From: Pseudoalteromonas ruthenica
GTDB lineage: Bacteria > Pseudomonadota > Gammaproteobacteria > Enterobacterales > Alteromonadaceae
Assembly (NCBI RefSeq): GCF_008808095.1
Contig: NZ_CP023397.1
Span: forward strand, 1 to 64,000
Length of the DNA: 64,000 bases
Direction: 5' to 3'
The notes beneath the pieces were generated by a model. It worked only from the letters and a program-made list of their open reading frames with translations, ran no database searches and had not been told where the DNA came from. Position numbers and translations under genes: made by a program. This document shows, piece after piece, positions 1-64,000 of this stretch (positions within the stretch are counted from its first letter, which is position 1; each line of letters starts with the position of its first letter).

Positions 1-105
1 ATATTTAAACCTATTTACCCTACTTATTACCTTAAGGTATTTATTCTTAAAAAATTTCTTTGATTTAATTTCAATCAAAAAATAGAATGTCGTCTAAAAT
101 ATATG

Positions 106-134
106 TTTACAGGTAAAGTAGTGGACATTATACT
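106..134 (+). promoter_or_regulatory. parA promoter with a possible operator
   Basis: A -35 hexamer TTTACA (106-111) and a -10 hexamer TATACT (129-134) are separated by exactly 17 bases, each one mismatch from sigma-70 consensus. The -35 box lies inside the small inverted repeat GTTTAC/GTAAAG (105-118), which could be an autoregulatory operator, since type Ia ParA proteins repress their own promoter. A Shine-Dalgarno AGGGAAG (149-155) precedes the parA ATG. No experimental support; the assignment rests on the match and spacing. Confidence 0.6.
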
Positions 135-160
135 AAAGCCTCAAATTTAGGGAAGCTAGT

Positions 161-1399
161 ATGACAATCAAACAAAGTGCGCTAAAAACATATCAGTTAT
201 TGAAAGCCACCGCCGATGTAGCTGAAAAGTCATTAGAAGGGCGAATACAACATTATCGCGCTCACCTTAAGTCAGAAGAAAAAGAGCTGCGAACATACAC
301 CCAAAAAGCGGCCGCCGATTTGTTAGGCTGTAATAACCGAACCTTAAAGCGACGTCATGATCAGGGCGATTTTGATCATATTGAAATACGTCGAGGTGCA
401 AATGGTCACTATGCTTATACGTTGTCAAACATTTACGCCATGGCCGAAGTCATGGGCATTGATGCCGACCACCGTGATAAAGACGACAAACTGCAAGTCA
501 TTGTTATCAACTCCTTAAAAGGAGGATGTGGCAAAACCACAAGCATGGTGAATATAGCTGCTGCATTGGCCACCACCAACATTAAACGATATCGAATAGG
601 TATCATCGATCTTGACCCTCAGGGCTCCTCTTCTAGCTTCTTTCCTCCTAGTGAGCCAGATCCCATTACCGTTGGCGATCTTATGCGCGATTGTATCGAT
701 TTAGAAGAAAATGAAACCTGGGAACAAATCGTCAGCGATGCGTTTCTACCAACACACATCCCTAATATTCGTGTCCTGCCATCAGGTATGGACGACTTCT
801 ATTTTGAGCATGAAATAGCCACTATTTTGCGCGAAAGTGCCAACTACGACCAAACGCGGCATTACCATAAATTGCTTGAAAAGGTTATTGAGCCGGTAAA
901 AGATCAGTTTGATATCATCCTAATTGATACCGCTCCATCACTTAACTTTATGTTTTACAACGCGTTAATGGCCTCAACCTCCATGCTTATCCCGGTCCAT
1001 CCTGAGGCTGTAGACTTTGACGCAAATAATAAGTATCTCAAGCGCTTAGGTGAGATTTATCACACTGTCGCGGCGCTCGGTCACGATGGCTGGGACTTCA
1101 TGCAGTTTTTGGTGACCAATTACGTCAAGGGGAACCATTCGCAGCGAGATATTGTTAAGGATGTCCGCTCGGCCTTTGGTCGTCAGGTGATGAGCTACCC
1201 CATTAACCACAGCAGCGCCATTACTGCTAGTTCATCATCGTTCAATACCATATTTGATCAGAAAACATCAGATAGCTTGGCAAGTAGAGAATCGCTAGTA
1301 AAAGCGCAAGAAAACATTAAAGATGTGGTCGATGAATTAGAGATGTTAATACGCTCTAATTGGCCGTCCACTCAGTCTCAGTTAGAGGCGACTAAGTAA
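161..1399 (+). CDS. parA: ParA partition ATPase, type Ia
   Basis: Partition ATPase that positions sister replicons by a nucleoid-bound ATP gradient, working with ParB and centromere sites. The 412-residue protein has an N-terminal extension (about 1-110) with a helix-turn-helix-like stretch (QKAAADLLGCNNRTLKRR), as in P1 ParA and Vibrio chromosome-II ParA2, which bind their own promoter. The deviant Walker A motif KGGCGKTT is at 120-127, the Walker A-prime motif DLDPQG begins near residue 150, and IDTAPS forms Walker B. parB follows after 9 bases, so the two form an operon. Such an extended ParA marks plasmids and secondary chromosomes rather than a main chromosome. Family assignment is secure; the replicon type is inferred. 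Confidence 0.93.
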   Translation: MTIKQSALKTYQLLKATADVAEKSLEGRIQHYRAHLKSEEKELRTYTQKAAADLLGCNNRTLKRRHDQGDFDHIEIRRGANGHYAYTLSNIYAMAEVMGIDADHRDKDDKLQVIVINSLKGGCGKTTSMVNIAAALATTNIKRYRIGIIDLDPQGSSSSFFPPSEPDPITVGDLMRDCIDLEENETWEQIVSDAFLPTHIPNIRVLPSGMDDFYFEHEIATILRESANYDQTRHYHKLLEKVIEPVKDQFDIILIDTAPSLNFMFYNALMASTSMLIPVHPEAVDFDANNKYLKRLGEIYHTVAALGHDGWDFMQFLVTNYVKGNHSQRDIVKDVRSAFGRQVMSYPINHSSAITASSSSFNTIFDQKTSDSLASRESLVKAQENIKDVVDELEMLIRSNWPSTQSQLEATK

Positions 1400-1408
1400 G
1401 GCACTGTC

Positions 1409-2374
1409 ATGGCAAAAAAACGTAAAAATGATACTCGAATAGATCCGTTCGCAACAGCGGTAGAAAATAGCAGCCTTGATCAACTTTTAGAACAAGCACA
1501 AGCTGGCGATGTTATTAGCATGCCAGCACCGAGCGATCCGCAGCGCACAATTCGCTTAACGTGTGAGGTGATCCCCCACGCTGAAATAGAGCAGCGTACC
1601 AAAGTTTATGGTAAAAACCGCCGAGTTCAGGCCCTGCTGACAGAGAAGTCTGTGGCTGACATTTTACCCGCAATTGCAGAAGATGGACGCAACCAGCATC
1701 CGGCTTTGGCTTGGGAGCATGATGACGGTTTATTTGTGCTGGCGGGTTCTCGCCGCCGTAAAGCCTGTATTCTCGCAAAAGCTGACTATTTGGTATTAAG
1801 CTCTGCAGATTTCAACGATGAGGACGCCAAAATACTCGCGGTTTCATCAGATCAGTATATTGCGCCAAGTTTGTGGGAGTTGGGGCAAGCATATGTATAC
1901 ACCCGTGATGAGTTACAGCAGCAAGGTAAAAAAGGTTCTTATCGCGAAATCGCGGCCCTCGAGGGAGTGTCACACACCGCTATCGCTGATGCCATAAAAG
2001 CGTATGAGTGTCTTCCTCACGATGTTTTGGCGCTCTACCCTACTGCCAACTACGTCGGTCGCGAAGTCGCTAAAAAACTGATTCAAGCCAAAGATAAAGA
2101 TGCAGAAAGCTTTAATGAGCGTGTTAAACAATGCAGTAGCCATTTTAGCGACCAGTATTTTGACAGTGACGATAAGGCGGCATTAGCCGTTACTAAGTAT
2201 TTGTGCGATGTTGAGCAGGCTGGAAAACGTACGCAAGATATTGATTTAGGGAATGATTTTGTTCGTGTACAAAAGCATACTAAGAGTGGTGATGTAACCA
2301 TAAAAATCGATAATAAAGTGCTAACAGATAAACGCTTTGCACAGTTGGCGAAAATGCTAGAGAGCTTTAATTAG
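1409..2374 (+). CDS. parB: ParB centromere-binding partition protein
   Basis: Second gene of the partition operon. The 321-residue protein has the ParB N-terminal nuclease-like (CTPase) domain with the GSRRRKA motif, which corresponds to the GxRR box of the family, followed by a helix-turn-helix segment around residues 170-195 (YREIAALEGVSHTAIADAI) and a C-terminal dimerisation region. The sequence is of the P1/Vibrio ParB2 type and should bind replicon-specific centromere sites rather than the universal chromosomal parS. It begins 9 bases after parA and ends in front of a strong terminator. Candidate binding sites are the dispersed TGTAAA-N5-TTTACA palindromes described elsewhere, but that link is only an inference. 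Confidence 0.9.
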   Translation: MAKKRKNDTRIDPFATAVENSSLDQLLEQAQAGDVISMPAPSDPQRTIRLTCEVIPHAEIEQRTKVYGKNRRVQALLTEKSVADILPAIAEDGRNQHPALAWEHDDGLFVLAGSRRRKACILAKADYLVLSSADFNDEDAKILAVSSDQYIAPSLWELGQAYVYTRDELQQQGKKGSYREIAALEGVSHTAIADAIKAYECLPHDVLALYPTANYVGREVAKKLIQAKDKDAESFNERVKQCSSHFSDQYFDSDDKAALAVTKYLCDVEQAGKRTQDIDLGNDFVRVQKHTKSGDVTIKIDNKVLTDKRFAQLAKMLESFN

Positions 2375-2389
2375 CCCTCATTCTGTATA

Positions 2390-2417
2390 AGTAAGCTCCA
2401 ATCGGGGCTTACTTTTT
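2390..2417 (+). terminator. Rho-independent terminator of parAB
   Basis: Ten-base arms AGTAAGCTCC and GGGGCTTACT (one G-T pair) with a four-base loop, followed by five T. It lies 16 bases after the parB stop codon. Confidence 0.85.
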
Positions 2418-2515
2418 AAACCTTTGTACCTATTTTTCAGGTTCCTCACTAGTTCATACTTTTTCCTTCCCTTTAAAGGCGATATACTGGCATATTTGAG
2501 TTCCAGAGTAGGTCC

Positions 2516-3541
2516 ATGGCGTCGTCGTTAACCAAAGAGGATTTATTGGCTGTTTTTGCTGAAGTGAGTGAGCAACAGCAGTTTTCATTTCCACTTTCCG
2601 AATTGGCATTAAAACGATTATTCACCAAAGGTGTGTACAGTCGTGCTCAGCAAATGTTGCGAGATGAGCAAGTATTGTGGGTAAAGGCAAACGATGACTA
2701 CACGCAAATCGATGCCCAAGTGATGGACGACGATGGAACCACCTACGATCAGCAGATTCGTCTCAATGTCACAGCCCAAGTCGTTGATGTTGAAGCGCAC
2801 TGCAGCTGTGATGCTAAAGTCCGTTGTAAGCACGTGGCCTCGGCGTTACTGCAGTTGAAGTTACAAAGCCAAGGTGATTATGCTCATCAATACCGTATCG
2901 AAGACTGGTTTAATGAGATAAAAAGTGATGGCTCTGCGTCTGATGTGCAAAATCACGGAATTGCCTTTGAACTACATCCGCATCATCAGCAATTAACTTT
3001 GACGGCTAAAATCGCGGCACTAAATGAAGATAATGAATACACCCAAGGGCGAGCGTTAACCGAACAACAAAGCCACGCCCAAGTGACACCTAAAGGGGTA
3101 TGTGAGCAAGACTTTCGGCTGTTTTCTTGGATCCGCTCACAAAACCAGCCTGGCAAGTTAACCCTTCACTCCCAGTGGGGTGAAAGAGCACTTTTGCAGC
3201 TACTGAGTAACGCTCAGCTGTTTTTTGAAAAGGAGCGTCAGCCGTTACAATTGGGTAAGCCTATAGCGCTTAGTTATCAATGGCAGGTTAAGAATGATAT
3301 TGCTCAGCTGCGCGCAAATCATCCTAATTTTAACGCCGAGCGGGTATTACCGACCTCCCCACCTTATTACGTTAATACTGCGGAACACCAGGTTCATGCT
3401 TTGCAAACTCATCTTAGTGCAGAGCAAATACAGGCGTTAGCACGCTTTCCTCAGGCCGAAGCCAGTGAAGTGGACGAGCTGGCTAAACGACTAATGAAAA
3501 CGCTTCACCTGAGAACTTTGGTGAATCAAAAAAAAAGTTAA
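2516..3541 (+). CDS. SWIM zinc-finger protein (N-terminal half of a split SNF2 helicase)
   Basis: The 341-residue product carries a SWIM zinc finger with the pattern CSC...CKH (roughly residues 100-112), used for nucleic-acid or protein binding. In many gammaproteobacteria a SWIM domain and an SNF2 ATPase sit on one polypeptide of about 1,000 residues. Here the ORF stops right after a run of nine A (3528-3536), and the SNF2 ORF follows in the -1 frame, which stays open across the junction. This is therefore either a natural split gene, a slippage-dependent fusion, or a homopolymer frameshift. It starts at ATG after an AGAGTAGG stretch. The cellular role of these SWIM/SNF2 proteins is not established. 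Confidence 0.75.
   Translation: MASSLTKEDLLAVFAEVSEQQQFSFPLSELALKRLFTKGVYSRAQQMLRDEQVLWVKANDDYTQIDAQVMDDDGTTYDQQIRLNVTAQVVDVEAHCSCDAKVRCKHVASALLQLKLQSQGDYAHQYRIEDWFNEIKSDGSASDVQNHGIAFELHPHHQQLTLTAKIAALNEDNEYTQGRALTEQQSHAQVTPKGVCEQDFRLFSWIRSQNQPGKLTLHSQWGERALLQLLSNAQLFFEKERQPLQLGKPIALSYQWQVKNDIAQLRANHPNFNAERVLPTSPPYYVNTAEHQVHALQTHLSAEQIQALARFPQAEASEVDELAKRLMKTLHLRTLVNQKKS
3528..3536 (+). promoter_or_regulatory. A9 slippery run joining the SWIM and SNF2 frames
   Basis: Nine consecutive A end the upstream ORF as CAA AAA AAA AGT TAA. A -1 slip on AAA AAA continues as AAG TTA ACT and stays open into the SNF2 ORF. A run like this supports -1 ribosomal frameshifting or transcriptional slippage, as in dnaX, and is also a common sequencing or mutational hotspot. 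Confidence 0.5.
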
Positions 3542-3576
3542 CTCCTTACTTTAATCTGCAATTTTTAACTGCCCAG

Positions 3577-5559
3577 GTGCCCTATAAAGTCCGCCTAGTG
3601 GCAAAGGAGAAAACGCCAGCGGCAACCGCACTGCAAAATTTAGGATTGCAACCATGTAAAGCCCCTTTACAAGACGAGTATATATTCATTCCGCGTTCGC
3701 GCTTACATCAACAGCAGTGGCTGTTTGAATTGAATAGCCAAGTGCAGGCGCTGGGCGGTACAGTGACAGGCCTCCCCAAAGCTGATGTGAAGAACACCAC
3801 CTCAGCGCGCATTATCGCCCAGGTAAATGCGTTGCACGGCCATCGCTTAGAAGTGCAGTTTGTTATTAAACATCGCGCTAAGGACTATCCATTGACCTTA
3901 GCGCAAATGCAGTCGGTGCCAGCCTATACCACACAGCATTATTTTATTGCAGTAGAGGAACGTTACTTTACTATTACTGCTGCCACTGCTGAATGTATAA
4001 GGCAGTATCTTGCCCGCTTTGCTCGTGGCAAACATCAGCCGCACTGTACGCTTCCTCGCAGTCTTTATCAGCAACTACAACAAGAACAATCATTTGAGTT
4101 GCAAGTGGATACTCAGTTGCAAAAGTTGCTCGCTCCGGCCACCTTGAAGTCGCTGAAAAAGCCGCAGTTACATCACAGTGTTACTTTGCGAGAGTACCAA
4201 CACTCAGGCGTTAATTGGCTACAATTGCTCGCTGCACAAGGTTTAGGTGGGGTATTAGCGGATGATATGGGGCTAGGTAAAACATTGCAGGTTATCGCCT
4301 TCCTGAGCACCTTAGAAAATACCCAAAAGCCCCACTTAGTCTTGTGCCCAACGAGCTTAGTCGCGAATTGGTACAACGAAATTCAACGCTTCTGTCCGCA
4401 TATGGATGTCGATGTGGTTATCGGACACAACCGTACCGCACAATTACAGCAGCTAAATTGTAAGAATGTTATTGTCACAACCTATACGCTATTTAAACGT
4501 GACTTTGCGTTTTATCACGGTGTGCAATTTAACACTGCGGTGTTAGACGAAGCGCAGGCGATAAAAAACGCGCAGTCACAGTTAAGCATCAAGGCCAAGC
4601 AGTTACAGGCCCAAACACGAATCGCACTCAGCGGCACACCCTTTGAAAACAATTTGCAAGAGCTCAAATCGGTATTTGACTTCGCTTTGCCCGGGCTGTT
4701 AGGCAGCGACGCTCAGTTCAAAAGTAACTTTCTCGAAGCCACTGATGGGCTAGTAGCGCTGCAAGAGGCTATAAGACCTTATTTGCTGCGCCGAGCGAAA
4801 GCAGATGTACTCTGCGAACTACCTAGCAAAACTGAGCTGGTAAAACAGCTCGATATGTTACCCGCACAAGCTCAGGTTTATCACAATTATCATCGCGCTT
4901 TACACGATAAACTCGCCCATTTAGTGGCGCACCAGGGGGTGGGGAAAAGTAAGTTACAGTTCCTTGATGCACTTTTGAAACTTCGTCAAATTTGTTGCCA
5001 TCCGCAGTTAGTTGATGACGCGCACGAAGCCAGCAGTGCGAAGCTACAGTGGTTAGCCACGCATTTACCACATATGCTCGCTCAGGATCATCATGTCATT
5101 ATCTTTAGTCAATTTACCTCAATGTTGCGTTTAATTGCCAAGCAGTTGACCGACTTAGATGTTGATTACGCGATGCTCACCGGTCAAACTCGTGACCGCC
5201 AGCACCAGGTGGACGAATTTCAACAAGGGCATAAACGCGTGTTTTTAGTCAGCCTTAAAGCAGGCGGCAGTGGCTTAAATTTAACCCGCGCCGATACAGT
5301 GATCCATTTCGACCCTTGGTGGAACCCCGCTGTAGAGCATCAAGCAACGGACCGCGCTTATCGCATGGGCCAAGATCGCTCCGTCTTTGTGTATAAGTTA
5401 ATTATCGCCGATTCCGTGGAACAACAAGTGATGTCTTTGGCAGATAAAAAGCGTCACTTGGTTGATGAGTTCTTAAATACGAGTTTGTTGGTAGATAAAA
5501 AAATTGATGATAATCAACTGCTTGAGATGCTTAACTTACAAAATGAAGAAAAAGCATAA
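3577..5559 (+). CDS. SNF2-family DEAD/DEAH helicase (C-terminal half of a split gene)
   Basis: SNF2 ATPase that would translocate along DNA or remodel nucleoprotein. The GTG-started 660-residue ORF shows Walker A GVLADDMGLGKTLQ (around 224-237), motif II as DEAQ (around residue 325), motif III SGTPFENN, and motifs V/VI SLKAGGSGLNLT and DRAYRMGQ near the C terminus: a complete SF2 ATPase core. The GTG at 3577 has no convincing Shine-Dalgarno sequence, and the frame is open upstream to the A9 run, which suggests it is normally translated as a fusion with the SWIM ORF (about 1,010 residues in total). Separate initiation at GTG cannot be excluded. Transcription ends at the hairpin at 5650-5678. 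Confidence 0.85.
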   Translation: MPYKVRLVAKEKTPAATALQNLGLQPCKAPLQDEYIFIPRSRLHQQQWLFELNSQVQALGGTVTGLPKADVKNTTSARIIAQVNALHGHRLEVQFVIKHRAKDYPLTLAQMQSVPAYTTQHYFIAVEERYFTITAATAECIRQYLARFARGKHQPHCTLPRSLYQQLQQEQSFELQVDTQLQKLLAPATLKSLKKPQLHHSVTLREYQHSGVNWLQLLAAQGLGGVLADDMGLGKTLQVIAFLSTLENTQKPHLVLCPTSLVANWYNEIQRFCPHMDVDVVIGHNRTAQLQQLNCKNVIVTTYTLFKRDFAFYHGVQFNTAVLDEAQAIKNAQSQLSIKAKQLQAQTRIALSGTPFENNLQELKSVFDFALPGLLGSDAQFKSNFLEATDGLVALQEAIRPYLLRRAKADVLCELPSKTELVKQLDMLPAQAQVYHNYHRALHDKLAHLVAHQGVGKSKLQFLDALLKLRQICCHPQLVDDAHEASSAKLQWLATHLPHMLAQDHHVIIFSQFTSMLRLIAKQLTDLDVDYAMLTGQTRDRQHQVDEFQQGHKRVFLVSLKAGGSGLNLTRADTVIHFDPWWNPAVEHQATDRAYRMGQDRSVFVYKLIIADSVEQQVMSLADKKRHLVDEFLNTSLLVDKKIDDNQLLEMLNLQNEEKA

Positions 5560-5649
5560 TTTCTTTTGAACTTTTGGCTGTCGCCAGACTCTATTATTAT
5601 GCTTGTTAGACAAGCACCCTATGTTGATTTCCCTGATTATTATGAATTG

Positions 5650-5678
5650 GCCAGCTTTGATTTAGCTGGCTTTTTTTT
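5650..5678 (+). terminator. Rho-independent terminator after the SNF2 gene
   Basis: Perfect 7-base arms GCCAGCT/AGCTGGC (5650-5656, 5664-5670), a 7-base loop and eight T. It separates the helicase from rmuC. Confidence 0.88.
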
Positions 5679-5729
5679 GTCTGGGATTTGCTATTATCAA
5701 GCCAACAGCATTATTTTTGCGAGAAAGGT

Positions 5730-7082
5730 ATGTTCGCGTCACTTTCCACTACAGCATTATTGAGCCTAGGTTCCCTCGCCTTTGTTATTCCTCTTTGCTT
5801 GTTCCTAGGGGTCAGGGTATCACACTATAAAAAGCGCAATGAGCACACAGAGCAACAGCTTTTAGCGCAACAGCAATATCATCAGCAGCAGCTTGGCGAA
5901 CGAGATAATCGTTTAGAACGAGAGCGTCAGGAGGCCCAGCAACTGCAGCAAAAGTTAACCCTTGTTCATGGCCGTTATGAGTCATTGAAAGCGACGCTAG
6001 AGCAAAAAGAAACGCACTTTGAGCAGCAACTGCAGTTAGTCAAGGATTCTAAAGACCAACTAAAGCAAGAATTTAGCGCGCTCGCGCAACAAGTCTTTGA
6101 GGATAAATCACAGCAGTTTAAAAGCCTTAATCAGCAGAGCATGGAGCAGATATTAAAACCAGTACAAGGCGAGTTAAAAGGTTTCAGAGATAAAATGGAG
6201 CATATCCACTCGCAAGAGCTGCAACAACGAGCAGCACTTAAAGCCGAGTTAGTACATCTACAAAAACTCAATCAATCTATTACCGAACAAGCTGAGCGTC
6301 TCTCTACGGCCTTGCAAGGGCAAAAGAAAACCCAGGGTAACTGGGGTGAGTTAATGCTAGAAAACGTCTTAGACAGCGCTGGACTGCGCCTCAATGAGGA
6401 TTATCGGCGCGAAGCGAGCTTTGATACTCCAGAAGGTCGCTTCCGTCCCGATGTGGTGGTCTATTTGCCACAACAACGCCATATTATCGTCGATGCCAAA
6501 ACGTCTCTAAATGCGTATACCCGATACGTTAACGCTCATAGCGATATTGAAGCTCACCAAGCCTTGGCTGAGCATGTGCAAGCGATGAACGAGCGTATCA
6601 ACGAGCTTGCAAGTAAAGATTATCATCGTTTGGAGCAACTGAACTCCCCGGAAGTGGTGATTATGTTTGTGCCCATCGAAAGTGCCTATGTTGAAGCTCT
6701 GAAGTATCAACCTGATTTGTATCAACGCGCCATTGAACGCAACATCTTGGTTGCGACACCGACAACCCTACTTACCAGCTTGAACATTGTTAAACAGCTT
6801 TGGCGTTTTGAAGATCAATCCAAGCATACGCAAGAACTGGCCAAACGTGCAGAGCGGTTTTACGCGAAACTCAACAGCTTTTTAGTATCAATGGACGGTG
6901 TAGGTAAACAGCTCGACAAAGCCAAAGAAACTTATGATAAAGCCTTTTCTCAACTCTATAGCGGAAAGGGGAATCTTATAAAACAAGCCAATGAATTCAA
7001 AGAGTTAGGCGTTGCTGTTCAAAAAGAATTACCTGCCGAGCTACGTGAAAAGGCAGAGCTTGAGCTACAACAAGCTCAATAA
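5730..7082 (+). CDS. rmuC: RmuC-family DNA recombination protein
   Basis: RmuC proteins limit DNA rearrangements, and the core fold is a PD-(D/E)XK-like nuclease. The 450-residue protein has one N-terminal membrane helix (about 8-28), a long glutamine-rich coiled coil (about 30-115) and the RmuC domain (about 130-430), with conserved stretches GNWGELMLENVLDSAG, FRPDVVVYLP and IVDAKTSL. The DAK triad in the last is the likely nuclease motif. The ATG at 5730 was chosen because GAGAAAGG lies just upstream and the membrane helix follows at once; a TTG at 5688 would add 14 unlikely residues. It stands alone between two terminator-like structures. Confidence 0.9.
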   Translation: MFASLSTTALLSLGSLAFVIPLCLFLGVRVSHYKKRNEHTEQQLLAQQQYHQQQLGERDNRLERERQEAQQLQQKLTLVHGRYESLKATLEQKETHFEQQLQLVKDSKDQLKQEFSALAQQVFEDKSQQFKSLNQQSMEQILKPVQGELKGFRDKMEHIHSQELQQRAALKAELVHLQKLNQSITEQAERLSTALQGQKKTQGNWGELMLENVLDSAGLRLNEDYRREASFDTPEGRFRPDVVVYLPQQRHIIVDAKTSLNAYTRYVNAHSDIEAHQALAEHVQAMNERINELASKDYHRLEQLNSPEVVIMFVPIESAYVEALKYQPDLYQRAIERNILVATPTTLLTSLNIVKQLWRFEDQSKHTQELAKRAERFYAKLNSFLVSMDGVGKQLDKAKETYDKAFSQLYSGKGNLIKQANEFKELGVAVQKELPAELREKAELELQQAQ

Positions 7083-7091
7083 AGACAGGAG

Positions 7092-7238
7092 TCAGTGTGG
7101 CGCTTTTCTGATTTGTGTAATTCCTAAAGCGATAAAGGCTGCAGATACTGCAAACAAAGAGAGAATATTGCCAATGAATGCGGCGCCAGCAAAAGCGATT
7201 GCGCTGGCGATAAATAAGTATCCAGATATCTTCATCAT
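7092..7238 (-). CDS. 48-residue two-helix membrane protein
   Basis: A small ORF on the minus strand between two plus-strand genes. It begins MMKISGYLF and is almost entirely hydrophobic, with two predicted membrane helices separated by GN near the middle and a basic tail (TQIRKAPH). An AGGGAC Shine-Dalgarno element sits at suitable distance upstream of the ATG. Amino-acid composition and start signal argue for a real gene, but I recognise no family. It points away from rmuC and into it, so it needs its own promoter between 7239 and 7368. A longer antisense frame over the same DNA looks like a shadow. Confidence 0.55.
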   Translation of the reverse strand: MMKISGYLFIASAIAFAGAAFIGNILSLFAVSAAFIALGITQIRKAPH

Positions 7239-7288
7239 AACACGTCCCTATATGGCTGAAGTAAGTGATAACGGTGACACACAGCGTT

Positions 7289-7305
7289 CGTAAACCCCCT
7301 TTACA
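7289..7305. repeat. Motif B copy (TGTAAA-N5-TTTACA type)
   Basis: Reads cGTAAA-CCCCC-TTTACA, 11 of 12 palindrome positions. Intergenic, upstream of the PstS/OmpA gene. Confidence 0.6.
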
Positions 7306-7327
7306 ATTCATGAAACTGTCATCTTAG

Positions 7328-7365
7328 AACCCTAAGCTATGCGCAAAAAATAATGACTTAGGGTT
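7328..7365 (+). promoter_or_regulatory. Leader hairpin masking the Shine-Dalgarno sequence of the PstS/OmpA gene
   Basis: Nine-base arms AACCCTAAG (7328-7336) and CTTAGGGTT (7357-7365) with a 20-base loop. The only Shine-Dalgarno candidate, AGGG at 7360-7363, is inside the 3' arm, and the start codon is at 7369. The 3' arm is followed by T, so it also resembles a terminator. Either the hairpin controls translation or it is an attenuator. Confidence 0.45.
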
Positions 7366-7368
7366 TTT

Positions 7369-9066
7369 ATGACATCGCATCATTCTCAGGGCTTTATCGA
7401 ACGCCTACAGCAATTACAAAGCTTAGCGCAAAATAAGTATGGGATCGAAATAGCTTCGGAAAAATTTATCGCTGATGAGAGTTATCGGAAGCTGGTACTC
7501 AATGAATTAAGCCTATTGGGAGATAGTGAGTTAAGTGCCGTCATAGCCGCTATGCAAGATATGCAACAGCAGCAAGGGGCATCACCCAGTACTGGCACAG
7601 GTGAACAAATCAGCAAAGATAAAACCTCTACGCCGCTGTCACTTATTTTTGCTGGGGTAGCTGTCGTCCTTGCGCTCGTCGCCACAGGGTATACCTTTTA
7701 CGTCAACCAAGAGCCTGACATCGCCATGGCCTCGAAGCCAGCGGCACCAACACAAGTCAACACAGCTCAACAGCCTACCAACAATGGCAGGGTTCAAGAG
7801 AAAGAGCAACAGCCAGCGCAACTAGCATTTCGTATTCACGGTTCCAACACCATTGGTGAAAAGCTTGCTCCAGCCTTACTCGAGGGCTACCTTAAGGAGC
7901 TCGGGGCAAAGCAGTTTAATTGGCGTCAAGGCGAAGTCAGCGTCGAAAGAGAGCTGCACTATCAGCTCGATAGCAAGCCATATTACATCGAGTTGCATGC
8001 GCATGGCTCAAGCACTGGTTTCGCAGACATTGAAGCCGGCAAAGCAGATTTAGCAATGGCTTCACGCAAAGTTAAAAGCAAAGAAGTCGATAAGCTTAAA
8101 GCGCGTTTTGGTGATTTCAGCCAAATAGGCAATGAGCACATTATTGGCCTTGATGGATTAGCCGTTATCGTTAACCAAAATAACCCTGTCAGCCACCTAT
8201 CAACGCAGCAATTAGCTGCGGTTTTCTCCGGTAAAATAAGCAACTGGCGTGAGCTTGGAGGCCCTTCTGAGGCCATTAATCTATATGCTCGAGACGCCAA
8301 GTCTGGCACCTGGGACACCTTTAAAAACTTAGTACTTAAAAAGCATCAGGCGCAGTTAAGCCCGCTTGCCCAGCGCTTTGAGTCAAGCTCAGTGTTATCT
8401 CAAAAGGTTTCACAAGATGAGTACGGCATCGGCTTTATAGGGCTGAACTACATCCTTCACAATAAAGCAATAGCGGTCTCTGAGGGAGCTCAAACGGCGC
8501 CCATCTACCCTACTCGCTTTACTATCGGTACTGAAGATTATGCGCTAGCACGTCGACTTTACGTGTATACACCGACCACGGCATCGATGTTTATCAAGAA
8601 CTTTGCTCAGTATGCCATTTCTTATGCCGGGCAAGAGATAGTCTCCGATACGGGTCTTATTTCGCAGAATATTCATGTTGAGCAAGTGCAGCCAATGACT
8701 GAAGCGCCCACGGTATATAAGCAGTATGCTAAACAAGGTCAGCGATTATCACTGACGTTTCGTTTTGAGCATGGAAGCGGTCAGTTGGATAACAAAGGTA
8801 AGCGCGATCTCCAGCGTTTGCTCGATTACCTTGAAAGTCATGCCCAAAAGCGCGTAATACTAATGGGGTTCTCTGATAACTCCGGGGATGCAGGGCGCAA
8901 TAAAACATTATCTTTGCAGCGTGCTCGTTCTGTAGAGCAGGAGCTCACCGCTCGCGGTGTGGCGGTCTTTGACACCCAAGGGTTTGGTGAGGTTTTGCCT
9001 GTTGCCAACAACCAAAGCAAAGAAGGTCGTGAACGTAATCGTCGCGTTGAGGTGTGGGTGTTGTAA
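7369..9066 (+). CDS. Membrane-anchored PstS-like phosphate-binding/OmpA fusion protein
   Basis: The 565-residue protein has a short cytoplasmic N-terminal part, one membrane helix (about 91-113), a PstS-type periplasmic binding domain (about 155-430, with IHGSNTIGEKLAP and the KSGTWDTF and GIGFIGLNY stretches) and a C-terminal OmpA/MotB peptidoglycan-binding domain (about 465-565, with NKTLSLQRARSVEQELTARG and GRERNRRVEV). The phosphate-loop motif GSNT suggests binding of phosphate or a similar oxyanion. There are no pstCAB transporter genes nearby, so sensing or cell-wall-tethered capture is more likely than transport. Translation may be regulated by the leader hairpin over its Shine-Dalgarno sequence. 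The fusion architecture is known in proteobacteria; its function here is inferred. Confidence 0.85.
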   Translation: MTSHHSQGFIERLQQLQSLAQNKYGIEIASEKFIADESYRKLVLNELSLLGDSELSAVIAAMQDMQQQQGASPSTGTGEQISKDKTSTPLSLIFAGVAVVLALVATGYTFYVNQEPDIAMASKPAAPTQVNTAQQPTNNGRVQEKEQQPAQLAFRIHGSNTIGEKLAPALLEGYLKELGAKQFNWRQGEVSVERELHYQLDSKPYYIELHAHGSSTGFADIEAGKADLAMASRKVKSKEVDKLKARFGDFSQIGNEHIIGLDGLAVIVNQNNPVSHLSTQQLAAVFSGKISNWRELGGPSEAINLYARDAKSGTWDTFKNLVLKKHQAQLSPLAQRFESSSVLSQKVSQDEYGIGFIGLNYILHNKAIAVSEGAQTAPIYPTRFTIGTEDYALARRLYVYTPTTASMFIKNFAQYAISYAGQEIVSDTGLISQNIHVEQVQPMTEAPTVYKQYAKQGQRLSLTFRFEHGSGQLDNKGKRDLQRLLDYLESHAQKRVILMGFSDNSGDAGRNKTLSLQRARSVEQELTARGVAVFDTQGFGEVLPVANNQSKEGRERNRRVEVWVL

Positions 9067-9116
9067 TTATTCTGTCATCGATAGCTGCTACTTTAGTTGC
9101 TGATTTAGGAGGGGAT

Positions 9117-9713
9117 ATGTTTGCCATATTAACGGATCACTATAATCTTACCGGCGCCTTTGCCCGCTTAAGTATGGTTGAAGCCATGCGTGTACAACGC
9201 AATTTAGATCAGGTTTTTACCGACTTAAAGCTACCTTCCGATGCGCTTCTTAACCGTATGCGCGAAGAAGGGTTACTCAAAGACGCGATAGCGGGTGTTA
9301 AAAAACCGCATACCGATGCGAGTGAATCCGTGATTCAGAGTCACCTCGGACAACTCTTTTTAGACTATCACAAACTCAAAGCCACCTTAGCCAAGCTTAG
9401 CTTGGCTGAGCAGGTTGCTTGCAAAGAGACATTTACGATTGCTGCTAAAGCTTTAAATCTGCCCTCTGCAGATTTAGCTGCGATGATGGCGCAAGAAGGT
9501 GTGTCGGTAGAGGCTATGGTGCCTAAAGACCCTCAACAAGAGCGTATTAACGCTGTCCGTGAGCGATTAAATCAAGCAGCGTCACAGCAACAAAGTGATG
9601 CTCAGCGCGTGCGTGATCGTTTGAAGTCATTGGTTGAGGAGCAAAAAGACCCAAAGGATGAAGTCGTAGATGAAGGGGCTCAAGTCGTGCCACTGCGTCG
9701 CCAACAAGCATAA
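9117..9713 (+). CDS. Hypothetical protein, helical with a coiled-coil tail
   Basis: The 198-residue protein is not recognised. It is predicted to be almost all helical, with two weakly similar segments (LSMVEAMRVQRNLDQVF near 19-35 and LSLAEQVACKETFTIAA near 98-114, each followed by a leucine-proline turn such as LKLPSDAL or LNLPSADL). This suggests an internal duplication. The C-terminal 70 residues are charged and glutamine-rich, consistent with a coiled coil. The start at 9117 is set by a strong AGGAGGGG; an earlier in-frame start at 9054 overlaps the preceding gene and is rejected. It follows the PstS/OmpA gene by 50 bases and may be cotranscribed with it. Confidence 0.7.
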   Translation: MFAILTDHYNLTGAFARLSMVEAMRVQRNLDQVFTDLKLPSDALLNRMREEGLLKDAIAGVKKPHTDASESVIQSHLGQLFLDYHKLKATLAKLSLAEQVACKETFTIAAKALNLPSADLAAMMAQEGVSVEAMVPKDPQQERINAVRERLNQAASQQQSDAQRVRDRLKSLVEEQKDPKDEVVDEGAQVVPLRRQQA

Positions 9714-9739
9714 GAACAGGCCTGTTAACTCAGTTTTGC

Positions 9740-9762
9740 ACCGCCTTTTAGGCGGTTTTTTT
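9740..9762 (+). terminator. Rho-independent terminator
   Basis: ACCGCC/GGCGGT arms around TTTTA, followed by seven T. It ends the PstS/OmpA-hypothetical transcript. Confidence 0.85.
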
Positions 9763-9772
9763 ATACCTCGAG

Positions 9773-9956
9773 TTAGTAAAAAAGTGATTTGTCCCTGTCG
9801 TTTAGTTAGTAAAAATGTGGTCTGTGATAAAAATAAAGCTCAATACAGTTGGTAAAAAAGTGGTTTATACCGCTGTAAAGGCCCAGTAACCTCTTTAATA
9901 AAGCTCCCCTTGGGGAGATGAACATCGCCTTGTTTGCACTAAGTAAAATGCTGATC
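9773..9956 (+). repeat. Cluster of four motif A copies and a motif B half-site
   Basis: Copies of TTAGTAAAA-N3-TGATC at 9773-9789 (one mismatch), 9806-9822 (one mismatch), 9849-9865 (three mismatches) and 9940-9956 (one mismatch), all in the same orientation. A motif B-like left half TGTAAAGGCCC starts at 9874. The rest of this gap between two terminators (9763-9957) shows no gene. Confidence 0.6.
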
Positions 9957-9957
9957 C

Positions 9958-9983
9958 AAAAAAAGGGCCGATAACGGCCCTTT
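9958..9983 (-). terminator. Rho-independent terminator of aceA
   Basis: On the minus strand, arms AAAGGGCCG and CGGCCCTTT around TTAT, followed by T. It lies just after the aceA stop codon. Confidence 0.85.
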
Positions 9984-10005
9984 CACTGGCAACACACCTT
10001 TTGGT

Positions 10006-11610
10006 TTAGAACTGGTTCATGGTATTGGCTTCGCCGCCTGCTTTGAGTGCGTTTTCGCCGCAGAAGTATTCCTTGTGGGTATCACCAATATTTGAACCCG
10101 CTAGGTCTTGGTGCTTCACTGAGGCTTGCTCTCGACGGATCTCCTGACGTTGCACATCGCGCACGTAGGCAAGCATACCTAAGTCGCCAAAATACCCTTC
10201 AGCAAGAATATCGGTGCTGAGCGCTGCTGTGTGGTAGGTGGGTAAAGTGATCAAATGATGGAAAATACCCGCCTCACGTGCCCCGTCACGCTGGAAGTTT
10301 TGCACATAATGATCCGCTTCTTTGGCTAGTTCTGAGCCATCGAGGCTCGCATCCATAAGCACTTTAGGATCTTGGCTTGGGTCTGGATAAGCACTTAGAT
10401 CGCGGCCATCTTGTTGCCATTGGCTATACACCTGCTCACGGAACTTCAACGTCCAGTTAAATGAAGGCGAATTGTTATACACCAATTTAGCGTTAGGAAC
10501 TTGCTCGCGAACGCGGTTTACCAGCTCCGCAATTTGCTCTACATTCGGCTTCTCGGTTTCAATCCATAGCAAATCGGCACCATGTTGTAAGCTTGTAACA
10601 CAGTCTAGTACTACGCGGTCTTTTTCCGTACCGGCGCGGAACTGATATAAGCCATTATCTAAGCGCACCGGTTTACATAGCTGACCGTTGAGCTTAATGG
10701 CTGTTTCACCTTCTAACAGATCATCCCCCCCAGAAATAGGTTGGGTATCTAAGAAGCTCAAGTATTGGCTAGCAAGATCTCCGGCTTCCTTGCTTACTGG
10801 AATTTTCTGGGTCAAGCTCGCACCTAATGAGTCGGTGCGCGCAACGATGATGCCATCATCAACACCCAGCTCTAAAAAGGCATATCGAACCGCATTGATT
10901 TTGGCCAAGAAGTCCTCGTGGGGCACCGTTACCTTACCGGCCTGGTGACCGCACTGTTTAGCATCGGATACCTGATTTTCAATTTGAATTGCACAGGCAC
11001 CGGCCTCTATCATTTTCTTCGCTAATAGGTAGGTGGCTTCCTCGTTACCAAAGCCGGCATCAATATCGGCAATAATGGGCACCACATGGGTCTCAAAGTT
11101 GTCGATTTGTGCGGTAATAGCTGCAACATCGCCACCTTGGGCCTTGGCCTCGTCCAGTGCCTTGTATAGATGATCAAGTTCACGGGCGTCGGCCTGTTTT
11201 AAGAAGGTATAGATCTCTTCAATAAGCATAGGCACCGCCGTTTTTTCGTGCATACTTTGATCCGGTAATGGACCAAACTCAGAGCGCAATGCTGCCACCA
11301 TCCAGCCACTAAGATAGACATAGCTGCGCTTAGTGGTTTTTTGATGACGTTTAATGGCCATCATCATCTGTTGCGCGGTAAACCCATGCCAACAACCTAA
11401 GGATTGCGTGTACTGGCTTGAATCCCCGTCGTAAGCGGCCATGTCCTCGCGCATCACCTTAGCGGTGTATTTGGCGATATCGAGACCGGTTTTGAAACGG
11501 TTTTGAAGCTGCATACGCGCTGCATATTCCGAATTAATCCCTTGCCACTGCGGTAGGTTGCTCTGACGAAGGCTGCTTAACGTGTCGATGTGTGCGTTGT
11601 AGTTTGTCAT
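10006..11610 (-). CDS. aceA: Isocitrate lyase
   Basis: First glyoxylate-shunt enzyme: cleaves isocitrate to succinate and glyoxylate in the cytoplasm, allowing growth on acetate and fatty acids. The 534-residue length matches the longer isocitrate-lyase class found in Pseudomonas aeruginosa and many marine gammaproteobacteria. The catalytic cysteine lies in KQCGHQAGKV, and the metal and substrate residues are in DIDAGFGNEEATY. It is divergent from glcB across 216 bases, so the pair supplies the two dedicated shunt steps and is probably coregulated from the shared intergenic region. The ATG has an AGGA Shine-Dalgarno element. An own terminator follows. Confidence 0.96.
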   Translation of the reverse strand: MTNYNAHIDTLSSLRQSNLPQWQGINSEYAARMQLQNRFKTGLDIAKYTAKVMREDMAAYDGDSSQYTQSLGCWHGFTAQQMMMAIKRHQKTTKRSYVYLSGWMVAALRSEFGPLPDQSMHEKTAVPMLIEEIYTFLKQADARELDHLYKALDEAKAQGGDVAAITAQIDNFETHVVPIIADIDAGFGNEEATYLLAKKMIEAGACAIQIENQVSDAKQCGHQAGKVTVPHEDFLAKINAVRYAFLELGVDDGIIVARTDSLGASLTQKIPVSKEAGDLASQYLSFLDTQPISGGDDLLEGETAIKLNGQLCKPVRLDNGLYQFRAGTEKDRVVLDCVTSLQHGADLLWIETEKPNVEQIAELVNRVREQVPNAKLVYNNSPSFNWTLKFREQVYSQWQQDGRDLSAYPDPSQDPKVLMDASLDGSELAKEADHYVQNFQRDGAREAGIFHHLITLPTYHTAALSTDILAEGYFGDLGMLAYVRDVQRQEIRREQASVKHQDLAGSNIGDTHKEYFCGENALKAGGEANTMNQF

Positions 11611-11826
11611 TATAGGTATCCTTTGAACGGGTAACTGTTTAATTGCCCCAAAGCCAATGTGAGAGTGCTCGGTGCGTTGTATTTTTACCCTAGGACGAAT
11701 TGGGTTGATTTATTAAATTTATAGTTATTATTGTGGCTATATTTTTAATGAATGGGGTTTGGGTTCACATCAGCGCTTTTTCAGTTACAGTGAAATGACT
11801 AACTTCTTCGTTTAAAGGAAACGCAC

Positions 11827-14010
11827 ATGACCCAGCGCATCTCTCACAGCGGCTTGGCTATTGATGCTCAGCTTTATCAATTCATAACTGAGCAAGTCCT
11901 GCCGCACACTGAACTCGATACTGAACGCCTGTTCGCGGGTTTGGCCGATATCATTCAGCGCCTTACTCCCATCAATAAGGCATTACTGGCGAAGCGGGAT
12001 AGTTTGCAGAAGCACATTGACGGTTATTATCAGAAAAATACTAAAGATAACCATGATGAATATACCCAGTTTCTAAAAGACATCGGTTATTTGCTCGAGC
12101 AACCACAGCAGGTTAGCGTAGAAACCGAGGGTGTAGACGATGAAATCGCGCGCATGGCTGGACCGCAGCTTGTGGTGCCAGTGAGTAATGCACGCTTTGC
12201 CCTAAATGCCGCCAACGCCCGCTGGGGCTCCTTGTATGATGCACTGTATGGCAGCGATGTGATCAGTGAGGAAGAAGGCGCAGAGCAAGGTAGCCAATAC
12301 AACCCTGTGCGCGGTTTTAAGGTCATGGCCTATGCGCGACAGTTCCTAGATAAAGCGTTACCGCTTAAAAGCGGCTCACACATTGAAAGTACCGAATATG
12401 CGATAAACAATGGCGAGCTTGTGGTTATTTTGGGTGACTCTCAGCAAGTAACCCTCGCTGAGCCCTCGCAGTTGATTGGCTATCAGGGTCAACCTGAGCG
12501 CCCGACTGCGTTGCTATTTTGTCATCATGGCCTGCACTTTATTATCGCCATCGACCCACACAACCGCATCGGCCGCGACGACAAAGCTGGCATTAAAGAC
12601 ATCGTACTCGAGTCTGCTCTAACCACCATCATGGACTGTGAAGACTCTGTCGCTGCCGTTGATGGCGAGGATAAAACACAAGTTTATCGTAACTGGTTTG
12701 GGCTGATGATGGGAAACTTGAGCTGCGAATTTTCCAAAGGTGGGCAAACTCAAACACGGCGCCTTAATAGGGATCAACATTTTACTAAGTTAGATGGCTC
12801 GTCGCTGACCCTTCATGGCCGAAGCTTGATGTTTGTTCGCAATGTCGGTCACCTGATGACAACACCCGCCATACTAGACAGCGATGGTAACGAGGTATTT
12901 GAAGGCATATTGGATGCGGTCTTTACTAGTTTGTGCGCGCTTCCCGAATATCACAGCCGCTCCGAGTTAGCTAACTCGCGCACTCAGAGTATTTATATCG
13001 TTAAGCCTAAAATGCACGGCCCCGAGGAAGTGGCCTTCACCGCGCAGTTATTTAGTGAAGTGGAGGCTTTATTAGGTCTTCCTAACAATACCTTGAAAAT
13101 GGGGATTATGGATGAAGAGCGGCGTACTTCGGTGAATTTGAAAGCCTGTATTGCGCAAGCGAAACAGCGCGTGGTCTTTATTAATACCGGCTTTTTGGAC
13201 AGAACCGGCGATGAGATCCATACTGCCATGGAGGCCGGTGCGGCATTGCCAAAATCGGCAATTAAAGCTCAGCCTTGGATAGATGCCTACGAGAAACGCA
13301 ATGTCAGTATTGGCCTAGAATGTGGCTTAAGTGGTAAAGCACAAATAGGTAAAGGCATGTGGCCAATGCCAGATAAACTGGCGTTAATGATGGAGCAGAA
13401 AATCGGCCATGTGAAATCGGGTGCCAACACCGCCTGGGTGCCCTCCCCGACTGCCGCAACCTTACATGCCCTTCATTATCATGATGTTGATGTATTCGCG
13501 CAGCAAAAAACATTATCAGCACAAAGCCAGCAGTCCTTTAGAGACTTACTCACACCGCCGATTGATAATCAGCAACAACTCAGCGCCGAAGATATTCAGC
13601 TCGAACTCGATAATAATGTGCAAGGCATTTTGGGGTATGTTGTGCGTTGGGTAGAGCAAGGCGTTGGTTGTTCAAAAGTGCCCGATATCAATAATGTCGG
13701 CTTAATGGAAGATCGCGCGACATTACGGATATCGAGTCAACATATTGCCAATTGGCTACACCATGGTATTTGCACCGAAGAGCAAGTCCTGAAGACCATG
13801 AAGCGTATGGCAAAGGTGGTTGATGAGCAAAACGCAGGCGATAGCCAGTATAAAAATATGGCTGATAGTGAACAAAGTTTACTTGATAGCTTAGCGTTTC
13901 AAGCTGCGACAGATTTGGTTTTCAAAGGTAGATCACAGCCCAATGGCTATACCGAGCCGCTTTTGCATCATTACCGCCGACTGTTCAAAGAACGCCAAGC
14001 GTCGATGTAA
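11827..14010 (+). CDS. glcB: Malate synthase G
   Basis: Condenses glyoxylate with acetyl-CoA to malate, the second shunt step. The 727-residue length and insertions are those of the monomeric G form rather than the shorter A form. Recognisable parts are the [17 protein letters not shown] active-site stretch (acidic Mg2+ ligands, about 264-280), [14 protein letters not shown], and the C-terminal catalytic segment around [13 protein letters not shown]. The start is set by AAAGGAAAC upstream. Two dispersed motifs fall in this gene: an exact motif A copy at 12772-12788 and an exact motif B palindrome that includes the stop codon. Confidence 0.96.
12772..12788 (-). repeat. Motif A copy inside glcB
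   Basis: Exact match to the core TTAGTAAAA-N3-TGATC on the minus strand (N3 = TGT). In the gene it is read as Asp-Gln-His-Phe-Thr-Lys. Confidence 0.6.
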
Positions 14011-14022
14011 AGGCCCTTTACA
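14006..14022. repeat. Motif B palindrome over the glcB stop codon
   Basis: Exact TGTAAA-GGCCC-TTTACA. The TAA stop codon of glcB (14008-14010) is part of the left half-site. Confidence 0.65.
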
Positions 14023-14027
14023 GCAAT

Positions 14028-14057
14028 AAAAAAGCCGGCATATTAGCCGGCTTTTTT
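14028..14057. terminator. Bidirectional terminator between glcB and the yebC-like gene
   Basis: Twelve-base arms AAAAAAGCCGGC/GCCGGCTTTTTT with a six-base loop. A T run on both strands serves both convergent genes. Confidence 0.9.
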
Positions 14058-14067
14058 ATTAACGCTA

Positions 14068-14793
14068 TTAGTTATTAACAATGGCGTTGTGATAGACATT
14101 TTGTACGTCATCACAATCTTCCAACATGTTCATAAACTTCTCAAAATTGGCGATATCATCTTCATCGGTGATTTCAATGTGTGTTTGTGGCACAAAGGTA
14201 ATTTCGTCAACATCAAAGTTAATGTCTGCAAATGCTTCTGTAAGTGCTGTTTTCGCTTTGAAGTACTCGGTATGCGGGGCAAATACAGATACTTTGCCGT
14301 CTTCTACTTCGACATCTGTGACGTCAACATCAGCCATCATTAGCGCTTCTAACACTTCTTCGTCATCATCACCTTCGAAACCCAAAATGGCGAGGTGATC
14401 AAACATGTGCGCAACGCAACCTGGGTTGCCGATCTTGGAGTCGGTTTTGGTAAACGGTAAGCGTACGTCTTTAATGGTTCGATTAGGGTTATCAGTAAGG
14501 CAGTCTACAATAACCATGCAGTTACCTGGACCGTACCCTTCATAACGTGCCGCAGAGTAATCTTCACCCGCACCACCGGCTGCTTTTTCTATCGCCTTAT
14601 CAATTACGTGAGCGGGTACTTGATCTTTTTTAGCTTTATCAATCAAACGGCGTAGAGAAAGGTTTGCATCTGGGTCAGCACCGCCATTTTTTGCAACGAC
14701 GTAGATCTCTTTACCGTATTTTGAGTTTACTTTTGTTTTTGCCGCGGCTGTTTTCGCCATGGCGTTTTTACGAACTTCAAACGCTCTGCCCAT
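14068..14793 (-). CDS. YebC/PmpR-family protein (YeeN type)
   Basis: YebC-family proteins were long called transcriptional regulators and are now linked to translation of difficult peptide stretches. The 241-residue protein begins [21 protein letters not shown], with the helical N-terminal domain, [20 protein letters not shown] and [16 protein letters not shown], then the domain with [23 protein letters not shown]. These match the YeeN subgroup better than YebC itself. I chose the ATG at 14793, which has GAGAG upstream; a TTG two codons earlier is weaker. It is alone, converging on glcB. Confidence 0.88.
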
Positions 14794-14912
14794 TTTCAAT
14801 CTCTCAAGTTTGAATTTATTTCCTCACTGGATTTTAACAACTCGCAGCACATTGGGCTAGTGCCATGTTTACATAAAAGTGCTGCTTTGTTGGTCAAACT
14901 TTTTAAATAAGA

Positions 14913-15515
14913 TTATTTAACATAACTTGGAAAGAGGGAAGGCAACTCACTGAAACAGCGAATGATATGATCAGCCTGATGTGCATAATCAGGAAGCGCT
15001 TGGGGCGCGTATAAGCAAGCGCGCATATTGGCGTTGCGCGCCGCTTCAATATCGTATTTATAATCACCTACGTACACCAGCTCAGTTGGCGCTATTTGCC
15101 ATCGTTCGGCAATGTGAAGCAGTGCACTGGGGTCAGGTTTTGCGGGAGCATCATCACGGGTCAAAATCAGCTCAATTGGCAAAGGGTTGCGTTTTACTTT
15201 GATGGCCGTTGCTTGCTGACAGTTACGGGTGACGATGGCCATCGGAATGTTGGCCTGGTGTAGCCTTTGCACTGCTGCCTTAACCTCTGGTAATAGTTGA
15301 GATTGCTGCGCATCGGCAAGTTCGTGGTCGAGTATCACTTGCTCTGCTCGTTGCCGCCCTTCGCTATCCAAGGTACTAACAAAGTCTAAAATATCGATAT
15401 CAGCGTGGCAGTTGAGCTGTTCACGGATGCGAGCAAAATTCAGTATAGAACTGAATAGTGTGCCATCCATGTCAAAAATGACGCCATTAAGAGAGTGAGG
15501 CTTGCTGCCTGGCAT
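14913..15515 (-). CDS. HAD-superfamily phosphatase
   Basis: The 200-residue protein has HAD motif I FDMDGTLF near the N terminus (nucleophile and acid Asp), motif II in MAIVTRNC (the threonine), and motif III/IV lysine and acidic pair in PAKPDPS and VYVGDYKYDIEAARNA. This is the phosphoglycolate phosphatase/Gph-like arrangement, so it should hydrolyse a small phosphate ester; the substrate cannot be told. A GTTTACAGGAAAC element lies directly upstream and contains the Shine-Dalgarno AGGA. Confidence 0.85.
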   Translation of the reverse strand: MPGSKPHSLNGVIFDMDGTLFSSILNFARIREQLNCHADIDILDFVSTLDSEGRQRAEQVILDHELADAQQSQLLPEVKAAVQRLHQANIPMAIVTRNCQQATAIKVKRNPLPIELILTRDDAPAKPDPSALLHIAERWQIAPTELVYVGDYKYDIEAARNANMRACLYAPQALPDYAHQADHIIRCFSELPSLFPSYVK

Positions 15516-15639
15516 TGTGTTTCCTGTAAACTATATGGTTGCAATGATACGACCTTGCACCGCTATAAGCGCAACCATAGCAGGAAAAAACGCGCACATC
15601 GACATCTTCCCTGATGTGCACGCTGGTTGGGGGAAGCGC

Positions 15640-16128
15640 TTAGAAGGTGACGCTATGCCACTGGTTCTGGCGTTCAAAGTACAAAGTTCGCACTTTGCCT
15701 TTGCCCTCTATATTGACCATATTAATTTGCGCAGGCCACAGTTCATGGAGTGCCCCGTGTGTCATTTTCAGGCCCTTTAGAGGCTGCTTTGGCATCGCTG
15801 CCTCTTGGTACACCCAAAAAAACTTACCATCCACTTCAAAGCCAACATTGCTCAACTGCAAAGGCTGATCGTTGGGGTCGGTTATCGCCACTTGTTCGGC
15901 TACATAGTCGGCAAATTTTTGTTGGTCATCTGCATGCTTTAACATATCAGCTTGATTGCCAAATAGGTCTTCGACGGCATGCTCTGTGTCATGAAGATAA
16001 AATCGATGCATCAGCTCAATATGTTCAGTGCGTTGATTGAACAGCACGGTGGTCACCGAGTTTTTTAATTGGTGAGTCAAGCTGGCGCTGCTAAATAGCA
16101 GCACCGATAAAAGCACGATAATACGCAT
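15640..16128 (-). CDS. DUF6702-family secreted protein
   Basis: A 162-residue protein with an N-terminal signal peptide (MRIIVLLSVLLFSSASLTHQ) and a beta-rich domain whose NQRTEHIELMHRFYLHDTEHAVE stretch fits the DUF6702 family, of unknown function. Its start overlaps the stop codon of the M1 peptidase gene by one base, so they are translationally coupled and the product probably works with that peptidase in the periplasm. The family name is from memory and moderately sure. Confidence 0.7.
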   Translation of the reverse strand: MRIIVLLSVLLFSSASLTHQLKNSVTTVLFNQRTEHIELMHRFYLHDTEHAVEDLFGNQADMLKHADDQQKFADYVAEQVAITDPNDQPLQLSNVGFEVDGKFFWVYQEAAMPKQPLKGLKMTHGALHELWPAQINMVNIEGKGKVRTLYFERQNQWHSVTF

Positions 16129-18557
16129 TATGGCTGTTGTTCCTCTTCGTTAGCCTCTTTGAGCTCGGTTTTAATATCGTGCATGATGTCGCGACTGACC
16201 TTAGCTTTACTCTTCTTACGCTTGTAGGTCTCGATACGCGATTCCATGATACGTCGTGGGTAATAGTTATTAGACACATCTACATCTGCGGTTTCCCAGC
16301 CCGGGTCGACGGCTATACTGGCAATTTCTTTACCCTTATCGGTCACTATCAGCTTTTCCACCTGTTTGGCATTCCGGCGCCAGATTTCGGCTGGAATGTA
16401 ACGTTGCTCTGTGGTGCCATCGGTGTAGCTAAGCTCGAGTAAAATGGGCATAACCAGGCCGCCCACGTTGCTAAATTGCATCACGTAATAGTTGTTGTCC
16501 TCGGCTACTGCTCTGTCTAAGGTGCGACGTTCCCAGGGATCTAGCTTGCTGAGCATCTTTTGATAGTCATTACGCTCTTTGTTGGTCACGGTGAAGCGAT
16601 CGTTACTGTCGTAAAAGTCGCGTACATCGGGGTTCTTATCTATCCACAAATCACGGCCCTCACGCTTGTTGCGCTCAACAAACAATGACGTCGGCTTATT
16701 TTTCTCAATCTCACGCATGCGGTTAAAGTCGATATCTGGATTCATGGTGTCCAAACGCAGCTTGTATACCTTATCTAAAGCGATATCGACGTGATCGGTG
16801 CTATAGAACCAGCCTCGCCAAAACCAGTCTAGGTCGACACCTGAGGCTTCTTCCATGGTGCGGAAAAAGTCAGCGGGAGTGGGTCGTTTGTATTTCCAGC
16901 GGTTGGCATATTCTTTAAAGGCAAAGTCAAATAACTCGCGCCCTAAAATTACCTCGCGGAGAATATTTAGCGCCGCTGCTGGCTTAGTGTAGGCATTGGG
17001 CCCAAGGCGCAGCACACTGTCTGATTGTGTCATAATCGGCACTTGATGTTCAGATTTCATGTACTCGACAATATCGCGAGGCTCTACTCCCCAAGGAATA
17101 TCTGGATCCCACTCGCGTCCAGCAACTCCATCAAGGAAACTGTTTAATCCCTCATCCATCCAAGTCCATTGACGCTCATCTGAGTTAACGATCATGGGGA
17201 AATAGATGTGCCCAACTTCGTGTATAACAACACCAATGAGAAAACGTTTCTCTGCTTGGGAGTAAGTGCGAGAGCCGTCATCTCGCAACTCCGTGCGTGG
17301 CCCGTTGAAGGTGATCATCGGGTACTCCATGCCGCCCACAGGACCATTTACTGATTGGGCGACCGGATAGGGATAATCAAATGAATAGCGAGAGTATACC
17401 TCCATGGTATGGATCACCGCTTCGGTGGAGTATTTTTTCCATAGGTCGCCGCCCTCTTTTGGATAAAACGACATCGCCATCACCAGCGGTTGTTCGTCGC
17501 CACCTTGATGATAGCCTTTCGCATCCCACATAAATTTTCGTGATGATGCCCACGCAAAGTCGCGTACATTATCGGCCTTAAAACGCCAAGTCTTGGTCTC
17601 TTGTGTGGCTGATTTTTCGTTCTCTAAGGCCTCTTCTTCGGTCACGATAAAGACCGGACGCTCAGCATTTTTTGCCTGTTCTAAGCGTTGGCGCTGGGTG
17701 CGGTTAAGGACCGAGCCTGGGTTATCCAGGGTACCAGTCGCGGAGACAATATGATCTGCCGGCACGGTGATTTCAACATCATAATCGCCAAATTCTAAGG
17801 TGAATTCGCCACGCCCTAAAAATGCTTTATTGGTCCATGCTTCATAATCGGTGTAAGCCGCCAAACGCGGAAACCACTGCGCTAACAAAAAGATGTCATT
17901 GCCGTCTTTTTCAAAGTGTTCATAGCCATTGCGAGCGCCCACGGCGTCTTCTTCAACAATATTAAACGCAAAGTCCATGCTCAATTCGGTACTTTGTCCA
18001 GGTCTCAGAGGCTGGTTTAAATCGACGCGCATAAGGGTGTCGACAACAGTGGCTTTGAGATCATCCCCGTCCTCATCTTTGATATTGCTGAGCACGAATC
18101 CCGGCTCATTGTCAGCGAGAAATTGCATGCGTCGCAGGGCCGATAAGCTCAGCTTAGTGGGTTTACCTACAGGCTGAGCCTCAAGCCCAGACTTGAAGGT
18201 TTTACTGCGCTCAGCAATTGAGTCTGCCTTATATATATTTTGATCTAGCTGGAGCCACAAGTAACGCAGGGTGTGCGGAGAGTTATTGGTGTACTCGATA
18301 CGCTGACTGGCACTCAAACGTCGTGCTTTTTCATCTAGGGTGACGTCTATATCGTAATCCACTTGCTGCTGCCAATAATTTTCCCCCGGGGCGCCAGCGG
18401 CACTTCGGTAGCTATTTGCAGTAGGCAGGGACTCGTCTAGTTGACGAAACTTATCTTCGAAATTCCCCTTGGTTTGCATTACATTGGCCATCACCCCTTG
18501 GCTAATCAAAGTGAGCGCCCCAAGCAGAACTAAGGTTTTATTATTTTTATTCATCAT
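16128..18557 (-). CDS. M1-family metallopeptidase, exported
   Basis: Zinc aminopeptidase-like protein of about 809 residues. A signal peptide (NKTLVLLGALTLISQGVMA) is followed by an N-terminal beta domain and the gluzincin active site HEVGH, with the third zinc ligand Glu downstream in WMDEGLNSF. The GGMEYPM stretch corresponds to the GxMEN exopeptidase motif, changed from MEN to MEY, as seen in divergent M1-like proteins. I start at 18557 so that the signal peptide is at the N terminus; the reading frame extends 26 codons further without a ribosome site. The downstream DUF6702 gene overlaps its stop codon. Confidence 0.88.
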   Translation of the reverse strand: MMNKNNKTLVLLGALTLISQGVMANVMQTKGNFEDKFRQLDESLPTANSYRSAAGAPGENYWQQQVDYDIDVTLDEKARRLSASQRIEYTNNSPHTLRYLWLQLDQNIYKADSIAERSKTFKSGLEAQPVGKPTKLSLSALRRMQFLADNEPGFVLSNIKDEDGDDLKATVVDTLMRVDLNQPLRPGQSTELSMDFAFNIVEEDAVGARNGYEHFEKDGNDIFLLAQWFPRLAAYTDYEAWTNKAFLGRGEFTLEFGDYDVEITVPADHIVSATGTLDNPGSVLNRTQRQRLEQAKNAERPVFIVTEEEALENEKSATQETKTWRFKADNVRDFAWASSRKFMWDAKGYHQGGDEQPLVMAMSFYPKEGGDLWKKYSTEAVIHTMEVYSRYSFDYPYPVAQSVNGPVGGMEYPMITFNGPRTELRDDGSRTYSQAEKRFLIGVVIHEVGHIYFPMIVNSDERQWTWMDEGLNSFLDGVAGREWDPDIPWGVEPRDIVEYMKSEHQVPIMTQSDSVLRLGPNAYTKPAAALNILREVILGRELFDFAFKEYANRWKYKRPTPADFFRTMEEASGVDLDWFWRGWFYSTDHVDIALDKVYKLRLDTMNPDIDFNRMREIEKNKPTSLFVERNKREGRDLWIDKNPDVRDFYDSNDRFTVTNKERNDYQKMLSKLDPWERRTLDRAVAEDNNYYVMQFSNVGGLVMPILLELSYTDGTTEQRYIPAEIWRRNAKQVEKLIVTDKGKEIASIAVDPGWETADVDVSNNYYPRRIMESRIETYKRKKSKAKVSRDIMHDIKTELKEANEEEQQP

Positions 18558-18910
18558 AAACACAGTGTTTTTTGCTATTTGTGACACTGTTGCAAAAGTA
18601 GCCAAATGCTGCAACTGAGACGCGATGAAGTGCATACAAGCGCGACCAATCTAATGCTAAAAGTGGTATAAAAAATGCTGTAGTTATTATCTGTAAAGGG
18701 GGTTTCCAGTTTTTTTCGTGGGATTTTCCCATTAAAGGTTGCAATTGCATTTTAATTAATTTTAGAATCCCCCACTTTTTTAATTCGTGAACAATAAAAA
18801 CAAGGATTATCAGCCTAACAAGTCGTGCTTTGACTGGGCTGAAACATAAAGTAAGCGATAGGAAGTTCACTCAATTCGCTCACATAGCAAGGTATAAAAT
18901 TGGTGGTGCT
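18558..18910. other. Gene-free stretch upstream of the M1 peptidase gene
   Basis: About 350 bases between two divergent genes. It holds a motif B copy at 18692-18708 and AT-rich promoter-like sequence; no ORF with a ribosome site is visible. Confidence 0.5.
18692..18708. repeat. Motif B copy
   Basis: TGTAAA-GGGGG-TTTcCA, 11 of 12 positions. Intergenic. Confidence 0.55.
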
Positions 18911-19150
18911 ATGGATTTTTATGTCCTCAAAAAGAAAGACGAGTTAATAGCCATTCCTGCAAATGAGCAGCATTGTAAACAATATTTAGACAATGGGTAT
19001 TTTTACATTGATAAAGTGGCAGCATGTGATGAAAACACCGCAATTCGTCGTTTAAAAGCGAAATACCAGCGAAATATGCGTTTGCCTTTAACCGCATTAG
19101 CGATAGTAATACCGGTTATTATTGTCACTTGGTGGCAAGTAACACACTGA
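18911..19150 (+). CDS. Small tail-anchored membrane protein
   Basis: A 79-residue ORF starting MDFYVLKKKDE, with a soluble N-terminal part and a C-terminal membrane helix (about 54-73, LPLTALAIVIPVIIVTWW). I recognise no family. The ATG at 18911 gives a natural N terminus; an in-frame extension to 18830 lacks a ribosome site. It lies about 70 bases before sbcD on the same strand. Confidence 0.6.
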   Translation: MDFYVLKKKDELIAIPANEQHCKQYLDNGYFYIDKVAACDENTAIRRLKAKYQRNMRLPLTALAIVIPVIIVTWWQVTH

Positions 19151-19219
19151 CACCAGCGCGCTTAAACGCGTGCTGTTCCATGCTATAGTGGGCGCAATAG
19201 CAAATAATTTAATGTACTG

Positions 19220-20437
19220 ATGCGCTTACTCCACACCTCAGATTGGCACTTGGGTCAGCTTTTTTATGAGCATACTCGAGTGCAAGAACATCACGCCTTT
19301 CTAACCTGGCTTATTGGTGAATTAAATCGCCAAGCTGTTGACGTACTGTTGATTAGCGGCGATATCTATCACACTGCCACTCCGCCAACACAAGCGGAGA
19401 ATCAGCTTTATGAGTTTGTTAAAGCGGCTAAAGCAGCCTGCCCTACCCTACATATAGTGATTATTGCCGGTAATCATGATAGTGCGAAACGCATCACCAC
19501 AGCACAGCCATTACTGGCACAGTTTGACACTCATGTAGTCGGTCGCTTTGATTTTCAGCGCCCCGAGTTGAGTGTCATTAACATTACCTGTGGTGATCAG
19601 CACTGTGCGATTCTTGCCCTGCCCTATCTGCGTGCCAGTGATATCCCTGATGCACAAATGAGTTATGCTCAGGCGGTCAAAGAGGCCTACCAACTTATGC
19701 TTGAGCAATGTCAGCTTGAGGACGACTCCAATGTTATCGCCATGGGCCATCTACATGCTCGGGGTGCCACTGTCAGCGAAGACTCGGAGCGCGCTTTAGT
19801 CATTGGCGGTGAAGATGCCATCGGCGCTGATGTTTTTCCGTCCCAAGCCTGTTATGTTGCCCTCGGCCACTTGCATAAAGCGCAAAGTGTTAACGCTAAA
19901 GAATACATTCGTTACAGTGGCACGCCCTTCGCGATGTCGTTTTCGGAACGTCAATATCATCACCAAGTTTTGCTGTTAGAGGTACAAGATAATGCCTTGC
20001 AAAGTGTCAACCCCCTTTACATTCCTCGGTATCGGCAATTACACCTTGTTCCCGAGGCGACTCTCCTGCCGCTAGCTCAAGTATGTGAGCAGGTTCGGCA
20101 GTTACCCGGCCCTGATGATGAGCAAGGGTACATTCGCGTTCGCCTCTCGAGTAAAGAGCTTGCCACCGACTTTCGCGAGCAAATCGAGCATGCACTTCAA
20201 GGCAAAGATTTACTTTTTTGTGGCGTGGAACGGGTGCGCTCGCAACGGGAGAGTAAAAACGATGAACTTGAACTACAAGACTTATCGCAAGTAGAGCGCC
20301 TAGACGCTGCGCACTTATTGAGTGAAGCCGTCAATGAGCATGATGAGCTTGAAGATCACGATATTACCAACGAGGTTAAAGACTTGTTTGCGCAGTTAGT
20401 ACAGGATGTTGAGCAGGAGGGGAATAATGAAGATTAA
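19220..20437 (+). CDS. sbcD: SbcD exonuclease subunit (Mre11-type)
   Basis: Nuclease subunit of the SbcCD complex that cuts DNA hairpins and protein-blocked ends. The 405-residue protein has the metallophosphoesterase motifs in order: TSDWHLGQ (residues 6-13), SGDIYH, AGNHDS, then MGHLHARG and LGHLHKAQ. Together these form the two-metal site. It overlaps sbcC by 11 bases, the usual operon order. A motif B copy lies in the gene at 20005-20021. Confidence 0.95.
   Translation: MRLLHTSDWHLGQLFYEHTRVQEHHAFLTWLIGELNRQAVDVLLISGDIYHTATPPTQAENQLYEFVKAAKAACPTLHIVIIAGNHDSAKRITTAQPLLAQFDTHVVGRFDFQRPELSVINITCGDQHCAILALPYLRASDIPDAQMSYAQAVKEAYQLMLEQCQLEDDSNVIAMGHLHARGATVSEDSERALVIGGEDAIGADVFPSQACYVALGHLHKAQSVNAKEYIRYSGTPFAMSFSERQYHHQVLLLEVQDNALQSVNPLYIPRYRQLHLVPEATLLPLAQVCEQVRQLPGPDDEQGYIRVRLSSKELATDFREQIEHALQGKDLLFCGVERVRSQRESKNDELELQDLSQVERLDAAHLLSEAVNEHDELEDHDITNEVKDLFAQLVQDVEQEGNNED
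20005..20021. repeat. Motif B copy inside sbcD
   Basis: TGTcAA-CCCCC-TTTACA, 11 of 12 positions. Coding context. Confidence 0.5.
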
Positions 20438-23400
20438 TCGCCTGCAAATTCATAATTTAGCATCATTATTAGACGCAGACATCGATTTCAGCCGCCCTCC
20501 CCTGCGTGATGCTGGCTTGTTTGCCATAACCGGTGACACAGGGGCTGGAAAAAGCACTATATTGGATGCGCTGTGTTTAGGCTTATATGATAAAACTGCC
20601 CGGTTGAGCAATGAAAGCACACAAAAAGTAGACTTTAATGGTGACAATGTACGCCTCAATGATCCGCGTCATCTATTGCGTCGTGGTACCGGTATAGGAT
20701 GGGTCAAAGTTGATTTTGTGGCCATCGATGGCGCCCATTACCGCGCCCTCTGGCAAGTGACCCGAGCACGTAAAAAACCAAACGGTAAATTACAAGCACC
20801 CACTCATGCACTGTACCTTATGCCGCAAGAGCAGTTGGTGAGTGATGGTAAGCTCGAGACAAAAAAAACCATTGAGCGGTTAGTTGGGCTTAACTTCGAG
20901 CAGTTCACGCGTGCGGTGATGCTAGCACAAAATGAGTTTTCTGCTTTTTTACGTGCGCAAGGCGATGAGCGTGCAGTATTGCTTGAGCGTTTAAGTGGTA
21001 CACAAAAGTACTCTGTTGTAGGTCAACGCGTGTATTCTGGTTACAAAGCCAAGCTTAATGACGTCGAGGCATTTAAGGCTTCTATGGATGCGGTTGATAT
21101 TCTTGATGAGCAACAATTACAGGAGCTTAACGAGCAGCAACATCAGTATATCGAGCAGCAGCAACAATGCCAAAAACGACGAGAACAGGTTGCTAAACAC
21201 CTCCAATGGTTCGCAGCCGAGCAACAATTACAACATGAAATCGCTGACCTTCAACAGCGTATACAAACTACGAGTAACAGCCTAGAGCGATTAGAACCCA
21301 GGGTGAGAGAGGCTCAGCGAGTTAAGCAATGTTGGCAAATTGAAGATAACCTTACTTCCACAGCACGATTGCAACAGCGTTTGGCGCAACAGCAAACTCG
21401 CCAAGAAGAGCTAACACGCAGTGATGCTAAAAGTGTATGGCAACACGGCGAACAGCAGCAAAAATTAGCACAACAACAGCTGCGCCATGCGCAACAGCAA
21501 TATGCGCAGCGCAAAGAAAAACTCAATGCCGCCGTGGCACTGGATGTAAAAATTGCACAAAAGAAGGAGGTGCTCGCGGCAAAACGCTCTGAGTTCGAAC
21601 AGACGAGCGCACAGCAGCTGCAATTGACGCAGCAAAGCCAAAACCTCGCTGCACAAGTGGATGAAAGTAATAGACGCCTTGATAAATACACGACGCAATT
21701 AGAATCACAACCTTGGCTCGCTGAGTTAGTAAAAAATTGGTCTCATTACCATCATCTTTGGCAGCGTATTAATAGTTATGATGCTACATATAAAGAAAAA
21801 AACGAGCAGTTACAGGCATCTAATAACGAGCTTTCAAAGCTTGATCAAAGCCTTGCCACACTCAATGAAGAAAACACCACATTCCTGCAGTCGATACAAG
21901 CACTCGAGCAGCAAATAGTAAGTTTACAGCCGCAGCCTGAAGCGTTGTCTGCAAGTGAACTTCAGCGTCAGTTAGGCACATGGCAACAGGCCTTAGAGCG
22001 TTTTCAACAATGGCATAGTAGTAACCATAAGCTTGTAACTGTGCGTCATCAACAGCAATCTCTTCATGCAGAGCTTAAACAAAAGCAACAACAGCTGCAT
22101 GAGGCTTCGCAACATCACTCAGTTTTAGAGCAGCAATTGTCGCATGCACGCCAGGCTTATGAGCAGGTTAAACTGCGTGCAAGCGAGCAGATCACGCATT
22201 TACGTACTCAGCTTAAAAGTGGTGAGCCTTGTATGGTGTGTGGTTCTGAACATCATCCTTTTGCTGAAAATGATGACAATAATCATGTTTTTGCTGCGTT
22301 ATTAGCGGACTTTGAACAGGCTTACGCAACGGCTCAAAAGAATCTGGATCAGCATTATACTAAGCGGCATGCTTTGCAAACCGAGATACAGTTAGCACAG
22401 CAACAAATTGATAATGTCAGCGCTACTGAGCAACAGCTGAAGTCGCAGCTACAACAATTCGCGCAGCAGCTAGAGCCCTTTATTCAAGGTAAACCCCTTG
22501 ATGAGCTTAGCGATCATGACTTTACTAAGCCTATCGCGGATATCCAACAGCAATACCAGCAGTTGGAACAGTTAGAGCAACAGTTAGTAAAATTACGATC
22601 TGAGTTAAAGGTTCAGCAACACAACAGCGGCGAATTGCAGGGGCAATTACAAAGCAGTGAACAGAGACGTCAGCAACTGCAGCTACAAACGCAGCGTCTT
22701 GCTTACGAACTTGAAACTGAGCAGCAGCAATGCCAACAGAGCATCGCAGAGCTACGAGAGCACTTCAGTGAAGCGCCATGGTGGCAAGATAGTCTGCATC
22801 AGCTTGCGAAACTTTGGCAGCAATTGGTTGAGCAAAAACAGCAATTTGAGCAGCTGCAAAATGAGTACGCCCGGGCCGAACAACAGACTACGCAGCTTAA
22901 TCAGCAGCGAGATCAGATTTTTACTAAGCTAGAGTCACTGCAATCTCAGCAGCAAAAGCTGGGCGAGCAACTGCAAATGCAAGAGCAAGAGATCACTCAT
23001 TTACTAACTGAGCGCATTACTCTTATAGCTCATGGGCAAGATCCCAAAGCGCAACTAGAGGAGCTGGAAGAGTCTATCGAAAAGGCTCAGCAGACACTGG
23101 ACACGCAGCAAGCAGCGTGTCAGCAACAGCAGCGCCGGTATGAGCAGGAGCAAAGTGAATACCAGCACTTAGTAAAAAATTGTTCCCAGTTACAACAAGA
23201 CATTGAAGAGTTAAAAAAAGCCTTTGATGTCTGGTACCAGGACTACAGAGCCTTTGATGAGGCCTTAACAATTGAGCAGATCAAAAATTTACTAACTCAA
23301 GACAAGCAACAAGTACAAGCAGTACTCACTGAGCACGCAACATTAGAGCAAACGAAAGTGCGCTTTCAGGCTCAGCTAGAACACAGTGAGAGTCGCTCAC

Positions 23401-24089
23401 AACAGTTAGTAAAAAGCCGTCCAGACAAAAGTTTAACAGAGCTTGAAGCGCAAAAGCGGCAATTGGATGAGCAGTTCGATGATAGTCAGCAAGCCTTAAC
23501 CTTACTCGGTGCACGACTAGAAAATCATCGGCAAAACGTCGAACGCTTAGCCGAGCAAGGAGAGCAGTTGAAAGATCTACAACAGCAACTTGCTACTTGG
23601 ACTACCTTAAACAGTGCACTAGGCGATGCCCAAGGGAAGCGATTGCGAAACTTAGTGCAAAGCCAAACTTTGGCTATATTGCTTGGCTACGCTAACCAAC
23701 ATTTACACGCCTTGTCGAAGCGCTACCGTCTCACTCGTATTACGGGCACGCTCGATATAGCTATCATTGATCACGATATGGCTGATGAGCAACGCAGCGT
23801 GAATACCCTCTCCGGTGGTGAATCTTTTTTAGTGTCATTAGCTCTCGCCTTAGGGTTGGCGTCGCTATCGTCCAATAAGGTCAAAATTGAGTCCTTGTTT
23901 ATTGATGAGGGGTTTGGCACATTGGACAGTGAAACATTGAGCATTGCTATGGATGCACTTGATAACCTGCAAGCGCAGGGCCGCAAAGTCGGGGTGATAT
24001 CGCACATACCGCAACTTACTGAACGTGTCGCAACGCAGGTGAAGGTACGCAAACGTCCCGGCGGTTACTCTGTGGTGGAATGTGAATAA
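20427..24089 (+). CDS. sbcC: SbcC ATPase subunit (Rad50-type SMC-like)
   Basis: The 1,220-residue partner of SbcD. The N-terminal Walker A is GDTGAGKST (about 36-44). Long glutamine-rich coiled coils surround the zinc hook CMVC at about 602-605, and the C-terminal ABC signature LSGGESFLVSLALALG is followed by Walker B SLFIDEGFGTLD. The ATG at 20427 follows AGGAGGGG; an earlier in-frame start would overlap sbcD further. The coding sequence contains at least seven copies of the dispersed motif A, in both orientations and in more than one reading frame, within 1.6 kb. This is unusual and not explained by the protein repeat pattern. Confidence 0.95.
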   Translation: MKINRLQIHNLASLLDADIDFSRPPLRDAGLFAITGDTGAGKSTILDALCLGLYDKTARLSNESTQKVDFNGDNVRLNDPRHLLRRGTGIGWVKVDFVAIDGAHYRALWQVTRARKKPNGKLQAPTHALYLMPQEQLVSDGKLETKKTIERLVGLNFEQFTRAVMLAQNEFSAFLRAQGDERAVLLERLSGTQKYSVVGQRVYSGYKAKLNDVEAFKASMDAVDILDEQQLQELNEQQHQYIEQQQQCQKRREQVAKHLQWFAAEQQLQHEIADLQQRIQTTSNSLERLEPRVREAQRVKQCWQIEDNLTSTARLQQRLAQQQTRQEELTRSDAKSVWQHGEQQQKLAQQQLRHAQQQYAQRKEKLNAAVALDVKIAQKKEVLAAKRSEFEQTSAQQLQLTQQSQNLAAQVDESNRRLDKYTTQLESQPWLAELVKNWSHYHHLWQRINSYDATYKEKNEQLQASNNELSKLDQSLATLNEENTTFLQSIQALEQQIVSLQPQPEALSASELQRQLGTWQQALERFQQWHSSNHKLVTVRHQQQSLHAELKQKQQQLHEASQHHSVLEQQLSHARQAYEQVKLRASEQITHLRTQLKSGEPCMVCGSEHHPFAENDDNNHVFAALLADFEQAYATAQKNLDQHYTKRHALQTEIQLAQQQIDNVSATEQQLKSQLQQFAQQLEPFIQGKPLDELSDHDFTKPIADIQQQYQQLEQLEQQLVKLRSELKVQQHNSGELQGQLQSSEQRRQQLQLQTQRLAYELETEQQQCQQSIAELREHFSEAPWWQDSLHQLAKLWQQLVEQKQQFEQLQNEYARAEQQTTQLNQQRDQIFTKLESLQSQQQKLGEQLQMQEQEITHLLTERITLIAHGQDPKAQLEELEESIEKAQQTLDTQQAACQQQQRRYEQEQSEYQHLVKNCSQLQQDIEELKKAFDVWYQDYRAFDEALTIEQIKNLLTQDKQQVQAVLTEHATLEQTKVRFQAQLEHSESRSQQLVKSRPDKSLTELEAQKRQLDEQFDDSQQALTLLGARLENHRQNVERLAEQGEQLKDLQQQLATWTTLNSALGDAQGKRLRNLVQSQTLAILLGYANQHLHALSKRYRLTRITGTLDIAIIDHDMADEQRSVNTLSGGESFLVSLALALGLASLSSNKVKIESLFIDEGFGTLDSETLSIAMDALDNLQAQGRKVGVISHIPQLTERVATQVKVRKRPGGYSVVECE
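21726..23422. repeat. Eight motif A copies within sbcC
   Basis: Plus-strand copies of TTAGTAAAA-N3-TGATC at 21726-21742, 22584-22600 and 23169-23185 (one mismatch each) and a weak one at 23406-23422 (three mismatches). Minus-strand copies at 22911-22927 (exact) and at 22512-22528, 22991-23007 and 23279-23295 (one mismatch each). Plus copies are read as Leu-Val-Lys. Minus copies are read as Phe-Thr-Lys or Leu-Leu-Thr, in two frames. Confidence 0.6.
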
Positions 24090-24167
24090 TCATTCTTAGT
24101 TCATGTGCTTGCGCTATGCTAATGAACACAGTCATCGCTGTAGTCGATATTAAATCAAGGAGGTATT

Positions 24168-24836
24168 ATGCCTAGTTTTCAAGGTGAAGAAGCGACTAAT
24201 TACGACGAGCGTATTAGCCGTCTAGTGCCAGGTTATGAGTTGTTGCATCAGCTCACACAAGCACAATGCCAAGCTCAGTTAAGCTCGTCGGCGTCCATTT
24301 TAGTCGTGGGTGCGGGCACAGGCAAAGAAGTGGTGGCGCTTGCCAAAGCAAACCCCAATATGCACTTTGTGGCTCAGGATATTTCCGCTGATATGCTGGC
24401 AATAGCTGAGCAGCGCTTTGATGAAGCGGGAATAAGCGCGCGGGTAACATGCCATTGTGGTGATGTTGGCCAATTACAGCAACAATTTGACGGTGCATTA
24501 TGCCTATTGGTTTTACATTTCTTGGCAGACAATGGTGATAAAGCAGCGTTATTAAAGTCGATACGCCAGCAATTAGCCCCCCAAGCATGGTTGTGGCTCG
24601 CTGATTTAATGAAGCCTGAAACTCAGTTTGAACGTGATGCGCAGTTCATTGTTTGCCAACAATTAGGGTTAAGTGATGCGGGTGTCGAGCGTATGCGCCA
24701 CAATCTAGAGCATGAGTTCTACCCACTGGATCGTATGCGTTTGGCTGAACTACTTGAACAGTGTGGTTATGGTATCGCCCGCTGCTACTTTAAAGCGCTA
24801 GGCTTTACTGGTTATGCAATACGTTGTCAGTCGTAG
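24168..24836 (+). CDS. Class I SAM-dependent methyltransferase
   Basis: The 222-residue protein has the SAM-binding motif I ILVVGAGTGKEV (about 42-53), the acidic ribose-binding residue in HFVAQDIS, and motif III/IV around CHCGDVGQL and GALCLLVLHFL. The overall look is of a ubiquinone/menaquinone-biosynthesis-like methyltransferase fold, but the substrate is not deducible. The start follows AAGGAGG. Its 3' end overlaps that of the convergent response-regulator gene by 32 bases. Confidence 0.82.
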   Translation: MPSFQGEEATNYDERISRLVPGYELLHQLTQAQCQAQLSSSASILVVGAGTGKEVVALAKANPNMHFVAQDISADMLAIAEQRFDEAGISARVTCHCGDVGQLQQQFDGALCLLVLHFLADNGDKAALLKSIRQQLAPQAWLWLADLMKPETQFERDAQFIVCQQLGLSDAGVERMRHNLEHEFYPLDRMRLAELLEQCGYGIARCYFKALGFTGYAIRCQS

Positions 24837-25206
24837 TGTGATGTAACTTTTTAAGGCGCTCAAGCTGTTTTTTCAGCGTGTTTAAACAAAACGGCTTAAT
24901 GATGAAACCATCAACCTTAGCGCTAATCATATCAGTCACTACCTCTTTCTTATCTTCGCAGGTCACTACGATGACTGGAATATAACCCCAGTCATCGTGT
25001 TTGCGAATAGTAAGAAATAAGTCTTTGCCATTGACCTTTGGCATGTTGAGGTCGGTCAGTACTAGGTCAAACTGGGTTTTTTCCAATAACGACAGTGCCT
25101 GCTCACCATCGGTGGCCTCTACGATATCGTCGTAGTCCAGTTTACGCAGCATATTAATAAGTACATGGCGCATTAACGGCATATCATCAACGACTAATAT
25201 CTTCAC
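24805..25206 (-). CDS. Single-domain response regulator (CheY-like)
   Basis: A 133-residue receiver domain without an output domain. Acidic pocket VVDDMP (D7, D8), phospho-acceptor Asp in VLTDLNMPKVNG (about residue 52), Thr in VVTCED and Lys in IIKPFC are all present, so it should be phosphorylatable. No kinase or chemotaxis gene is adjacent, so its partner is unknown. It converges on and overlaps the methyltransferase gene. Confidence 0.88.
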   Translation of the reverse strand: MKILVVDDMPLMRHVLINMLRKLDYDDIVEATDGEQALSLLEKTQFDLVLTDLNMPKVNGKDLFLTIRKHDDWGYIPVIVVTCEDKKEVVTDMISAKVDGFIIKPFCLNTLKKQLERLKKLHHTTTDNVLHNQ

Positions 25207-25283
25207 TTGGTATCTCGCCTACATGGTAACTTCTTACAGTGTAGTCAATTTTTATACTTTCGTGGTGTCGCCTAAGGACCATC

Positions 25284-25817
25284 CTATAACTTGATATGGG
25301 TGTGGATGAGCTCACAAAGAATATCGATTTTGGCGTTATTGAGTTGTCGGTAATCAAAATAGGGGCACACGATAATACGTTGTGTGGGCGATATAGCGAA
25401 CTCATCGTTAAGCCAGATCAGATTTATACCAAGTTGTTCATTTGCTGCGAGCTCTTTAGCATGAGTTTTTCCGGCAATAATATGTAGCGCTGCGTCAGGG
25501 TCGGTTACGTCAGGCTTGCTAAAGAGCAACGCCGTTTGTGAGTGGTTTTGCAGTAGTGTTTGATCTCTAAATTGTTGCCATGTGTCTACACTTTTTAAGG
25601 CCAAACAACTAGGAGCCAGTTGATATAGCCACTTTGCATAGACATTAAATACTTTTCGCCAACCGTTCCCTGCCTCTGCGTTTATTTGTTCTATCTGCCC
25701 TGCTTGCAATGGCAAGGTATCGCTTAAAGTTTGAAACTGAATCAGGTTTGGGCGGTTTTTTACATACACTCTGATTGCCGCATCGCTTTGCCCTAGGCCT
25801 ATCGCTTTTATTGTCAC
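25284..25817 (-). CDS. Conserved hypothetical protein
   Basis: The 177-residue protein begins MTIKAIGLGQSDAAIRVYVKNRPN and has no signal peptide or membrane helix. Tryptophan and aromatic residues are frequent, and the C-terminal stretch is IIVCPYFDYRQLNNAKIDILCELI. I recall similar proteins as an uncharacterised DUF in Alteromonadales but cannot give a function. It is on the same strand as the response regulator, 77 bases upstream, and could be cotranscribed with it. Confidence 0.65.
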   Translation of the reverse strand: MTIKAIGLGQSDAAIRVYVKNRPNLIQFQTLSDTLPLQAGQIEQINAEAGNGWRKVFNVYAKWLYQLAPSCLALKSVDTWQQFRDQTLLQNHSQTALLFSKPDVTDPDAALHIIAGKTHAKELAANEQLGINLIWLNDEFAISPTQRIIVCPYFDYRQLNNAKIDILCELIHTHIKL

Positions 25818-25843
25818 CTAATACTACCTATCGCTTGAAGCAC

Positions 25844-25860
25844 TTAGTAAAAAACTGATC
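25844..25860 (+). repeat. Motif A copy
   Basis: Exact TTAGTAAAA-N3-TGATC (N3 = AAC). Intergenic, between the hypothetical gene and blc. Confidence 0.65.
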
Positions 25861-25985
25861 TTAAGCAAGATAGTAAATTATTGCTATGATTTTTAAGCGG
25901 TTATAAGCTTTATCTCGTACAGAGGTCATTACTGTATTGTTCGGTTATACCCGATTAAAGACTATATTTACTTGGAGCTCATGCT

Positions 25986-26498
25986 ATGCGCGCACAGATC
26001 ATAATTTTACTAACGGTTGTATTATCTGCTTGTACTTCTGTACCTGACAAAGTGTCCCCAGTTAGCCCTTTTAATTTAGAGCGTTACATGGGCACATGGT
26101 ATGAAATAGCCCGTATGCCCCACCCTTTTGAAGAAGGCTTAAGTCGCGTCACTGCGACGTACAGCCAGAATGATGATGGCAGCGTCAAGGTCATTAATCG
26201 CGGCTTTAACGCAGAAGAGCAACAATGGTCCCAAGCTGAAGGTAAAGCCAAGTTTGTTGGCGATCCGAATACTGGCCATCTTAAAGTCTCTTTCTTCGGC
26301 CCCTTTTATTCCTCATATGTTGTGTTTGGATTAGACCAAGAAAACTATCAATATGCTTATGTAAGTGGTTATAACACTGACTATGCATGGTTACTCGCGC
26401 GTGAAAAAGAAGTTGATGAGCAGCGTTTAGAAGACTTTAAAGAGCAACTTAGAACAGCGGGGTTTGCGGTAGAGAAGCTGATTGAGGTGCAGCAGTAA
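25986..26498 (+). CDS. blc: Lipocalin family lipoprotein (Blc)
   Basis: Outer-membrane lipocalin that binds fatty acids or lysophospholipids, associated with membrane stress. The 170-residue protein has a lipobox LSAC (Cys at about 16), the lipocalin signature YMGTWYEIARMP, and the later conserved YAYVSGYNTDYAWLLAR. The start is supported by TTGGAG upstream. An exact motif A copy (25997-26013, minus orientation) encodes part of its signal peptide, so the DNA motif and the hydrophobic leader overlap. Confidence 0.92.
   Translation: MRAQIIILLTVVLSACTSVPDKVSPVSPFNLERYMGTWYEIARMPHPFEEGLSRVTATYSQNDDGSVKVINRGFNAEEQQWSQAEGKAKFVGDPNTGHLKVSFFGPFYSSYVVFGLDQENYQYAYVSGYNTDYAWLLAREKEVDEQRLEDFKEQLRTAGFAVEKLIEVQQ
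25997..26013 (-). repeat. Motif A copy within the blc signal-peptide codons
   Basis: Exact TTAGTAAAA-N3-TGATC on the minus strand (N3 = TTA). Confidence 0.65.
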
Positions 26499-26544
26499 TA
26501 TACCTGCGATAAGTTCGCTGCTAACTGATAATTCAGGTATAAAA

Positions 26545-26561
26545 TGTAAAGGGGGTTTACA
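26545..26561. repeat. Motif B palindrome, exact
   Basis: Exact TGTAAA-GGGGG-TTTACA. Directly abuts the motif A inverted pair that starts at 26561. Confidence 0.7.
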
Positions 26562-26600
26562 GATCAGTATTTTACCTACTTATTAGTAAAATACTGATCT
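26561..26600. repeat. Inverted pair of motif A
   Basis: Perfect 15-base arms AGATCAGTATTTTAC and GTAAAATACTGATCT with a 10-base spacer. The right arm is an exact motif A copy (26583-26599); the left is a two-mismatch copy. A degenerate copy follows at 26607-26623. With the 3' end of blc at 26498 the hairpin might also act in termination, but there is no T run. Confidence 0.7.
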
Positions 26601-26622
26601 AGAAACTTAGTAAAAATTCGGT

Positions 26623-26964
26623 TTATTGACTGGCAATCAGAATAGTTGTAAGCACTGCTAGTAGTGAAGCCGTGCAGCAAAAGGTCAGTGCTTTGAGCCA
26701 TTTCGGGCTGAAGCTAAGACACAGTGTGATGGCCAATACACTGACCGCCATAAACCCGCAGAACAGTAGTACCCCATAACTACCCAGCGCGGCAATCGCT
26801 ATGGTCATGCTTAGTAAAATACTGATCCAAGCACAGATCAAAATTTTACTAACTAACCGAGCATTGGGGCGCACACCATATATATCTCGGTAATGGGTCG
26901 CTTTGGCATGCGCAAAGCAACTAAAAGCGATGATACACAGTATAAAGCAAAGCAATTCTATCAT
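26623..26964 (-). CDS. DUF3325-family membrane protein
   Basis: A 113-residue protein with an N-terminal hydrophobic segment and further membrane helices, in the position that DUF3325 proteins hold at the end of siderophore-uptake operons. Its ATG overlaps the stop codon of the PepSY gene (ATGA) and follows GAGGAG, so I start at 26964 and not at the upstream in-frame codon. Two motif A copies in inverted orientation fall inside it (26811-26852). Confidence 0.7.
   Translation of the reverse strand: MIELLCFILCIIAFSCFAHAKATHYRDIYGVRPNARLVSKILICAWISILLSMTIAIAALGSYGVLLFCGFMAVSVLAITLCLSFSPKWLKALTFCCTASLLAVLTTILIASQ
26811..26852. repeat. Second inverted pair of motif A
   Basis: Exact plus copy 26811-26827 (N3 = TAC) and exact minus copy 26836-26852, eight bases apart, inside the DUF3325 gene. 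Confidence 0.65.
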
Positions 26965-28526
26965 ACGCTTAACTCCTCTAACGAGCCCAACCAAGTGCGC
27001 TGCTTGCGGTTACCACGATAGGCCGCGTAGGCGAAGCAGGTTGCTGCAAATAAACAAACTAAATCGAAGCCCAACAAAGTCCATTGCTGGCTATCAATAA
27101 AGTGCAGCAAACTGCCCTGCGTGGTCATGCTGTTAATGGCAACAAGACCGATACAGGCGCCAGCAATGATGGCATTTAATAATCGCCAACTATAAGGCTT
27201 GAATACCGCCCATGCTTGCACCGCTGCCCAGGTAAGAAAGAAAGCGAGTATCTCTTTGTCGGCGCGCTCACTCACATGCATTGGCAATAACCGATTGGCA
27301 TAAAAAAATGCCAAGGTTGCTAAAGGCAAGCCCATAAAGGTACCCAGGTTAAGGCTATCTACCGTGCGAAGACCTATCGCGGGGCGCTGCTTTTTATTGC
27401 GTTGGTGTAAGCGTTTTGCCCACATGATTGCGCCGCTCGCTATCATGATACACCCTGCTAAACCGCATAATACGTAAAGCCAGCGCAACACGGGCTGTGC
27501 CATGCGCGCCGCATGCAAGGCTATCATGCCATCGTAGATGGCTTCACTGACGCTTCTATCTACTTCATTAATGTCTATCACCTCGCCCGTCATGGCGTTA
27601 AACGTGATGCTTGGCGGCCTGTCGACAATGGCCTTGCCGCTATCAATAGTAAAGCGTACCGATGCACTGCGATCGTTAGGGTGGTCAATACGTACTTGCC
27701 TTATATCTGCATCCGGCCACTTAGTATAAAGTTGATCCAGCAGTGTATTAACACCCACCATGGCTGTGGGCTCGTTGGCAGGCTCGGTGCGTTGAAAGTT
27801 AAAGACATCGGCATAGAAGCCGCGTAAACCATCGTCGTAGGCGGTCATCGTTGGGTAGGGGAAGAGCATAAAAATAAGGGTAATAAGCCCTGTATAGGTG
27901 ATCATGATATGAAAAGGCAGCGCTAGCACAGACGATAAGTTATGGCTATCAAGCCAGCTGCGTACGCCTTTATTGGTGCGCAAGCTAAATAAATCCTTAA
28001 AGATCCGTTTATGAATGACCACCCCAGTTATTAGCGCAATAAGCATAAACAAGCTGGCAAAACAGACCAGCCAACGTGCTGTTCTGACGTCGAGGTAATG
28101 CAAATCAAAGTGCAGGCGATAAAAGAAATGCCCACCTTTGGATTCTCTGACTGTATCGACCCCCTCTAGCGTTTTAGGATTGACATAGTAATCTTGCCAA
28201 GGCGCACGTTTACCGGGTTCTCGTGGTTCTTGGTAAGAGTAGGTAAGCCAGTCTTTACGCTCATCAGCCAAGGAAATATTCCAGCGTTCGGACTTAGGTG
28301 CCTGTTGCTGTAAGTATGCAAATCCTTGGATTATTTGAGCTTGCTGCGCGGCAACACGCTGCTGGGGCTGTTCAAAATGATGTATCTCAGGTTTAGCCCA
28401 AAAGTTGAGTTCCCAACGGAAAAACGCAAGCGTGCCAGCAATAAATATGAGAAAGAGTAACCAACAGACCAATAAACCTACCCAGGTGTGTAGCCATGTC
28501 ATTGAACGAAAGAAGGTGTCCTTCAT
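26961..28526 (-). CDS. PepSY-associated membrane protein
   Basis: Four-helix PepSY_TM protein (521 residues), a family linked to ferrisiderophore reduction or uptake. It begins MKDTFFRSMTWLHTWVGLLVCWLLF, with the paired membrane helices and periplasmic PepSY-like regions typical of the group. The start at 28526 overlaps the stop of the DUF3649 gene (ATGA) and has GGAGG upstream. The DUF3649-PepSY-DUF3325 order is the standard cassette that usually follows a TonB receptor; no receptor is present here. Confidence 0.85.
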   Translation of the reverse strand: MKDTFFRSMTWLHTWVGLLVCWLLFLIFIAGTLAFFRWELNFWAKPEIHHFEQPQQRVAAQQAQIIQGFAYLQQQAPKSERWNISLADERKDWLTYSYQEPREPGKRAPWQDYYVNPKTLEGVDTVRESKGGHFFYRLHFDLHYLDVRTARWLVCFASLFMLIALITGVVIHKRIFKDLFSLRTNKGVRSWLDSHNLSSVLALPFHIMITYTGLITLIFMLFPYPTMTAYDDGLRGFYADVFNFQRTEPANEPTAMVGVNTLLDQLYTKWPDADIRQVRIDHPNDRSASVRFTIDSGKAIVDRPPSITFNAMTGEVIDINEVDRSVSEAIYDGMIALHAARMAQPVLRWLYVLCGLAGCIMIASGAIMWAKRLHQRNKKQRPAIGLRTVDSLNLGTFMGLPLATLAFFYANRLLPMHVSERADKEILAFFLTWAAVQAWAVFKPYSWRLLNAIIAGACIGLVAINSMTTQGSLLHFIDSQQWTLLGFDLVCLFAATCFAYAAYRGNRKQRTWLGSLEELSV

Positions 28527-28843
28527 AGCCATTCCTCCATGAACGCCAGCAGAGCGGTGAGCGCTGCACTAGTTAGTAAAATAGTGATCCATACCTTAGC
28601 GACAGAACGCACACTAAAGGCATAGATGAAGATACAGGCATATATCAATATCGATAAGCTTACAGCCAGTAATACCGCGTCACTAGGTTGTAATGGCAGG
28701 GCGACCCCTAAAACAGCTGTGCTTAAGGCAGTTAATAAATAGCCTCCAACAATGGCGGCAATAAAGCGATAAACCACAAGGGCGCGATAATGAGAGCTGG
28801 CGATACGTAACTTGATGAGCCAGGGTGATAACTGAAAATCCAT
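28523..28843 (-). CDS. DUF3649-family membrane protein
   Basis: First gene of the three-gene membrane cassette. The likely start MDFQLSPWLIKLR gives 106 residues with about three hydrophobic helices (FIAAIVGGYLLTALST, LAVSLSILIYACIFIYAF, ITILLTSAALTALLAF). An upstream in-frame ATG at 28876 is possible, but neither start has a strong Shine-Dalgarno sequence. Function unknown beyond association with iron uptake. A motif A copy is inside the gene at 28573-28589. Confidence 0.65.
   Translation of the reverse strand: MDFQLSPWLIKLRIASSHYRALVVYRFIAAIVGGYLLTALSTAVLGVALPLQPSDAVLLAVSLSILIYACIFIYAFSVRSVAKVWITILLTSAALTALLAFMEEWL
28573..28589 (+). repeat. Motif A copy inside the DUF3649 gene
   Basis: Exact TTAGTAAAA-N3-TGATC (N3 = TAG). 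Confidence 0.65.
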
Positions 28844-28898
28844 AGTCTGCGGGCTGTTGTACCAAAAACGAGCCATTATATAGATTATAAAACTAAAA

Positions 28899-28917
28899 GA
28901 TAGTGATTCGTATTTGC
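28899..28917. promoter_or_regulatory. Candidate Fur box
   Basis: GATAGTGATTCGTATTTGC matches about 12 of 19 positions of the Fur consensus. It lies upstream of the DUF3649-PepSY-DUF3325 operon, where iron control would be expected. Weak on its own. Confidence 0.35.
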
Positions 28918-29113
28918 TTAAATGAATTGAAAATGAACCGTTAGTTAATTGTTGGCTCGCGGTTAACACGATGTTTTTTATTAAAACCCTTATAATTCAT
29001 AATATTACACGTCATTTCAATGGCCTTTTTTGCGTTCCTATTTATGCTTTTTTGCTATAAGATCGCTCACTCTTTTTTACTAGTTTTGTGTTGTTCTAGG
29101 AAGTGCTGTTGTT

Positions 29114-31279
29114 GTGGATGTGTTGTATTGGTTCGCGAGTTACCTCTTTGTACTCAAATATGTGGTATATGCGTTAAGCGTTTTACTGCTTATTTTTGGT
29201 TTAGACGATCTGTTTATTGATCTCGTGTACTGGGGTCGGAAATGCTACCGGCGATTGGTCATCTATCGCAAACACCCCAAGCTGCACTATTCAAAGTTGA
29301 AAGAGAAAGCTGAGCAACCGCTCGCAATTATGGTACCTGCATGGCAAGAACACGGAGTTGTAGGACCGATGGCGGAGCTGGCGGCATCGACATTAGATTA
29401 CGAGAACTATCATATATTTGTCGGTACTTACCCTAACGACGACAAGACTCAAGCTGATGTTGACGCCGTATGCGCGCGATTTCCTAATGTCCACAAAGTG
29501 GTGTGCGCGCGCCCTGGGCCAACGAGTAAGGCGGATTGCCTCAATAATATCATTGCCTCTATATTTACCTTCGAATCGCAAGCAAAATTTGCCTTCCAAG
29601 GGTTTATTCTTCATGACGCAGAGGATGTACTTAGTGCCATGGAAATGCGTTTATTCAACTACCTCGTTGAGCGTAAAGATCTCATTCAACTGCCAGTATT
29701 TCCATTCGAGCGACAGTGGTATGAGTTTACCAGTGGCAGCTACCTAGATGAATTTGCAGAAATTCATGGCAAAGACGTGCCCGTGCGAGAAGCCTTGGTT
29801 GGGCAAGTCCCAAGTGCCGGCGTTGGCACTTGTTTTAGTCGCCGGGCAATTCAATTGCTTATCGAGCAAGGCGATGGTATCGCCTTCGATGTGCAAAGTT
29901 TAACTGAAGATTACGACATTGGCTTTCGCCTCAAGCAACACGGTATGTCAGAAGTCTTCATTCATTTTCCTGTGCTGACCGACACGCACAAGCAGCAGAT
30001 CAATAAGGGGAGCCTGAAATCTGCAAGTTATAGCAGCGTAGTTTGTGTACGGGAGTACTTCCCGAATACGTTCACCACAGCCGTGCGGCAAAAATCGCGA
30101 TGGATCATTGGTATCGTATTTCAGGGTATGAAATCCCATGCATGGACGCGAGATTGGAAATTAAATTACTTTCTTTGGCGGGACCGTCGCGGCGGTCTCA
30201 CTAACTTCATTGGCTTTGTCGCGCTACTGGTGTTATTTCAGCTCGCCTGTATTTGGGGTTACCAACAACTCTCCGACAGTGCTTATAACTTTCTCTCAAT
30301 TTATGGTGATGAGCCCTGGCTAAGTGCGGTGTTGTGGGCTAATGCCGTGCTGCTAGCTAATCGCATGCTACAACGCTTTGTATTTGTTACGCGCTATTAC
30401 GGGTGTATTCAAGGGGTCCTTTCGATCCCACGTATGGTGTGGGGCAATATTATTAACTTCTTTGCCAATATTCGTGCTGTCAGACAAATTCTCGAAATGG
30501 GTGATGTTAAACGCGTAGCTTGGGACAAAACCAGCCATGACTTTCCCTCATTAGGGGAAGCACGGGCAAGCTATCGACCTCTGGGTGAAATACTGCTCTC
30601 AGCAGGGGCTATTAACAAAGAGCAACTGCACAATGCGCTCACGCAAGGGCAGGGCAGAGTAAAACTTGGGCGTTATTTAATGCAGCAAGGCGTGCTCAGC
30701 GGTGAGCAATTAGCGCAAGCGATAGCCGAGCAGGCGGGCGTTGAATATCGCTCTTGCCCGCCCCTGTCTACGCCAGAGCAAAGTGAGCTCGGTATTCATA
30801 AAGCGGTCGCTGTGCGCTACGCCATTATTGGATTGTTCTTGGACAAAGGTGTACTACATATTGCGAGTGAACAGCACTTGTCGCCGGTGGCCTTAGGGGC
30901 TATAAGCCGGAAAGTCGGTTATAAAGTTAGGTATTATATTGCCCAGCCGGGACAGGTCACTGTGGCGCTCAAAATGCATTTTAGTGATGACTCGGCCTAC
31001 AGCTATGCGAATCTTCAGCGTCGTGCTCGTCGTGCGGATTGGCCGCATTTTGTAAATGCCCATTACAGTGAGTTTGAAGCAATTAGCGAAGTGGCTATGC
31101 TCAGCCCTTCCGTTGCTAACCAAGTGATGATCGGCCAAGAGAATAGCGACTCAGGGGTAGGTGATTATCTTATTGCCAAAGGTGTCATTGATGAGCAAAC
31201 CCTTGAACTAGCGCAGCGCATTATGCGCAGACCTTTGGTAAGTGACAAGCCAGCGAGTTCATCAGAGGTGTCGTTATGA
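29114..31279 (+). CDS. nfrB: NfrB-like inner-membrane glycosyltransferase with MshEN domain
   Basis: Family-2 glycosyltransferase that would polymerise an exopolysaccharide at the inner membrane; E. coli NfrB is also needed for phage N4 adsorption. The 721-residue GTG-started protein has an N-terminal membrane helix (about 15-37), a GT2 domain with DAED (about 168) and QKSRW (about 325), more membrane helices (about 365-460), and from about 488 a MshEN-type domain (RPLGEILLSAGAINKEQL...LGRYLMQQGVLSGEQLAQAIAEQ), which binds cyclic di-GMP in homologues. The nfrA-like gene overlaps its end. So polymer synthesis is probably switched on by c-di-GMP. Confidence 0.85.
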   Translation: MDVLYWFASYLFVLKYVVYALSVLLLIFGLDDLFIDLVYWGRKCYRRLVIYRKHPKLHYSKLKEKAEQPLAIMVPAWQEHGVVGPMAELAASTLDYENYHIFVGTYPNDDKTQADVDAVCARFPNVHKVVCARPGPTSKADCLNNIIASIFTFESQAKFAFQGFILHDAEDVLSAMEMRLFNYLVERKDLIQLPVFPFERQWYEFTSGSYLDEFAEIHGKDVPVREALVGQVPSAGVGTCFSRRAIQLLIEQGDGIAFDVQSLTEDYDIGFRLKQHGMSEVFIHFPVLTDTHKQQINKGSLKSASYSSVVCVREYFPNTFTTAVRQKSRWIIGIVFQGMKSHAWTRDWKLNYFLWRDRRGGLTNFIGFVALLVLFQLACIWGYQQLSDSAYNFLSIYGDEPWLSAVLWANAVLLANRMLQRFVFVTRYYGCIQGVLSIPRMVWGNIINFFANIRAVRQILEMGDVKRVAWDKTSHDFPSLGEARASYRPLGEILLSAGAINKEQLHNALTQGQGRVKLGRYLMQQGVLSGEQLAQAIAEQAGVEYRSCPPLSTPEQSELGIHKAVAVRYAIIGLFLDKGVLHIASEQHLSPVALGAISRKVGYKVRYYIAQPGQVTVALKMHFSDDSAYSYANLQRRARRADWPHFVNAHYSEFEAISEVAMLSPSVANQVMIGQENSDSGVGDYLIAKGVIDEQTLELAQRIMRRPLVSDKPASSSEVSL

Positions 31280-34254
31280 AACTTCTGTGGCTTTTTCTAT
31301 TGACCTCAATGACAGCGTTATCAGCACCTAGTTTTGAGGCTGGTAAAGGATACCCTGAGCATACTCAGTTCTTACTTTATCCTTATATCGATATGGCGTA
31401 CCGCTATATTGATGAGGGTCGTTATGAGCTCGCTAATGAAGAGTTGAATAAGGCATTAGCTGTAACGCCGAATAACCCCTATGTAGTGGAGCGATTGTTA
31501 TTTGTTGCGGCTCAGCAGCAACATTGGCCTCAGTTATCTAAGCTTATAAACCAGTACCTACAAGTGCTTATGCGGCAGCGGAAATGGCGTGAAGTATTGT
31601 TACACTTTCAACAACTTGGGCTTAAGCATCAAGCTGAGTTGTTTATTGTGTACACTGATCAGCTTTTGGCAGATGAGCGCTTTAGTATCACCCAGCGCAC
31701 CGAACTAGCTGCGTTAAGTGCACAAATGATAAGCGAACGAGCTCGCGCGCAGTTCATCCATCGAGTGATCACTCGTTACGGGCTCGAAGAAGTTCGCCCA
31801 GCCTATTGTTTTGCACTGCTAAACGAAAAAAAGTATGACGCAGTTGCCAGTTGTATTAATGATATAACTCACCCAGAGCAGCAAGCCAGTGTGCGTAAAC
31901 ACTTGATACAAGCGCTTTTAGGAGCGCAACATTTCAAGGTGGCTAGTGAGCAGTTTAGCCTCTATCAGCAACACGTTGCATTGAGTGAGCAGGAGCGTCG
32001 CCAATGGTTGCAAGCGGCGATATACAACAAAGATTGGTCACTTGCTTTGACGCTTAATGACGCGCTACCAAGGGCTATCTCGCGTCTATTGCAAAGAGCT
32101 GATATTGCCATGCAAGCTCAGCAACCAGAGGTTTTATCGCGAACCATGGCGGCGTTAAGTGAAGCCGAGTTAAATATAGAACAAGAGCAGCAGTTACTTG
32201 TGCTCATGGCTTATGCCTCGACTTACTCTCAGCAATGGCGTCAACGCCTGTATGATTACTCATTGCAACACGCCGAAAATGATGAGTTTTGGCGCTCAAG
32301 AGCGGTACAAGTGGCGCAAGCAATGGAAGACCACAGTCAGTGGCTGGCAATATTTGAGGCGCAGCAGAGTCTGAGTGAGGCGCAGCAGCGGCAACTTGCC
32401 ATAGGTTATGAAAAGGTCGGTAATGAAGAAAAAGCCTACCAGCAGTGGCTGTTATTAGCGCACCTTTATCCTCAGCGCTTGAGCTATGCTAAGCAGGCAT
32501 CGCATATGGCGATACAGCGTCAGCAGTATGAGCTAGTTACACATATATTGGCGCCCTTTTGGCCTTTTTCACAACAACAAGATCAAGATGCTGAGCTGAC
32601 CTATCGTTACTTACAAAGCCTCAAGAAAACTCAGCCGGATACGCTCAGTGATGCGCTTGCTTTAGTGCAATCAAGACAAGCATCACCAGCTCAGCGACAG
32701 ACGTTAATGAGCTTCGCCTCAGCTATTGGTGAGTGTCAGTTAGCTGCACAATGGTTGGTTGAGCCTGCGAAAGAGCAAGCTTTACAGCAATTAGGATATT
32801 GCTTTATTGAGCGCGATAAAGAGCGAGCGTATGCGTTGTTCCAAGCGGCCTTAGCAACAAACCCAAGCAGCACTGAAAGCCGGGTTCAACTTGCTCACTT
32901 GAGTGAAGTGCTTGGCTTGCATGTGCGGGCGTATGAGTACTGGCTAGAGCTTGACTCGCAGCTGACAGAACAGCCGCACTTTTTTAATGCTATTGCTAGT
33001 GCGTTGAAAGTCAACGAATACACGCAAGCGATGACATGGTTGCATCGCTTAGTGCGTTTGCATGAGCCTAAAACAATCAGCTTTTATCAATTACAACTGC
33101 AGCTTGCCCGGTATGTTAACGATCTACATACGCAAGAGAAGAGCTTAGTGTGGCTGCTTGAAAACCACCCCGATGTTTCTGAGCAAATAGCTCTGGCTCG
33201 CCTATACTGGCGCCAAGGTAAAACGCAGCAAACGTTCACACTGCTCAGCGATATCGAACGCCAACCTACCGAGACGTTGGCGCTACACACCCAAGCAGAG
33301 CTTGCGTACTTGTATATTGACGTAGGTCGCGCTGCAAAAGCGGCTCCGCTAATGCAGCATTACCTGGCCAATCAACCCGACCTTTATCCTATGCACCAGC
33401 AGCTTGCCTATAGTTATGTTGTTACTAATGAGTTAGATAATGCCCTGCATCATGCCACTATCGCGGCGACTAACATGGACACCATGGAGCTTGCACAGGA
33501 ACCTAAACAACAACTCAAGCGCTTACGGCGAGATTTATTGGCGCAATCACGTTGGTTACTGCAAGCACAATTTGGTGAGCAGTTGAGGCCTATTGATATA
33601 GGCGCTACCTCACAAAGCTTGAGATACGGCGGGTTTATAGAACTGCGTTACAGCAAATATTTACAGCACCACTGGCGTGCGCAGGATACTCATCAGTGGT
33701 ACGCACGGGCTTTTGTACAAAAAGATAGCCAACAACATGACAGCACACTCGCTTTAGGATACAGCTGGCAGCCATTGGCTTCGCTCGACCTCCAGTTTGC
33801 TATCGAGCCGCAGTGGCAGCTGCGCAACAACGATGTCGATATCTTGCTTAAAGCCGCTACGGACTTATTCAGTCTAGGTGGCAATACGCGGGATTGGCAA
33901 ACTGACGCACAAGGGTGGCTGCAACAAAGTTTGTATTTGGAAGCCGCACATTGGCTTAAGTCTGGACGTGATGCGCAGTTCGCACAATACCAAGGTGGTT
34001 ATCACTTTAAATTGCATACTCAAAATCAGCAAGCGCTGACTTGGCAACCTCATGTGAGCGGTCAATGGACGCGCTCGAGTGAGCGTCAAGATACCCGCGT
34101 AGGTGCAGGTGTTGGGGTGCATTGGTGGTCAGGAGGTGATGATATAACCGCATATCGCCGCCAGGCCTCGCTAAAACTATTAATACAGCATGTTCTCAAC
34201 GGTGAACGAGAGGGCGATAATGTGGCAAGTTTGAATCTGGAGTGGTCATGGTAG
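31276..34254 (+). CDS. nfrA: NfrA-like outer-membrane exopolysaccharide secretion protein
   Basis: The 992-residue protein has a signal peptide (MKLLWLFLLTSMTALSA), a long helical TPR-type region (about 35-720), and a C-terminal beta-barrel-like segment beginning around 750 with RYGGFIELRYSK and HHWRAQDTHQWYARAFVQ. In E. coli NfrA is the outer-membrane receptor of phage N4 and the export partner of NfrB. The start codon overlaps the nfrB stop (ATGA). It probably exports the NfrB product and could be a phage entry point. Confidence 0.8.
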   Translation: MKLLWLFLLTSMTALSAPSFEAGKGYPEHTQFLLYPYIDMAYRYIDEGRYELANEELNKALAVTPNNPYVVERLLFVAAQQQHWPQLSKLINQYLQVLMRQRKWREVLLHFQQLGLKHQAELFIVYTDQLLADERFSITQRTELAALSAQMISERARAQFIHRVITRYGLEEVRPAYCFALLNEKKYDAVASCINDITHPEQQASVRKHLIQALLGAQHFKVASEQFSLYQQHVALSEQERRQWLQAAIYNKDWSLALTLNDALPRAISRLLQRADIAMQAQQPEVLSRTMAALSEAELNIEQEQQLLVLMAYASTYSQQWRQRLYDYSLQHAENDEFWRSRAVQVAQAMEDHSQWLAIFEAQQSLSEAQQRQLAIGYEKVGNEEKAYQQWLLLAHLYPQRLSYAKQASHMAIQRQQYELVTHILAPFWPFSQQQDQDAELTYRYLQSLKKTQPDTLSDALALVQSRQASPAQRQTLMSFASAIGECQLAAQWLVEPAKEQALQQLGYCFIERDKERAYALFQAALATNPSSTESRVQLAHLSEVLGLHVRAYEYWLELDSQLTEQPHFFNAIASALKVNEYTQAMTWLHRLVRLHEPKTISFYQLQLQLARYVNDLHTQEKSLVWLLENHPDVSEQIALARLYWRQGKTQQTFTLLSDIERQPTETLALHTQAELAYLYIDVGRAAKAAPLMQHYLANQPDLYPMHQQLAYSYVVTNELDNALHHATIAATNMDTMELAQEPKQQLKRLRRDLLAQSRWLLQAQFGEQLRPIDIGATSQSLRYGGFIELRYSKYLQHHWRAQDTHQWYARAFVQKDSQQHDSTLALGYSWQPLASLDLQFAIEPQWQLRNNDVDILLKAATDLFSLGGNTRDWQTDAQGWLQQSLYLEAAHWLKSGRDAQFAQYQGGYHFKLHTQNQQALTWQPHVSGQWTRSSERQDTRVGAGVGVHWWSGGDDITAYRRQASLKLLIQHVLNGEREGDNVASLNLEWSW

Positions 34255-35084
34255 GGCGATATACAGCAATGATAGCGTTGCTGCTATGCAGCATAGCTGT
34301 GCAAGCGAATGTGGTTATTTATCAGCCATTAAATAGCGACAGCGAGCTAACAAAGGGCCAATGGCAAGAAATAATGCTGCAGTTACGAGAGCGTCAAATT
34401 GATACCATTGCCCTGCAATGGAGCCAGCATGAGCATAGCCAGTTCATTGATGCAGAAGGCCGCTCTCGACTACAGCAACTTTTTCATCAAGCCAATGCTC
34501 AAGGATTAAAAATAGTCGTTGGGCTGTATCATGAAAATAGCTACTACCAACGCATTCAACAGCAACCTCGAGCACTACACTTTTATCTGCGCGGCTTGTA
34601 TAACCGTCATCTCGACGTTGCCCGACGCTGGCAAGCGTTTACTAAACTGCCAGCATTTGCTGGTTGGTATATCAGTGATGAAATCGATGACCTTAACTGG
34701 CAAAGCCATGCAAAACAGCAATTGTTAATCGATTACCTCAGCGCTTTGAATGATCAATTAGCCACTCTTGCTCCTGCTAAGCCAGTGTATATCTCAAGCT
34801 TCTATGCGGGGCATAGTTCACCGCGACAATATGCTTATTTACTTGAGCGGTTAGCGCAGCACACCGACCTGGAATTACTGTGGCAAGATGGAGTGGGTAC
34901 TCAAGTTCTATCAAGCGATCAGCGTCAGGCAGTGCAAAAATATGTTTGCCAAAAGGGGAGTCATATTCACGTTATTGCAGAAATATTCAATGAGTCTGTG
35001 GAGCACAGGCTAAGCGATGAGTGCCGACCAAGCTGGTTTTTTTCACTGCGCTACATGCTACCTAACTACTTTGCTAGTGAATGA
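34248..35084 (+). CDS. DUF4434-family periplasmic protein, probable glycoside hydrolase fold
   Basis: The 278-residue protein has a signal peptide and a TIM-barrel-like domain with VVIYQPLNSD, FAGWYISDEIDDLNW (acidic pair DE at the expected catalytic position) and VYISSFYAG. DUF4434 proteins resemble family-10-like glycosidases, and a gene of this kind accompanies nfrAB in enterobacteria. It overlaps nfrA by seven bases, so it likely trims or processes the polysaccharide. ATG 34248 is preceded by GGAG. Confidence 0.7.
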   Translation: MVGRYTAMIALLLCSIAVQANVVIYQPLNSDSELTKGQWQEIMLQLRERQIDTIALQWSQHEHSQFIDAEGRSRLQQLFHQANAQGLKIVVGLYHENSYYQRIQQQPRALHFYLRGLYNRHLDVARRWQAFTKLPAFAGWYISDEIDDLNWQSHAKQQLLIDYLSALNDQLATLAPAKPVYISSFYAGHSSPRQYAYLLERLAQHTDLELLWQDGVGTQVLSSDQRQAVQKYVCQKGSHIHVIAEIFNESVEHRLSDECRPSWFFSLRYMLPNYFASE

Positions 35085-35094
35085 CTCGGTAAAG

Positions 35095-35111
35095 TGTAAA
35101 GGGGGTTGCCA
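35095..35111. repeat. Motif B copy
   Basis: TGTAAA-GGGGG-TTgcCA, 10 of 12 positions, just after the DUF4434 gene. It overlaps the start of an inverted repeat GCCACA/TGTGGC. Confidence 0.5.
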
Positions 35112-35162
35112 CAATATGTGGCTAGCCCTTAGGCTAAGCAAAAACAATATACCTAAGTGAAG

Positions 35163-35726
35163 ATGCAACTAGCAGATAAGATTCGTGCTTGCACTTTATG
35201 TGCCGAGCATTTGCCTTTGGCGCCTAAGCCTATTATTCAACTTGATAGTGAGGCACCTATTCTAATTGCTGGTCAAGCACCCGGAGTGCGAGCTCACCAG
35301 GCTGGCAAACCGTTTGCCGACGCCAGTGGCGATCGCCTCAGGCAATGGTTAGGAGTCAATGAGCAGCAATTTTATAACCCGCGCTTATTCGCTATCGCGC
35401 CGATGGGGTTTTGCTATCCTGGCACCGCTCAGCACGGAGATTTAGCCCCGCGAGAGGAGTGCGCTGTAACATGGCGAGAGCAGGTGTTAGCTGCCTTACC
35501 TAAGCGGCAGTTGACCCTCGTCCTTGGTCAGTATGCAATGGCTTATCATCTACCCAAACGTTATAAAACGCTCACCGCTGCGGTGCAAGACTGGCATAGT
35601 TATTGGCCACACACCTTAGTTTTACCTCATCCAAGCCCTCGTAATAACCGCTGGTTCAAGCGTAATCCGTGGTTCGAACAAGAAGTACTGCCGCATCTGC
35701 AACAGCGAGTGGCCGATTTACTCTAA
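35163..35726 (+). CDS. Uracil-DNA glycosylase family protein
   Basis: The protein of about 187 residues has the family fold with motif GQAPGVRAHQAGKPF (substrate loop), the Fe-S type pair CTLC near the N terminus and the HPSPRNNRW loop. This suggests a member of the iron-sulfur UDG group. The catalytic water-activating residue cannot be placed with certainty, so activity on uracil is not proved. GTG at 35157 is an alternative start. It overlaps the 3' end of the MarR gene by nine bases. Confidence 0.8.
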   Translation: MQLADKIRACTLCAEHLPLAPKPIIQLDSEAPILIAGQAPGVRAHQAGKPFADASGDRLRQWLGVNEQQFYNPRLFAIAPMGFCYPGTAQHGDLAPREECAVTWREQVLAALPKRQLTLVLGQYAMAYHLPKRYKTLTAAVQDWHSYWPHTLVLPHPSPRNNRWFKRNPWFEQEVLPHLQQRVADLL

Positions 35727-36206
35727 GCCCGCTTGCTGTAAATAGGCTTGTAAACCCGATAGCAGCTGCTGATGCTGTTCACGGCTGAGCCCAGCTAACA
35801 GTGCTTGCTGGGTTTCTACATGAGCCTGGATCACTTCTTTACTAAGTGCTAAACCTTGCTCTGTAAGCTGAACCCAACATATCCGCTTATCCTGTTGATC
35901 TTGCGATCTAGTGATCAGCTGCTGTTTTTTCAGCTGGTTTAGGCGGCTGGTCATACTGCCTGAGGTCACTAGCATTTGTGTTAACAGTTGATTGGGCGTG
36001 AGCCGATAAGGCGGGCCCGAGCGCCTTAACGTCGCAAGCACATCAAAGCCTGCTTCGGAAAGCCCGTAGCGGCGAAATGTTTTGCTCATTGCTAAGGTCA
36101 TATGCTTGTGGGCGATTTGCAAACGACCAATTAATGCCATGGTAGAAGTATCTAATTGTGGCATCTCCCGAGCCCACAGCGCTTGTATATTATCTAAATT
36201 TTGCAT
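35718..36206 (-). CDS. MarR-family repressor
   Basis: The 162-residue protein has the winged-helix with LTPNQLLTQMLVTSGSMTSRLNQLKKQQLITRSQDQQDKR, the usual MarR recognition helix and DxR wing. It is divergent from the catalase-like peroxidase and cytochrome b561 genes, with a perfect palindromic operator between them, so it most likely represses them and itself. A start at 36206 is the best compromise; longer in-frame starts exist. A one-mismatch motif A copy is inside the gene (35829-35845). Confidence 0.85.
   Translation of the reverse strand: MQNLDNIQALWAREMPQLDTSTMALIGRLQIAHKHMTLAMSKTFRRYGLSEAGFDVLATLRRSGPPYRLTPNQLLTQMLVTSGSMTSRLNQLKKQQLITRSQDQQDKRICWVQLTEQGLALSKEVIQAHVETQQALLAGLSREQHQQLLSGLQAYLQQAGLE
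35829..35845 (-). repeat. Motif A copy in the MarR gene
   Basis: TTAGTAAAG-N3-TGATC on the minus strand, one mismatch. Read in a different frame from the sbcC copies. Confidence 0.55.
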
Positions 36207-36239
36207 CTTTAGTGAACCAAAACGGCATTTCATACATAT

Positions 36240-36257
36240 TATCTTTAATTCAAGATA
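36240..36257. promoter_or_regulatory. MarR operator
   Basis: Perfect six-base arms TATCTT and AAGATA around TAATTC, between the divergent MarR and peroxidase genes. Confidence 0.6.
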
Positions 36258-36283
36258 TGTCGGTAACAAGGGGAAAGCAAATT

Positions 36284-37258
36284 ATGAGGTTAGGTTATTT
36301 ATGGGCGGCGTTGCTGTTCGCGCCATTGTTGCATGCCGGTGATAAAGTATCGGCACAGCAGTTTGTGGATTTGCAACAAGGGGATTCAGTTCATCCGGGC
36401 TTTCGCCGAGCCCATGCTAAAGGGATCTGTGTGCAAGGCGAGTTCCGTAATAATGGCGCGCTTGCGCAATATTCTTCGGCCCAGATATTTGCCACTTCGG
36501 TGACACCGTTTGTGGGTCGCTTTTCGCTTGCCGGCAATAACCCGACCGCACCGGATTTAAAGGCGCCAGTGCGCAGTTTGGCGTTGAGCTTCGCGACCAG
36601 CGCTAGCGAGCAGTGGCGCATTGCCATGAATACTCCGCCGGTGATGGCGGTGAGCAATCCCCAAGATTTTTATCAGCAGCTTGTGGCCATTAAATCGGGC
36701 CCCAAGGCTATTCAAACCTTTTTCGCCGAGCACCCCGAAAGTGCTGATTTCTTGGCGTGGAAAGATAGCTACCAACCCAGTGGCAGCTTCGCAGCTGAGA
36801 CCTATCACAGCATCAATGCGTTTTATTTAGTCGATGACAACGAGCAGCGCCAGCCTGTGCGTTGGCATATGAAGCCGACGGTGTCAGTCACCGATGATGG
36901 GCTGAGTGGGCCTAACGCGTTACATCAAGAGCTTAAGGCGCGGTTAGCAAAACAACCTGTGGTATTTGACTGGTTATTTACCTTGGCTAGCGCCCAAGAC
37001 GACGAGCGTAATCCGGCTATTCGGTGGCCAGCAGAGCGTCCGCGTATTAACGCTGGGAAAATAGTGATCACTCAGTGGCAAGCGCAGCAGGACGGGGCGT
37101 GTCACAGCATCAACTTTGACCCTTTGGTGTTGCCATCGGGTATCTCGCCCACCGCAGATGCCATTCTTCGGGCGCGCTCGGCCGCTTATGCGGAGTCGTA
37201 CCGCCGCCGGGCTGCGGAGCAATTGCGCGGTCAAGCAAAGGAGCTAAGCAATGACTAA
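36284..37258 (+). CDS. Catalase-related peroxidase (SrpA type), exported
   Basis: The 324-residue protein has a signal peptide (GYLWAALLFAPLLHA) and the catalase fold with RRAHAKGICVQGEF (the catalytic His and following conserved block) and a C-terminal RARSAAYAESYRRRA stretch where the heme ligand tyrosine is expected. These short catalases are heme peroxidases. The start at 36284 is set by AAGGGGA. It overlaps the cytochrome b561 gene by eight bases; the pair forms a MarR-controlled operon. Confidence 0.88.
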   Translation: MRLGYLWAALLFAPLLHAGDKVSAQQFVDLQQGDSVHPGFRRAHAKGICVQGEFRNNGALAQYSSAQIFATSVTPFVGRFSLAGNNPTAPDLKAPVRSLALSFATSASEQWRIAMNTPPVMAVSNPQDFYQQLVAIKSGPKAIQTFFAEHPESADFLAWKDSYQPSGSFAAETYHSINAFYLVDDNEQRQPVRWHMKPTVSVTDDGLSGPNALHQELKARLAKQPVVFDWLFTLASAQDDERNPAIRWPAERPRINAGKIVITQWQAQQDGACHSINFDPLVLPSGISPTADAILRARSAAYAESYRRRAAEQLRGQAKELSND

Positions 37259-37778
37259 CGGGGCACGATTTACTCTTTCTATGCGTTTATTACATTGGGC
37301 GATGGCGTTATTAATCATTGCCATGTTAGCAGCGGGTTTAGTCATGGTGCGCTCGCTTGAGCCATGGCAGTATGAGCTGCTGTGGCTGCATAAAAGTTTT
37401 GGCATAGCGGCTGCGCTACTGGTGTTGGTGCGCTTGTTAGTCCGCTGGCGCAGTACAATACCGGCTTTACCCAGTGATTTACCTTATTGGCAACGCCGCG
37501 CGGCTAAGGCGTCTCATTGGCTGTTGTATACGCTAATGGTGTTAATGCCGCTATCTGGGCTATTGATGCAGTATTTTGCAGCGCGCCCTGTGAGTGTATT
37601 CGATGTAGTGCGCTTGCCGGCGGCGTTAACGGTGGATATAGAACTGTTTTCCTTGTTTCGAGAGTTGCATGGCTGGGCCGCAGGGGTGTTTATAGGACTG
37701 GTGATAATGCATATCGCAGCGGCGCTATACCATCATTACTACCGCCAAGATGACGTGCTGCGTAGTATGTGGAAGTGA
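37251..37778 (+). CDS. Cytochrome b561 family protein
   Basis: The 175-residue integral membrane protein has four helices and the histidines expected for two b hemes (MRLLHW, WLHKSFG, KASHWLLY, VIMHIAAALYHHYYRQDD). The start overlaps the peroxidase stop, so it probably delivers quinol electrons to the periplasmic peroxidase. The electron donor is inferred. Confidence 0.88.
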   Translation: MTNGARFTLSMRLLHWAMALLIIAMLAAGLVMVRSLEPWQYELLWLHKSFGIAAALLVLVRLLVRWRSTIPALPSDLPYWQRRAAKASHWLLYTLMVLMPLSGLLMQYFAARPVSVFDVVRLPAALTVDIELFSLFRELHGWAAGVFIGLVIMHIAAALYHHYYRQDDVLRSMWK

Positions 37779-37784
37779 GTATTA

Positions 37785-38255
37785 CTAGCCCCGAGCGAGC
37801 AGTCTCGGGTCAAAGCGAAAGGGCAGGGCTTCAATATTGGGCTCTGCTTTAACAAAAGCAGGGTGGCTTGGGTTAAGTAAATAATTATACTCTCGAGGGA
37901 CTATGGTCGAGGGCACGCTCAATGCCAAGCTGGCTTGCGTTTGCAACCACTGATCGCCAATCAAAGCCGTTTCTTCCGGGGCCGGACTCTCTTGCCAGTT
38001 TTCAGGCCAATCTTGCTCGTCAAGGGTGAGCACATCACGGCGTGCAAAGTTAATTTTAAATAGTCTGTAGTCGCTGAGAATGGCACTGTGATTAAGGTGT
38101 ACCAGAATCTCTAGAATCGCCAGTGACTCGCTGGCGGCGAGGTAAACACAGCGTTGTCCGGGACTATTCCAGCGCCCGCCAAATAACCGCGCCCCTTCGC
38201 CATCAAAGGCCTTGTCCGCCCACTTTTTCTTAACAATACGGTAGCCACTTATCAC
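37785..38255 (-). CDS. RES-domain toxin
   Basis: Type II toxin of the RES family, which consumes NAD+. The 156-residue protein has YRIVKKKWADKAFDGEGARLFGGRWNSPG (the R and Y of the family) and YLAASESLAILEILVHL containing the Ser and Glu. It starts with GTG overlapping the antitoxin stop codon (GTGA), so it is coupled to the antitoxin. Confidence 0.88.
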   Translation of the reverse strand: MISGYRIVKKKWADKAFDGEGARLFGGRWNSPGQRCVYLAASESLAILEILVHLNHSAILSDYRLFKINFARRDVLTLDEQDWPENWQESPAPEETALIGDQWLQTQASLALSVPSTIVPREYNYLLNPSHPAFVKAEPNIEALPFRFDPRLLARG

Positions 38256-38695
38256 GCAAATACACCGTGTTCCATGCGCCCGATAAGGTTAATCACCGCT
38301 TCTGACTCAGCCATAGTTGCCAGCATATCCAACGGCCGCTTTTGCCCTAGGCCGCGATTCGCTGTGGTTAACCATGTGCGGGTGGCATCACCATCGCCTT
38401 CGAACAGATCGAGCGCCGCCTTATACACTTCGGCAAAACGGTATAAGCGGTCGCTTTCTTGCTTATTAAAAAGCCCCGATTTTGCTCTGCGCCTTAGGGT
38501 TGCGGGGGCAATAACGGCTGATTGGGCAATGGTACTTTTATCTACCCCCGATAGTTTGGCTAAGCGGTCATAGATATCAAATGACAATCCTTGTTCTAAC
38601 GCTTGATATAAACGCTCGCCACGCGCTGGCATGCCAAGCTGCTGCCAAAACCCATCCGGGTGCTTTTGTGGCTTAAAGGATGCAATTGCATTCAT
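38252..38695 (-). CDS. Xre/MbcA/ParS-type antitoxin
   Basis: The 147-residue protein has an N-terminal helix-turn-helix-like part and a C-terminal ParS/MbcA toxin-binding domain (EVYKAALDLFEGDGDATRTWLTTANRGLGQKRPLDML, the signature of the group). ATG at 38695 follows GGTGGAG. It is first in the operon with the RES toxin and should repress the promoter through the palindrome at 38728-38751. Confidence 0.88.
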   Translation of the reverse strand: MNAIASFKPQKHPDGFWQQLGMPARGERLYQALEQGLSFDIYDRLAKLSGVDKSTIAQSAVIAPATLRRRAKSGLFNKQESDRLYRFAEVYKAALDLFEGDGDATRTWLTTANRGLGQKRPLDMLATMAESEAVINLIGRMEHGVFA

Positions 38696-38727
38696 GATTT
38701 TCTCCACCAAATGATTACTACAAAGTA

Positions 38728-38751
38728 TATCACTTGATATTAAAAGTGATA
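38728..38751. promoter_or_regulatory. Operator of the RES/Xre operon
   Basis: Perfect eight-base arms TATCACTT and AAGTGATA with an eight-base centre, about 30 bases upstream of the antitoxin start. Confidence 0.6.
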
Positions 38752-38763
38752 GTGTTAATTATG

Positions 38764-39318
38764 CTATTGGCCTCTATCGAGCAGGATCAGGGCACTCTGC
38801 AGTGCGTGCTCAGCGGCTGCTTGTGGCTGTCCGAGCGTCGCTTTTACAATCGCCCCCTCCATCAGCATAGCAATGGCTGGTGCGAGAGGTTGCTCGGCTG
38901 AGCTCAACATCGCAGCAATCGCTGTTTCAACTTCCTTTTTGTGTGCTCGGCAAGCACTGAGAATATCGCTATGGCTGGCGTCAAACTCGCCGTGAGTGTT
39001 GATAAAAAAACACCCGCGAAACGGGCCCAGGGCCTCTTCTTTACCCGAAAACCAACACCCCAAAGCGGTAAATAGCGCACTCACTCCCTGCTGCCCTCGT
39101 TTGTCTTGCACCTGATGACGTAACCAAGCCATAAAGCAGCGATGACGCTGCGCTAAGGTCGCTAAAATGAGCGCCTCTTTACTGGCAAAGTGATGGTACA
39201 AGGTTTTCTTTGCCACCCCGGACTCGCTGAGTATGTGATTGATCCCCACGGCATGAATACCGTGGTGGTAAAACAGCCTCAGTGCGGTGTCGATTAAATG
39301 TTGTTTTTTATCTTGCAT
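38764..39318 (-). CDS. TetR/AcrR-family repressor
   Basis: The 184-residue protein has the N-terminal helix-turn-helix LFYHHGIHAVGINHILSESGVAKKTLYHHFASKEALI and a C-terminal ligand domain. It is divergent from the HPP gene, with two TAGAC...GTCTA-like operators in the 94-base gap, so it likely controls both. The effector is unknown. ATG has GAGGTG upstream. Confidence 0.88.
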   Translation of the reverse strand: MQDKKQHLIDTALRLFYHHGIHAVGINHILSESGVAKKTLYHHFASKEALILATLAQRHRCFMAWLRHQVQDKRGQQGVSALFTALGCWFSGKEEALGPFRGCFFINTHGEFDASHSDILSACRAHKKEVETAIAAMLSSAEQPLAPAIAMLMEGAIVKATLGQPQAAAEHALQSALILLDRGQ

Positions 39319-39337
39319 AAGTCACCTCAGAAACAGC

Positions 39338-39389
39338 TTGACATAAGTAGACCGACTTGTCTATTTTGTTAAAGGAGACAGATTGGTCT
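39338..39389 (+). promoter_or_regulatory. TetR operators over the HPP-gene promoter
   Basis: A promoter TTGACA (39338-39343)-N18-TATTTT (39362-39367). Palindrome TAGAC-N6-GTCTA (39348-39363) overlaps the spacer and -10; a second AGAC-N6-GTCT lies at 39376-39389. Binding there would block transcription. Confidence 0.6.
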
Positions 39390-39412
39390 ACTTTAACAAG
39401 AAGGAAGTAATG

Positions 39413-39883
39413 ATGAATAATCCGATAGCCCAGGTTCTTGCTGGCATTGGTGCTGCGCTGGCCATTGGCTTGCTCGCCTATTTAGATAGTATGGGAGGTG
39501 AGTGGATGTGGTTGATGGCCCCTTTTGGAGCCACCACAGTGCTGGTTTTTGGTGTCCCTGCAAGTGCGCTGGCACAACCGAAAAATGTTATTTTTGGGCA
39601 CCTGATCACTGCGGCGATAGGTATAGCGTTTAGCCAGTATGTGGGTGTGTCACCTATCACTTTAGCCTTAGCGACGGGGTTTGCGGTGAGTGCGATGCTT
39701 TTCACAAAGACCACTCACCCGCCGGCGGGGGCCAACCCGGTGTTAATTATGCTCACGCCACAGGGGTGGGAATACTTAATTTCGCCAGTGCTCATTGGCG
39801 TTGTGATCATCGTACTATTAGCGCAATTACAGGGCTGGGCGGTCAAAATGTACAGTTATCGCCGGGCGATGAAGAGGGCGTAA
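39413..39883 (+). CDS. HPP-family membrane protein
   Basis: The 156-residue protein has four to five membrane helices and the family hallmark THPPAGANPVL. HPP proteins have been linked to nitrite transport in plants and cyanobacteria; a role here is not established. A second in-frame ATG is three bases earlier; the chosen one gives the better spacing to AAGGAAG. Regulated by the TetR gene next to it, judging by position and operators. Confidence 0.78.
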   Translation: MNNPIAQVLAGIGAALAIGLLAYLDSMGGEWMWLMAPFGATTVLVFGVPASALAQPKNVIFGHLITAAIGIAFSQYVGVSPITLALATGFAVSAMLFTKTTHPPAGANPVLIMLTPQGWEYLISPVLIGVVIIVLLAQLQGWAVKMYSYRRAMKRA

Positions 39884-39901
39884 CCCCTCTTGCTGTTATT
39901 G

Positions 39902-40765
39902 TTATTTACCTCGGCTCAGGTACTTCTCGTTAACCACCAGTGCGGCCATGATGATAGCGCCGCCAATACTCAAGCGCAGCACATCGGCATCGCGGTTCCA
40001 AATGAGCACGTTAACGAGGATCCCCGCAGGAATAAGGAGGTTATTCATCACCGCCAAAGTGCCAACATTGACCTGGGTTGCACCCTTATTCCACGCGAAG
40101 TAGCCCAGTCCGGAGGCAATAAGCCCTAAATAAATCAATACGCCCCATTGCGTGGGTGTACTTGGGAGATTGGCGGTATTGGCAAAAAGAGCGAAACAGC
40201 TTAACGCGACCACCAATGCACCCATAAAAAAGCAAGCGAATACATGATGTTGAGAAAGGTGCTGATGCTTGAGCATCAGTCGTTTATACAACACTTGACC
40301 ACTGGCAAAGCACAGGTTTGCGGCTTGGACGATAGCAAAGCCAGTCATAAAGCCTTGGTTGATACCGTCGTAACGAATAGCTACCGCACCAATAATGGCC
40401 AATAACGCAGCGCAGAAAAAGCCAAGATTAAAGTGGCGATTTAGTGCGTCATTGAGCAGGGTAACATACAGGGGAGTCATCACCGTAAATAGCAGCACCT
40501 CGGGGACGCTGAGGTATAAAAAAGAGTGATAGTAAAAGCCATACATCAGCCCCAGTTGAACGCCACCAATGGCCATCAGGCGCCAGGTTAACGACAGGCT
40601 TAACTGGCTAATCTTCAAAAACGGTAGTAGCACCAGGGTCGCCAGCGCGATACGGGTTAACACCGAGAACCAGGGGTCTACTTGCCCGGCTAAATAGACG
40701 CCAATGAGGCTAAATGAAAATGCCCAAAGCAGGGTGGTTGCGAGCAAATAACTCATACACATCAA
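39902..40765 (-). CDS. EamA-family (DMT) transporter
   Basis: The 287-residue protein has about ten membrane helices in two EamA repeats (first half TLLWAFSFSLIGVYLAG, second half GLIASGLGYFAWNKGATQV, the latter matching the conserved C-terminal repeat). It probably exports a metabolite or amino acid, but the substrate is unknown. The start could be the ATG at 40756. Confidence 0.88.
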   Translation of the reverse strand: MMCMSYLLATTLLWAFSFSLIGVYLAGQVDPWFSVLTRIALATLVLLPFLKISQLSLSLTWRLMAIGGVQLGLMYGFYYHSFLYLSVPEVLLFTVMTPLYVTLLNDALNRHFNLGFFCAALLAIIGAVAIRYDGINQGFMTGFAIVQAANLCFASGQVLYKRLMLKHQHLSQHHVFACFFMGALVVALSCFALFANTANLPSTPTQWGVLIYLGLIASGLGYFAWNKGATQVNVGTLAVMNNLLIPAGILVNVLIWNRDADVLRLSIGGAIIMAALVVNEKYLSRGK

Positions 40766-41002
40766 TACAACTTAGAAACGAATTCCCCCATTATGACGCC
40801 TGCACAGGTATGAGCCAACTATCAATACCTTCGCCGCTATTGAGTTGTTCGTGTAAGCGCCTACCGCAATAAATAGAAATGATTTTTATTTGTGATAACC
40901 TCTAGCGCTCAAGAAAAGGTCGCTATATTTGCCTTTTCGTCATTATTAGCAAAGCTTTTAGCTGAGCGTTACGTAAAGCCAGTAAAAGTGTGAGTAAAAG
41001 GA

Positions 41003-42061
41003 ATGAAGATGATCAGAGCATGGTGCATCTGTTTGCTACTAATAAGCGGCTGCCTATCTGCGCAAACGGCAGTGAACGTGGTTGTTAAAGAGGTCAATAC
41101 GCAATCTATCGAGCGTACCCTGGCGTTGACAGGGACCTTGCGTGCGGCGCGTCATGCGCAACTGTCGAGCCTAAGTGACGGGGTGGTTACGCAAATCCAT
41201 GCCCAGGCTGGTGATGAGGTTGCAAAAGGCGCACGCCTGCTATCTTTGGATGCGGCATTGGTGCAGGCGCAGTTACAGGCATTAACGGGCGCCAAGCAAC
41301 GCGCTCGTATTGCTGTTGATGACGCCCAGCGCCGCTTTAACGAGGCCCAATCGTTATCGCAACAAGCTTTGATGGCAGCTACGGAGCTGGCCGATAGGCA
41401 AGCCGCATTGCAAAGCGCCAAGGCTTCGTTGACAGAAGCACAGGCCAACGAACGCTACCACAAAGAATTGCTGGCGCGTCAGCAACTGCACGCCCCCTTT
41501 TCCGGTGTGGTAGCTGAGCGTTTTGTTGATGTTGGGGAGTGGGTGACCCGTGGTCAAGCGGTGTTTGAGCTCGTTAGTAGCGAACAACTATGGCTGGATT
41601 TGCATATGCCTCAGGAGCATTTTGGCGCTATCGATCTTGCTAAGCAAGTTCGTTTTGAAGTGCCAGGGAAAGCGTCAAGGGGGTTTACAGCTAAGGTTAT
41701 TGCCAAAGTACCAGTGATAGACAGCGCCAGTCGCAGCTTTTTATTGCGCTTAGCCGTACCACCCCAAGCAGGGCTGCAAGTGGGGTTATCGGCAAGCGCA
41801 GAGATTGTGCTAAACAAAACCGATGAGCAAAGTGTTGTGGTGCCTACTGATGCCTTACTGCGCCATCCAGATGGCGGCTACAGTGTGTTTGTTATCAGCG
41901 CCGATAAAGCACAGCGGCGTTTTGTGCGCATTGGCGAGCGGATTAACGGCCATATTGAAGTGCTTAGTGGCCTTGAACCAGGCATGAAAGTAGTTACCCA
42001 AGGCAATGAATTATTACGCCAAGGGCAAGCGGTCACTGTTGTTCAAGCGAGGGAGCAATAA
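41003..42061 (+). CDS. RND efflux membrane-fusion lipoprotein
   Basis: Periplasmic adaptor of an RND pump. The 352-residue protein has a lipobox LISGC near residue 19, a lipoyl half-motif, an alpha-helical hairpin (about 95-155) and the beta-barrel part, with LHAPFSGVVAERFVDVGEWV and QLWLDLHMP. It overlaps the pump gene by one base. No outer-membrane factor gene is adjacent, so one from elsewhere is used. A motif B copy is inside the gene at 41673-41689. Confidence 0.92.
   Translation: MKMIRAWCICLLLISGCLSAQTAVNVVVKEVNTQSIERTLALTGTLRAARHAQLSSLSDGVVTQIHAQAGDEVAKGARLLSLDAALVQAQLQALTGAKQRARIAVDDAQRRFNEAQSLSQQALMAATELADRQAALQSAKASLTEAQANERYHKELLARQQLHAPFSGVVAERFVDVGEWVTRGQAVFELVSSEQLWLDLHMPQEHFGAIDLAKQVRFEVPGKASRGFTAKVIAKVPVIDSASRSFLLRLAVPPQAGLQVGLSASAEIVLNKTDEQSVVVPTDALLRHPDGGYSVFVISADKAQRRFVRIGERINGHIEVLSGLEPGMKVVTQGNELLRQGQAVTVVQAREQ
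41673..41689. repeat. Motif B copy inside the RND adaptor gene
   Basis: cGTcAA-GGGGG-TTTACA, 10 of 12 positions. Coding context. Confidence 0.4.
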
Positions 42062-45000
42062 TGTTAGCGGCGTCAGTAAAGCATGCGACTTTGGTCGCCG
42101 TTGCCGTGCTCATCTGCGTGATTTTGGGCGTGGTCGCGGCTTTTAAAATACCCGTGCAGATGATCCCTGATCTTGAAGTGCGCACCATTACTGTGGTTAC
42201 CAACTGGCCTGGAGCAACGCCACAAGATGTAGAAAAAGAAATTCTTATTGAGCAAGAACGCTATTTACGATCGTTGGCAAACTTAAAAAGAATGTCCAGT
42301 TATGCCAATACCGGTGAGGCAGAAATTGAACTGGAATTCCCCTTTGGTGTGGACGTCAACGAGGCGCTGATCAACGTCAGTAACGCGCTATCTCAGGTGC
42401 CTAATTATCCAGAAAACGTCGACCAACCGGTATTGTACAGTAGTTCGTTTTCAGCTAATGCGTTTATGTTTTTTACCCTCAAACCACAGCCTGGCAACCC
42501 GCTCAATATAGATGTTGATATGTTGCGTGATTATGCCGAAGACTTTGTGCGCCCAGAAATGGAGCGAGTCAGTGGTGTTTCCCAGGTAAATGTACGTGGT
42601 GGGGCCTTGTATCAAGTACAAATACTCATCGACCAACAGCAGCTTGCGAGTCGTAACATCAGCCTGGTGGCGGTGCGTGATGCTATTCGCAGCCGCAATC
42701 GCGACGCCTCGGCGGGCGATATCGACGGTGGTAAGCGACGTTATTTGCTACGCATGGTTGGGCGCTTTGAATCGGCCCAGGCGTTAGCGGAGCTGGTGAT
42801 AGCTCAGCGTGATAACACCACGATTCGCCTTAAGGATGTGGCCACTATTAAGCTCGATCATTATGAGCTACGTGATATTGATTATAACGATGGCGAGCGC
42901 GCTCTGATGCTTTCGGTACGTCGTGAAAGTGGCTCTAATGTCATGGCTATTAAAGAGCAAATGATGCAGGTCGTTGAGCGCATCAACCAAGATATGTTGG
43001 CCAACAATGGTTTGCAATTAACCTTGCTCAGTGACGATGTGCGCTATGTTAAAGGCTCAGTAGAGAATGTATGGACGAACTTGGCGCTCGGAGCATTGCT
43101 GGCAACATTGGTGATGTTTTGGTTCTTGAAAAGCCCACGCTCGACCTTAATTGGTGTGCTAGGCATCCCGATATGTACCATCGCCGCATTCTTAGGGTTG
43201 TTGCTGTTTGAGCGCACCATCAACGTTATTTCTCTTGCCGGGGTAGCATTTGCCATAGGTATGACCGTGGATAATACCATTGTTGTGCTGGAGAATATTG
43301 AACAAGCTCGTCGGCGTGGCCTCGATAAGATCAACGCGGCAATAGCCGGAGTGCAAGAAGTGTGGCCGGCGGTGGTGGCTTCAACCTTGACTACGGTGTT
43401 AGTGTTTGCGCCGATTTTATTTATCCGCCAAGAAGCAGGACAGTTATATTCTGACGTGGCCATCGCAATTTCTGCAGCGATTATAGCGTCAATGCTTGTG
43501 GCGCTGATGGTTGTTCCCGCTGCATGTGCAAGGTTTACGCAGCACAGTGCGCAACGCGGTGAGAATCTGGCCAAACCCATGGCACTGCCACGGGCCATAG
43601 TGACTATGCTCGCGCATCCTACTCAGCGCCGACTGTGTATCGTCATAGGCGTATTCGCGCTGCTTGGCGGAGCTTGGCTGCTAATGCCCAAAGCGGAGTA
43701 TTTACCCGAAGGGGAAGAGCCCAAGGCTTTTTCCATGATGATTGCACCGCCGGGTTACAACCTCAGTCATATGCAGAAAATTAGCGATGAGCTGCTGCCC
43801 TACTTTAATCGCCATCTTAATGACGATGGTACTGCTTACAACGCCGGGGAAACGGCTATGCCGCCGCTAAAGTATTACTCCATGTCGGTGGGGGTAGGCA
43901 GTATTTGGTTTTTAAGTGAACCTAAAGATCCGCAACATATTGAGGCCATGATGGCGGCCATCACTGATAAATTCAAAAGCTACCCAGGAATGCGCGCTTT
44001 TTCCTCCCGGGGCTCAATCATATCCAGCAATGACGGTGGCACCCGCGCTGTGGCTATTGATATTAGCGGCCCCGAGCAAACGGCGTTGTATCGCGCTGCC
44101 GATGCCGTGTATCGCCTTGCCAGTGAGGTGTTTGACAACCCCCAAGTTGACTCCGAGCCGTCATCGCTGACCCTGGACCAACCGCTTATTGAAATCAAAC
44201 CACGCTGGCAGCGCCTCGCTGAGGTGGGTGTAAGCGCCGAGGAACTCGGTTATACCGTGGCTGCACTGAGTGACGGTGCCTATGTTGATGAATTGATCCT
44301 TGATGATGATAAGGTCGATGTGTTTCTTTTCTCCGAGGCTGGCAATCGCCAAAGTTTGGCACAATTAGCCCAATCACCGGTAGTGACGCCACAAGGGATA
44401 CTGCCATTGAATGCCTTGGCGGATTTAGAGGAAAAAGCGGACAGTGACAGTTTACGCCGTGTTGATGGGCGGCGCACGGTCACCGTGTATATTATACCGC
44501 CTCGCGATGTGGCCTTGGAAACAGCGCAGCAACGGGTGCGTGAACAACTGTTGGTGCAGTTAAAGCAGCAAGGCGACTTATTACCGGGAGTAAATGTGAG
44601 TATCGGTGGCGCAGCCGATCAGCTCGACAAGACCCGAGCTGCACTAAGCAGTAACTTTATCGTCGCGCTGGCGCTGTGTTATTTGTTGTTGGTCGCTATT
44701 TTCAAACACTGGGGTTATCCACTGTTTATTATGGCCACCGTCCCTTTAGGTATGGCCGGTGGGCTGTTGGGCTTGGTGATGATCAACGGTCTCGGAGGGC
44801 TATTGGCGGGCTTTCATCAGCCTTTCGATATGATCACTATGCTGGGCTTTTTAATTCTCCTTGGCACGGTGGTGAATAACCCTATTCTTATTGTTGACCA
44901 AAGCCGACGCAACATAGAGTCTGGCGCACAGTCGGTGCTTGAAGCGGTTACTAACGCGCTGCAAACGCGCTTAAAACCTATTGTTATGTCGACCATGACG

Positions 45001-45165
45001 ACTTTGTGTGGCTTAGCTCCGCTGGTGTTTATTCCCGGCGAGGGGTCGGAGTTGTATCGTGGTGTGGGGATGATCGTGCTGTGCGGGATTGCGGTATCAA
45101 CATTGGTCAGCTTAACCGTGTTGCCAGCGCTGTTGGTAAGTCTGCTGAGACATAAGCAACGCTAG
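42061..45165 (+). CDS. RND efflux pump permease
   Basis: Inner-membrane proton/drug antiporter of 1,034 residues with the usual twelve helices and two large periplasmic domains. Motif GVAFAIGMTVDNTIVVLENIEQARR and the later GFLILLGTVVNNPILIVDQSRR (with the family's asparagine pair) are the conserved transmembrane stretches; the first has an Asp at the proton relay position. It is cotranscribed with the adaptor; the substrate cannot be told. A terminator follows. Confidence 0.93.
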   Translation: MLAASVKHATLVAVAVLICVILGVVAAFKIPVQMIPDLEVRTITVVTNWPGATPQDVEKEILIEQERYLRSLANLKRMSSYANTGEAEIELEFPFGVDVNEALINVSNALSQVPNYPENVDQPVLYSSSFSANAFMFFTLKPQPGNPLNIDVDMLRDYAEDFVRPEMERVSGVSQVNVRGGALYQVQILIDQQQLASRNISLVAVRDAIRSRNRDASAGDIDGGKRRYLLRMVGRFESAQALAELVIAQRDNTTIRLKDVATIKLDHYELRDIDYNDGERALMLSVRRESGSNVMAIKEQMMQVVERINQDMLANNGLQLTLLSDDVRYVKGSVENVWTNLALGALLATLVMFWFLKSPRSTLIGVLGIPICTIAAFLGLLLFERTINVISLAGVAFAIGMTVDNTIVVLENIEQARRRGLDKINAAIAGVQEVWPAVVASTLTTVLVFAPILFIRQEAGQLYSDVAIAISAAIIASMLVALMVVPAACARFTQHSAQRGENLAKPMALPRAIVTMLAHPTQRRLCIVIGVFALLGGAWLLMPKAEYLPEGEEPKAFSMMIAPPGYNLSHMQKISDELLPYFNRHLNDDGTAYNAGETAMPPLKYYSMSVGVGSIWFLSEPKDPQHIEAMMAAITDKFKSYPGMRAFSSRGSIISSNDGGTRAVAIDISGPEQTALYRAADAVYRLASEVFDNPQVDSEPSSLTLDQPLIEIKPRWQRLAEVGVSAEELGYTVAALSDGAYVDELILDDDKVDVFLFSEAGNRQSLAQLAQSPVVTPQGILPLNALADLEEKADSDSLRRVDGRRTVTVYIIPPRDVALETAQQRVREQLLVQLKQQGDLLPGVNVSIGGAADQLDKTRAALSSNFIVALALCYLLLVAIFKHWGYPLFIMATVPLGMAGGLLGLVMINGLGGLLAGFHQPFDMITMLGFLILLGTVVNNPILIVDQSRRNIESGAQSVLEAVTNALQTRLKPIVMSTMTTLCGLAPLVFIPGEGSELYRGVGMIVLCGIAVSTLVSLTVLPALLVSLLRHKQR

Positions 45166-45168
45166 AGC

Positions 45169-45195
45169 AAAGCCCACCGTAGAGTGGGCTTTTTA
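45169..45195 (+). terminator. Rho-independent terminator of the RND operon
   Basis: AAAGCCCAC/GTGGGCTTT arms around CGTAGA, followed by T. Confidence 0.85.
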
Positions 45196-45222
45196 TGCCT
45201 TAATAGTGGCCTATGACTGGTA

Positions 45223-45783
45223 TTATTGCCCTAGGACCGAGAATAGCTTTTTCAGCTGCGGCATGTATTCTTCTACCAAAGCAATATTAGTGTCGCTGAC
45301 ATCCTCACTCGCTTGATTTGCACTGCCCATGGCACCGAGCAAAGAGTTGGTCTTGTTGCTACTACCAGAGAGGCTTTGTAGGCCGCCCATAACCTCATCA
45401 ACACGGGCCTTATCTTCGGCAGATAAATCGCCTTTAACATTGGCTAAATACGCGGCAGTCACTTCACTGCCGACACTGATCAGTTGCTCAGGGGTAAAGC
45501 CATAGCGGCTGATCACATCTGCAAACTGTTGGTAGCTATCGGTATTTTTCAACATCGCAATGGCGCTATCACTCATTGACTTGTTGTTTTGCTCGCTACC
45601 TTGGGCGCCGAGTAGGGCGGCACTATCAAACTGCTGCCCTTGCTTATCTGCCCAATTGGTCACAGCGGGTGCTGCCTTAATAAAGTTTTCGACGTCTTTT
45701 TCCGTGAGCTCTAGCGCCAGAGCCTGAGCGCTGGTAAAGGCCGTGGTCGCGGCCAGTGTAAGCGCCATCAATAAATTCTTCAT
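45223..45783 (-). CDS. Secreted hypothetical protein
   Basis: The 186-residue protein has a signal peptide (MKNLLMALTLAATTAFTSAQALA) and a helical domain with repeated Ala/Leu-rich stretches (ADVISRYGFTPEQLISVGSEVTAAYLANVKGDLSAEDKARVDEVMGGL). I do not recognise the family with confidence. The ATG at 45783 has GGAGAG at the right distance, so the four-codon extension upstream is rejected. It is divergent from arfB. Confidence 0.68.
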   Translation of the reverse strand: MKNLLMALTLAATTAFTSAQALALELTEKDVENFIKAAPAVTNWADKQGQQFDSAALLGAQGSEQNNKSMSDSAIAMLKNTDSYQQFADVISRYGFTPEQLISVGSEVTAAYLANVKGDLSAEDKARVDEVMGGLQSLSGSSNKTNSLLGAMGSANQASEDVSDTNIALVEEYMPQLKKLFSVLGQ

Positions 45784-45915
45784 TGTTCTCTCCATGCAGG
45801 TATTGTGTAGGTGGTGTCGTTATTGTCTAAATTCACTGAGTTGGGCCTTGGCGCGCTCAGTGATAAACTCAATGTCATCAATGATAGTTCAAAGTCGTTA
45901 AGGCAAGATGAATAG

Positions 45916-46329
45916 ATGTTGCAGATATCTAATACGGTGACCATAGACGAATGGGAAGTGGAGCTGTCTGCCATCCGCTCGCAAGGGGCCGGTGGTCAGA
46001 ACGTCAACAAGGTGGCAACGGCGATCCATTTGCGCTTTGATATTAACCGCTCGAAATTACCCGACTTTTATAAACAGCGGCTACTGGCCTATCGCGATAG
46101 CCGTATCACTAAAGATGGGGTTGTGGTGATCAAGGCACAAAGTCATCGCACTCAAGAGCTCAATCGGGAAGAAGCACTGAAACGTTTAAAAGAGCTTATT
46201 TTGGCCGCCACCAAGGTTGAGAAAAAGCGCCGCCCCACCAAACCTACACGCAGCGCTCAGCGTAAACGTGTGGACAAAAAAGTGCAGCGCGGGCGTACTA
46301 AGCAATTGCGCAAAATACCCAAACTTTAA
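45916..46329 (+). CDS. arfB: Alternative ribosome-rescue factor ArfB (peptidyl-tRNA hydrolase)
   Basis: Rescues ribosomes stalled on truncated mRNA by entering the empty A site and hydrolysing peptidyl-tRNA. The 137-residue protein has the catalytic GGQ in RSQGAGGQNVNKV near residue 27 and the basic C-terminal tail (about 105-137, KKRRPTKPTRSAQRKR...) that reads the mRNA channel. Length and both features match the ArfB/YaeJ family. Confidence 0.95.
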   Translation: MLQISNTVTIDEWEVELSAIRSQGAGGQNVNKVATAIHLRFDINRSKLPDFYKQRLLAYRDSRITKDGVVVIKAQSHRTQELNREEALKRLKELILAATKVEKKRRPTKPTRSAQRKRVDKKVQRGRTKQLRKIPKL

Positions 46330-46428
46330 AGGCGAGAAAATGCCTTGATTAGGGTGGCTAATTGGCATCGCACCAAGTAATGTGGTGAAAGTAATTGCAG
46401 CCACCTTACAATGAGCCACGGAGGCACA

Positions 46429-47469
46429 ATGGATTTGCTCAGCACACTTAACCTAGCATACCCAATTATTCAGGCGCCTATGGCGGGAGTACAAGATGAA
46501 AAGCTCGCCATAGCCGTTGCTCATGGCGGTGGTTTAGGCTCCCTTCCTTGTGCCATGCTCAGTGCAGAGCAAATCATGGCGCAAGTCAGTGAATTTCGCC
46601 AACACACCCAGCGTGCCCCAATTAATCTTAACTTTTTCTGCCATTCTATGCCGAGCTTAAATCAGGCTGAGCAAAGCCGCTGGCAGCAATTGTTAGCACC
46701 TTATTATCAGGCACTTGAATGTCACCCAAACGATGACCTAGGGGTGCTCAGGCAACCGTTTTCTGCGCAGCATGTTGCTGTGCTGGAGCAGCTGCGCCCG
46801 GAAGTCGTAAGCTTTCATTTTGGCTTGCCTGAAGAAAAACAATTACAACGTGTAAAAGCAACCGGTGCTGTGGTGTTATCCTCAGCGAACACATTAGCCG
46901 AGGCGCGCTGGCTCGCCCAGCATGGGTGTGATGTGATTATTGCTCAAGGTATTGAAGCGGGAGGCCATCGTGCGATGTTCTCATCAACGCTTGCTGAGCA
47001 GGGGACAACGGCGCAATTGTGTCAGCAAATCCTGGCTGCCAAAGACATTAACGTGCCAGTGATAGCTGCGGGCGGCATTACTCAGGCTGAGCACGTGGCA
47101 CATTATTTGAGCATGGGAGTCATTGCTGTACAGGTAGGCACCAGTTACCTGTTGTGTGATGAGGCCACTACCAGTGCTGTGCATCGTCAAGCGCTGCGCG
47201 CAGAGCACCGGCAAACGGCAATAACCAACTTATACTCTGGCCGCCCGGCGCGGGGGATCACCACCTCTTTTATGCAAGAGCAAGGCTTTATAAGCGACCA
47301 AGTCCCTGCTTTCCCCTACGCCAGTGCCAAGCTAGCACCACTACGTGCTAAGGCGCAAACCTTGGGCAAAGATGATTTTACGCCGCTATGGAGTGGCACC
47401 GATCGCAGTGGCTGCCACGCCATAAGCGCAGCCGAACTGACTCGGGATTTAGCCGCACAACTCAAATAG
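46429..47469 (+). CDS. Nitronate monooxygenase / 2-nitropropane dioxygenase family
   Basis: FMN-dependent TIM-barrel enzyme (346 residues) that oxidises propionate-3-nitronate or related nitronates. It begins with YPIIQAPMAGVQD (FMN phosphate loop), has VIIAQGIEAGGHRAMF with the catalytic His, and PVIAAGGITQAEHVAHYLSMGVIAVQVGTSYLL. I start at 46429 because CGGAGG precedes that ATG; the earlier in-frame ATG at 46411 overlaps it. Confidence 0.9.
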   Translation: MDLLSTLNLAYPIIQAPMAGVQDEKLAIAVAHGGGLGSLPCAMLSAEQIMAQVSEFRQHTQRAPINLNFFCHSMPSLNQAEQSRWQQLLAPYYQALECHPNDDLGVLRQPFSAQHVAVLEQLRPEVVSFHFGLPEEKQLQRVKATGAVVLSSANTLAEARWLAQHGCDVIIAQGIEAGGHRAMFSSTLAEQGTTAQLCQQILAAKDINVPVIAAGGITQAEHVAHYLSMGVIAVQVGTSYLLCDEATTSAVHRQALRAEHRQTAITNLYSGRPARGITTSFMQEQGFISDQVPAFPYASAKLAPLRAKAQTLGKDDFTPLWSGTDRSGCHAISAAELTRDLAAQLK

Positions 47470-47495
47470 CCGCGTCAATGAGCGGCTAATTATCA

Positions 47496-47912
47496 TTAGG
47501 TAATAATCTGCGCATCAGGGATGGTGCGCTTGATGTAGGTTTTTAAGTCGTCCACGTAGTGGCTATCAAATACAAGGCTGACTTGACCCCCGCCGTTGTA
47601 GGGCAATTGGAATAGGCCTTTGTCATCACACGTGTCGATAACGACTTTACGGATCTCATGCACCGGGAACAAGGCTTCGCCAACACTGAGTAGCTCTTCT
47701 TCGACCTTGATGTGCTCGAAAGGATTAACGAGCTGTTCGCTCATACCATAACGATAGCGATGCCACAGCAGGGGAACATTAATTAAACCCGCAGCTCCCC
47801 ATAGGCGGTAATCATCGCGAACAAAGCCAGCGACCAATAGGGTGATGGCTAACAAGGCGAGCACCCACATCCACCATCCTGTTTTTCCTAATTTGCTAAA
47901 TGCGCTATGCAT
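47496..47912 (-). CDS. Hypothetical membrane-anchored protein
   Basis: The 138-residue protein has an N-terminal pair of hydrophobic segments (about 14-33 and 37-50) and a soluble C-terminal part (FEHIKVEEELLSVGEALFPVHEIRKVVID...) that looks like a small PH-like beta domain. Not recognised. Convergent with the nitronate monooxygenase gene. Confidence 0.6.
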   Translation of the reverse strand: MHSAFSKLGKTGWWMWVLALLAITLLVAGFVRDDYRLWGAAGLINVPLLWHRYRYGMSEQLVNPFEHIKVEEELLSVGEALFPVHEIRKVVIDTCDDKGLFQLPYNGGGQVSLVFDSHYVDDLKTYIKRTIPDAQIIT

Positions 47913-48198
47913 GGCCCATCCTTCTGCTTACTAGAGGTATTCATGGTAACGGGATTGGCGAGTAAGGAAAAGCCCTGTGCTGCTACGAAGAATAAGCCGA
48001 TGTATCACTTAATTTGCGGGAGCGGCAGCAACCACAAACCAAGACCCACTGATAGATATCCCAGAAAGATACATGGCCCGGGTCAGCTTCGCCTGTTTGT
48101 GCAGCACAGGGGGAAGTTCACTGTTCAAGGGAACAATATTGATGTTATGTTATAACAACTTGGTTTTCAACCCCAACTCGGGTAAAGCCTCAGAATTG

Positions 48199-49224
48199 TT
48201 AGGTAAAGGTATGATGGCGCGTGGCCGCAAAGCGATTCAAAATATGGTGGATAACATACACTAGACATAAACTGGCGGTGATCGCCACACACACAGAGCT
48301 GAAGCGGTACAATGCGCTATATACTAAGTCTTGGTTTGGCGCGAGTGATTGTCCGAATAAAATGCCAAAGGTGGTGATAACGCCAAATCCAACCCCCGGC
48401 ATACCGCCTCCTAATACATGGTAGCGACTAAAGACAAAGGTGAGGATCCACAACACCAATATTGGAAACACCAGAATCTGGCTGTAGGTAAACAAGAGTA
48501 ATTGCGCTGCCAACGCCAAGTTGCAACCGATTAACGTGCCGATAGCGCGTTGCCAACCCGCCATTGATGCCGCTTTCCAACACAGTGGAAAGAGAATCAA
48601 AATAGAGGCGGCTTGGGCCGATACCGAATCTTGTAAATCCAGTATCTGAAAGACCATAAAAGAGAGGGTGGCGACGGTGGCACATAACAGCACCTCATGG
48701 CGGACACTGGCTGCATCTTTAGCGGCGCGCGAGATGGGCGTGCGCGTGCTCACATCAGGAAATAGCCAATGCATAATATAGGCACTGACTAGGCTCACAG
48801 TTACTGCCAAAAAGTTACTAAAGATCAATGGGTATAAGCCCAAGCCGGTGGCGCTGTAACTGGCGAAATGTAATTGAATAGATAGCCCAACCACACTCAT
48901 GGCGCCGAATAGGAAGTGGGCACCGCGACTCATTTGATAAAATAACAATGCAAACATGGCAAAAGCCAGTATCGACATCAGGATTGGATGAAAACCAAAT
49001 AAGCCTTGCAGCACCAATACCGCGAAGCCACAAAACAATGCACTGGCGATAAACTGGCGGACAATATGCGCATTTATGATCGGTACTAAACCCAGCAACA
49101 GCATAGGGTAGACAGTAAAGAAAATACCATTGGGCCAATCAAACAGCTTACTCAAGCTAAACCCGAGCGTTGCGCCGGTGGCGATGCGGAGCATTTGGCG
49201 AATGTCGTTGGCGGTTAGGCTCAT
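48199..49224 (-). CDS. DUF2955 family membrane transporter component
   Basis: The 341-residue protein has about ten membrane helices in two blocks, like the FUSC/aromatic-acid exporter type. It belongs to the DUF2955 family that sits beside an HlyD-like adaptor. The 15-base gap to the HlyD gene and AAGGAGC upstream of its ATG support one operon with it and the MarR gene. Substrate unknown, possibly aromatic or weak acids by analogy with AaeAB. Confidence 0.8.
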   Translation of the reverse strand: MSLTANDIRQMLRIATGATLGFSLSKLFDWPNGIFFTVYPMLLLGLVPIINAHIVRQFIASALFCGFAVLVLQGLFGFHPILMSILAFAMFALLFYQMSRGAHFLFGAMSVVGLSIQLHFASYSATGLGLYPLIFSNFLAVTVSLVSAYIMHWLFPDVSTRTPISRAAKDAASVRHEVLLCATVATLSFMVFQILDLQDSVSAQAASILILFPLCWKAASMAGWQRAIGTLIGCNLALAAQLLLFTYSQILVFPILVLWILTFVFSRYHVLGGGMPGVGFGVITTFGILFGQSLAPNQDLVYSALYRFSSVCVAITASLCLVYVIHHILNRFAATRHHTFT

Positions 49225-49239
49225 GGCACAGCTCCTTGG

Positions 49240-50313
49240 TTAATAGATATAGTGCATTAGGCTCACGGCCTGAATTTGTGCGTTGGCTAGCAGTTGCTCC
49301 ACTGGGTCATCGGGCACGATTTGCACGGTGGCTCTCGCGCCACTGGCAAGGTGGGTTGAGGTAAACTCATCATCGAGTTGCAAATGCACGCGTTGACGTT
49401 GGGCATCACGGACCCAGCGGTTAGAGGTTTCGACCTCAGCCAGGGTCCCATTGGCGCTGAGCTGCCCGGCGCTTGAGCCTGCGGCAAGCTCGCTGACATG
49501 GGCTGCAAACACTTGCCCGGGTAGAGCATCGAAGCTGACTAAGGCGCGGTTGCCGATACGCACGTGATACAGCGATTTTTCACGAAAATCAGCGGCCAAG
49601 TCTAGTTGCTCAGTCACCAGCCCCGTCATCGCCATTCCTGCTTTGGCATAGGTACCTGTGGTCACTTGTAGATTGCTAATAATGCCATCATGAGGCGCCA
49701 CCACTTCGGTATAACTGAGATTCAGCTGTGCCTGCTGCAGCTGATTACGGGCCTGTTGCCAAGCGATATTGTCCTCACCGTGCGCGCCGCGCTTTATTAT
49801 CAGTGCTTGCAGCTTGGCTTTTACGGTACTGACCTGTGCCTGGGCACTGGCCAGTGCGGCACTGATCTCATCACTGCGCTGCTGCGAAATAGCCTGTTTA
49901 TCAAGTAGGGTACGGCTGCGTTGATGTAGGCTTTGCTGCTCATGTAACTTGGCTTGAGCCGCCGATAAGTCGGCGCGCAAAGCCTTGATGTCAGCATCGA
50001 GCTGTTGGTTTTGCTGTTGCACTTGTGCCAAGGCCAGTTCGGCTCGTTTTACAGCAAGTTGGTATGGGCGAGGGTCGATACGCATGAGTACCTCGCCTTG
50101 GCGCACATGTTGATTATTGCGAACCGCCACAGTAACAATTTTGCCATTAACCTGCGGGGTGATTTGCGTCACTGGGTGGTAAACGCGCGCCTGTGGTGTC
50201 ATTGGCATGTATAAATCAGCAACAATAAAATAGCCAAAGCACAGGATAAACAGCATGATGGCGATTTTAACGTAGCGTGCGAACTGCTGATCGGGAGTCG
50301 GTTGCTGGCTCAC
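49240..50313 (-). CDS. HlyD-family membrane-fusion protein
   Basis: The 357-residue protein has one N-terminal membrane helix, then the biotinyl-lipoyl and coiled-coil hairpin (about 85-165) and beta-barrel regions with VVAPHDGIISNLQV, in the style of EmrA/AaeA. It starts with GTG overlapping the stop codon of the MarR gene (GTGA). It probably joins the DUF2955 protein to form an efflux pump. Confidence 0.9.
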   Translation of the reverse strand: MSQQPTPDQQFARYVKIAIMLFILCFGYFIVADLYMPMTPQARVYHPVTQITPQVNGKIVTVAVRNNQHVRQGEVLMRIDPRPYQLAVKRAELALAQVQQQNQQLDADIKALRADLSAAQAKLHEQQSLHQRSRTLLDKQAISQQRSDEISAALASAQAQVSTVKAKLQALIIKRGAHGEDNIAWQQARNQLQQAQLNLSYTEVVAPHDGIISNLQVTTGTYAKAGMAMTGLVTEQLDLAADFREKSLYHVRIGNRALVSFDALPGQVFAAHVSELAAGSSAGQLSANGTLAEVETSNRWVRDAQRQRVHLQLDDEFTSTHLASGARATVQIVPDDPVEQLLANAQIQAVSLMHYIY

Positions 50314-50774
50314 TCTTGGTCCTCCATAAATTGATTGGCATTGTCTTCTAAGGCCACTAGGCCAAGCGCCATCATATTAAGCTGCTCATCGCTCAACCCT
50401 CGGTATAAGTGAGTTTTGACCTCGCTGATCCGCGCTTTGAGCGCCGATAATTGCTGTTCACCTTGCGCTGTGAAATATAGGCGCCGACAGCGCTTATCGT
50501 GCTCATCGACACGGCGCTCAATCACCTGTGCGTGCTCCAGTTGTTTCAGGGTGCGGGTGAGGCTTGGCATTTCTATATCTAAGCTAGTGGCCAGTTGGTG
50601 CTGCGTACAGCCTTCGCCAAGATGGTGCATATGCATCATTGCCGTCCAACCCGGTTGTGTGAACCCTAGTGGCTCAACGGCGACTGACACCGCTTGTCGG
50701 CAGATACGGTGAACGCGGCCAAGCTTGCCACATAAGCTTAAATCGAGGGTTTCATGAAAAGGAATATCAGCCAT
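50310..50774 (-). CDS. MarR-family repressor of the adjacent efflux operon
   Basis: The 154-residue protein has the winged-helix with TQHQLATSLDIEMPSLTRTLKQLEHAQVIERRVDEHDKR. It is first in the operon MarR-HlyD-DUF2955, overlapping the HlyD gene. Two identical-type palindromes TTAGC-N2-GCTAA lie in its promoter, so the operon is probably autorepressed and relieved by a toxic ligand. Confidence 0.9.
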   Translation of the reverse strand: MADIPFHETLDLSLCGKLGRVHRICRQAVSVAVEPLGFTQPGWTAMMHMHHLGEGCTQHQLATSLDIEMPSLTRTLKQLEHAQVIERRVDEHDKRCRRLYFTAQGEQQLSALKARISEVKTHLYRGLSDEQLNMMALGLVALEDNANQFMEDQE

Positions 50775-51065
50775 GGTGCAGCGCTCTCATTTAGTTAGCA
50801 GGCTAAGTATATTACAATAGTTAGCACGCTAAGTAAATATTCGAGGTTATTTGCCAAGGCTATGTCGGAGGACTCAACCTGGGTGTGAACCCTTAGAAGG
50901 GTGATGTAGTTAGCAATAAAAAGGCAATTTGATGACTGTTAAGCAGCGCGCATTTATGGGAGTTTGATGGAGGTTGCGCTGCTGTCATCAATGTTGCGAT
51001 AGTGCGAGTAAGAAGAGATTATCAAAGCGCTCCGAGTGCCCCCCGTTGGGCTTATATTTCAATTT
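50775..51065. other. Intergenic gap between the MarR operon and the DUF4198 gene
   Basis: No gene seen. It holds the two MarR operators and runs up to the terminator of the DUF4198 operon; the rest shows nothing recognisable. Confidence 0.45.
50795..50832. promoter_or_regulatory. Pair of MarR operators
   Basis: Palindromes TTAGCAGGCTAA (50795-50806) and TTAGCACGCTAA (50821-50832), with centres 26 bases apart, upstream of the MarR start. The TTAGC half-sites are identical. Confidence 0.65.
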
Positions 51066-51101
51066 AAAAAAAGGGGCTACAGCTTTACTGTAAACCCCTT
51101 T
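51066..51101 (-). terminator. Rho-independent terminator of the TonB-receptor operon
   Basis: On the minus strand, arms AAAGGGGTTTACAG and CTGTAGCCCCTTT (one bulge) followed by a T run. The 3' arm belongs to a motif B copy. Confidence 0.8.
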
Positions 51102-51105
51102 GACA
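51089..51105. repeat. Motif B copy overlapping a terminator
   Basis: TGTAAA-CCCCT-TTgACA, 11 of 12 positions. Confidence 0.5.
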
Positions 51106-51122
51106 CTTTGTTGATGTGCCAG

Positions 51123-51962
51123 TTACAGCGGCAATACCTCGAACACGGCCACATAACTGCCACGGCGAGTTTGCGCCGGAGCTTTGGCTTGCTGGTCTTC
51201 ATACTCGGCTTCAAACCAGTACATTCCTGGCTGCGTAAATTGCAGCTCAATTTGACCATTATCATCGGCGGTTAACTGTGTGGCGATGTTGCTATCACGA
51301 TACCGCTCGCCTTGACGAACTAAGGTTACCTTTGCCCCAACTGCAGGCTGGCCATCGATCAGTAGCTGCATAGGAGCACTTTCATCAACGTATAAATCGT
51401 TCGGGTGGGTTAGGGCATTAAGCTCGAGCCCTTGGCCGCTTGGGGTAATTGCCGTGTCATTAGGAGCTCCAAGGGTGACGAAGGTTTCCATGCGACGAGC
51501 AACATCGCTCACTTGCAACTCTTTGGCATCGCTGGGTACTTGCTGTTTGAACTGCGCTAAAGTGCCGGTCTTTCCACGGCCAGGCCAATATTGACGTTCG
51601 CCCTCTGCATCCACCCAGCGGGCGACAATGGAGCGGCTGGCGTTAAATACGCGGTAGGTTCCTTGCTGCTGTAGGTGCAGATCAAACACACTGCGATAGC
51701 GAAGCTTGGCGCTATTTTCTAAATCCACAGCTTGGCCATCGGGGCCAATTGCAGTCAGTCGCTCAAGCGGATAGGCATAATGGTCGGGATTAAAAATGCC
51801 GTTGGCGATTGCGGCGTCAAAGGTGATCCATTCATCATCACCTGAGACCACTGTGGTACTTGGTTTAAGCCACACTCGGTGGGCGTGTGCTGATTGGCTA
51901 ATAACGGCTGTGGTTGCAAGGGCGGTGCATAGCGCCGCGCTGATAATTGTTGCTAGCTTCAT
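51123..51962 (-). CDS. DUF4198-family periplasmic protein
   Basis: The 279-residue protein has a signal peptide and a beta-sandwich domain of the DUF4198 family, with SAHAHRVWLKPSTTVVSGDDEWITFDAAIANG, a hallmark of these proteins, often associated with metal or siderophore uptake. Its start overlaps the PepSY gene (ATGA). It is the last gene of the TonB-receptor operon. Confidence 0.8.
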   Translation of the reverse strand: MKLATIISAALCTALATTAVISQSAHAHRVWLKPSTTVVSGDDEWITFDAAIANGIFNPDHYAYPLERLTAIGPDGQAVDLENSAKLRYRSVFDLHLQQQGTYRVFNASRSIVARWVDAEGERQYWPGRGKTGTLAQFKQQVPSDAKELQVSDVARRMETFVTLGAPNDTAITPSGQGLELNALTHPNDLYVDESAPMQLLIDGQPAVGAKVTLVRQGERYRDSNIATQLTADDNGQIELQFTQPGMYWFEAEYEDQQAKAPAQTRRGSYVAVFEVLPL

Positions 51963-53026
51963 GTGTTAGGCTCCATAGTTAGTGTAATTGTGCCGAGCTC
52001 ATGCTGGCCTTGCTCGGTATGGTGTTGTGATTGGGTTATCGGTAATGTCAGGGGAATGCGGATCAGCTCGCGCCCGCCTAATTCCCTCGCCGCTTCAACA
52101 TTGAGGGTGTACTCACCATCAGGGAGAGCGGCCAATTGCGCTGCGAAAGGGCTTAAATCAAGGGTGGCCACGCCAGGGCGGCGCGTCGCGCCGGTGACGC
52201 CATCGACAGGGAGCGACAAGCTGCGACCACTGCGACGCCACCATAAACGCAAATCTTTTAACCACTTCTCACCCTCACGGTCAGCGAGCTTGGTGTCATA
52301 CCAGATGGCTAAATCAAGCACCGCTTTGCGCTTGCTATTGGCTAACCACACGGCCACATAAGGGGGGTGATATTCGGCCACGCTTAAGCGGGGAATTTCG
52401 ACTTGCAGCTTGTTCGCTGACGCCGCGTGGGCAGGTAGCACGAGCACCAAAGCGGGTATACCTAATCCCGCCAGTACCAGTGGCCACGTTGATTTGCGGC
52501 CTTTGGCATAACGTTTTAGTAATAACAGCCCGGTGATCGAAAAAACGATGCAGGCCACAGAGAAAAGATCAATAAACATACTCCACCACATACCGGTATT
52601 CCGGCCCTTATGTAAGTCATTTAGATAGGCTATCCAACCACGGTCGGTAGCTTCTTGATAAAATTCGCCGGTATCTAAGGTCACGGTAAACCAGCGGTCA
52701 CCCCCGGCTTTGGGCATGGCCACATAAAGCTCAAAGTCACTCCACTCAAGCTGTTTATAACTGGCAATAGACTGTTCGGTTTGACCTTGATACCAACGCT
52801 GAAAACTCTTTGGTAGCTGCTCGTTGTTGGCGGCGGCTTTCAATTGATTGAGGATGGCATCGGGCACTTGCGCTTCAATCTGCTGCACTTGTGCGCGGGA
52901 CTCAATGCTTGCGGCATGGTTTAGGGTGATCCCTGTGACAGCAAAAAGCAGCATGCCAATAAGGCACACTGCTGAACTGATCCAATGCCAAGCTTTGAGA
53001 TCCCAAAGCTTACTACGTTTGGCCAT
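51959..53026 (-). CDS. PepSY domain membrane protein
   Basis: The 355-residue protein begins WDLKAWHWISSAVCLIGMLLFAVTGITLNHA, with paired membrane helices and a periplasmic PepSY region, then a C-terminal DUF2271-like part (STWPLVLAGLG... then EIPRLSVAEYHPPYVAVWLANSKRKAV). The latter suggests a PepSY/DUF2271 fusion. It lies directly after the receptor gene and is a candidate ferrisiderophore-reductase component. Confidence 0.78.
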   Translation of the reverse strand: MAKRSKLWDLKAWHWISSAVCLIGMLLFAVTGITLNHAASIESRAQVQQIEAQVPDAILNQLKAAANNEQLPKSFQRWYQGQTEQSIASYKQLEWSDFELYVAMPKAGGDRWFTVTLDTGEFYQEATDRGWIAYLNDLHKGRNTGMWWSMFIDLFSVACIVFSITGLLLLKRYAKGRKSTWPLVLAGLGIPALVLVLPAHAASANKLQVEIPRLSVAEYHPPYVAVWLANSKRKAVLDLAIWYDTKLADREGEKWLKDLRLWWRRSGRSLSLPVDGVTGATRRPGVATLDLSPFAAQLAALPDGEYTLNVEAARELGGRELIRIPLTLPITQSQHHTEQGQHELGTITLTMEPNT

Positions 53027-55018
53027 TTAGAAACTCCAGGCTAGCGACGCCCAGTAGCGACGTCCGTCTTCGATGTAGCCATATTCATCTTCACGAATTT
53101 CCTTATCAAAGAGGTTGTACACCCCAAAACCTAAACGTACAGAATCCATGACTTGGTAGTTGGCGCCTAAATCAGCAGTAGTGTAAGACGGCGCAATGAG
53201 GCTCGACTGTGAAGGGCCGGTTGTCGGTTGGCTTTCCTCACCGCGATAATGCACGCGCAACCAAGTGCCTAAGGCATCACTGGCTTGCCAGTTGAGCGAC
53301 GCTTGTGCCAGGTGCTCCGGTAATTGATTCAACGGACTGCCGGCGTATTCACCGGTTTTTTGTTCCGAGTCGGTGTAGGTGTAGTTAAGCGCCATCTTTA
53401 CCGCGCTGGCGAGCTGATAGTCTAGTGAGACTTCTACCCCTTGAGTGGTCGCCTCATCAACATTGGTATAGGTTGTTGGCAGTGAGCCAAACTCATTGGG
53501 CCCGTCGGTGCACTTTGTTAACGGGCAAGCTACGCGAGAGATTTTATCGTCAAACTCGTTATAAAAAACCGTGGTCGATGCACTTAAGCCTTGCTCGGTA
53601 TCGAGGTAAATCCCCATTTCATAGTTGAGCGAAGTTTCAGGGCTTAAATCAGGGTTACCATAGATGTTGCCGCCCCGGCTAACCTGGCCCCAAGCAGCGG
53701 TTGTTTGTCGTAGGTTCGGTGCTCTGAAACCACTGGAAATACCGCCTTTAACGGTCAGGGTGTCATTGGCGTTATACACCGCATACAACCTTGGGCTGGT
53801 ATGGCCACCGAATTGTTGGTCTTTGTCGTAGCGCAGCCCAGCAGTCAAGGCCAGCTTCTCGGTGGCTTGGAACTCATCTTCTGCAAATACCGAGTACATA
53901 TCGTTATCAATTTGCGTGAGCTCACTAATACGGTTGCTGGTGTTATCTTCTAAATCTTCACGTTGGTAGGCCACGCCGGCACTCATTTTGTTGCGCTCAT
54001 TAATAGGCAAGGTCCACAAACTTTGCACATCAATGTTTTCAACAATCATATCCCGTGACTTGTTGTCGTACTTATCGTATTGCGCATAGCTAAATGACTG
54101 GCCAAAATCCCAATAACCGGTGTGTGAGAGTGAAATGGTTTGATTATCGTACTCGGTTACGGTGGACTCTGGGCAGCCACGACGGCCGCAATTTTCCCCT
54201 GGTGCTAGTGGTTCTACGGTTTTGCCCAAGGTGGCATCCAGAGTTTGCGATGCACTGGCAATGTCGAGTAAAAAACTGTGGGCATCACTGGGTGTGAACG
54301 ATAACTTAGCTTGGTAATTCTCCGCTTCTTTACCGCGAAAGCCGCTGTAAATATCGTCTTCATCGCGGTTGCTGAATTGGCCATACACTTGCAGCCCGAG
54401 CTTTTCAGGGATCAGTGCGCCAGCGGCAAAGAAGTTGGCTTGGTGAATATCACCCGATTCACTGCTTTCTTGCATGGTGGTATCCAAGCGCAGTTCACCG
54501 TACCATTGCTTGGGGGTTTTGCGAGTAATAATGTTGATCACCCCACCGATGGCATCGGAGCCATACAGAGATGACATGGGCCCGCGCACCACTTCGATAC
54601 GCTCTATGGCGGCCAGTGGTGGTGTCCAGGCGCCTTCAACCCCTGGGCCATCGCTATTCGGGCGAGTTTCCCTTGAGCTTTGGCGTTTGCCATCAACAAG
54701 AATCAGGGTGTATTGGCTGCCCATACCCCGGAGGCTGATGTCTTCACGGTCGCCGCCACCGGTGACAACCACCCCAGGGACGTCGGTCATCGCATCGGTT
54801 AAGTCGCGGTAAAAGCGTTGCGAGAGCTCCTCGCGATCGATTACGCTTATAGAGGCGGGGGCATTTTTAATAAGCTGCTCGTAACCCGAGGCGGTTACCA
54901 CGATTTTTTCCATGTCGTTATCAGGTGCTTGGTTAGCATGAATGCTGGTGCTTAAGGTAGCGAGCGCAGCGGTGATAGCGAGGGATAACGGGGCGATACG
55001 ACGTTGCACCGTGAACAT
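53027..55018 (-). CDS. TonB-dependent siderophore receptor
   Basis: Outer-membrane receptor of 663 residues with a signal peptide, a TonB box-like MEKIVVTASG, the plug domain (ISLRGMGSQYTLILVDGKRQ) and a 22-strand barrel ending in the aromatic F (WASLAWSF). The sequence resembles FepA/IrgA-type ferric-siderophore receptors. The start has GGAGG at eight bases. It is upstream of PepSY and DUF4198 in one operon and divergent from a LysR gene, with a Fur-box candidate between. Confidence 0.93.
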   Translation of the reverse strand: MFTVQRRIAPLSLAITAALATLSTSIHANQAPDNDMEKIVVTASGYEQLIKNAPASISVIDREELSQRFYRDLTDAMTDVPGVVVTGGGDREDISLRGMGSQYTLILVDGKRQSSRETRPNSDGPGVEGAWTPPLAAIERIEVVRGPMSSLYGSDAIGGVINIITRKTPKQWYGELRLDTTMQESSESGDIHQANFFAAGALIPEKLGLQVYGQFSNRDEDDIYSGFRGKEAENYQAKLSFTPSDAHSFLLDIASASQTLDATLGKTVEPLAPGENCGRRGCPESTVTEYDNQTISLSHTGYWDFGQSFSYAQYDKYDNKSRDMIVENIDVQSLWTLPINERNKMSAGVAYQREDLEDNTSNRISELTQIDNDMYSVFAEDEFQATEKLALTAGLRYDKDQQFGGHTSPRLYAVYNANDTLTVKGGISSGFRAPNLRQTTAAWGQVSRGGNIYGNPDLSPETSLNYEMGIYLDTEQGLSASTTVFYNEFDDKISRVACPLTKCTDGPNEFGSLPTTYTNVDEATTQGVEVSLDYQLASAVKMALNYTYTDSEQKTGEYAGSPLNQLPEHLAQASLNWQASDALGTWLRVHYRGEESQPTTGPSQSSLIAPSYTTADLGANYQVMDSVRLGFGVYNLFDKEIREDEYGYIEDGRRYWASLAWSF

Positions 55019-55044
55019 TGGGGAACCTCCGTGGTATAATTAAG

Positions 55045-55063
55045 GTAAATGATATTAATTCTT
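55045..55063. promoter_or_regulatory. Candidate Fur box
   Basis: GTAAATGATATTAATTCTT matches about 13 of 19 positions of the Fur consensus, between the TonB receptor and the divergent LysR gene. Iron regulation of the receptor would be expected. Confidence 0.45.
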
Positions 55064-55138
55064 ATTTGATGGTATGCTGTTGCACCTCTGCGAGCAACGC
55101 GCTTTTTCTTAAAGGTTGTTTAAGGAATTCTTAAAAGT

Positions 55139-56065
55139 ATGAACACCAAGCTAACGCGCGCCCTCAAGGTGTTTGCGAAAACGGTGGAAACCGGCAGTAT
55201 GAGCCAGGCGGCTCAGCAATTACATATGACCGCTTCAGCGGTCAGTCAACAAATCACTAAACTTGAACAAGACATTGGCCTGAGTTTATTTAACCGTAAT
55301 ACGCGCAAGCTCACTCTGACTGAGGCCGGTGAGATTTACTACGCCTCGTCGGTAAAGCTACTCGCTACGGCAGAGCAGGCGCAGAGGCAACTCGAACAGC
55401 TTCAGCATACCCCTTCGGGGCAGTTGAAAATTGTCGCCCCAATTGGCTTTGGTGGTGGCTTGTTAAGTCAGCCTATAAAGCAGTTGACCGAGCAGTTTCC
55501 GAAAATTGAAATTCAGCTTACCTTGACCGATGAGCCCTTTGATATTATTGCTGGCGGGGTTGATTTAGCCATTTGTATTGGCCCTTTAACGGACTCGGGG
55601 TTAATAGCCAGGCACTTGGCCGATTGGCAGTTGATCCCTTGCGTTAGCCGTACTCACCCATTGGCTGAACTTAACCCTCAAGACCCGGATGCGCTCGCGG
55701 CGCAAACCTTTATTGGCCACACCGGGGCACAGCGCATAGGTCAAAAGCTGACCCATCAGCACAGTGGTGACACCTTTACACTGGGCCAACCTCGATTATT
55801 AGTGAACAATATGCAGGCCGCCATTCAGCTCACTTTAGATGGCATTGGTTACGGGTTATTACCGGAGCCTGAGGTGCGACATCTGCTCGCTTGTGGTCGA
55901 TTACAGCGCATATGCCCCCAATGGCAGCTGCCTCATTACAGTGTCTATGCGGTGACCCCGCATCGTGACACTGTTGCGGCTAAAACGCGCGCCGCGATTG
56001 ATAGTCTGCGTGCTTGGTTTGAGCAGGTTTCCACAAACCCTGAGTTGTTTGTAGGGGAGCCTTAG
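55139..56065 (+). CDS. LysR-family regulator
   Basis: The 308-residue protein has the N-terminal helix-turn-helix (TGSMSQAAQQLHMTASAVSQQITKLEQDIGLSLFNR) and a C-terminal substrate-binding domain. It is divergent from the TonB receptor, possibly controlling it, but no LysR motif is obvious in the gap. AGGAA precedes the ATG. Confidence 0.9.
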   Translation: MNTKLTRALKVFAKTVETGSMSQAAQQLHMTASAVSQQITKLEQDIGLSLFNRNTRKLTLTEAGEIYYASSVKLLATAEQAQRQLEQLQHTPSGQLKIVAPIGFGGGLLSQPIKQLTEQFPKIEIQLTLTDEPFDIIAGGVDLAICIGPLTDSGLIARHLADWQLIPCVSRTHPLAELNPQDPDALAAQTFIGHTGAQRIGQKLTHQHSGDTFTLGQPRLLVNNMQAAIQLTLDGIGYGLLPEPEVRHLLACGRLQRICPQWQLPHYSVYAVTPHRDTVAAKTRAAIDSLRAWFEQVSTNPELFVGEP

Positions 56066-56113
56066 TCGCGAGCTTGCTGCGCTAAATAACCGCACCTATT
56101 AGGGCTGCTCGCT

Positions 56114-56365
56114 TTACGCTGCTGAGCTTCGTACGCGGCGCATAAGCACGAAGGCAAGTGGCAATATGAATAACGAGCCAATCATCCCCAAAATCATATG
56201 CAACTGGTTGGGTCTATCAAGTGTAGCGAGCGCGCTCATGTCGCTACGATGGACCAAAAATGCCACAACGATAGCCGCGAAGAGCACGGGTTTGATAATG
56301 TTGTAACCGGCCAGCTTGATAAGCCCATAGGCAAAAGGCAGTGTCAGTAACAGGTTGAGAGCAAA
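56114..56365 (-). pseudogene. Remnant of a membrane protein gene
   Basis: An open minus-strand frame of 83 codons without a start codon, bounded upstream by an in-frame TGA. The translation is hydrophobic (ALNLLLTLPFAYGLIKLAG, KPVLFAAIVVAFLVHR, HMILGMIGSLFILPLAFVLMRR), like three membrane helices. It looks like the 3' remnant of a lost gene. Family unknown. Confidence 0.35.
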
Positions 56366-56702
56366 TCATGGCATTGTTATTTTTATTGTATGCTTTTTAA
56401 CCGGGTAAGAATCTTGAGCAATAACAACACGCTTGGCAATTGTGTGGCTATGTAGTGATGTTCACAGTTTAGTTGCGTGCTGGGTCAAAACGTATCTTAA
56501 AGCAGAAACGAATAGGTTTAGACCATTATCATACAAGCAGTTGCTAGCGAGAAGGAGACGGCATTTTAGCGCGTTTTTGGATAAAAATGAGTGAGGACGA
56601 ATGCGTGCTTTGTGCCAGAAGAAGACGCTGATAACGCTAAGCGGAACGGTGTAAGAGTCCCAGCGACCAAAGGGAACGACAATAGCGCATTATTATATCT
56701 TT
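56366..56702. other. Gene-free stretch at the left edge of the accessory region
   Basis: About 340 bases with no ORF of merit and no repeat I could identify. It may contain the left boundary of the accessory segment, but no attachment site is visible. Confidence 0.4.
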
Positions 56703-57050
56703 TTACCACGGCCCAATAAAACGATCTAGATTAGCAAGTAACAAAACAGGCAAAATGCTTGTCGTAAAACTTACAAAAAATAGCCGTGCATTAGTGAGCC
56801 AATTTAACTTTTTAAGCCAGTAAACACAAAGAGCCGACAAACCAACACAAGGTATAAAACCACCCATAATTGAATAGAAAGCAAGTACCATTGCTACAGA
56901 TTCGATACTGCTTGTAAGAGATGATGGGTACTCACCAAACGGGCCAATATAGCCAACAAGAGGTACAGGAAGACGATAGTAAAAAGCAGAGATAACTCCC
57001 CACACAAACAACCCGCAATAGAAACAAAATATTCCTTTAAAATAACTCAT
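56703..57050 (-). CDS. Hypothetical membrane protein
   Basis: The 115-residue protein starts MSYFKGIFCFYCGLFVWGVISAFYY and has about three membrane helices; no family recognised. It is in the AT-rich accessory region, on the same strand as the defence genes, so it could be a passenger. Confidence 0.55.
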   Translation of the reverse strand: MSYFKGIFCFYCGLFVWGVISAFYYRLPVPLVGYIGPFGEYPSSLTSSIESVAMVLAFYSIMGGFIPCVGLSALCVYWLKKLNWLTNARLFFVSFTTSILPVLLLANLDRFIGPW

Positions 57051-57124
57051 GATGTTTCCTGAGATATAACACGCTAAAGTTGGCGACGAAGGAGCATAAG
57101 CCTGCTATTTTGTGTCCTTAATAA

Positions 57125-57541
57125 TTAGTTTGTTATATTTTCTTGAGATTGTATAAATTTTCGCGCATCACCCCATCTTGCTTGACTGGTAAAACTACAA
57201 CAAGAAAGTCTCTGTTTTGGCGCACCTTGATCACAGACCAAGTAAACTTTCCCGACAACCAAGCTCATATCAAAAGATGCGCCAGTGATCGGAGCAACTA
57301 AAGTGTTTAATTTTTGTGTTTCTCCCTGATAAAAAGTCATCGGCTTTCCTAATTTCCCAACAACCTGTTCAAATTCTAAGTCAGTTTCTTCTTTGTAGAA
57401 AGCACTTTTAAGCCTAGCGGTATAAATACTTGGACAATTTTTTATATATTCTTCGACGGTATTCTCCAAACAAGAGCATGAATAGACGGGAAGAGAGAAT
57501 GCAGCGGTAAGAATGAAAAGAAATAGGCTAAATTTACTCAC
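57125..57541 (-). CDS. Secreted cysteine-rich protein, TIMP/netrin-like
   Basis: The 138-residue protein starts at a GTG with GGAGG just upstream and has a signal peptide (SKFSLFLFILTAAFSLPVYS) directly followed by CSCLENTVEEYIKNCPSIYTARLKSAFY. The CSC at the mature N terminus with later paired cysteines resembles bacterial tissue-inhibitor-of-metalloprotease-like (NTR fold) proteins. Function unknown. It is downstream of the defence genes on the same strand. Confidence 0.55.
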   Translation of the reverse strand: MSKFSLFLFILTAAFSLPVYSCSCLENTVEEYIKNCPSIYTARLKSAFYKEETDLEFEQVVGKLGKPMTFYQGETQKLNTLVAPITGASFDMSLVVGKVYLVCDQGAPKQRLSCCSFTSQARWGDARKFIQSQENITN

Positions 57542-57575
57542 GGTTCCTCCGAAAATATAACGCCGCATTTTGCAA

Positions 57576-60515
57576 TTAGCTCAAACTCAGCTCTTTGCAT
57601 ATTCTATTGAAGCTGAGCATTGGAACTCTGGCATCCTGTTCTAAATGCAATCTAACAGCCACGCTATTATTTCTTAAGAAACGTAGCAACCGATTTTTAC
57701 GAAGCTGTACGTTGTTGGCCTCCAAGTACCGTTGAATTCCCCATATTGCCAACCTATCTGTTGCTCCTCGTTCGAACAGATCTAGCTGTTGCAGTGTGCC
57801 CAATCCGTACTGAAGAAGTGAAGACCAATTAAGTGCAAGTTCTGAGATATTTTCACCGTGTGAGTTAATGGCCAATTGAATAACTTTAGACATCAATTCT
57901 TGAAGCTTATAGCCAATAGAACTACAAACCACTTCTAGTGCATCATCAAATTCAATCCCTAAATCTGTCGAAATCTCAACATATGTACAACCACTCAGCC
58001 AAAGTCGAATGACCTGCAGAAGCAAACCATCTTCAATATCCTCTAAATCGAGAAGGGGATACTCTTTTACCTCTAAGACGACTTCTTCTAACCAATGCTC
58101 GTCTAAAACATCTTCCAGTTCTGTCCACAAGTCCAACTCAACGACTTCTAAACCTTCGAGGTAATTGAAATACCTCGGAGATGAGCCACTGGATTTGAGT
58201 GCTGGCCAACGTGCTGCATCAATACTTTCTTGGATATGCTGTGATCTGAGTCGAAATACTTCTTCTATCCTTGCTCTCAATTCATCAGTATCGCAGTAAC
58301 GAAACGCTAAAGTAGACTCAAGTATATCCCCCAAATGATCCTCAAAATCATTTAACTCTATATCTCCAGGAACCAAATCAATTAGAGCCATATCAATCCG
58401 ATCAAGAATGCTTAGGAACTCAGGATTTTGACGTTCAAACAAATCGTTACTTAACTGAATATTGAGCTCTCTAATGCTCTGATCGATATTTCTAATAAGA
58501 TTAAAAAGTGCGCCTTTTGCAGGCTCCATTCGCTCATCTCTAAAAACAGACTCTGCAATATTTTGCTCATCCGAATTTACAAAAATCACCCTGCCTCTTG
58601 CTTCTTTTCCAGCTCGGCCTACACGCCCTACGATATTCTTTATATTTCGAAGCTTAATGGGCTCCATGATTCGACCGTTAAATCTTCTGATCGTATGCAT
58701 GACTAATGTGCGGATAGGTAAATTGACTCCTTCAGCAAGAGTGGTGGTGCAGATTAGAATGTTAAATAAATTGCCCTGAATCCCTTCTTCCATCTCCCTT
58801 CTAATTTCTTGAGGAAGGTCGCCGTGATGAAACCCAATCCCATGTGATAGCAAAGCCCTCAATTTGTGAGTCGTTCCAAATTGGAATCCAATATAATCTC
58901 TTAGTTGCTCCAATGCTTCAGACTGTTGAAAATCGTCATTGCAAGAGAATGCATCGTTCTCGAACAGCCTTAGCATTGCATTTGTTAACCCACTAACGCC
59001 ATTAGGCCCCTTCTGAGTTGTAAATATCGCAACAGCACCGTGTTTTCTAGATTTTAGCGCACTTATGCTTGCCAGCATCGCTGGAGAACCACGTTGGGGT
59101 AGTAAGTTTCTATTTCCTGTATTTCGATTAATAAATCTAAAATCATCTTTAACGATGAAATTTCTAAGAAAGTAACTTTTCGGCTGCTCATAAATTGTAT
59201 TGAACGAAAGCTGCCAATAATCCTTTTGTTGTCTTCTTAGAATAGCGTAATCAATCTCAACTGGCTTATATTCAGAAACCGATAAAGCCTCTTCACTCCC
59301 TCCAAGCCAAGCATGTATTTCATCGATATTGGGTAGAATTGCAGAAATAAATACGATTTTTCTTCTAATATCCTCATTAGACTTTAACCTTGTAAGCAAA
59401 ACTTCATATTGAAACCCTCGACTTCTATCGTCGATAAGGTGGCCTTCATCGCAAATGACGGTTGTAAACTCTGCAAGCAACTCAGAATTCATTTGGCTAA
59501 TAGCCACTAGTTTTTCGGGGGTCACGATCAAGACATCCGTAGTCTCTATATTCTGACCTTCGCTTCTAGTGGGTATATTGCCTCCATATGCAGCTAATAC
59601 ATTGATGTCAGCTAACTGGAGACGTGCCGTAATCCCTGCCTTGATTTCTGCGGCTAATGCCCTAAACGGTACTATGAAGAGAACTTTTTTTTGCCTGACT
59701 CTTACTTCGTTAAAAATCACAATCTCGCATAAAGATGTTTTTCCTGAGGAAGTAGGCATCTGAAGGCTATATACTTCGTCTTGGTTACTTAGAATTCCAT
59801 TTTGAAGTGCAATCTTCTGAGAAGGAAAAAGCTCCCAAATTGAAAACGCTCCTTCATTAAAAAGAAACGGCTCCCAAACCTCAGGTAAGAACTCATGAGC
59901 GAAATTTGAAAGATTTGTTCCAACGCTATATTCACAATACCTTTCAAGGCACTTAAGCAGTAGTTTTGATGCTATATATAGTCTTGGATCTTCTTCTAAT
60001 CCCAAGGCCATTGAATCTCTAATACTGTCGTTTAACTCATCCCATATTTTTCCTGTTGGCAATCGAGCAACATCAGAAAATAACTCTTCATAGCTATTAG
60101 AAGATGAAATAGACCTTAGTAAAAATGTGTAAAGGAATTTTTCTTCATCTAACAACGAATCTGAATTAGATACATCCTTTAGGATTAAGGTTGCTGTAGC
60201 TGGATAATCAGAGATATAGAAACACGCAGCCGCATAGATCAAGTTAAGTGTGGGCTCTACCCCTTTAATGTAGCGAGCAGCTGCACTCTTCGAATAGATA
60301 AGCAAGGTCTTCGCCAGCTCACGCAAATCGGATTTTAAAGCATTAGCATCCTCTTTCCTTAAGCTCTCGAAGATCGCAGAAAAGGCACTGATATATAAAT
60401 CGTCAGTTCTGTTTCTAACTACATAACCTACCCAATCCTCTTCAGGTATATTGAATTCAGCTGCGCTTTCCCAAGATTCAAGCTGCGCTATCATATTCCC
60501 GAGAGCATTATTCAT
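57576..60515 (-). CDS. hamB: Hachiman defence helicase HamB
   Basis: Superfamily 2 DEAD/DEAH helicase of about 979 residues, the motor of Hachiman anti-phage defence. Walker A MPTSSGKTS is at about 253-261, DEGH at about 356-359, motif III SAILPN, and motif VI NIVGRVGRAGKEARGRV. The N-terminal 220 residues and the long C-terminal part are helical. ATG 60515 follows GAGGTG and overlaps the hamA stop by eight bases. HamB holds HamA in check and senses disrupted DNA in known systems. The gene is AT-richer than its neighbours, consistent with horizontal transfer. Confidence 0.85.
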   Translation of the reverse strand: MNNALGNMIAQLESWESAAEFNIPEEDWVGYVVRNRTDDLYISAFSAIFESLRKEDANALKSDLRELAKTLLIYSKSAAARYIKGVEPTLNLIYAAACFYISDYPATATLILKDVSNSDSLLDEEKFLYTFLLRSISSSNSYEELFSDVARLPTGKIWDELNDSIRDSMALGLEEDPRLYIASKLLLKCLERYCEYSVGTNLSNFAHEFLPEVWEPFLFNEGAFSIWELFPSQKIALQNGILSNQDEVYSLQMPTSSGKTSLCEIVIFNEVRVRQKKVLFIVPFRALAAEIKAGITARLQLADINVLAAYGGNIPTRSEGQNIETTDVLIVTPEKLVAISQMNSELLAEFTTVICDEGHLIDDRSRGFQYEVLLTRLKSNEDIRRKIVFISAILPNIDEIHAWLGGSEEALSVSEYKPVEIDYAILRRQQKDYWQLSFNTIYEQPKSYFLRNFIVKDDFRFINRNTGNRNLLPQRGSPAMLASISALKSRKHGAVAIFTTQKGPNGVSGLTNAMLRLFENDAFSCNDDFQQSEALEQLRDYIGFQFGTTHKLRALLSHGIGFHHGDLPQEIRREMEEGIQGNLFNILICTTTLAEGVNLPIRTLVMHTIRRFNGRIMEPIKLRNIKNIVGRVGRAGKEARGRVIFVNSDEQNIAESVFRDERMEPAKGALFNLIRNIDQSIRELNIQLSNDLFERQNPEFLSILDRIDMALIDLVPGDIELNDFEDHLGDILESTLAFRYCDTDELRARIEEVFRLRSQHIQESIDAARWPALKSSGSSPRYFNYLEGLEVVELDLWTELEDVLDEHWLEEVVLEVKEYPLLDLEDIEDGLLLQVIRLWLSGCTYVEISTDLGIEFDDALEVVCSSIGYKLQELMSKVIQLAINSHGENISELALNWSSLLQYGLGTLQQLDLFERGATDRLAIWGIQRYLEANNVQLRKNRLLRFLRNNSVAVRLHLEQDARVPMLSFNRICKELSLS

Positions 60516-61302
60516 TAGGCACCTCATCTATAGCGCGCTGAAAGCACCTTTGATAAACATCCTTGAGTCCAGGAACTCCAAGAACTACGACCTCAAACGC
60601 TTCACTTTGTTCTGGCAAATCTAGTTCTCTTTGCAGCTCCCCATCTAGTAAGTTCCTGTCAATGATGGCAAATGATCGATAATATTTCTGAAATGTTGTA
60701 GAGACTGCTTCATCAGAAAACCTTGTGTATAACGCAATGGCTTCAGCGGTGTCTTCGGCTACTGCTCGCTCTTTTAGCCAAGTAAGTGTTCTCGACAACC
60801 GTCCAGTGCTATCGGATATGTATCCTTCAATCGATTTTTCTATTGGTAAAGTACTATTGCTTGGCGTGGCCATTGCTTTCGCTTCGGCGCATAAGACGAA
60901 GTCGTTTTCAGAAGGGACACCTTCGTTTTCTCGAAACAGTAGTATGATGTCCGAATGAGGCGCAGCTTTATTCCGATCTTGCTTTAGTTGCCATTTCATT
61001 ACTTCAATAAGCTGCTCTTGCCGCTCATTAGACAAATAGAATAAAGATAAAATTTCACCAAAATCACCTGACATTACAGCGCCTGGATCAGGGAACTTGC
61101 TGCCGATTATTGCTGAAGCAATTTGCCCGCTACGTTCTATTTGGTTAGGTAGTCTTTCGCGTCGAAAATAACACCAAGGCAGATTTTCAACCAGAAAGTC
61201 CTCTAGAATTGCCTCATTACCCTCACTCAGAACATGAGTCCTTACTTCAATAGCACCTTCGGGCTTTTGATAGTCTTCAAATAAGTCGGTGACATCAACC
61301 AT
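60508..61302 (-). CDS. hamA: Hachiman defence nuclease HamA (DUF1837)
   Basis: The 264-residue effector nuclease of Hachiman. The PD-(D/E)XK core is visible: GDFGE at 79-83, Asp118 in HSDIILLF, and Glu140-Ala-Lys142 in CAEAKAM. The ExK placement agrees with the catalytic pair reported for HamA. It is upstream of and translationally coupled to hamB. When released, HamA degrades DNA indiscriminately and kills the cell. Recognition rests on the pair and the active-site motif; a profile search was not possible. Confidence 0.8.
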   Translation of the reverse strand: MVDVTDLFEDYQKPEGAIEVRTHVLSEGNEAILEDFLVENLPWCYFRRERLPNQIERSGQIASAIIGSKFPDPGAVMSGDFGEILSLFYLSNERQEQLIEVMKWQLKQDRNKAAPHSDIILLFRENEGVPSENDFVLCAEAKAMATPSNSTLPIEKSIEGYISDSTGRLSRTLTWLKERAVAEDTAEAIALYTRFSDEAVSTTFQKYYRSFAIIDRNLLDGELQRELDLPEQSEAFEVVVLGVPGLKDVYQRCFQRAIDEVPNE

Positions 61303-61449
61303 GAACTTTTGGATTCCAATTTATTATTTTTTCTATTTGTATCATCGAGCAATTTTCACTACTTTGAGACTCATTAAATTCCGAAGAATGACTATGATTA
61401 TTAGCACTGTTCCCTTGTGATTCCCTAAGAGGCACTTGTTATACGTAAT

Positions 61450-61722
61450 TTATTGATTTATATAATCTCGAATTCCGTGACTATAACCTAATGCAAATGC
61501 TTGATGAACACTTCTATGCCTTCCATCGGCACCTGCTTGTGAGTCACCTAAAGCATCAATATCTAATCTGATCGATTCTTGTAATGCAAAACCCTGATCG
61601 TAACCAGAGTTATATGCGCATTGGCAGCACTTGTGGCGGCCATGCTCATGCATTTGATGCCTAGATAAGTTAGTTAATTGGGTTTCATCAAGAGTTCTTG
61701 AGTGTGGGTTTGTACATGGCAT
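61450..61722 (-). CDS. Small Cys/His-rich hypothetical protein
   Basis: The 90-residue protein begins MPCTNPHSRTLDETQLTNLSRHQMHEHGRHKCCQCAYNSGYDQG. CC-x-C and several histidines suggest metal binding; no family named. AAGGAG precedes ATG 61722, so the extension to 61737 (TTG) is rejected. It lies 147 bases upstream of hamA on the same strand and is flanked on both sides by similar GTTATACG/CGTATAAC sequences. It may be a separate mobile cassette or part of the defence locus. Confidence 0.6.
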   Translation of the reverse strand: MPCTNPHSRTLDETQLTNLSRHQMHEHGRHKCCQCAYNSGYDQGFALQESIRLDIDALGDSQAGADGRHRSVHQAFALGYSHGIRDYINQ

Positions 61723-61786
61723 AAAGTTCTCCTTCAATTTATATATGCACAGGTATTTGATTTACGTATAACAGCTTATTAGTGAG

Positions 61787-61815
61787 ACCTTGCAAGGTAT
61801 GCTACCTTGTAAGGT
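61787..61815. promoter_or_regulatory. Tandem palindromes, probable operator
   Basis: ACCTTGCAAGGT (61787-61798) and ACCTTGTAAGGT (61804-61815), 17 bases apart, directly upstream of an interrupted ORF. The spacing and symmetry suit binding of a dimeric repressor, as at toxin-antitoxin promoters. Confidence 0.55.
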
Positions 61816-61827
61816 AGGAGATTACTT

Positions 61828-62127
61828 ATGTATAGACAAACTAATAAGGCTTCAAAAAATTATCGTAAATCATACACTAATCGAAAATTTGCTATAGAAC
61901 AAGAAAGCTTTGTATAGCCACAAAACATTCCTGAACTAAGAAGAATAATCGAAATCACCGATTACGATAGTGGTGAACCCATTACTCATAAACTTGAACT
62001 GTATAAAACTGATCGGATCGATTGTTATAAAGTTTTAGTCGACGGAAAGCTTTGGAAAAAGCGTATTGGTTGGAGCAACATCTTGGCAGGAATTAGAAAA
62101 GCCCTTCCTAGATTAGCTAGAGAGTGA
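61828..62127 (+). pseudogene. Short conserved ORF interrupted by a TAG stop
   Basis: A 100-codon frame starting ATG (GGAG upstream) with an in-frame TAG at codon 30 (61915-61917). The part after the stop reads NIPELRRIIEITDYDSG...DRIDCYKVLVDGKLWKKRIGW, like a small conserved gammaproteobacterial protein of unknown function. No ATG lies after the stop, so it is probably inactive, unless the TAG is suppressed or the first 29 codons are a separate peptide. Confidence 0.5.
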
Positions 62128-62295
62128 CAGTCCGTTTTGCTCTAAGCCTCCCTTAGAGCATTTACGTTAACTCTTTTTGGGGCAGAAACGAGTTAGGTGT
62201 GAAGGTTCGCTTTTGGCGTATATGCGGCTATCGGATTTAGTACAATTTGACCAAACCTGACAGATAACGTTAAAACTTATCCAATCGTTCAGTGC

Positions 62296-62754
62296 TTACT
62301 GAGTATCGGCCTCACAAAGCGTGGTGTGTAAGTCATCACTCACCTTGTCTATTAGTCGTATCAACTCCATCCCTTCTTCATCACTGATATTTTTGAGGTT
62401 ACAGCGCATTTGCTGGGGAATTTTTTGCGCGGTGTGTTTGGCTTTTTTTCCATAGTCGCTGAGCACGACCCGTTTTACCCGCTTGTCATGCTGATCATGG
62501 ATCACTTGCACAAAAGATTTCTGCGTGAGCTTTTTTAAAATTAAACTCATGGCACCACCATCAATATGGGTTTTCTCAAGTAATTGATGAATGGTGATTT
62601 GGTCTTTTTCCCATAATGCCATTAACACCACGTACTGTGGGTAAGTAATATCGAGCTCACGCAATAACGGACGATAGGCCCGGGTGAAGGCGTTAGCCAC
62701 AGTGTAAAAGCGGTGACACAGCTGGTAGTCAAGTTTTAAAGCATTGTCGGTCAT
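62296..62754 (-). CDS. ohrR: OhrR-type MarR repressor
   Basis: Thiol-based peroxide sensor of the MarR family. The 152-residue protein starts LDYQLCHRFYTVANAFTRAYRPLL, where the Cys (about residue 13) is the redox-sensing cysteine of OhrR, followed by the winged helix LLEKTHIDGGAMSLILKKLTQKSF. It is divergent from ohr with palindromes in the 117-base gap, so it represses ohr until oxidised by organic peroxide. Confidence 0.9.
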   Translation of the reverse strand: MTDNALKLDYQLCHRFYTVANAFTRAYRPLLRELDITYPQYVVLMALWEKDQITIHQLLEKTHIDGGAMSLILKKLTQKSFVQVIHDQHDKRVKRVVLSDYGKKAKHTAQKIPQQMRCNLKNISDEEGMELIRLIDKVSDDLHTTLCEADTQ

Positions 62755-62772
62755 GATCTCTCCTTTATTTTA

Positions 62773-62835
62773 TTTTGCATGCAAACAACTTGATCTTCAA
62801 GTTGGCCATCGCTATTATTTATTTTGCATACAAAA
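62773..62835. promoter_or_regulatory. OhrR operators between ohrR and ohr
   Basis: Palindromes TTTTGCATGCAAAC (62773-62786) and TTTTGCATACAAAA (62822-62835). A perfect inverted repeat CAACTTGA-TCT-TCAAGTTG (62786-62804) lies between them. Confidence 0.6.
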
Positions 62836-62871
62836 TAAATTGCTAAATAGTTAACTAGAAGGAGGCCAATA

Positions 62872-63297
62872 ATGGCGTTAGAACAGATTCTTTATAGTGC
62901 AAAAGCCACAGCAACTGGTGGACGAGACGGCTCTGCCAAGTCGGATGACGGCCGTTTAGATGTTGACCTATCGGTTCCAAAGGGGCTGGGGGGCGATGAT
63001 GGTCAGGGCACCAACCCTGAGCAGCTTTTTGCCGCCGGTTATTCAGCGTGTTTTATTGGCGCGTTGAAAAAAGTGGCTGGCGATCAAAAAATTAAGTTAC
63101 CTCAAGATATTGCCGTCACGGGTGAGGTTGCAATTGGTCCAAAAGGGCAGGGCTTTTCTATCGACGCTAAGCTCACCGTGGATTTGGGGGATATGGACAA
63201 AGCGCAGGCGCGTCAATTAGTGGATACCGCGCATCAGGTTTGCCCTTATTCCAATGCCACACGTGGCAATATTGATGTGGAATTGGTGCTGGCCTAA
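62872..63297 (+). CDS. ohr: Organic hydroperoxide resistance protein Ohr
   Basis: Thiol peroxidase that reduces organic hydroperoxides using lipoylated proteins. The 141-residue protein has the two catalytic cysteines in AGYSACFIGALKK (about 57-62) and HQVCPYSNATRGN (about 122-126), with the conserved Arg and Glu of the OsmC/Ohr fold elsewhere. AAGGAGG precedes the ATG. Controlled by the divergent ohrR. Confidence 0.95.
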   Translation: MALEQILYSAKATATGGRDGSAKSDDGRLDVDLSVPKGLGGDDGQGTNPEQLFAAGYSACFIGALKKVAGDQKIKLPQDIAVTGEVAIGPKGQGFSIDAKLTVDLGDMDKAQARQLVDTAHQVCPYSNATRGNIDVELVLA

Positions 63298-63318
63298 AGG
63301 CACAGCCTAGTCGCGACA

Positions 63319-63346
63319 AGGGCGGCGACAGCGTGTCGCCGCCTTT
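63319..63346. terminator. Terminator hairpin after ohr
   Basis: Perfect arms GGCGGCGACA/TGTCGCCGCC around GCG, followed by TTTAT, between the convergent ohr and peptidase genes. Confidence 0.75.
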
Positions 63347-63352
63347 ATATGG

Positions 63353-64000
63353 TTATTTATCGGCCTGCTTTTCGCCGTGCTTTTCAAACCACCACAGAAT
63401 GTAGGCGACTTTTGCCATCAGGTTCGAGGGCCGCTTGGTGATGCCATGCGAGGCATCAGGAATACGCACCATGGCGGTATCCACCCCCTGCAATTGCAAT
63501 GCTTGGTAGAACTGCTCCGTTTCGGAAATAGGCGTACGATAATCGGCCTCACCGGTTAATAGCATGGTGGGGGTGGTTACATTGCCCACATAGCTAATAG
63601 GTGAGCGCTCCATATAATGTTGCATATGCTCCCATGGCTTGCCTGGGAACCAGTAATCCGCAAAGAAGGGATAAAAATCAGCCGTTAGTACAAAGCTAAA
63701 CCAATTAATTACAGGCTTGGCAACCACCGCCGCAGCAAAGCGATCGGTATGGCCGACTATCCACGAGGTAAGTACACCGCCGCCAGAGCCGCCGGTTACA
63801 TAGAGTTTAGTGTCATCAATAAATCCTTTGGCAACTAAGGCATCCACACCCGTCATCAAATCATGGTAGTCGTTGCTTGGGTAGTTATGATGAATCGTTT
63901 GCGCAAAGTCTTTGCCGTAAGAGTCACTGCCGCGTGGGTTCATGTACAGCACCACGTTGTCTTGAGCGGCGAATAATTGTGCTTCAGCGCTGAAGTGAGG
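63353..64000 (-). CDS. S9-family prolyl oligopeptidase (partial, runs off the window)
   Basis: C-terminal alpha/beta-hydrolase domain of an acylaminoacyl-peptidase or prolyl oligopeptidase; the frame is open to the right edge, so about 216 residues are visible of a larger protein. The nucleophile Ser is in GGSGGG, the Asp in TGEADYRTP and the His in DASHGI. NPRGSDSYG is a family block. The N-terminal propeller and start lie outside. Confidence 0.88.
   Translation of the reverse strand, partial: PHFSAEAQLFAAQDNVVLYMNPRGSDSYGKDFAQTIHHNYPSNDYHDLMTGVDALVAKGFIDDTKLYVTGGSGGGVLTSWIVGHTDRFAAAVVAKPVINWFSFVLTADFYPFFADYWFPGKPWEHMQHYMERSPISYVGNVTTPTMLLTGEADYRTPISETEQFYQALQLQGVDTAMVRIPDASHGITKRPSNLMAKVAYILWWFEKHGEKQADK

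Follow-up and report, generated by a model that had tools for sequence, protein, structure and literature searches.

Motif A, a 17-base element with GATC at one end, is very probably the binding site (iteron) of RepA, the replication initiator of a Pseudoalteromonas chromid of 848 kb (contig 2, C2). Its copies are scattered within the opening 64 kb of this chromid (this whole 64-kb stretch is referred to as the window). On the evidence of sequence and position, it is highly likely that such RepA iterons occur in three sets: at the chromid origin, as dispersed sites beside the origin where RepA would be titrated, and in an array on chromosome 1 that would have a crtS-like action. In Vibrio, the trigger that chromosome 1 provides for the second chromosome has been worked out in detail. 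For Pseudoalteromonas, the available sections of Xie et al. 2021 describe synchronous termination of both chromosomes in two species and suggest a chromosome 1 trigger, with nothing crtS-like found and the mechanism left open (PMC7858055), and the available part of a 2026 survey still calls for such 'timers' in other lineages (PMC13342612). The accessible text of the open-access PMC literature, which takes in neither preprints nor most subscription papers, held no report of Motif A or of a chromosome 1 site in Pseudoalteromonas. Conserved candidate sites on both replicons are now available for deletion or relocation in a marine bacterium that is harmless.

The window holds 24 copies of Motif A (eight exact, 12 with one mismatch and four with two; Table 1), against 0.38 expected from 100 shuffles, the largest of which gave two, and the whole 4.12-Mb genome holds 30 copies at up to one mismatch, against three of the motif read backwards. 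These counts confirm the claim of a preliminary description that the motif is real and non-random; its eight exact matches are all present at the positions and on the strands it gave, and the 'about ten' further one-mismatch copies that it mentioned exist but number 12. C2 holds 27 of the 30 genomic copies and chromosome 1 holds three, and from 36 kb to 847 kb of C2 there are only six copies at up to two mismatches, approximately the shuffle level scaled up. Motif A is therefore not spread genome-wide, and the suggestions of a nucleoid-protein site or an uptake-type signal were rejected on these numbers. In 39 outgroup genomes without RepA, 120 copies were found against 80 of the reversed motif (3.1 and 2.1 each), which is near background, and no two copies lay less than 1 kb apart by eye. 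In Pseudoalteromonas sp. THAF3, all 30 sites found at up to two mismatches in the window (24) and origin (six) have a counterpart at the matching place, and 28 of these are identical to the letter.

Table 1. Partition genes and Motif A copies in the window.
Feature	Position	Strand	Remarks
parA of chromid	161..1399	+	412 aa; first gene past origin; PF13614 7e-29; TIGR03453; 'AAA family ATPase' in THAF3
parB of chromid	1409..2374	+	321 aa; NF010252 7e-28 and TIGR00180 6.5e-13, both under curated cut-off; adjoins parA
Motif A, 2 mismatches	9207..9223	-	
Motif A, 1 mismatch	9773..9789	+	no GATC
Motif A, 1 mismatch	9806..9822	+	no GATC
Motif A, 1 mismatch	9940..9956	+	
Motif A, exact	12772..12788	-	in glcB (malate synthase G)
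Motif A, 2 mismatches	20354..20370	-	sbcD end
Motif A, 1 mismatch	21726..21742	+	no GATC; in sbcC
Motif A, 1 mismatch	22347..22363	-	in sbcC
Motif A, 1 mismatch	22512..22528	-	in sbcC; THAF3 copy exact
Motif A, 1 mismatch	22584..22600	+	in sbcC
Motif A, exact	22911..22927	-	in sbcC
Motif A, 1 mismatch	22991..23007	-	in sbcC
Motif A, 1 mismatch	23169..23185	+	no GATC; in sbcC
Motif A, 1 mismatch	23279..23295	-	sbcC codon 958; codon and phase shared with G008 and G021
Motif A, 2 mismatches	25416..25432	-	in DUF6942 gene
Motif A, exact	25844..25860	+	intergenic
Motif A, exact	25997..26013	-	lipocalin gene start
Motif A, 2 mismatches	26562..26578	-	intergenic
Motif A, exact	26583..26599	+	intergenic
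Motif A, exact	26811..26827	+	DUF3325 codon 56; fixed letters identical in 7/7 species
Motif A, exact	26836..26852	-	in DUF3325 gene
Motif A, 1 mismatch	27721..27737	+	PepSY codon 266; fixed letters identical in 7/7 species
Motif A, exact	28573..28589	+	codon 127 of 148-aa gene; in 7/7 species (2 with one mismatch)
Motif A, 1 mismatch	35829..35845	-	in MarR-family gene (35718-36269)

A chance association of an AT-rich 5' half with a common GATC would fit the abundance of the 5' half alone, of which 273 half-sites occur between 40 and 840 kb of C2, but this explanation is refuted by the counts in the window and genome and by the sparse, unclustered copies of the outgroup genomes, and it retains almost no probability. 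When only the 5' half is used to choose half-sites, 16 of 30 are followed by GATC between 9.7 and 36 kb of the window, as are 6 of 6 at the origin of this genome (G000), 344 of 512 across 74 origins, and 130 of 149 across 35 chromosome 1 array loci; none of the 273 half-sites above and none of 48 in the array flanks has GATC after it. It had been proposed that the fixed part always ends in GATC, but it does so in only 16 of the 20 window copies with up to one mismatch (exceptions are marked in Table 1). Dam is present in all six genomes searched. Since GATC is near-invariant in the sites (base counts at origin sites refer to sites picked at up to two mismatches), Dam methylation may gate RepA binding; if so, an array newly copied, and hence half-methylated, could briefly free RepA towards the origin.

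The earlier placing of all copies within 9.7-36 kb holds for the window, but not beyond it, where contig 1 has a degenerate array and six of the 30 genomic copies lie in the gap between repA and parA (C2:847774-848206), across the circular junction from base 1 of the window. This gap would thus contribute at least six RepA sites to the origin proper. Motif A is found upstream of repA in all 74 chromid-type repA loci, at two to seven copies each with up to one mismatch, and according to the available text of one study the minimal replicon consists of RepA and ori2 (PMC7858055). Four Pseudoalteromonas plasmids carry a RepA with 48-50% identity to chromid RepA, and three of these (48-49%) were compared for iterons: pKCTC22325 has three exact copies of Motif A after repA, and the other two have AGATC-N(2-3)-TTTAC-type iteron arrays before repA, which are related to Motif A although neither plasmid has a copy of it at up to two mismatches. 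Motif A thus follows the initiator family, with exact copies in one of the three plasmids, related arrays in two, and near-background numbers in the RepA-less outgroup, and the suggestion of a replicon-maintenance site was right in kind, as the motif accompanies the chromid replication initiator.

Chromid RepA has no credible family (best Pfam match E 0.06; none in NCBIfam), and a phmmer search of solved structures at E 1 gave three weak matches of unrelated kind and no RctB. By fold, however, its top match in the PDB is to domains 2-3 of RctB, the initiator of the second chromosome of Vibrio cholerae, although the match is partial and comes from a middling model (whole-chain TM-score 0.25/0.36, 13 Å rmsd). 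RepA is also approximately 27% identical to IncA/C-type RepA over approximately 90% of its length, which connects it to the RepA of IncA/C plasmids through sequence, as the fold match connects it to RctB.

Given that parAB is the next locus and that the sites are found to its side of the origin, no more than 36 kb away, Motif A might be taken for parS of the chromid ParB, scattered over tens of kb from parAB as in other bacteria. This is very unlikely: Motif A is not palindromic, and it follows RepA rather than ParB, given that on plasmids whose partition genes differ, the RepA relatives still adjoin Motif A or motifs akin to it. In two of the three plasmids examined, the partition genes either belong to another type or lie at a distance. 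The plasmid pTML1 has its own ParAB adjoining its repA. ParB at 60% identity or above occurs in only 12 records, all of them chromid-sized Pseudoalteromonas replicons. Repeated perfect palindromes (12, 14 or 16 bases, or 7+7 separated by 1-3) with at least three copies were absent between -20 kb and 64 kb of C2.

As putative RepA sites, the dispersed copies are markedly one-sided. In 15 genomes with full site lists and a known place of repA (G020, G113 and G117 were left out), 246 sites lie on the par side of the origin within 130 kb, against two on the other side; a further 16 lie outside 130 kb, 11 of them in G046. When C2 is divided into 43 segments of 20 kb, 41 have a positive GC skew, suggesting a single replication fork, with the skew evidence for this mode coming from G000 only. 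A single rightward fork would replicate the dispersed copies, 9.2-36 kb from the origin, within approximately its first 4%, and the window copies look, by their position, like a RepA sink in the origin flank that is copied first. Their early doubling would be expected to titrate or handcuff RepA and thereby prevent a second firing of the origin. Extra initiator sites placed near the origin for early doubling are a feature of systems of the RctB/crtS type, and the dispersed copies match this by position.

Copies occur on both strands, within and between genes, as had been observed, and also enter PepSY and DUF6942 genes. The gene names given previously agree with family matches and with the THAF3 annotation for malate synthase G, SbcC, lipocalin, DUF3325 and MarR, whereas the gene called DUF3649 has no Pfam match at E 0.001. 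Three intragenic copies shared by seven species are identical at all 14 of their third-codon positions, against approximately 46% elsewhere. By this comparison, in which the copies were not sampled blindly but chosen as already known to be shared, the DNA letters of the three copies are under selection. Other places turn over, with only one of eight sbcC sites common to G000 and G008/G021, and the corresponding stretch of G047 has none of these places.

The chromosome 1 array consists of helically phased, inverted Motif A-type sites between fbaA and phoB. In the 17 genomes of the same genus with at most eight contigs, all 17 have at least four sites within 560 bp of fbaA, and this is the unbiased count, since many array loci were retrieved by searching for the array. 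From 61 such loci, 18 without fbaA (11 on a contig with repA, one a short stretch of the G113 chromosome 1 array, and six others) and eight second loci of a genome were skipped, leaving 35 genomes. At least four sites lie within 560 bases of fbaA in 34 of the 35, with minus sites before plus sites in all 34, and in G113 the array lies 1.5-1.8 kb from fbaA but still between phoB and fbaA. Array sites were called by a loose rule (up to two mismatches, or GTA plus N-GATC with up to four), and the species are related, so that counts over species are not independent. Same-strand spacings fall near whole helical turns, in a test that treats neighbouring values as independent though they are not, and the site columns are better conserved than the remaining columns in all seven species groups. 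The array of G000 is degenerate, with one of six sites at up to one mismatch and five at two. G001 has an intact array, but its one-contig assembly contains neither repA nor tus, and its chromid is probably missing from the assembly. An element at the array centre, CTAASTTATTGATY, is present in many species but absent from G000; the consensus for it was derived from these same sequences, and no claim is made for it here.

The resemblance of this block to an origin, together with the occurrence of copies on either strand and both within and between genes, might suggest the footprint of a very small mobile element, as proposed previously, or the relic of an integrated plasmid origin. This is scarcely credible, as the 40-base flanks reveal no longer common unit by eye, some copies share codon and phase across species, no repA lies beside the G000 array, and conservation is higher in the arrays than in the sequence that separates their sites.

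A conserved site at one place on chromosome 1 is a further feature of systems of the RctB/crtS type, and the array agrees with this in place and sequence. It is a candidate for the role that crtS has in Vibrio, whereby the passing chromosome 1 fork would act on chromid initiation, and it may help to time the copying of the two chromosomes; given that it is built of iteron-like sites, it may work like crtS rather than be crtS. More specifically, and tentatively, the array could well be the replication-timing switch of Pseudoalteromonas, which would hold RepA, become half-methylated by fork passage and fire the chromid. If true, two-chromosome synchrony would have a second solution, one made from ordinary iterons and unlike Vibrio crtS.

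A timing test was performed on the 15 genomes above, with replication termini assumed to lie opposite ori1 and site positions compiled by hand and compared once with the site lists. The distance from array to antipode exceeds chromid length in all 13 genomes taken as one-fork, by 31.5 to 386.8 kb. It correlates with chromid length (r 0.91), but chromosome size acts as a confounder here (partial r 0.51, P 0.07), and the distance from ori1 to the array does not track L1/2 - L2 (r 0.24, P 0.42). The chromids of G002 and G017 are too long for one fork and were treated as two-fork after the fact; their sites still lie on the par side.

The timing data do not demonstrate tuning, and the Motif A copies could be RepA sites of which the chromosome 1 array is a mere sink or handcuffing site without a trigger for the chromid. 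An iteron-built array could be only a sink, since crtS of V. cholerae is unlike iterons in the available text (PMC11711613). We regard this as possible, though less likely than not, since a plain sink would not need strong conservation, a fixed layout that is inverted and helically phased, or a single conserved location within a chromosome of 3-5 Mb.

The crtS-like reading of the array draws on a wider likeness to V. cholerae, where the available parts of two studies describe a second-chromosome initiator with GATC-bearing iterons, extra sites near the origin that double early, and a chromosome 1 site (PMC3937223, PMC11711613). One describes TGATCA iterons of RctB, near-origin titration sites and a chromosome 1 enhancer, and notes one TGATCA hexamer in the crtS region (PMC3937223). 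However, the RctB iteron is built around TGATCA, whereas Motif A has GATC at one end, and crtS, in the text available, lacks similarity to iterons or 39-mers (PMC11711613), in contrast to the phased iterons of the Pseudoalteromonas array. The datA locus and dispersed DnaA boxes of Escherichia coli similarly form an early-copied initiator sink near the origin, according to the accessible text (PMC3937223), but for a different initiator. The nearest well-known group is the IncA/C RepA iteron plasmids. IncA iterons differ in sequence and lack GATC, so that Motif A itself does not reach that far, and the chromid copies are mixed in strand over tens of kb rather than only tandem; the IncA plasmid p253A nevertheless also has an iteron array after repA.

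The 17-base dispersed element (motif A) of the preliminary description is real and lies at the positions reported there, with eight exact, 12 one-mismatch and four two-mismatch copies in the window, or 24 where 0.38 would be expected at up to two mismatches. The whole genome holds 30 copies at up to one mismatch, against three for the motif read backwards, and 27 of the 30 are on contig 2, the 848,326-base chromid of which the window is the initial 64 kb. The distance from repA to parB across the contig junction is 1978 bases, equal to that in the nearest named record, the circular 801-kb replicon of Pseudoalteromonas sp. THAF3, whose RepA is 99.8% identical, which places the chromid origin (ori2) across the junction from base 1 of the window. 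The gap between repA and parA contains six copies at up to one mismatch and additional weaker copies seen by eye. Of the 43 20-kb windows along contig 2, 41 show a positive GC skew, as expected under the one-fork replication that PMC7858055 reports for most Pseudoalteromonas chromids. The fork-barrier gene tus lies where a single fork would end.

Coordinates of the chromid origin genes and the chromosome 1 array (C1, chromosome 1; C2, contig 2; L009, fetched locus)
Feature	Coordinates	Strand	Remark
parA, parB	start of window		
repA	C2:846486-847757	minus	near end of contig 2
tus (Tus-type fork-barrier protein, PF05472)	C2:845564-846436 (L009:7565-8437)		directly adjoins repA, end of contig 2
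Degenerate array	C1:2663543-2663811		four minus sites at 31-base spacing, followed by plus sites

RepA and ori2 were shown in the same source (Xie et al., PMC7858055) to form the minimal replicon. Relatives of RepA are nearly all from Pseudoalteromonas, and the best 80 of 83 gave 74 distinct loci with chromid-type repA, one from an unclassified MAG. All 74 carry two to seven motif copies (up to one mismatch) within 1.1 kb upstream of repA. On the repA/tus side, over flanks that extend no further than about 11 kb, 72 loci have no copy and two have one. Tallying the bases of 413 origin sites, selected with up to two mismatches allowed, gives the consensus TNA[GC]TTAGTAAAANNNTGATCT, in which the TA of GTA and GATC are near invariant. 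When half-sites were picked by the 5' half alone, GATC followed 344 of the 512 found in the 74 origins but none of the 273 found at 40-840 kb of contig 2. Genomes from this order that lack RepA (39 were counted) contain 120 copies at up to one mismatch, an average of 3.1 per genome, compared with 80 copies of the reversed motif. The analysis covered three of the four plasmids that encode a RepA relative at 48-50% identity. In pKCTC22325, three exact motif copies occupy the 1.5-kb gap after repA, whereas repeats of the AGATCGCATTTACACGTT type (16, P. donghaensis plasmid) and the AGATCAGATTTACT type (many, pTML1) precede repA in the others, where the chromid motif was not found at up to two mismatches. 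The reverse complement of the chromid motif is AGATCA-N3-TTTTACTAA, and its build is clearly that of these repeats. The motif is very probably the RepA binding site. A PRTRC-type ParB adjoins repA in the P. donghaensis plasmid, the nearest ParA-like gene of pKCTC22325 is about 13 kb off beside another initiator, and chromid-type ParB at 60% identity or more was seen in only 12 records, all chromid-sized. Passages of Xie et al. (PMC7858055) report no significant RepA match outside the genus; IncA/C plasmid RepA (e.g. IncA plasmid p253A, L264) is ~27% identical to chromid RepA.

A tally of sites across 15 genomes puts 76 at the origin, 246 within 130 kb on the parA/parB side, two within 130 kb on the repA side and 16 elsewhere, of which 11 belong to one genome, G046. 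A dense second cluster of seven copies, seen in this one species, lies there about 184 kb from the origin (G046:C2:479690-480284). With a single fork departing on the parA/parB side, the sites there would be replicated within the first kilobases. Three intragenic sites, chosen because they are common to other species, were compared across seven species, with protein identities to P. ruthenica of 39-55%. Conservation ranks each site first among the windows of its phase (first of 495, 90 and 100), and third-codon positions inside the sites are identical in 14 of 14 cases versus 0.455-0.467 elsewhere, showing that selection at these sites acts on the DNA sequence itself. Not every position is conserved: codon 958 is the only one of eight sbcC sites common to P. 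ruthenica, G008 and G021, and in G047 the sites lie at other places. Seven sbcC copies crowd into less than 1 kb (window 22347-23295); only one is common to the two other species whose sbcC was compared, though THAF3 has all seven. The likeliest role of the window copies, by analogy, would be as sinks that double early and titrate the initiator, as plasmid tests showed for RctB sites in Vibrio cholerae (PMC3937223).

On chromosome 1, five of the six sites in the P. ruthenica array have two mismatches. Site pairs 31 bases apart (up to three mismatches, either replicon) are present in 90 of the 99 genomes of the genus, versus two for the reversed pattern. In each of the 35 genomes with fbaA and an array on the stretch analysed, the array is placed towards phoB from the 3' end of fbaA, within 560 bases in 34 and at 1.5-1.8 kb in G113; in some species a porin gene precedes phoB. 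At least four sites lie beside fbaA in all 17 genomes with at most eight contigs, and the order of minus sites, central gap and plus sites holds in 34 of 34. Same-strand spacings (20-21, 30-32, 41-42, 52-54, 62, 82-83, 93-95, 104 and 113-116 bases) are near whole helical turns; for distinct values the resultant reaches 0.85 with a period of 10.4-10.5 bases, a level that none of 5000 random sets attains, neighbouring values not being independent. Site columns, chosen by motif match, are better conserved than the rest in seven of seven species groups (0.89-0.99 versus 0.52-0.95). Another recurrent sequence, CTAASTTATTGATY, not found in P. ruthenica, lies between the arms in many species (e.g. 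loci L155, L245 and L249). Its distance from the innermost minus site is 9, 31-32, 41 or 53 bases, and it may represent either a different class of RepA site or the target of another protein. One single-contig genome (G001, L157) has an intact array yet neither repA nor tus; its chromid is probably missing from the assembly.

In the proposed mechanism, RepA would bind fully methylated sites at ori2, the downstream sink and the chromosome 1 array. Passage of the chromosome 1 fork would leave the array GATC sites half-methylated, and RepA may then be released towards ori2; alternatively, the doubled array may serve as an enhancer. Either release or enhancer action would fire the chromid, whose fork would immediately double ~20 downstream sites; these would then absorb RepA and hold the origin closed. 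Methylation may gate RepA in this way, a step proposed because GATC is near invariant, dam is present in all six genomes searched and RctB offers a precedent (PMC11711613).

THAF3 encodes a helicase in a single long CDS (L273:5463-8507), whereas at window 2516-5559 the gene is divided between a SWIM-like ORF of 341 aa and an SNF2 ORF of 660 aa. Nine consecutive A occur close to where the first of these ORFs ends, and either a frameshift or a sequencing error may account for the split.
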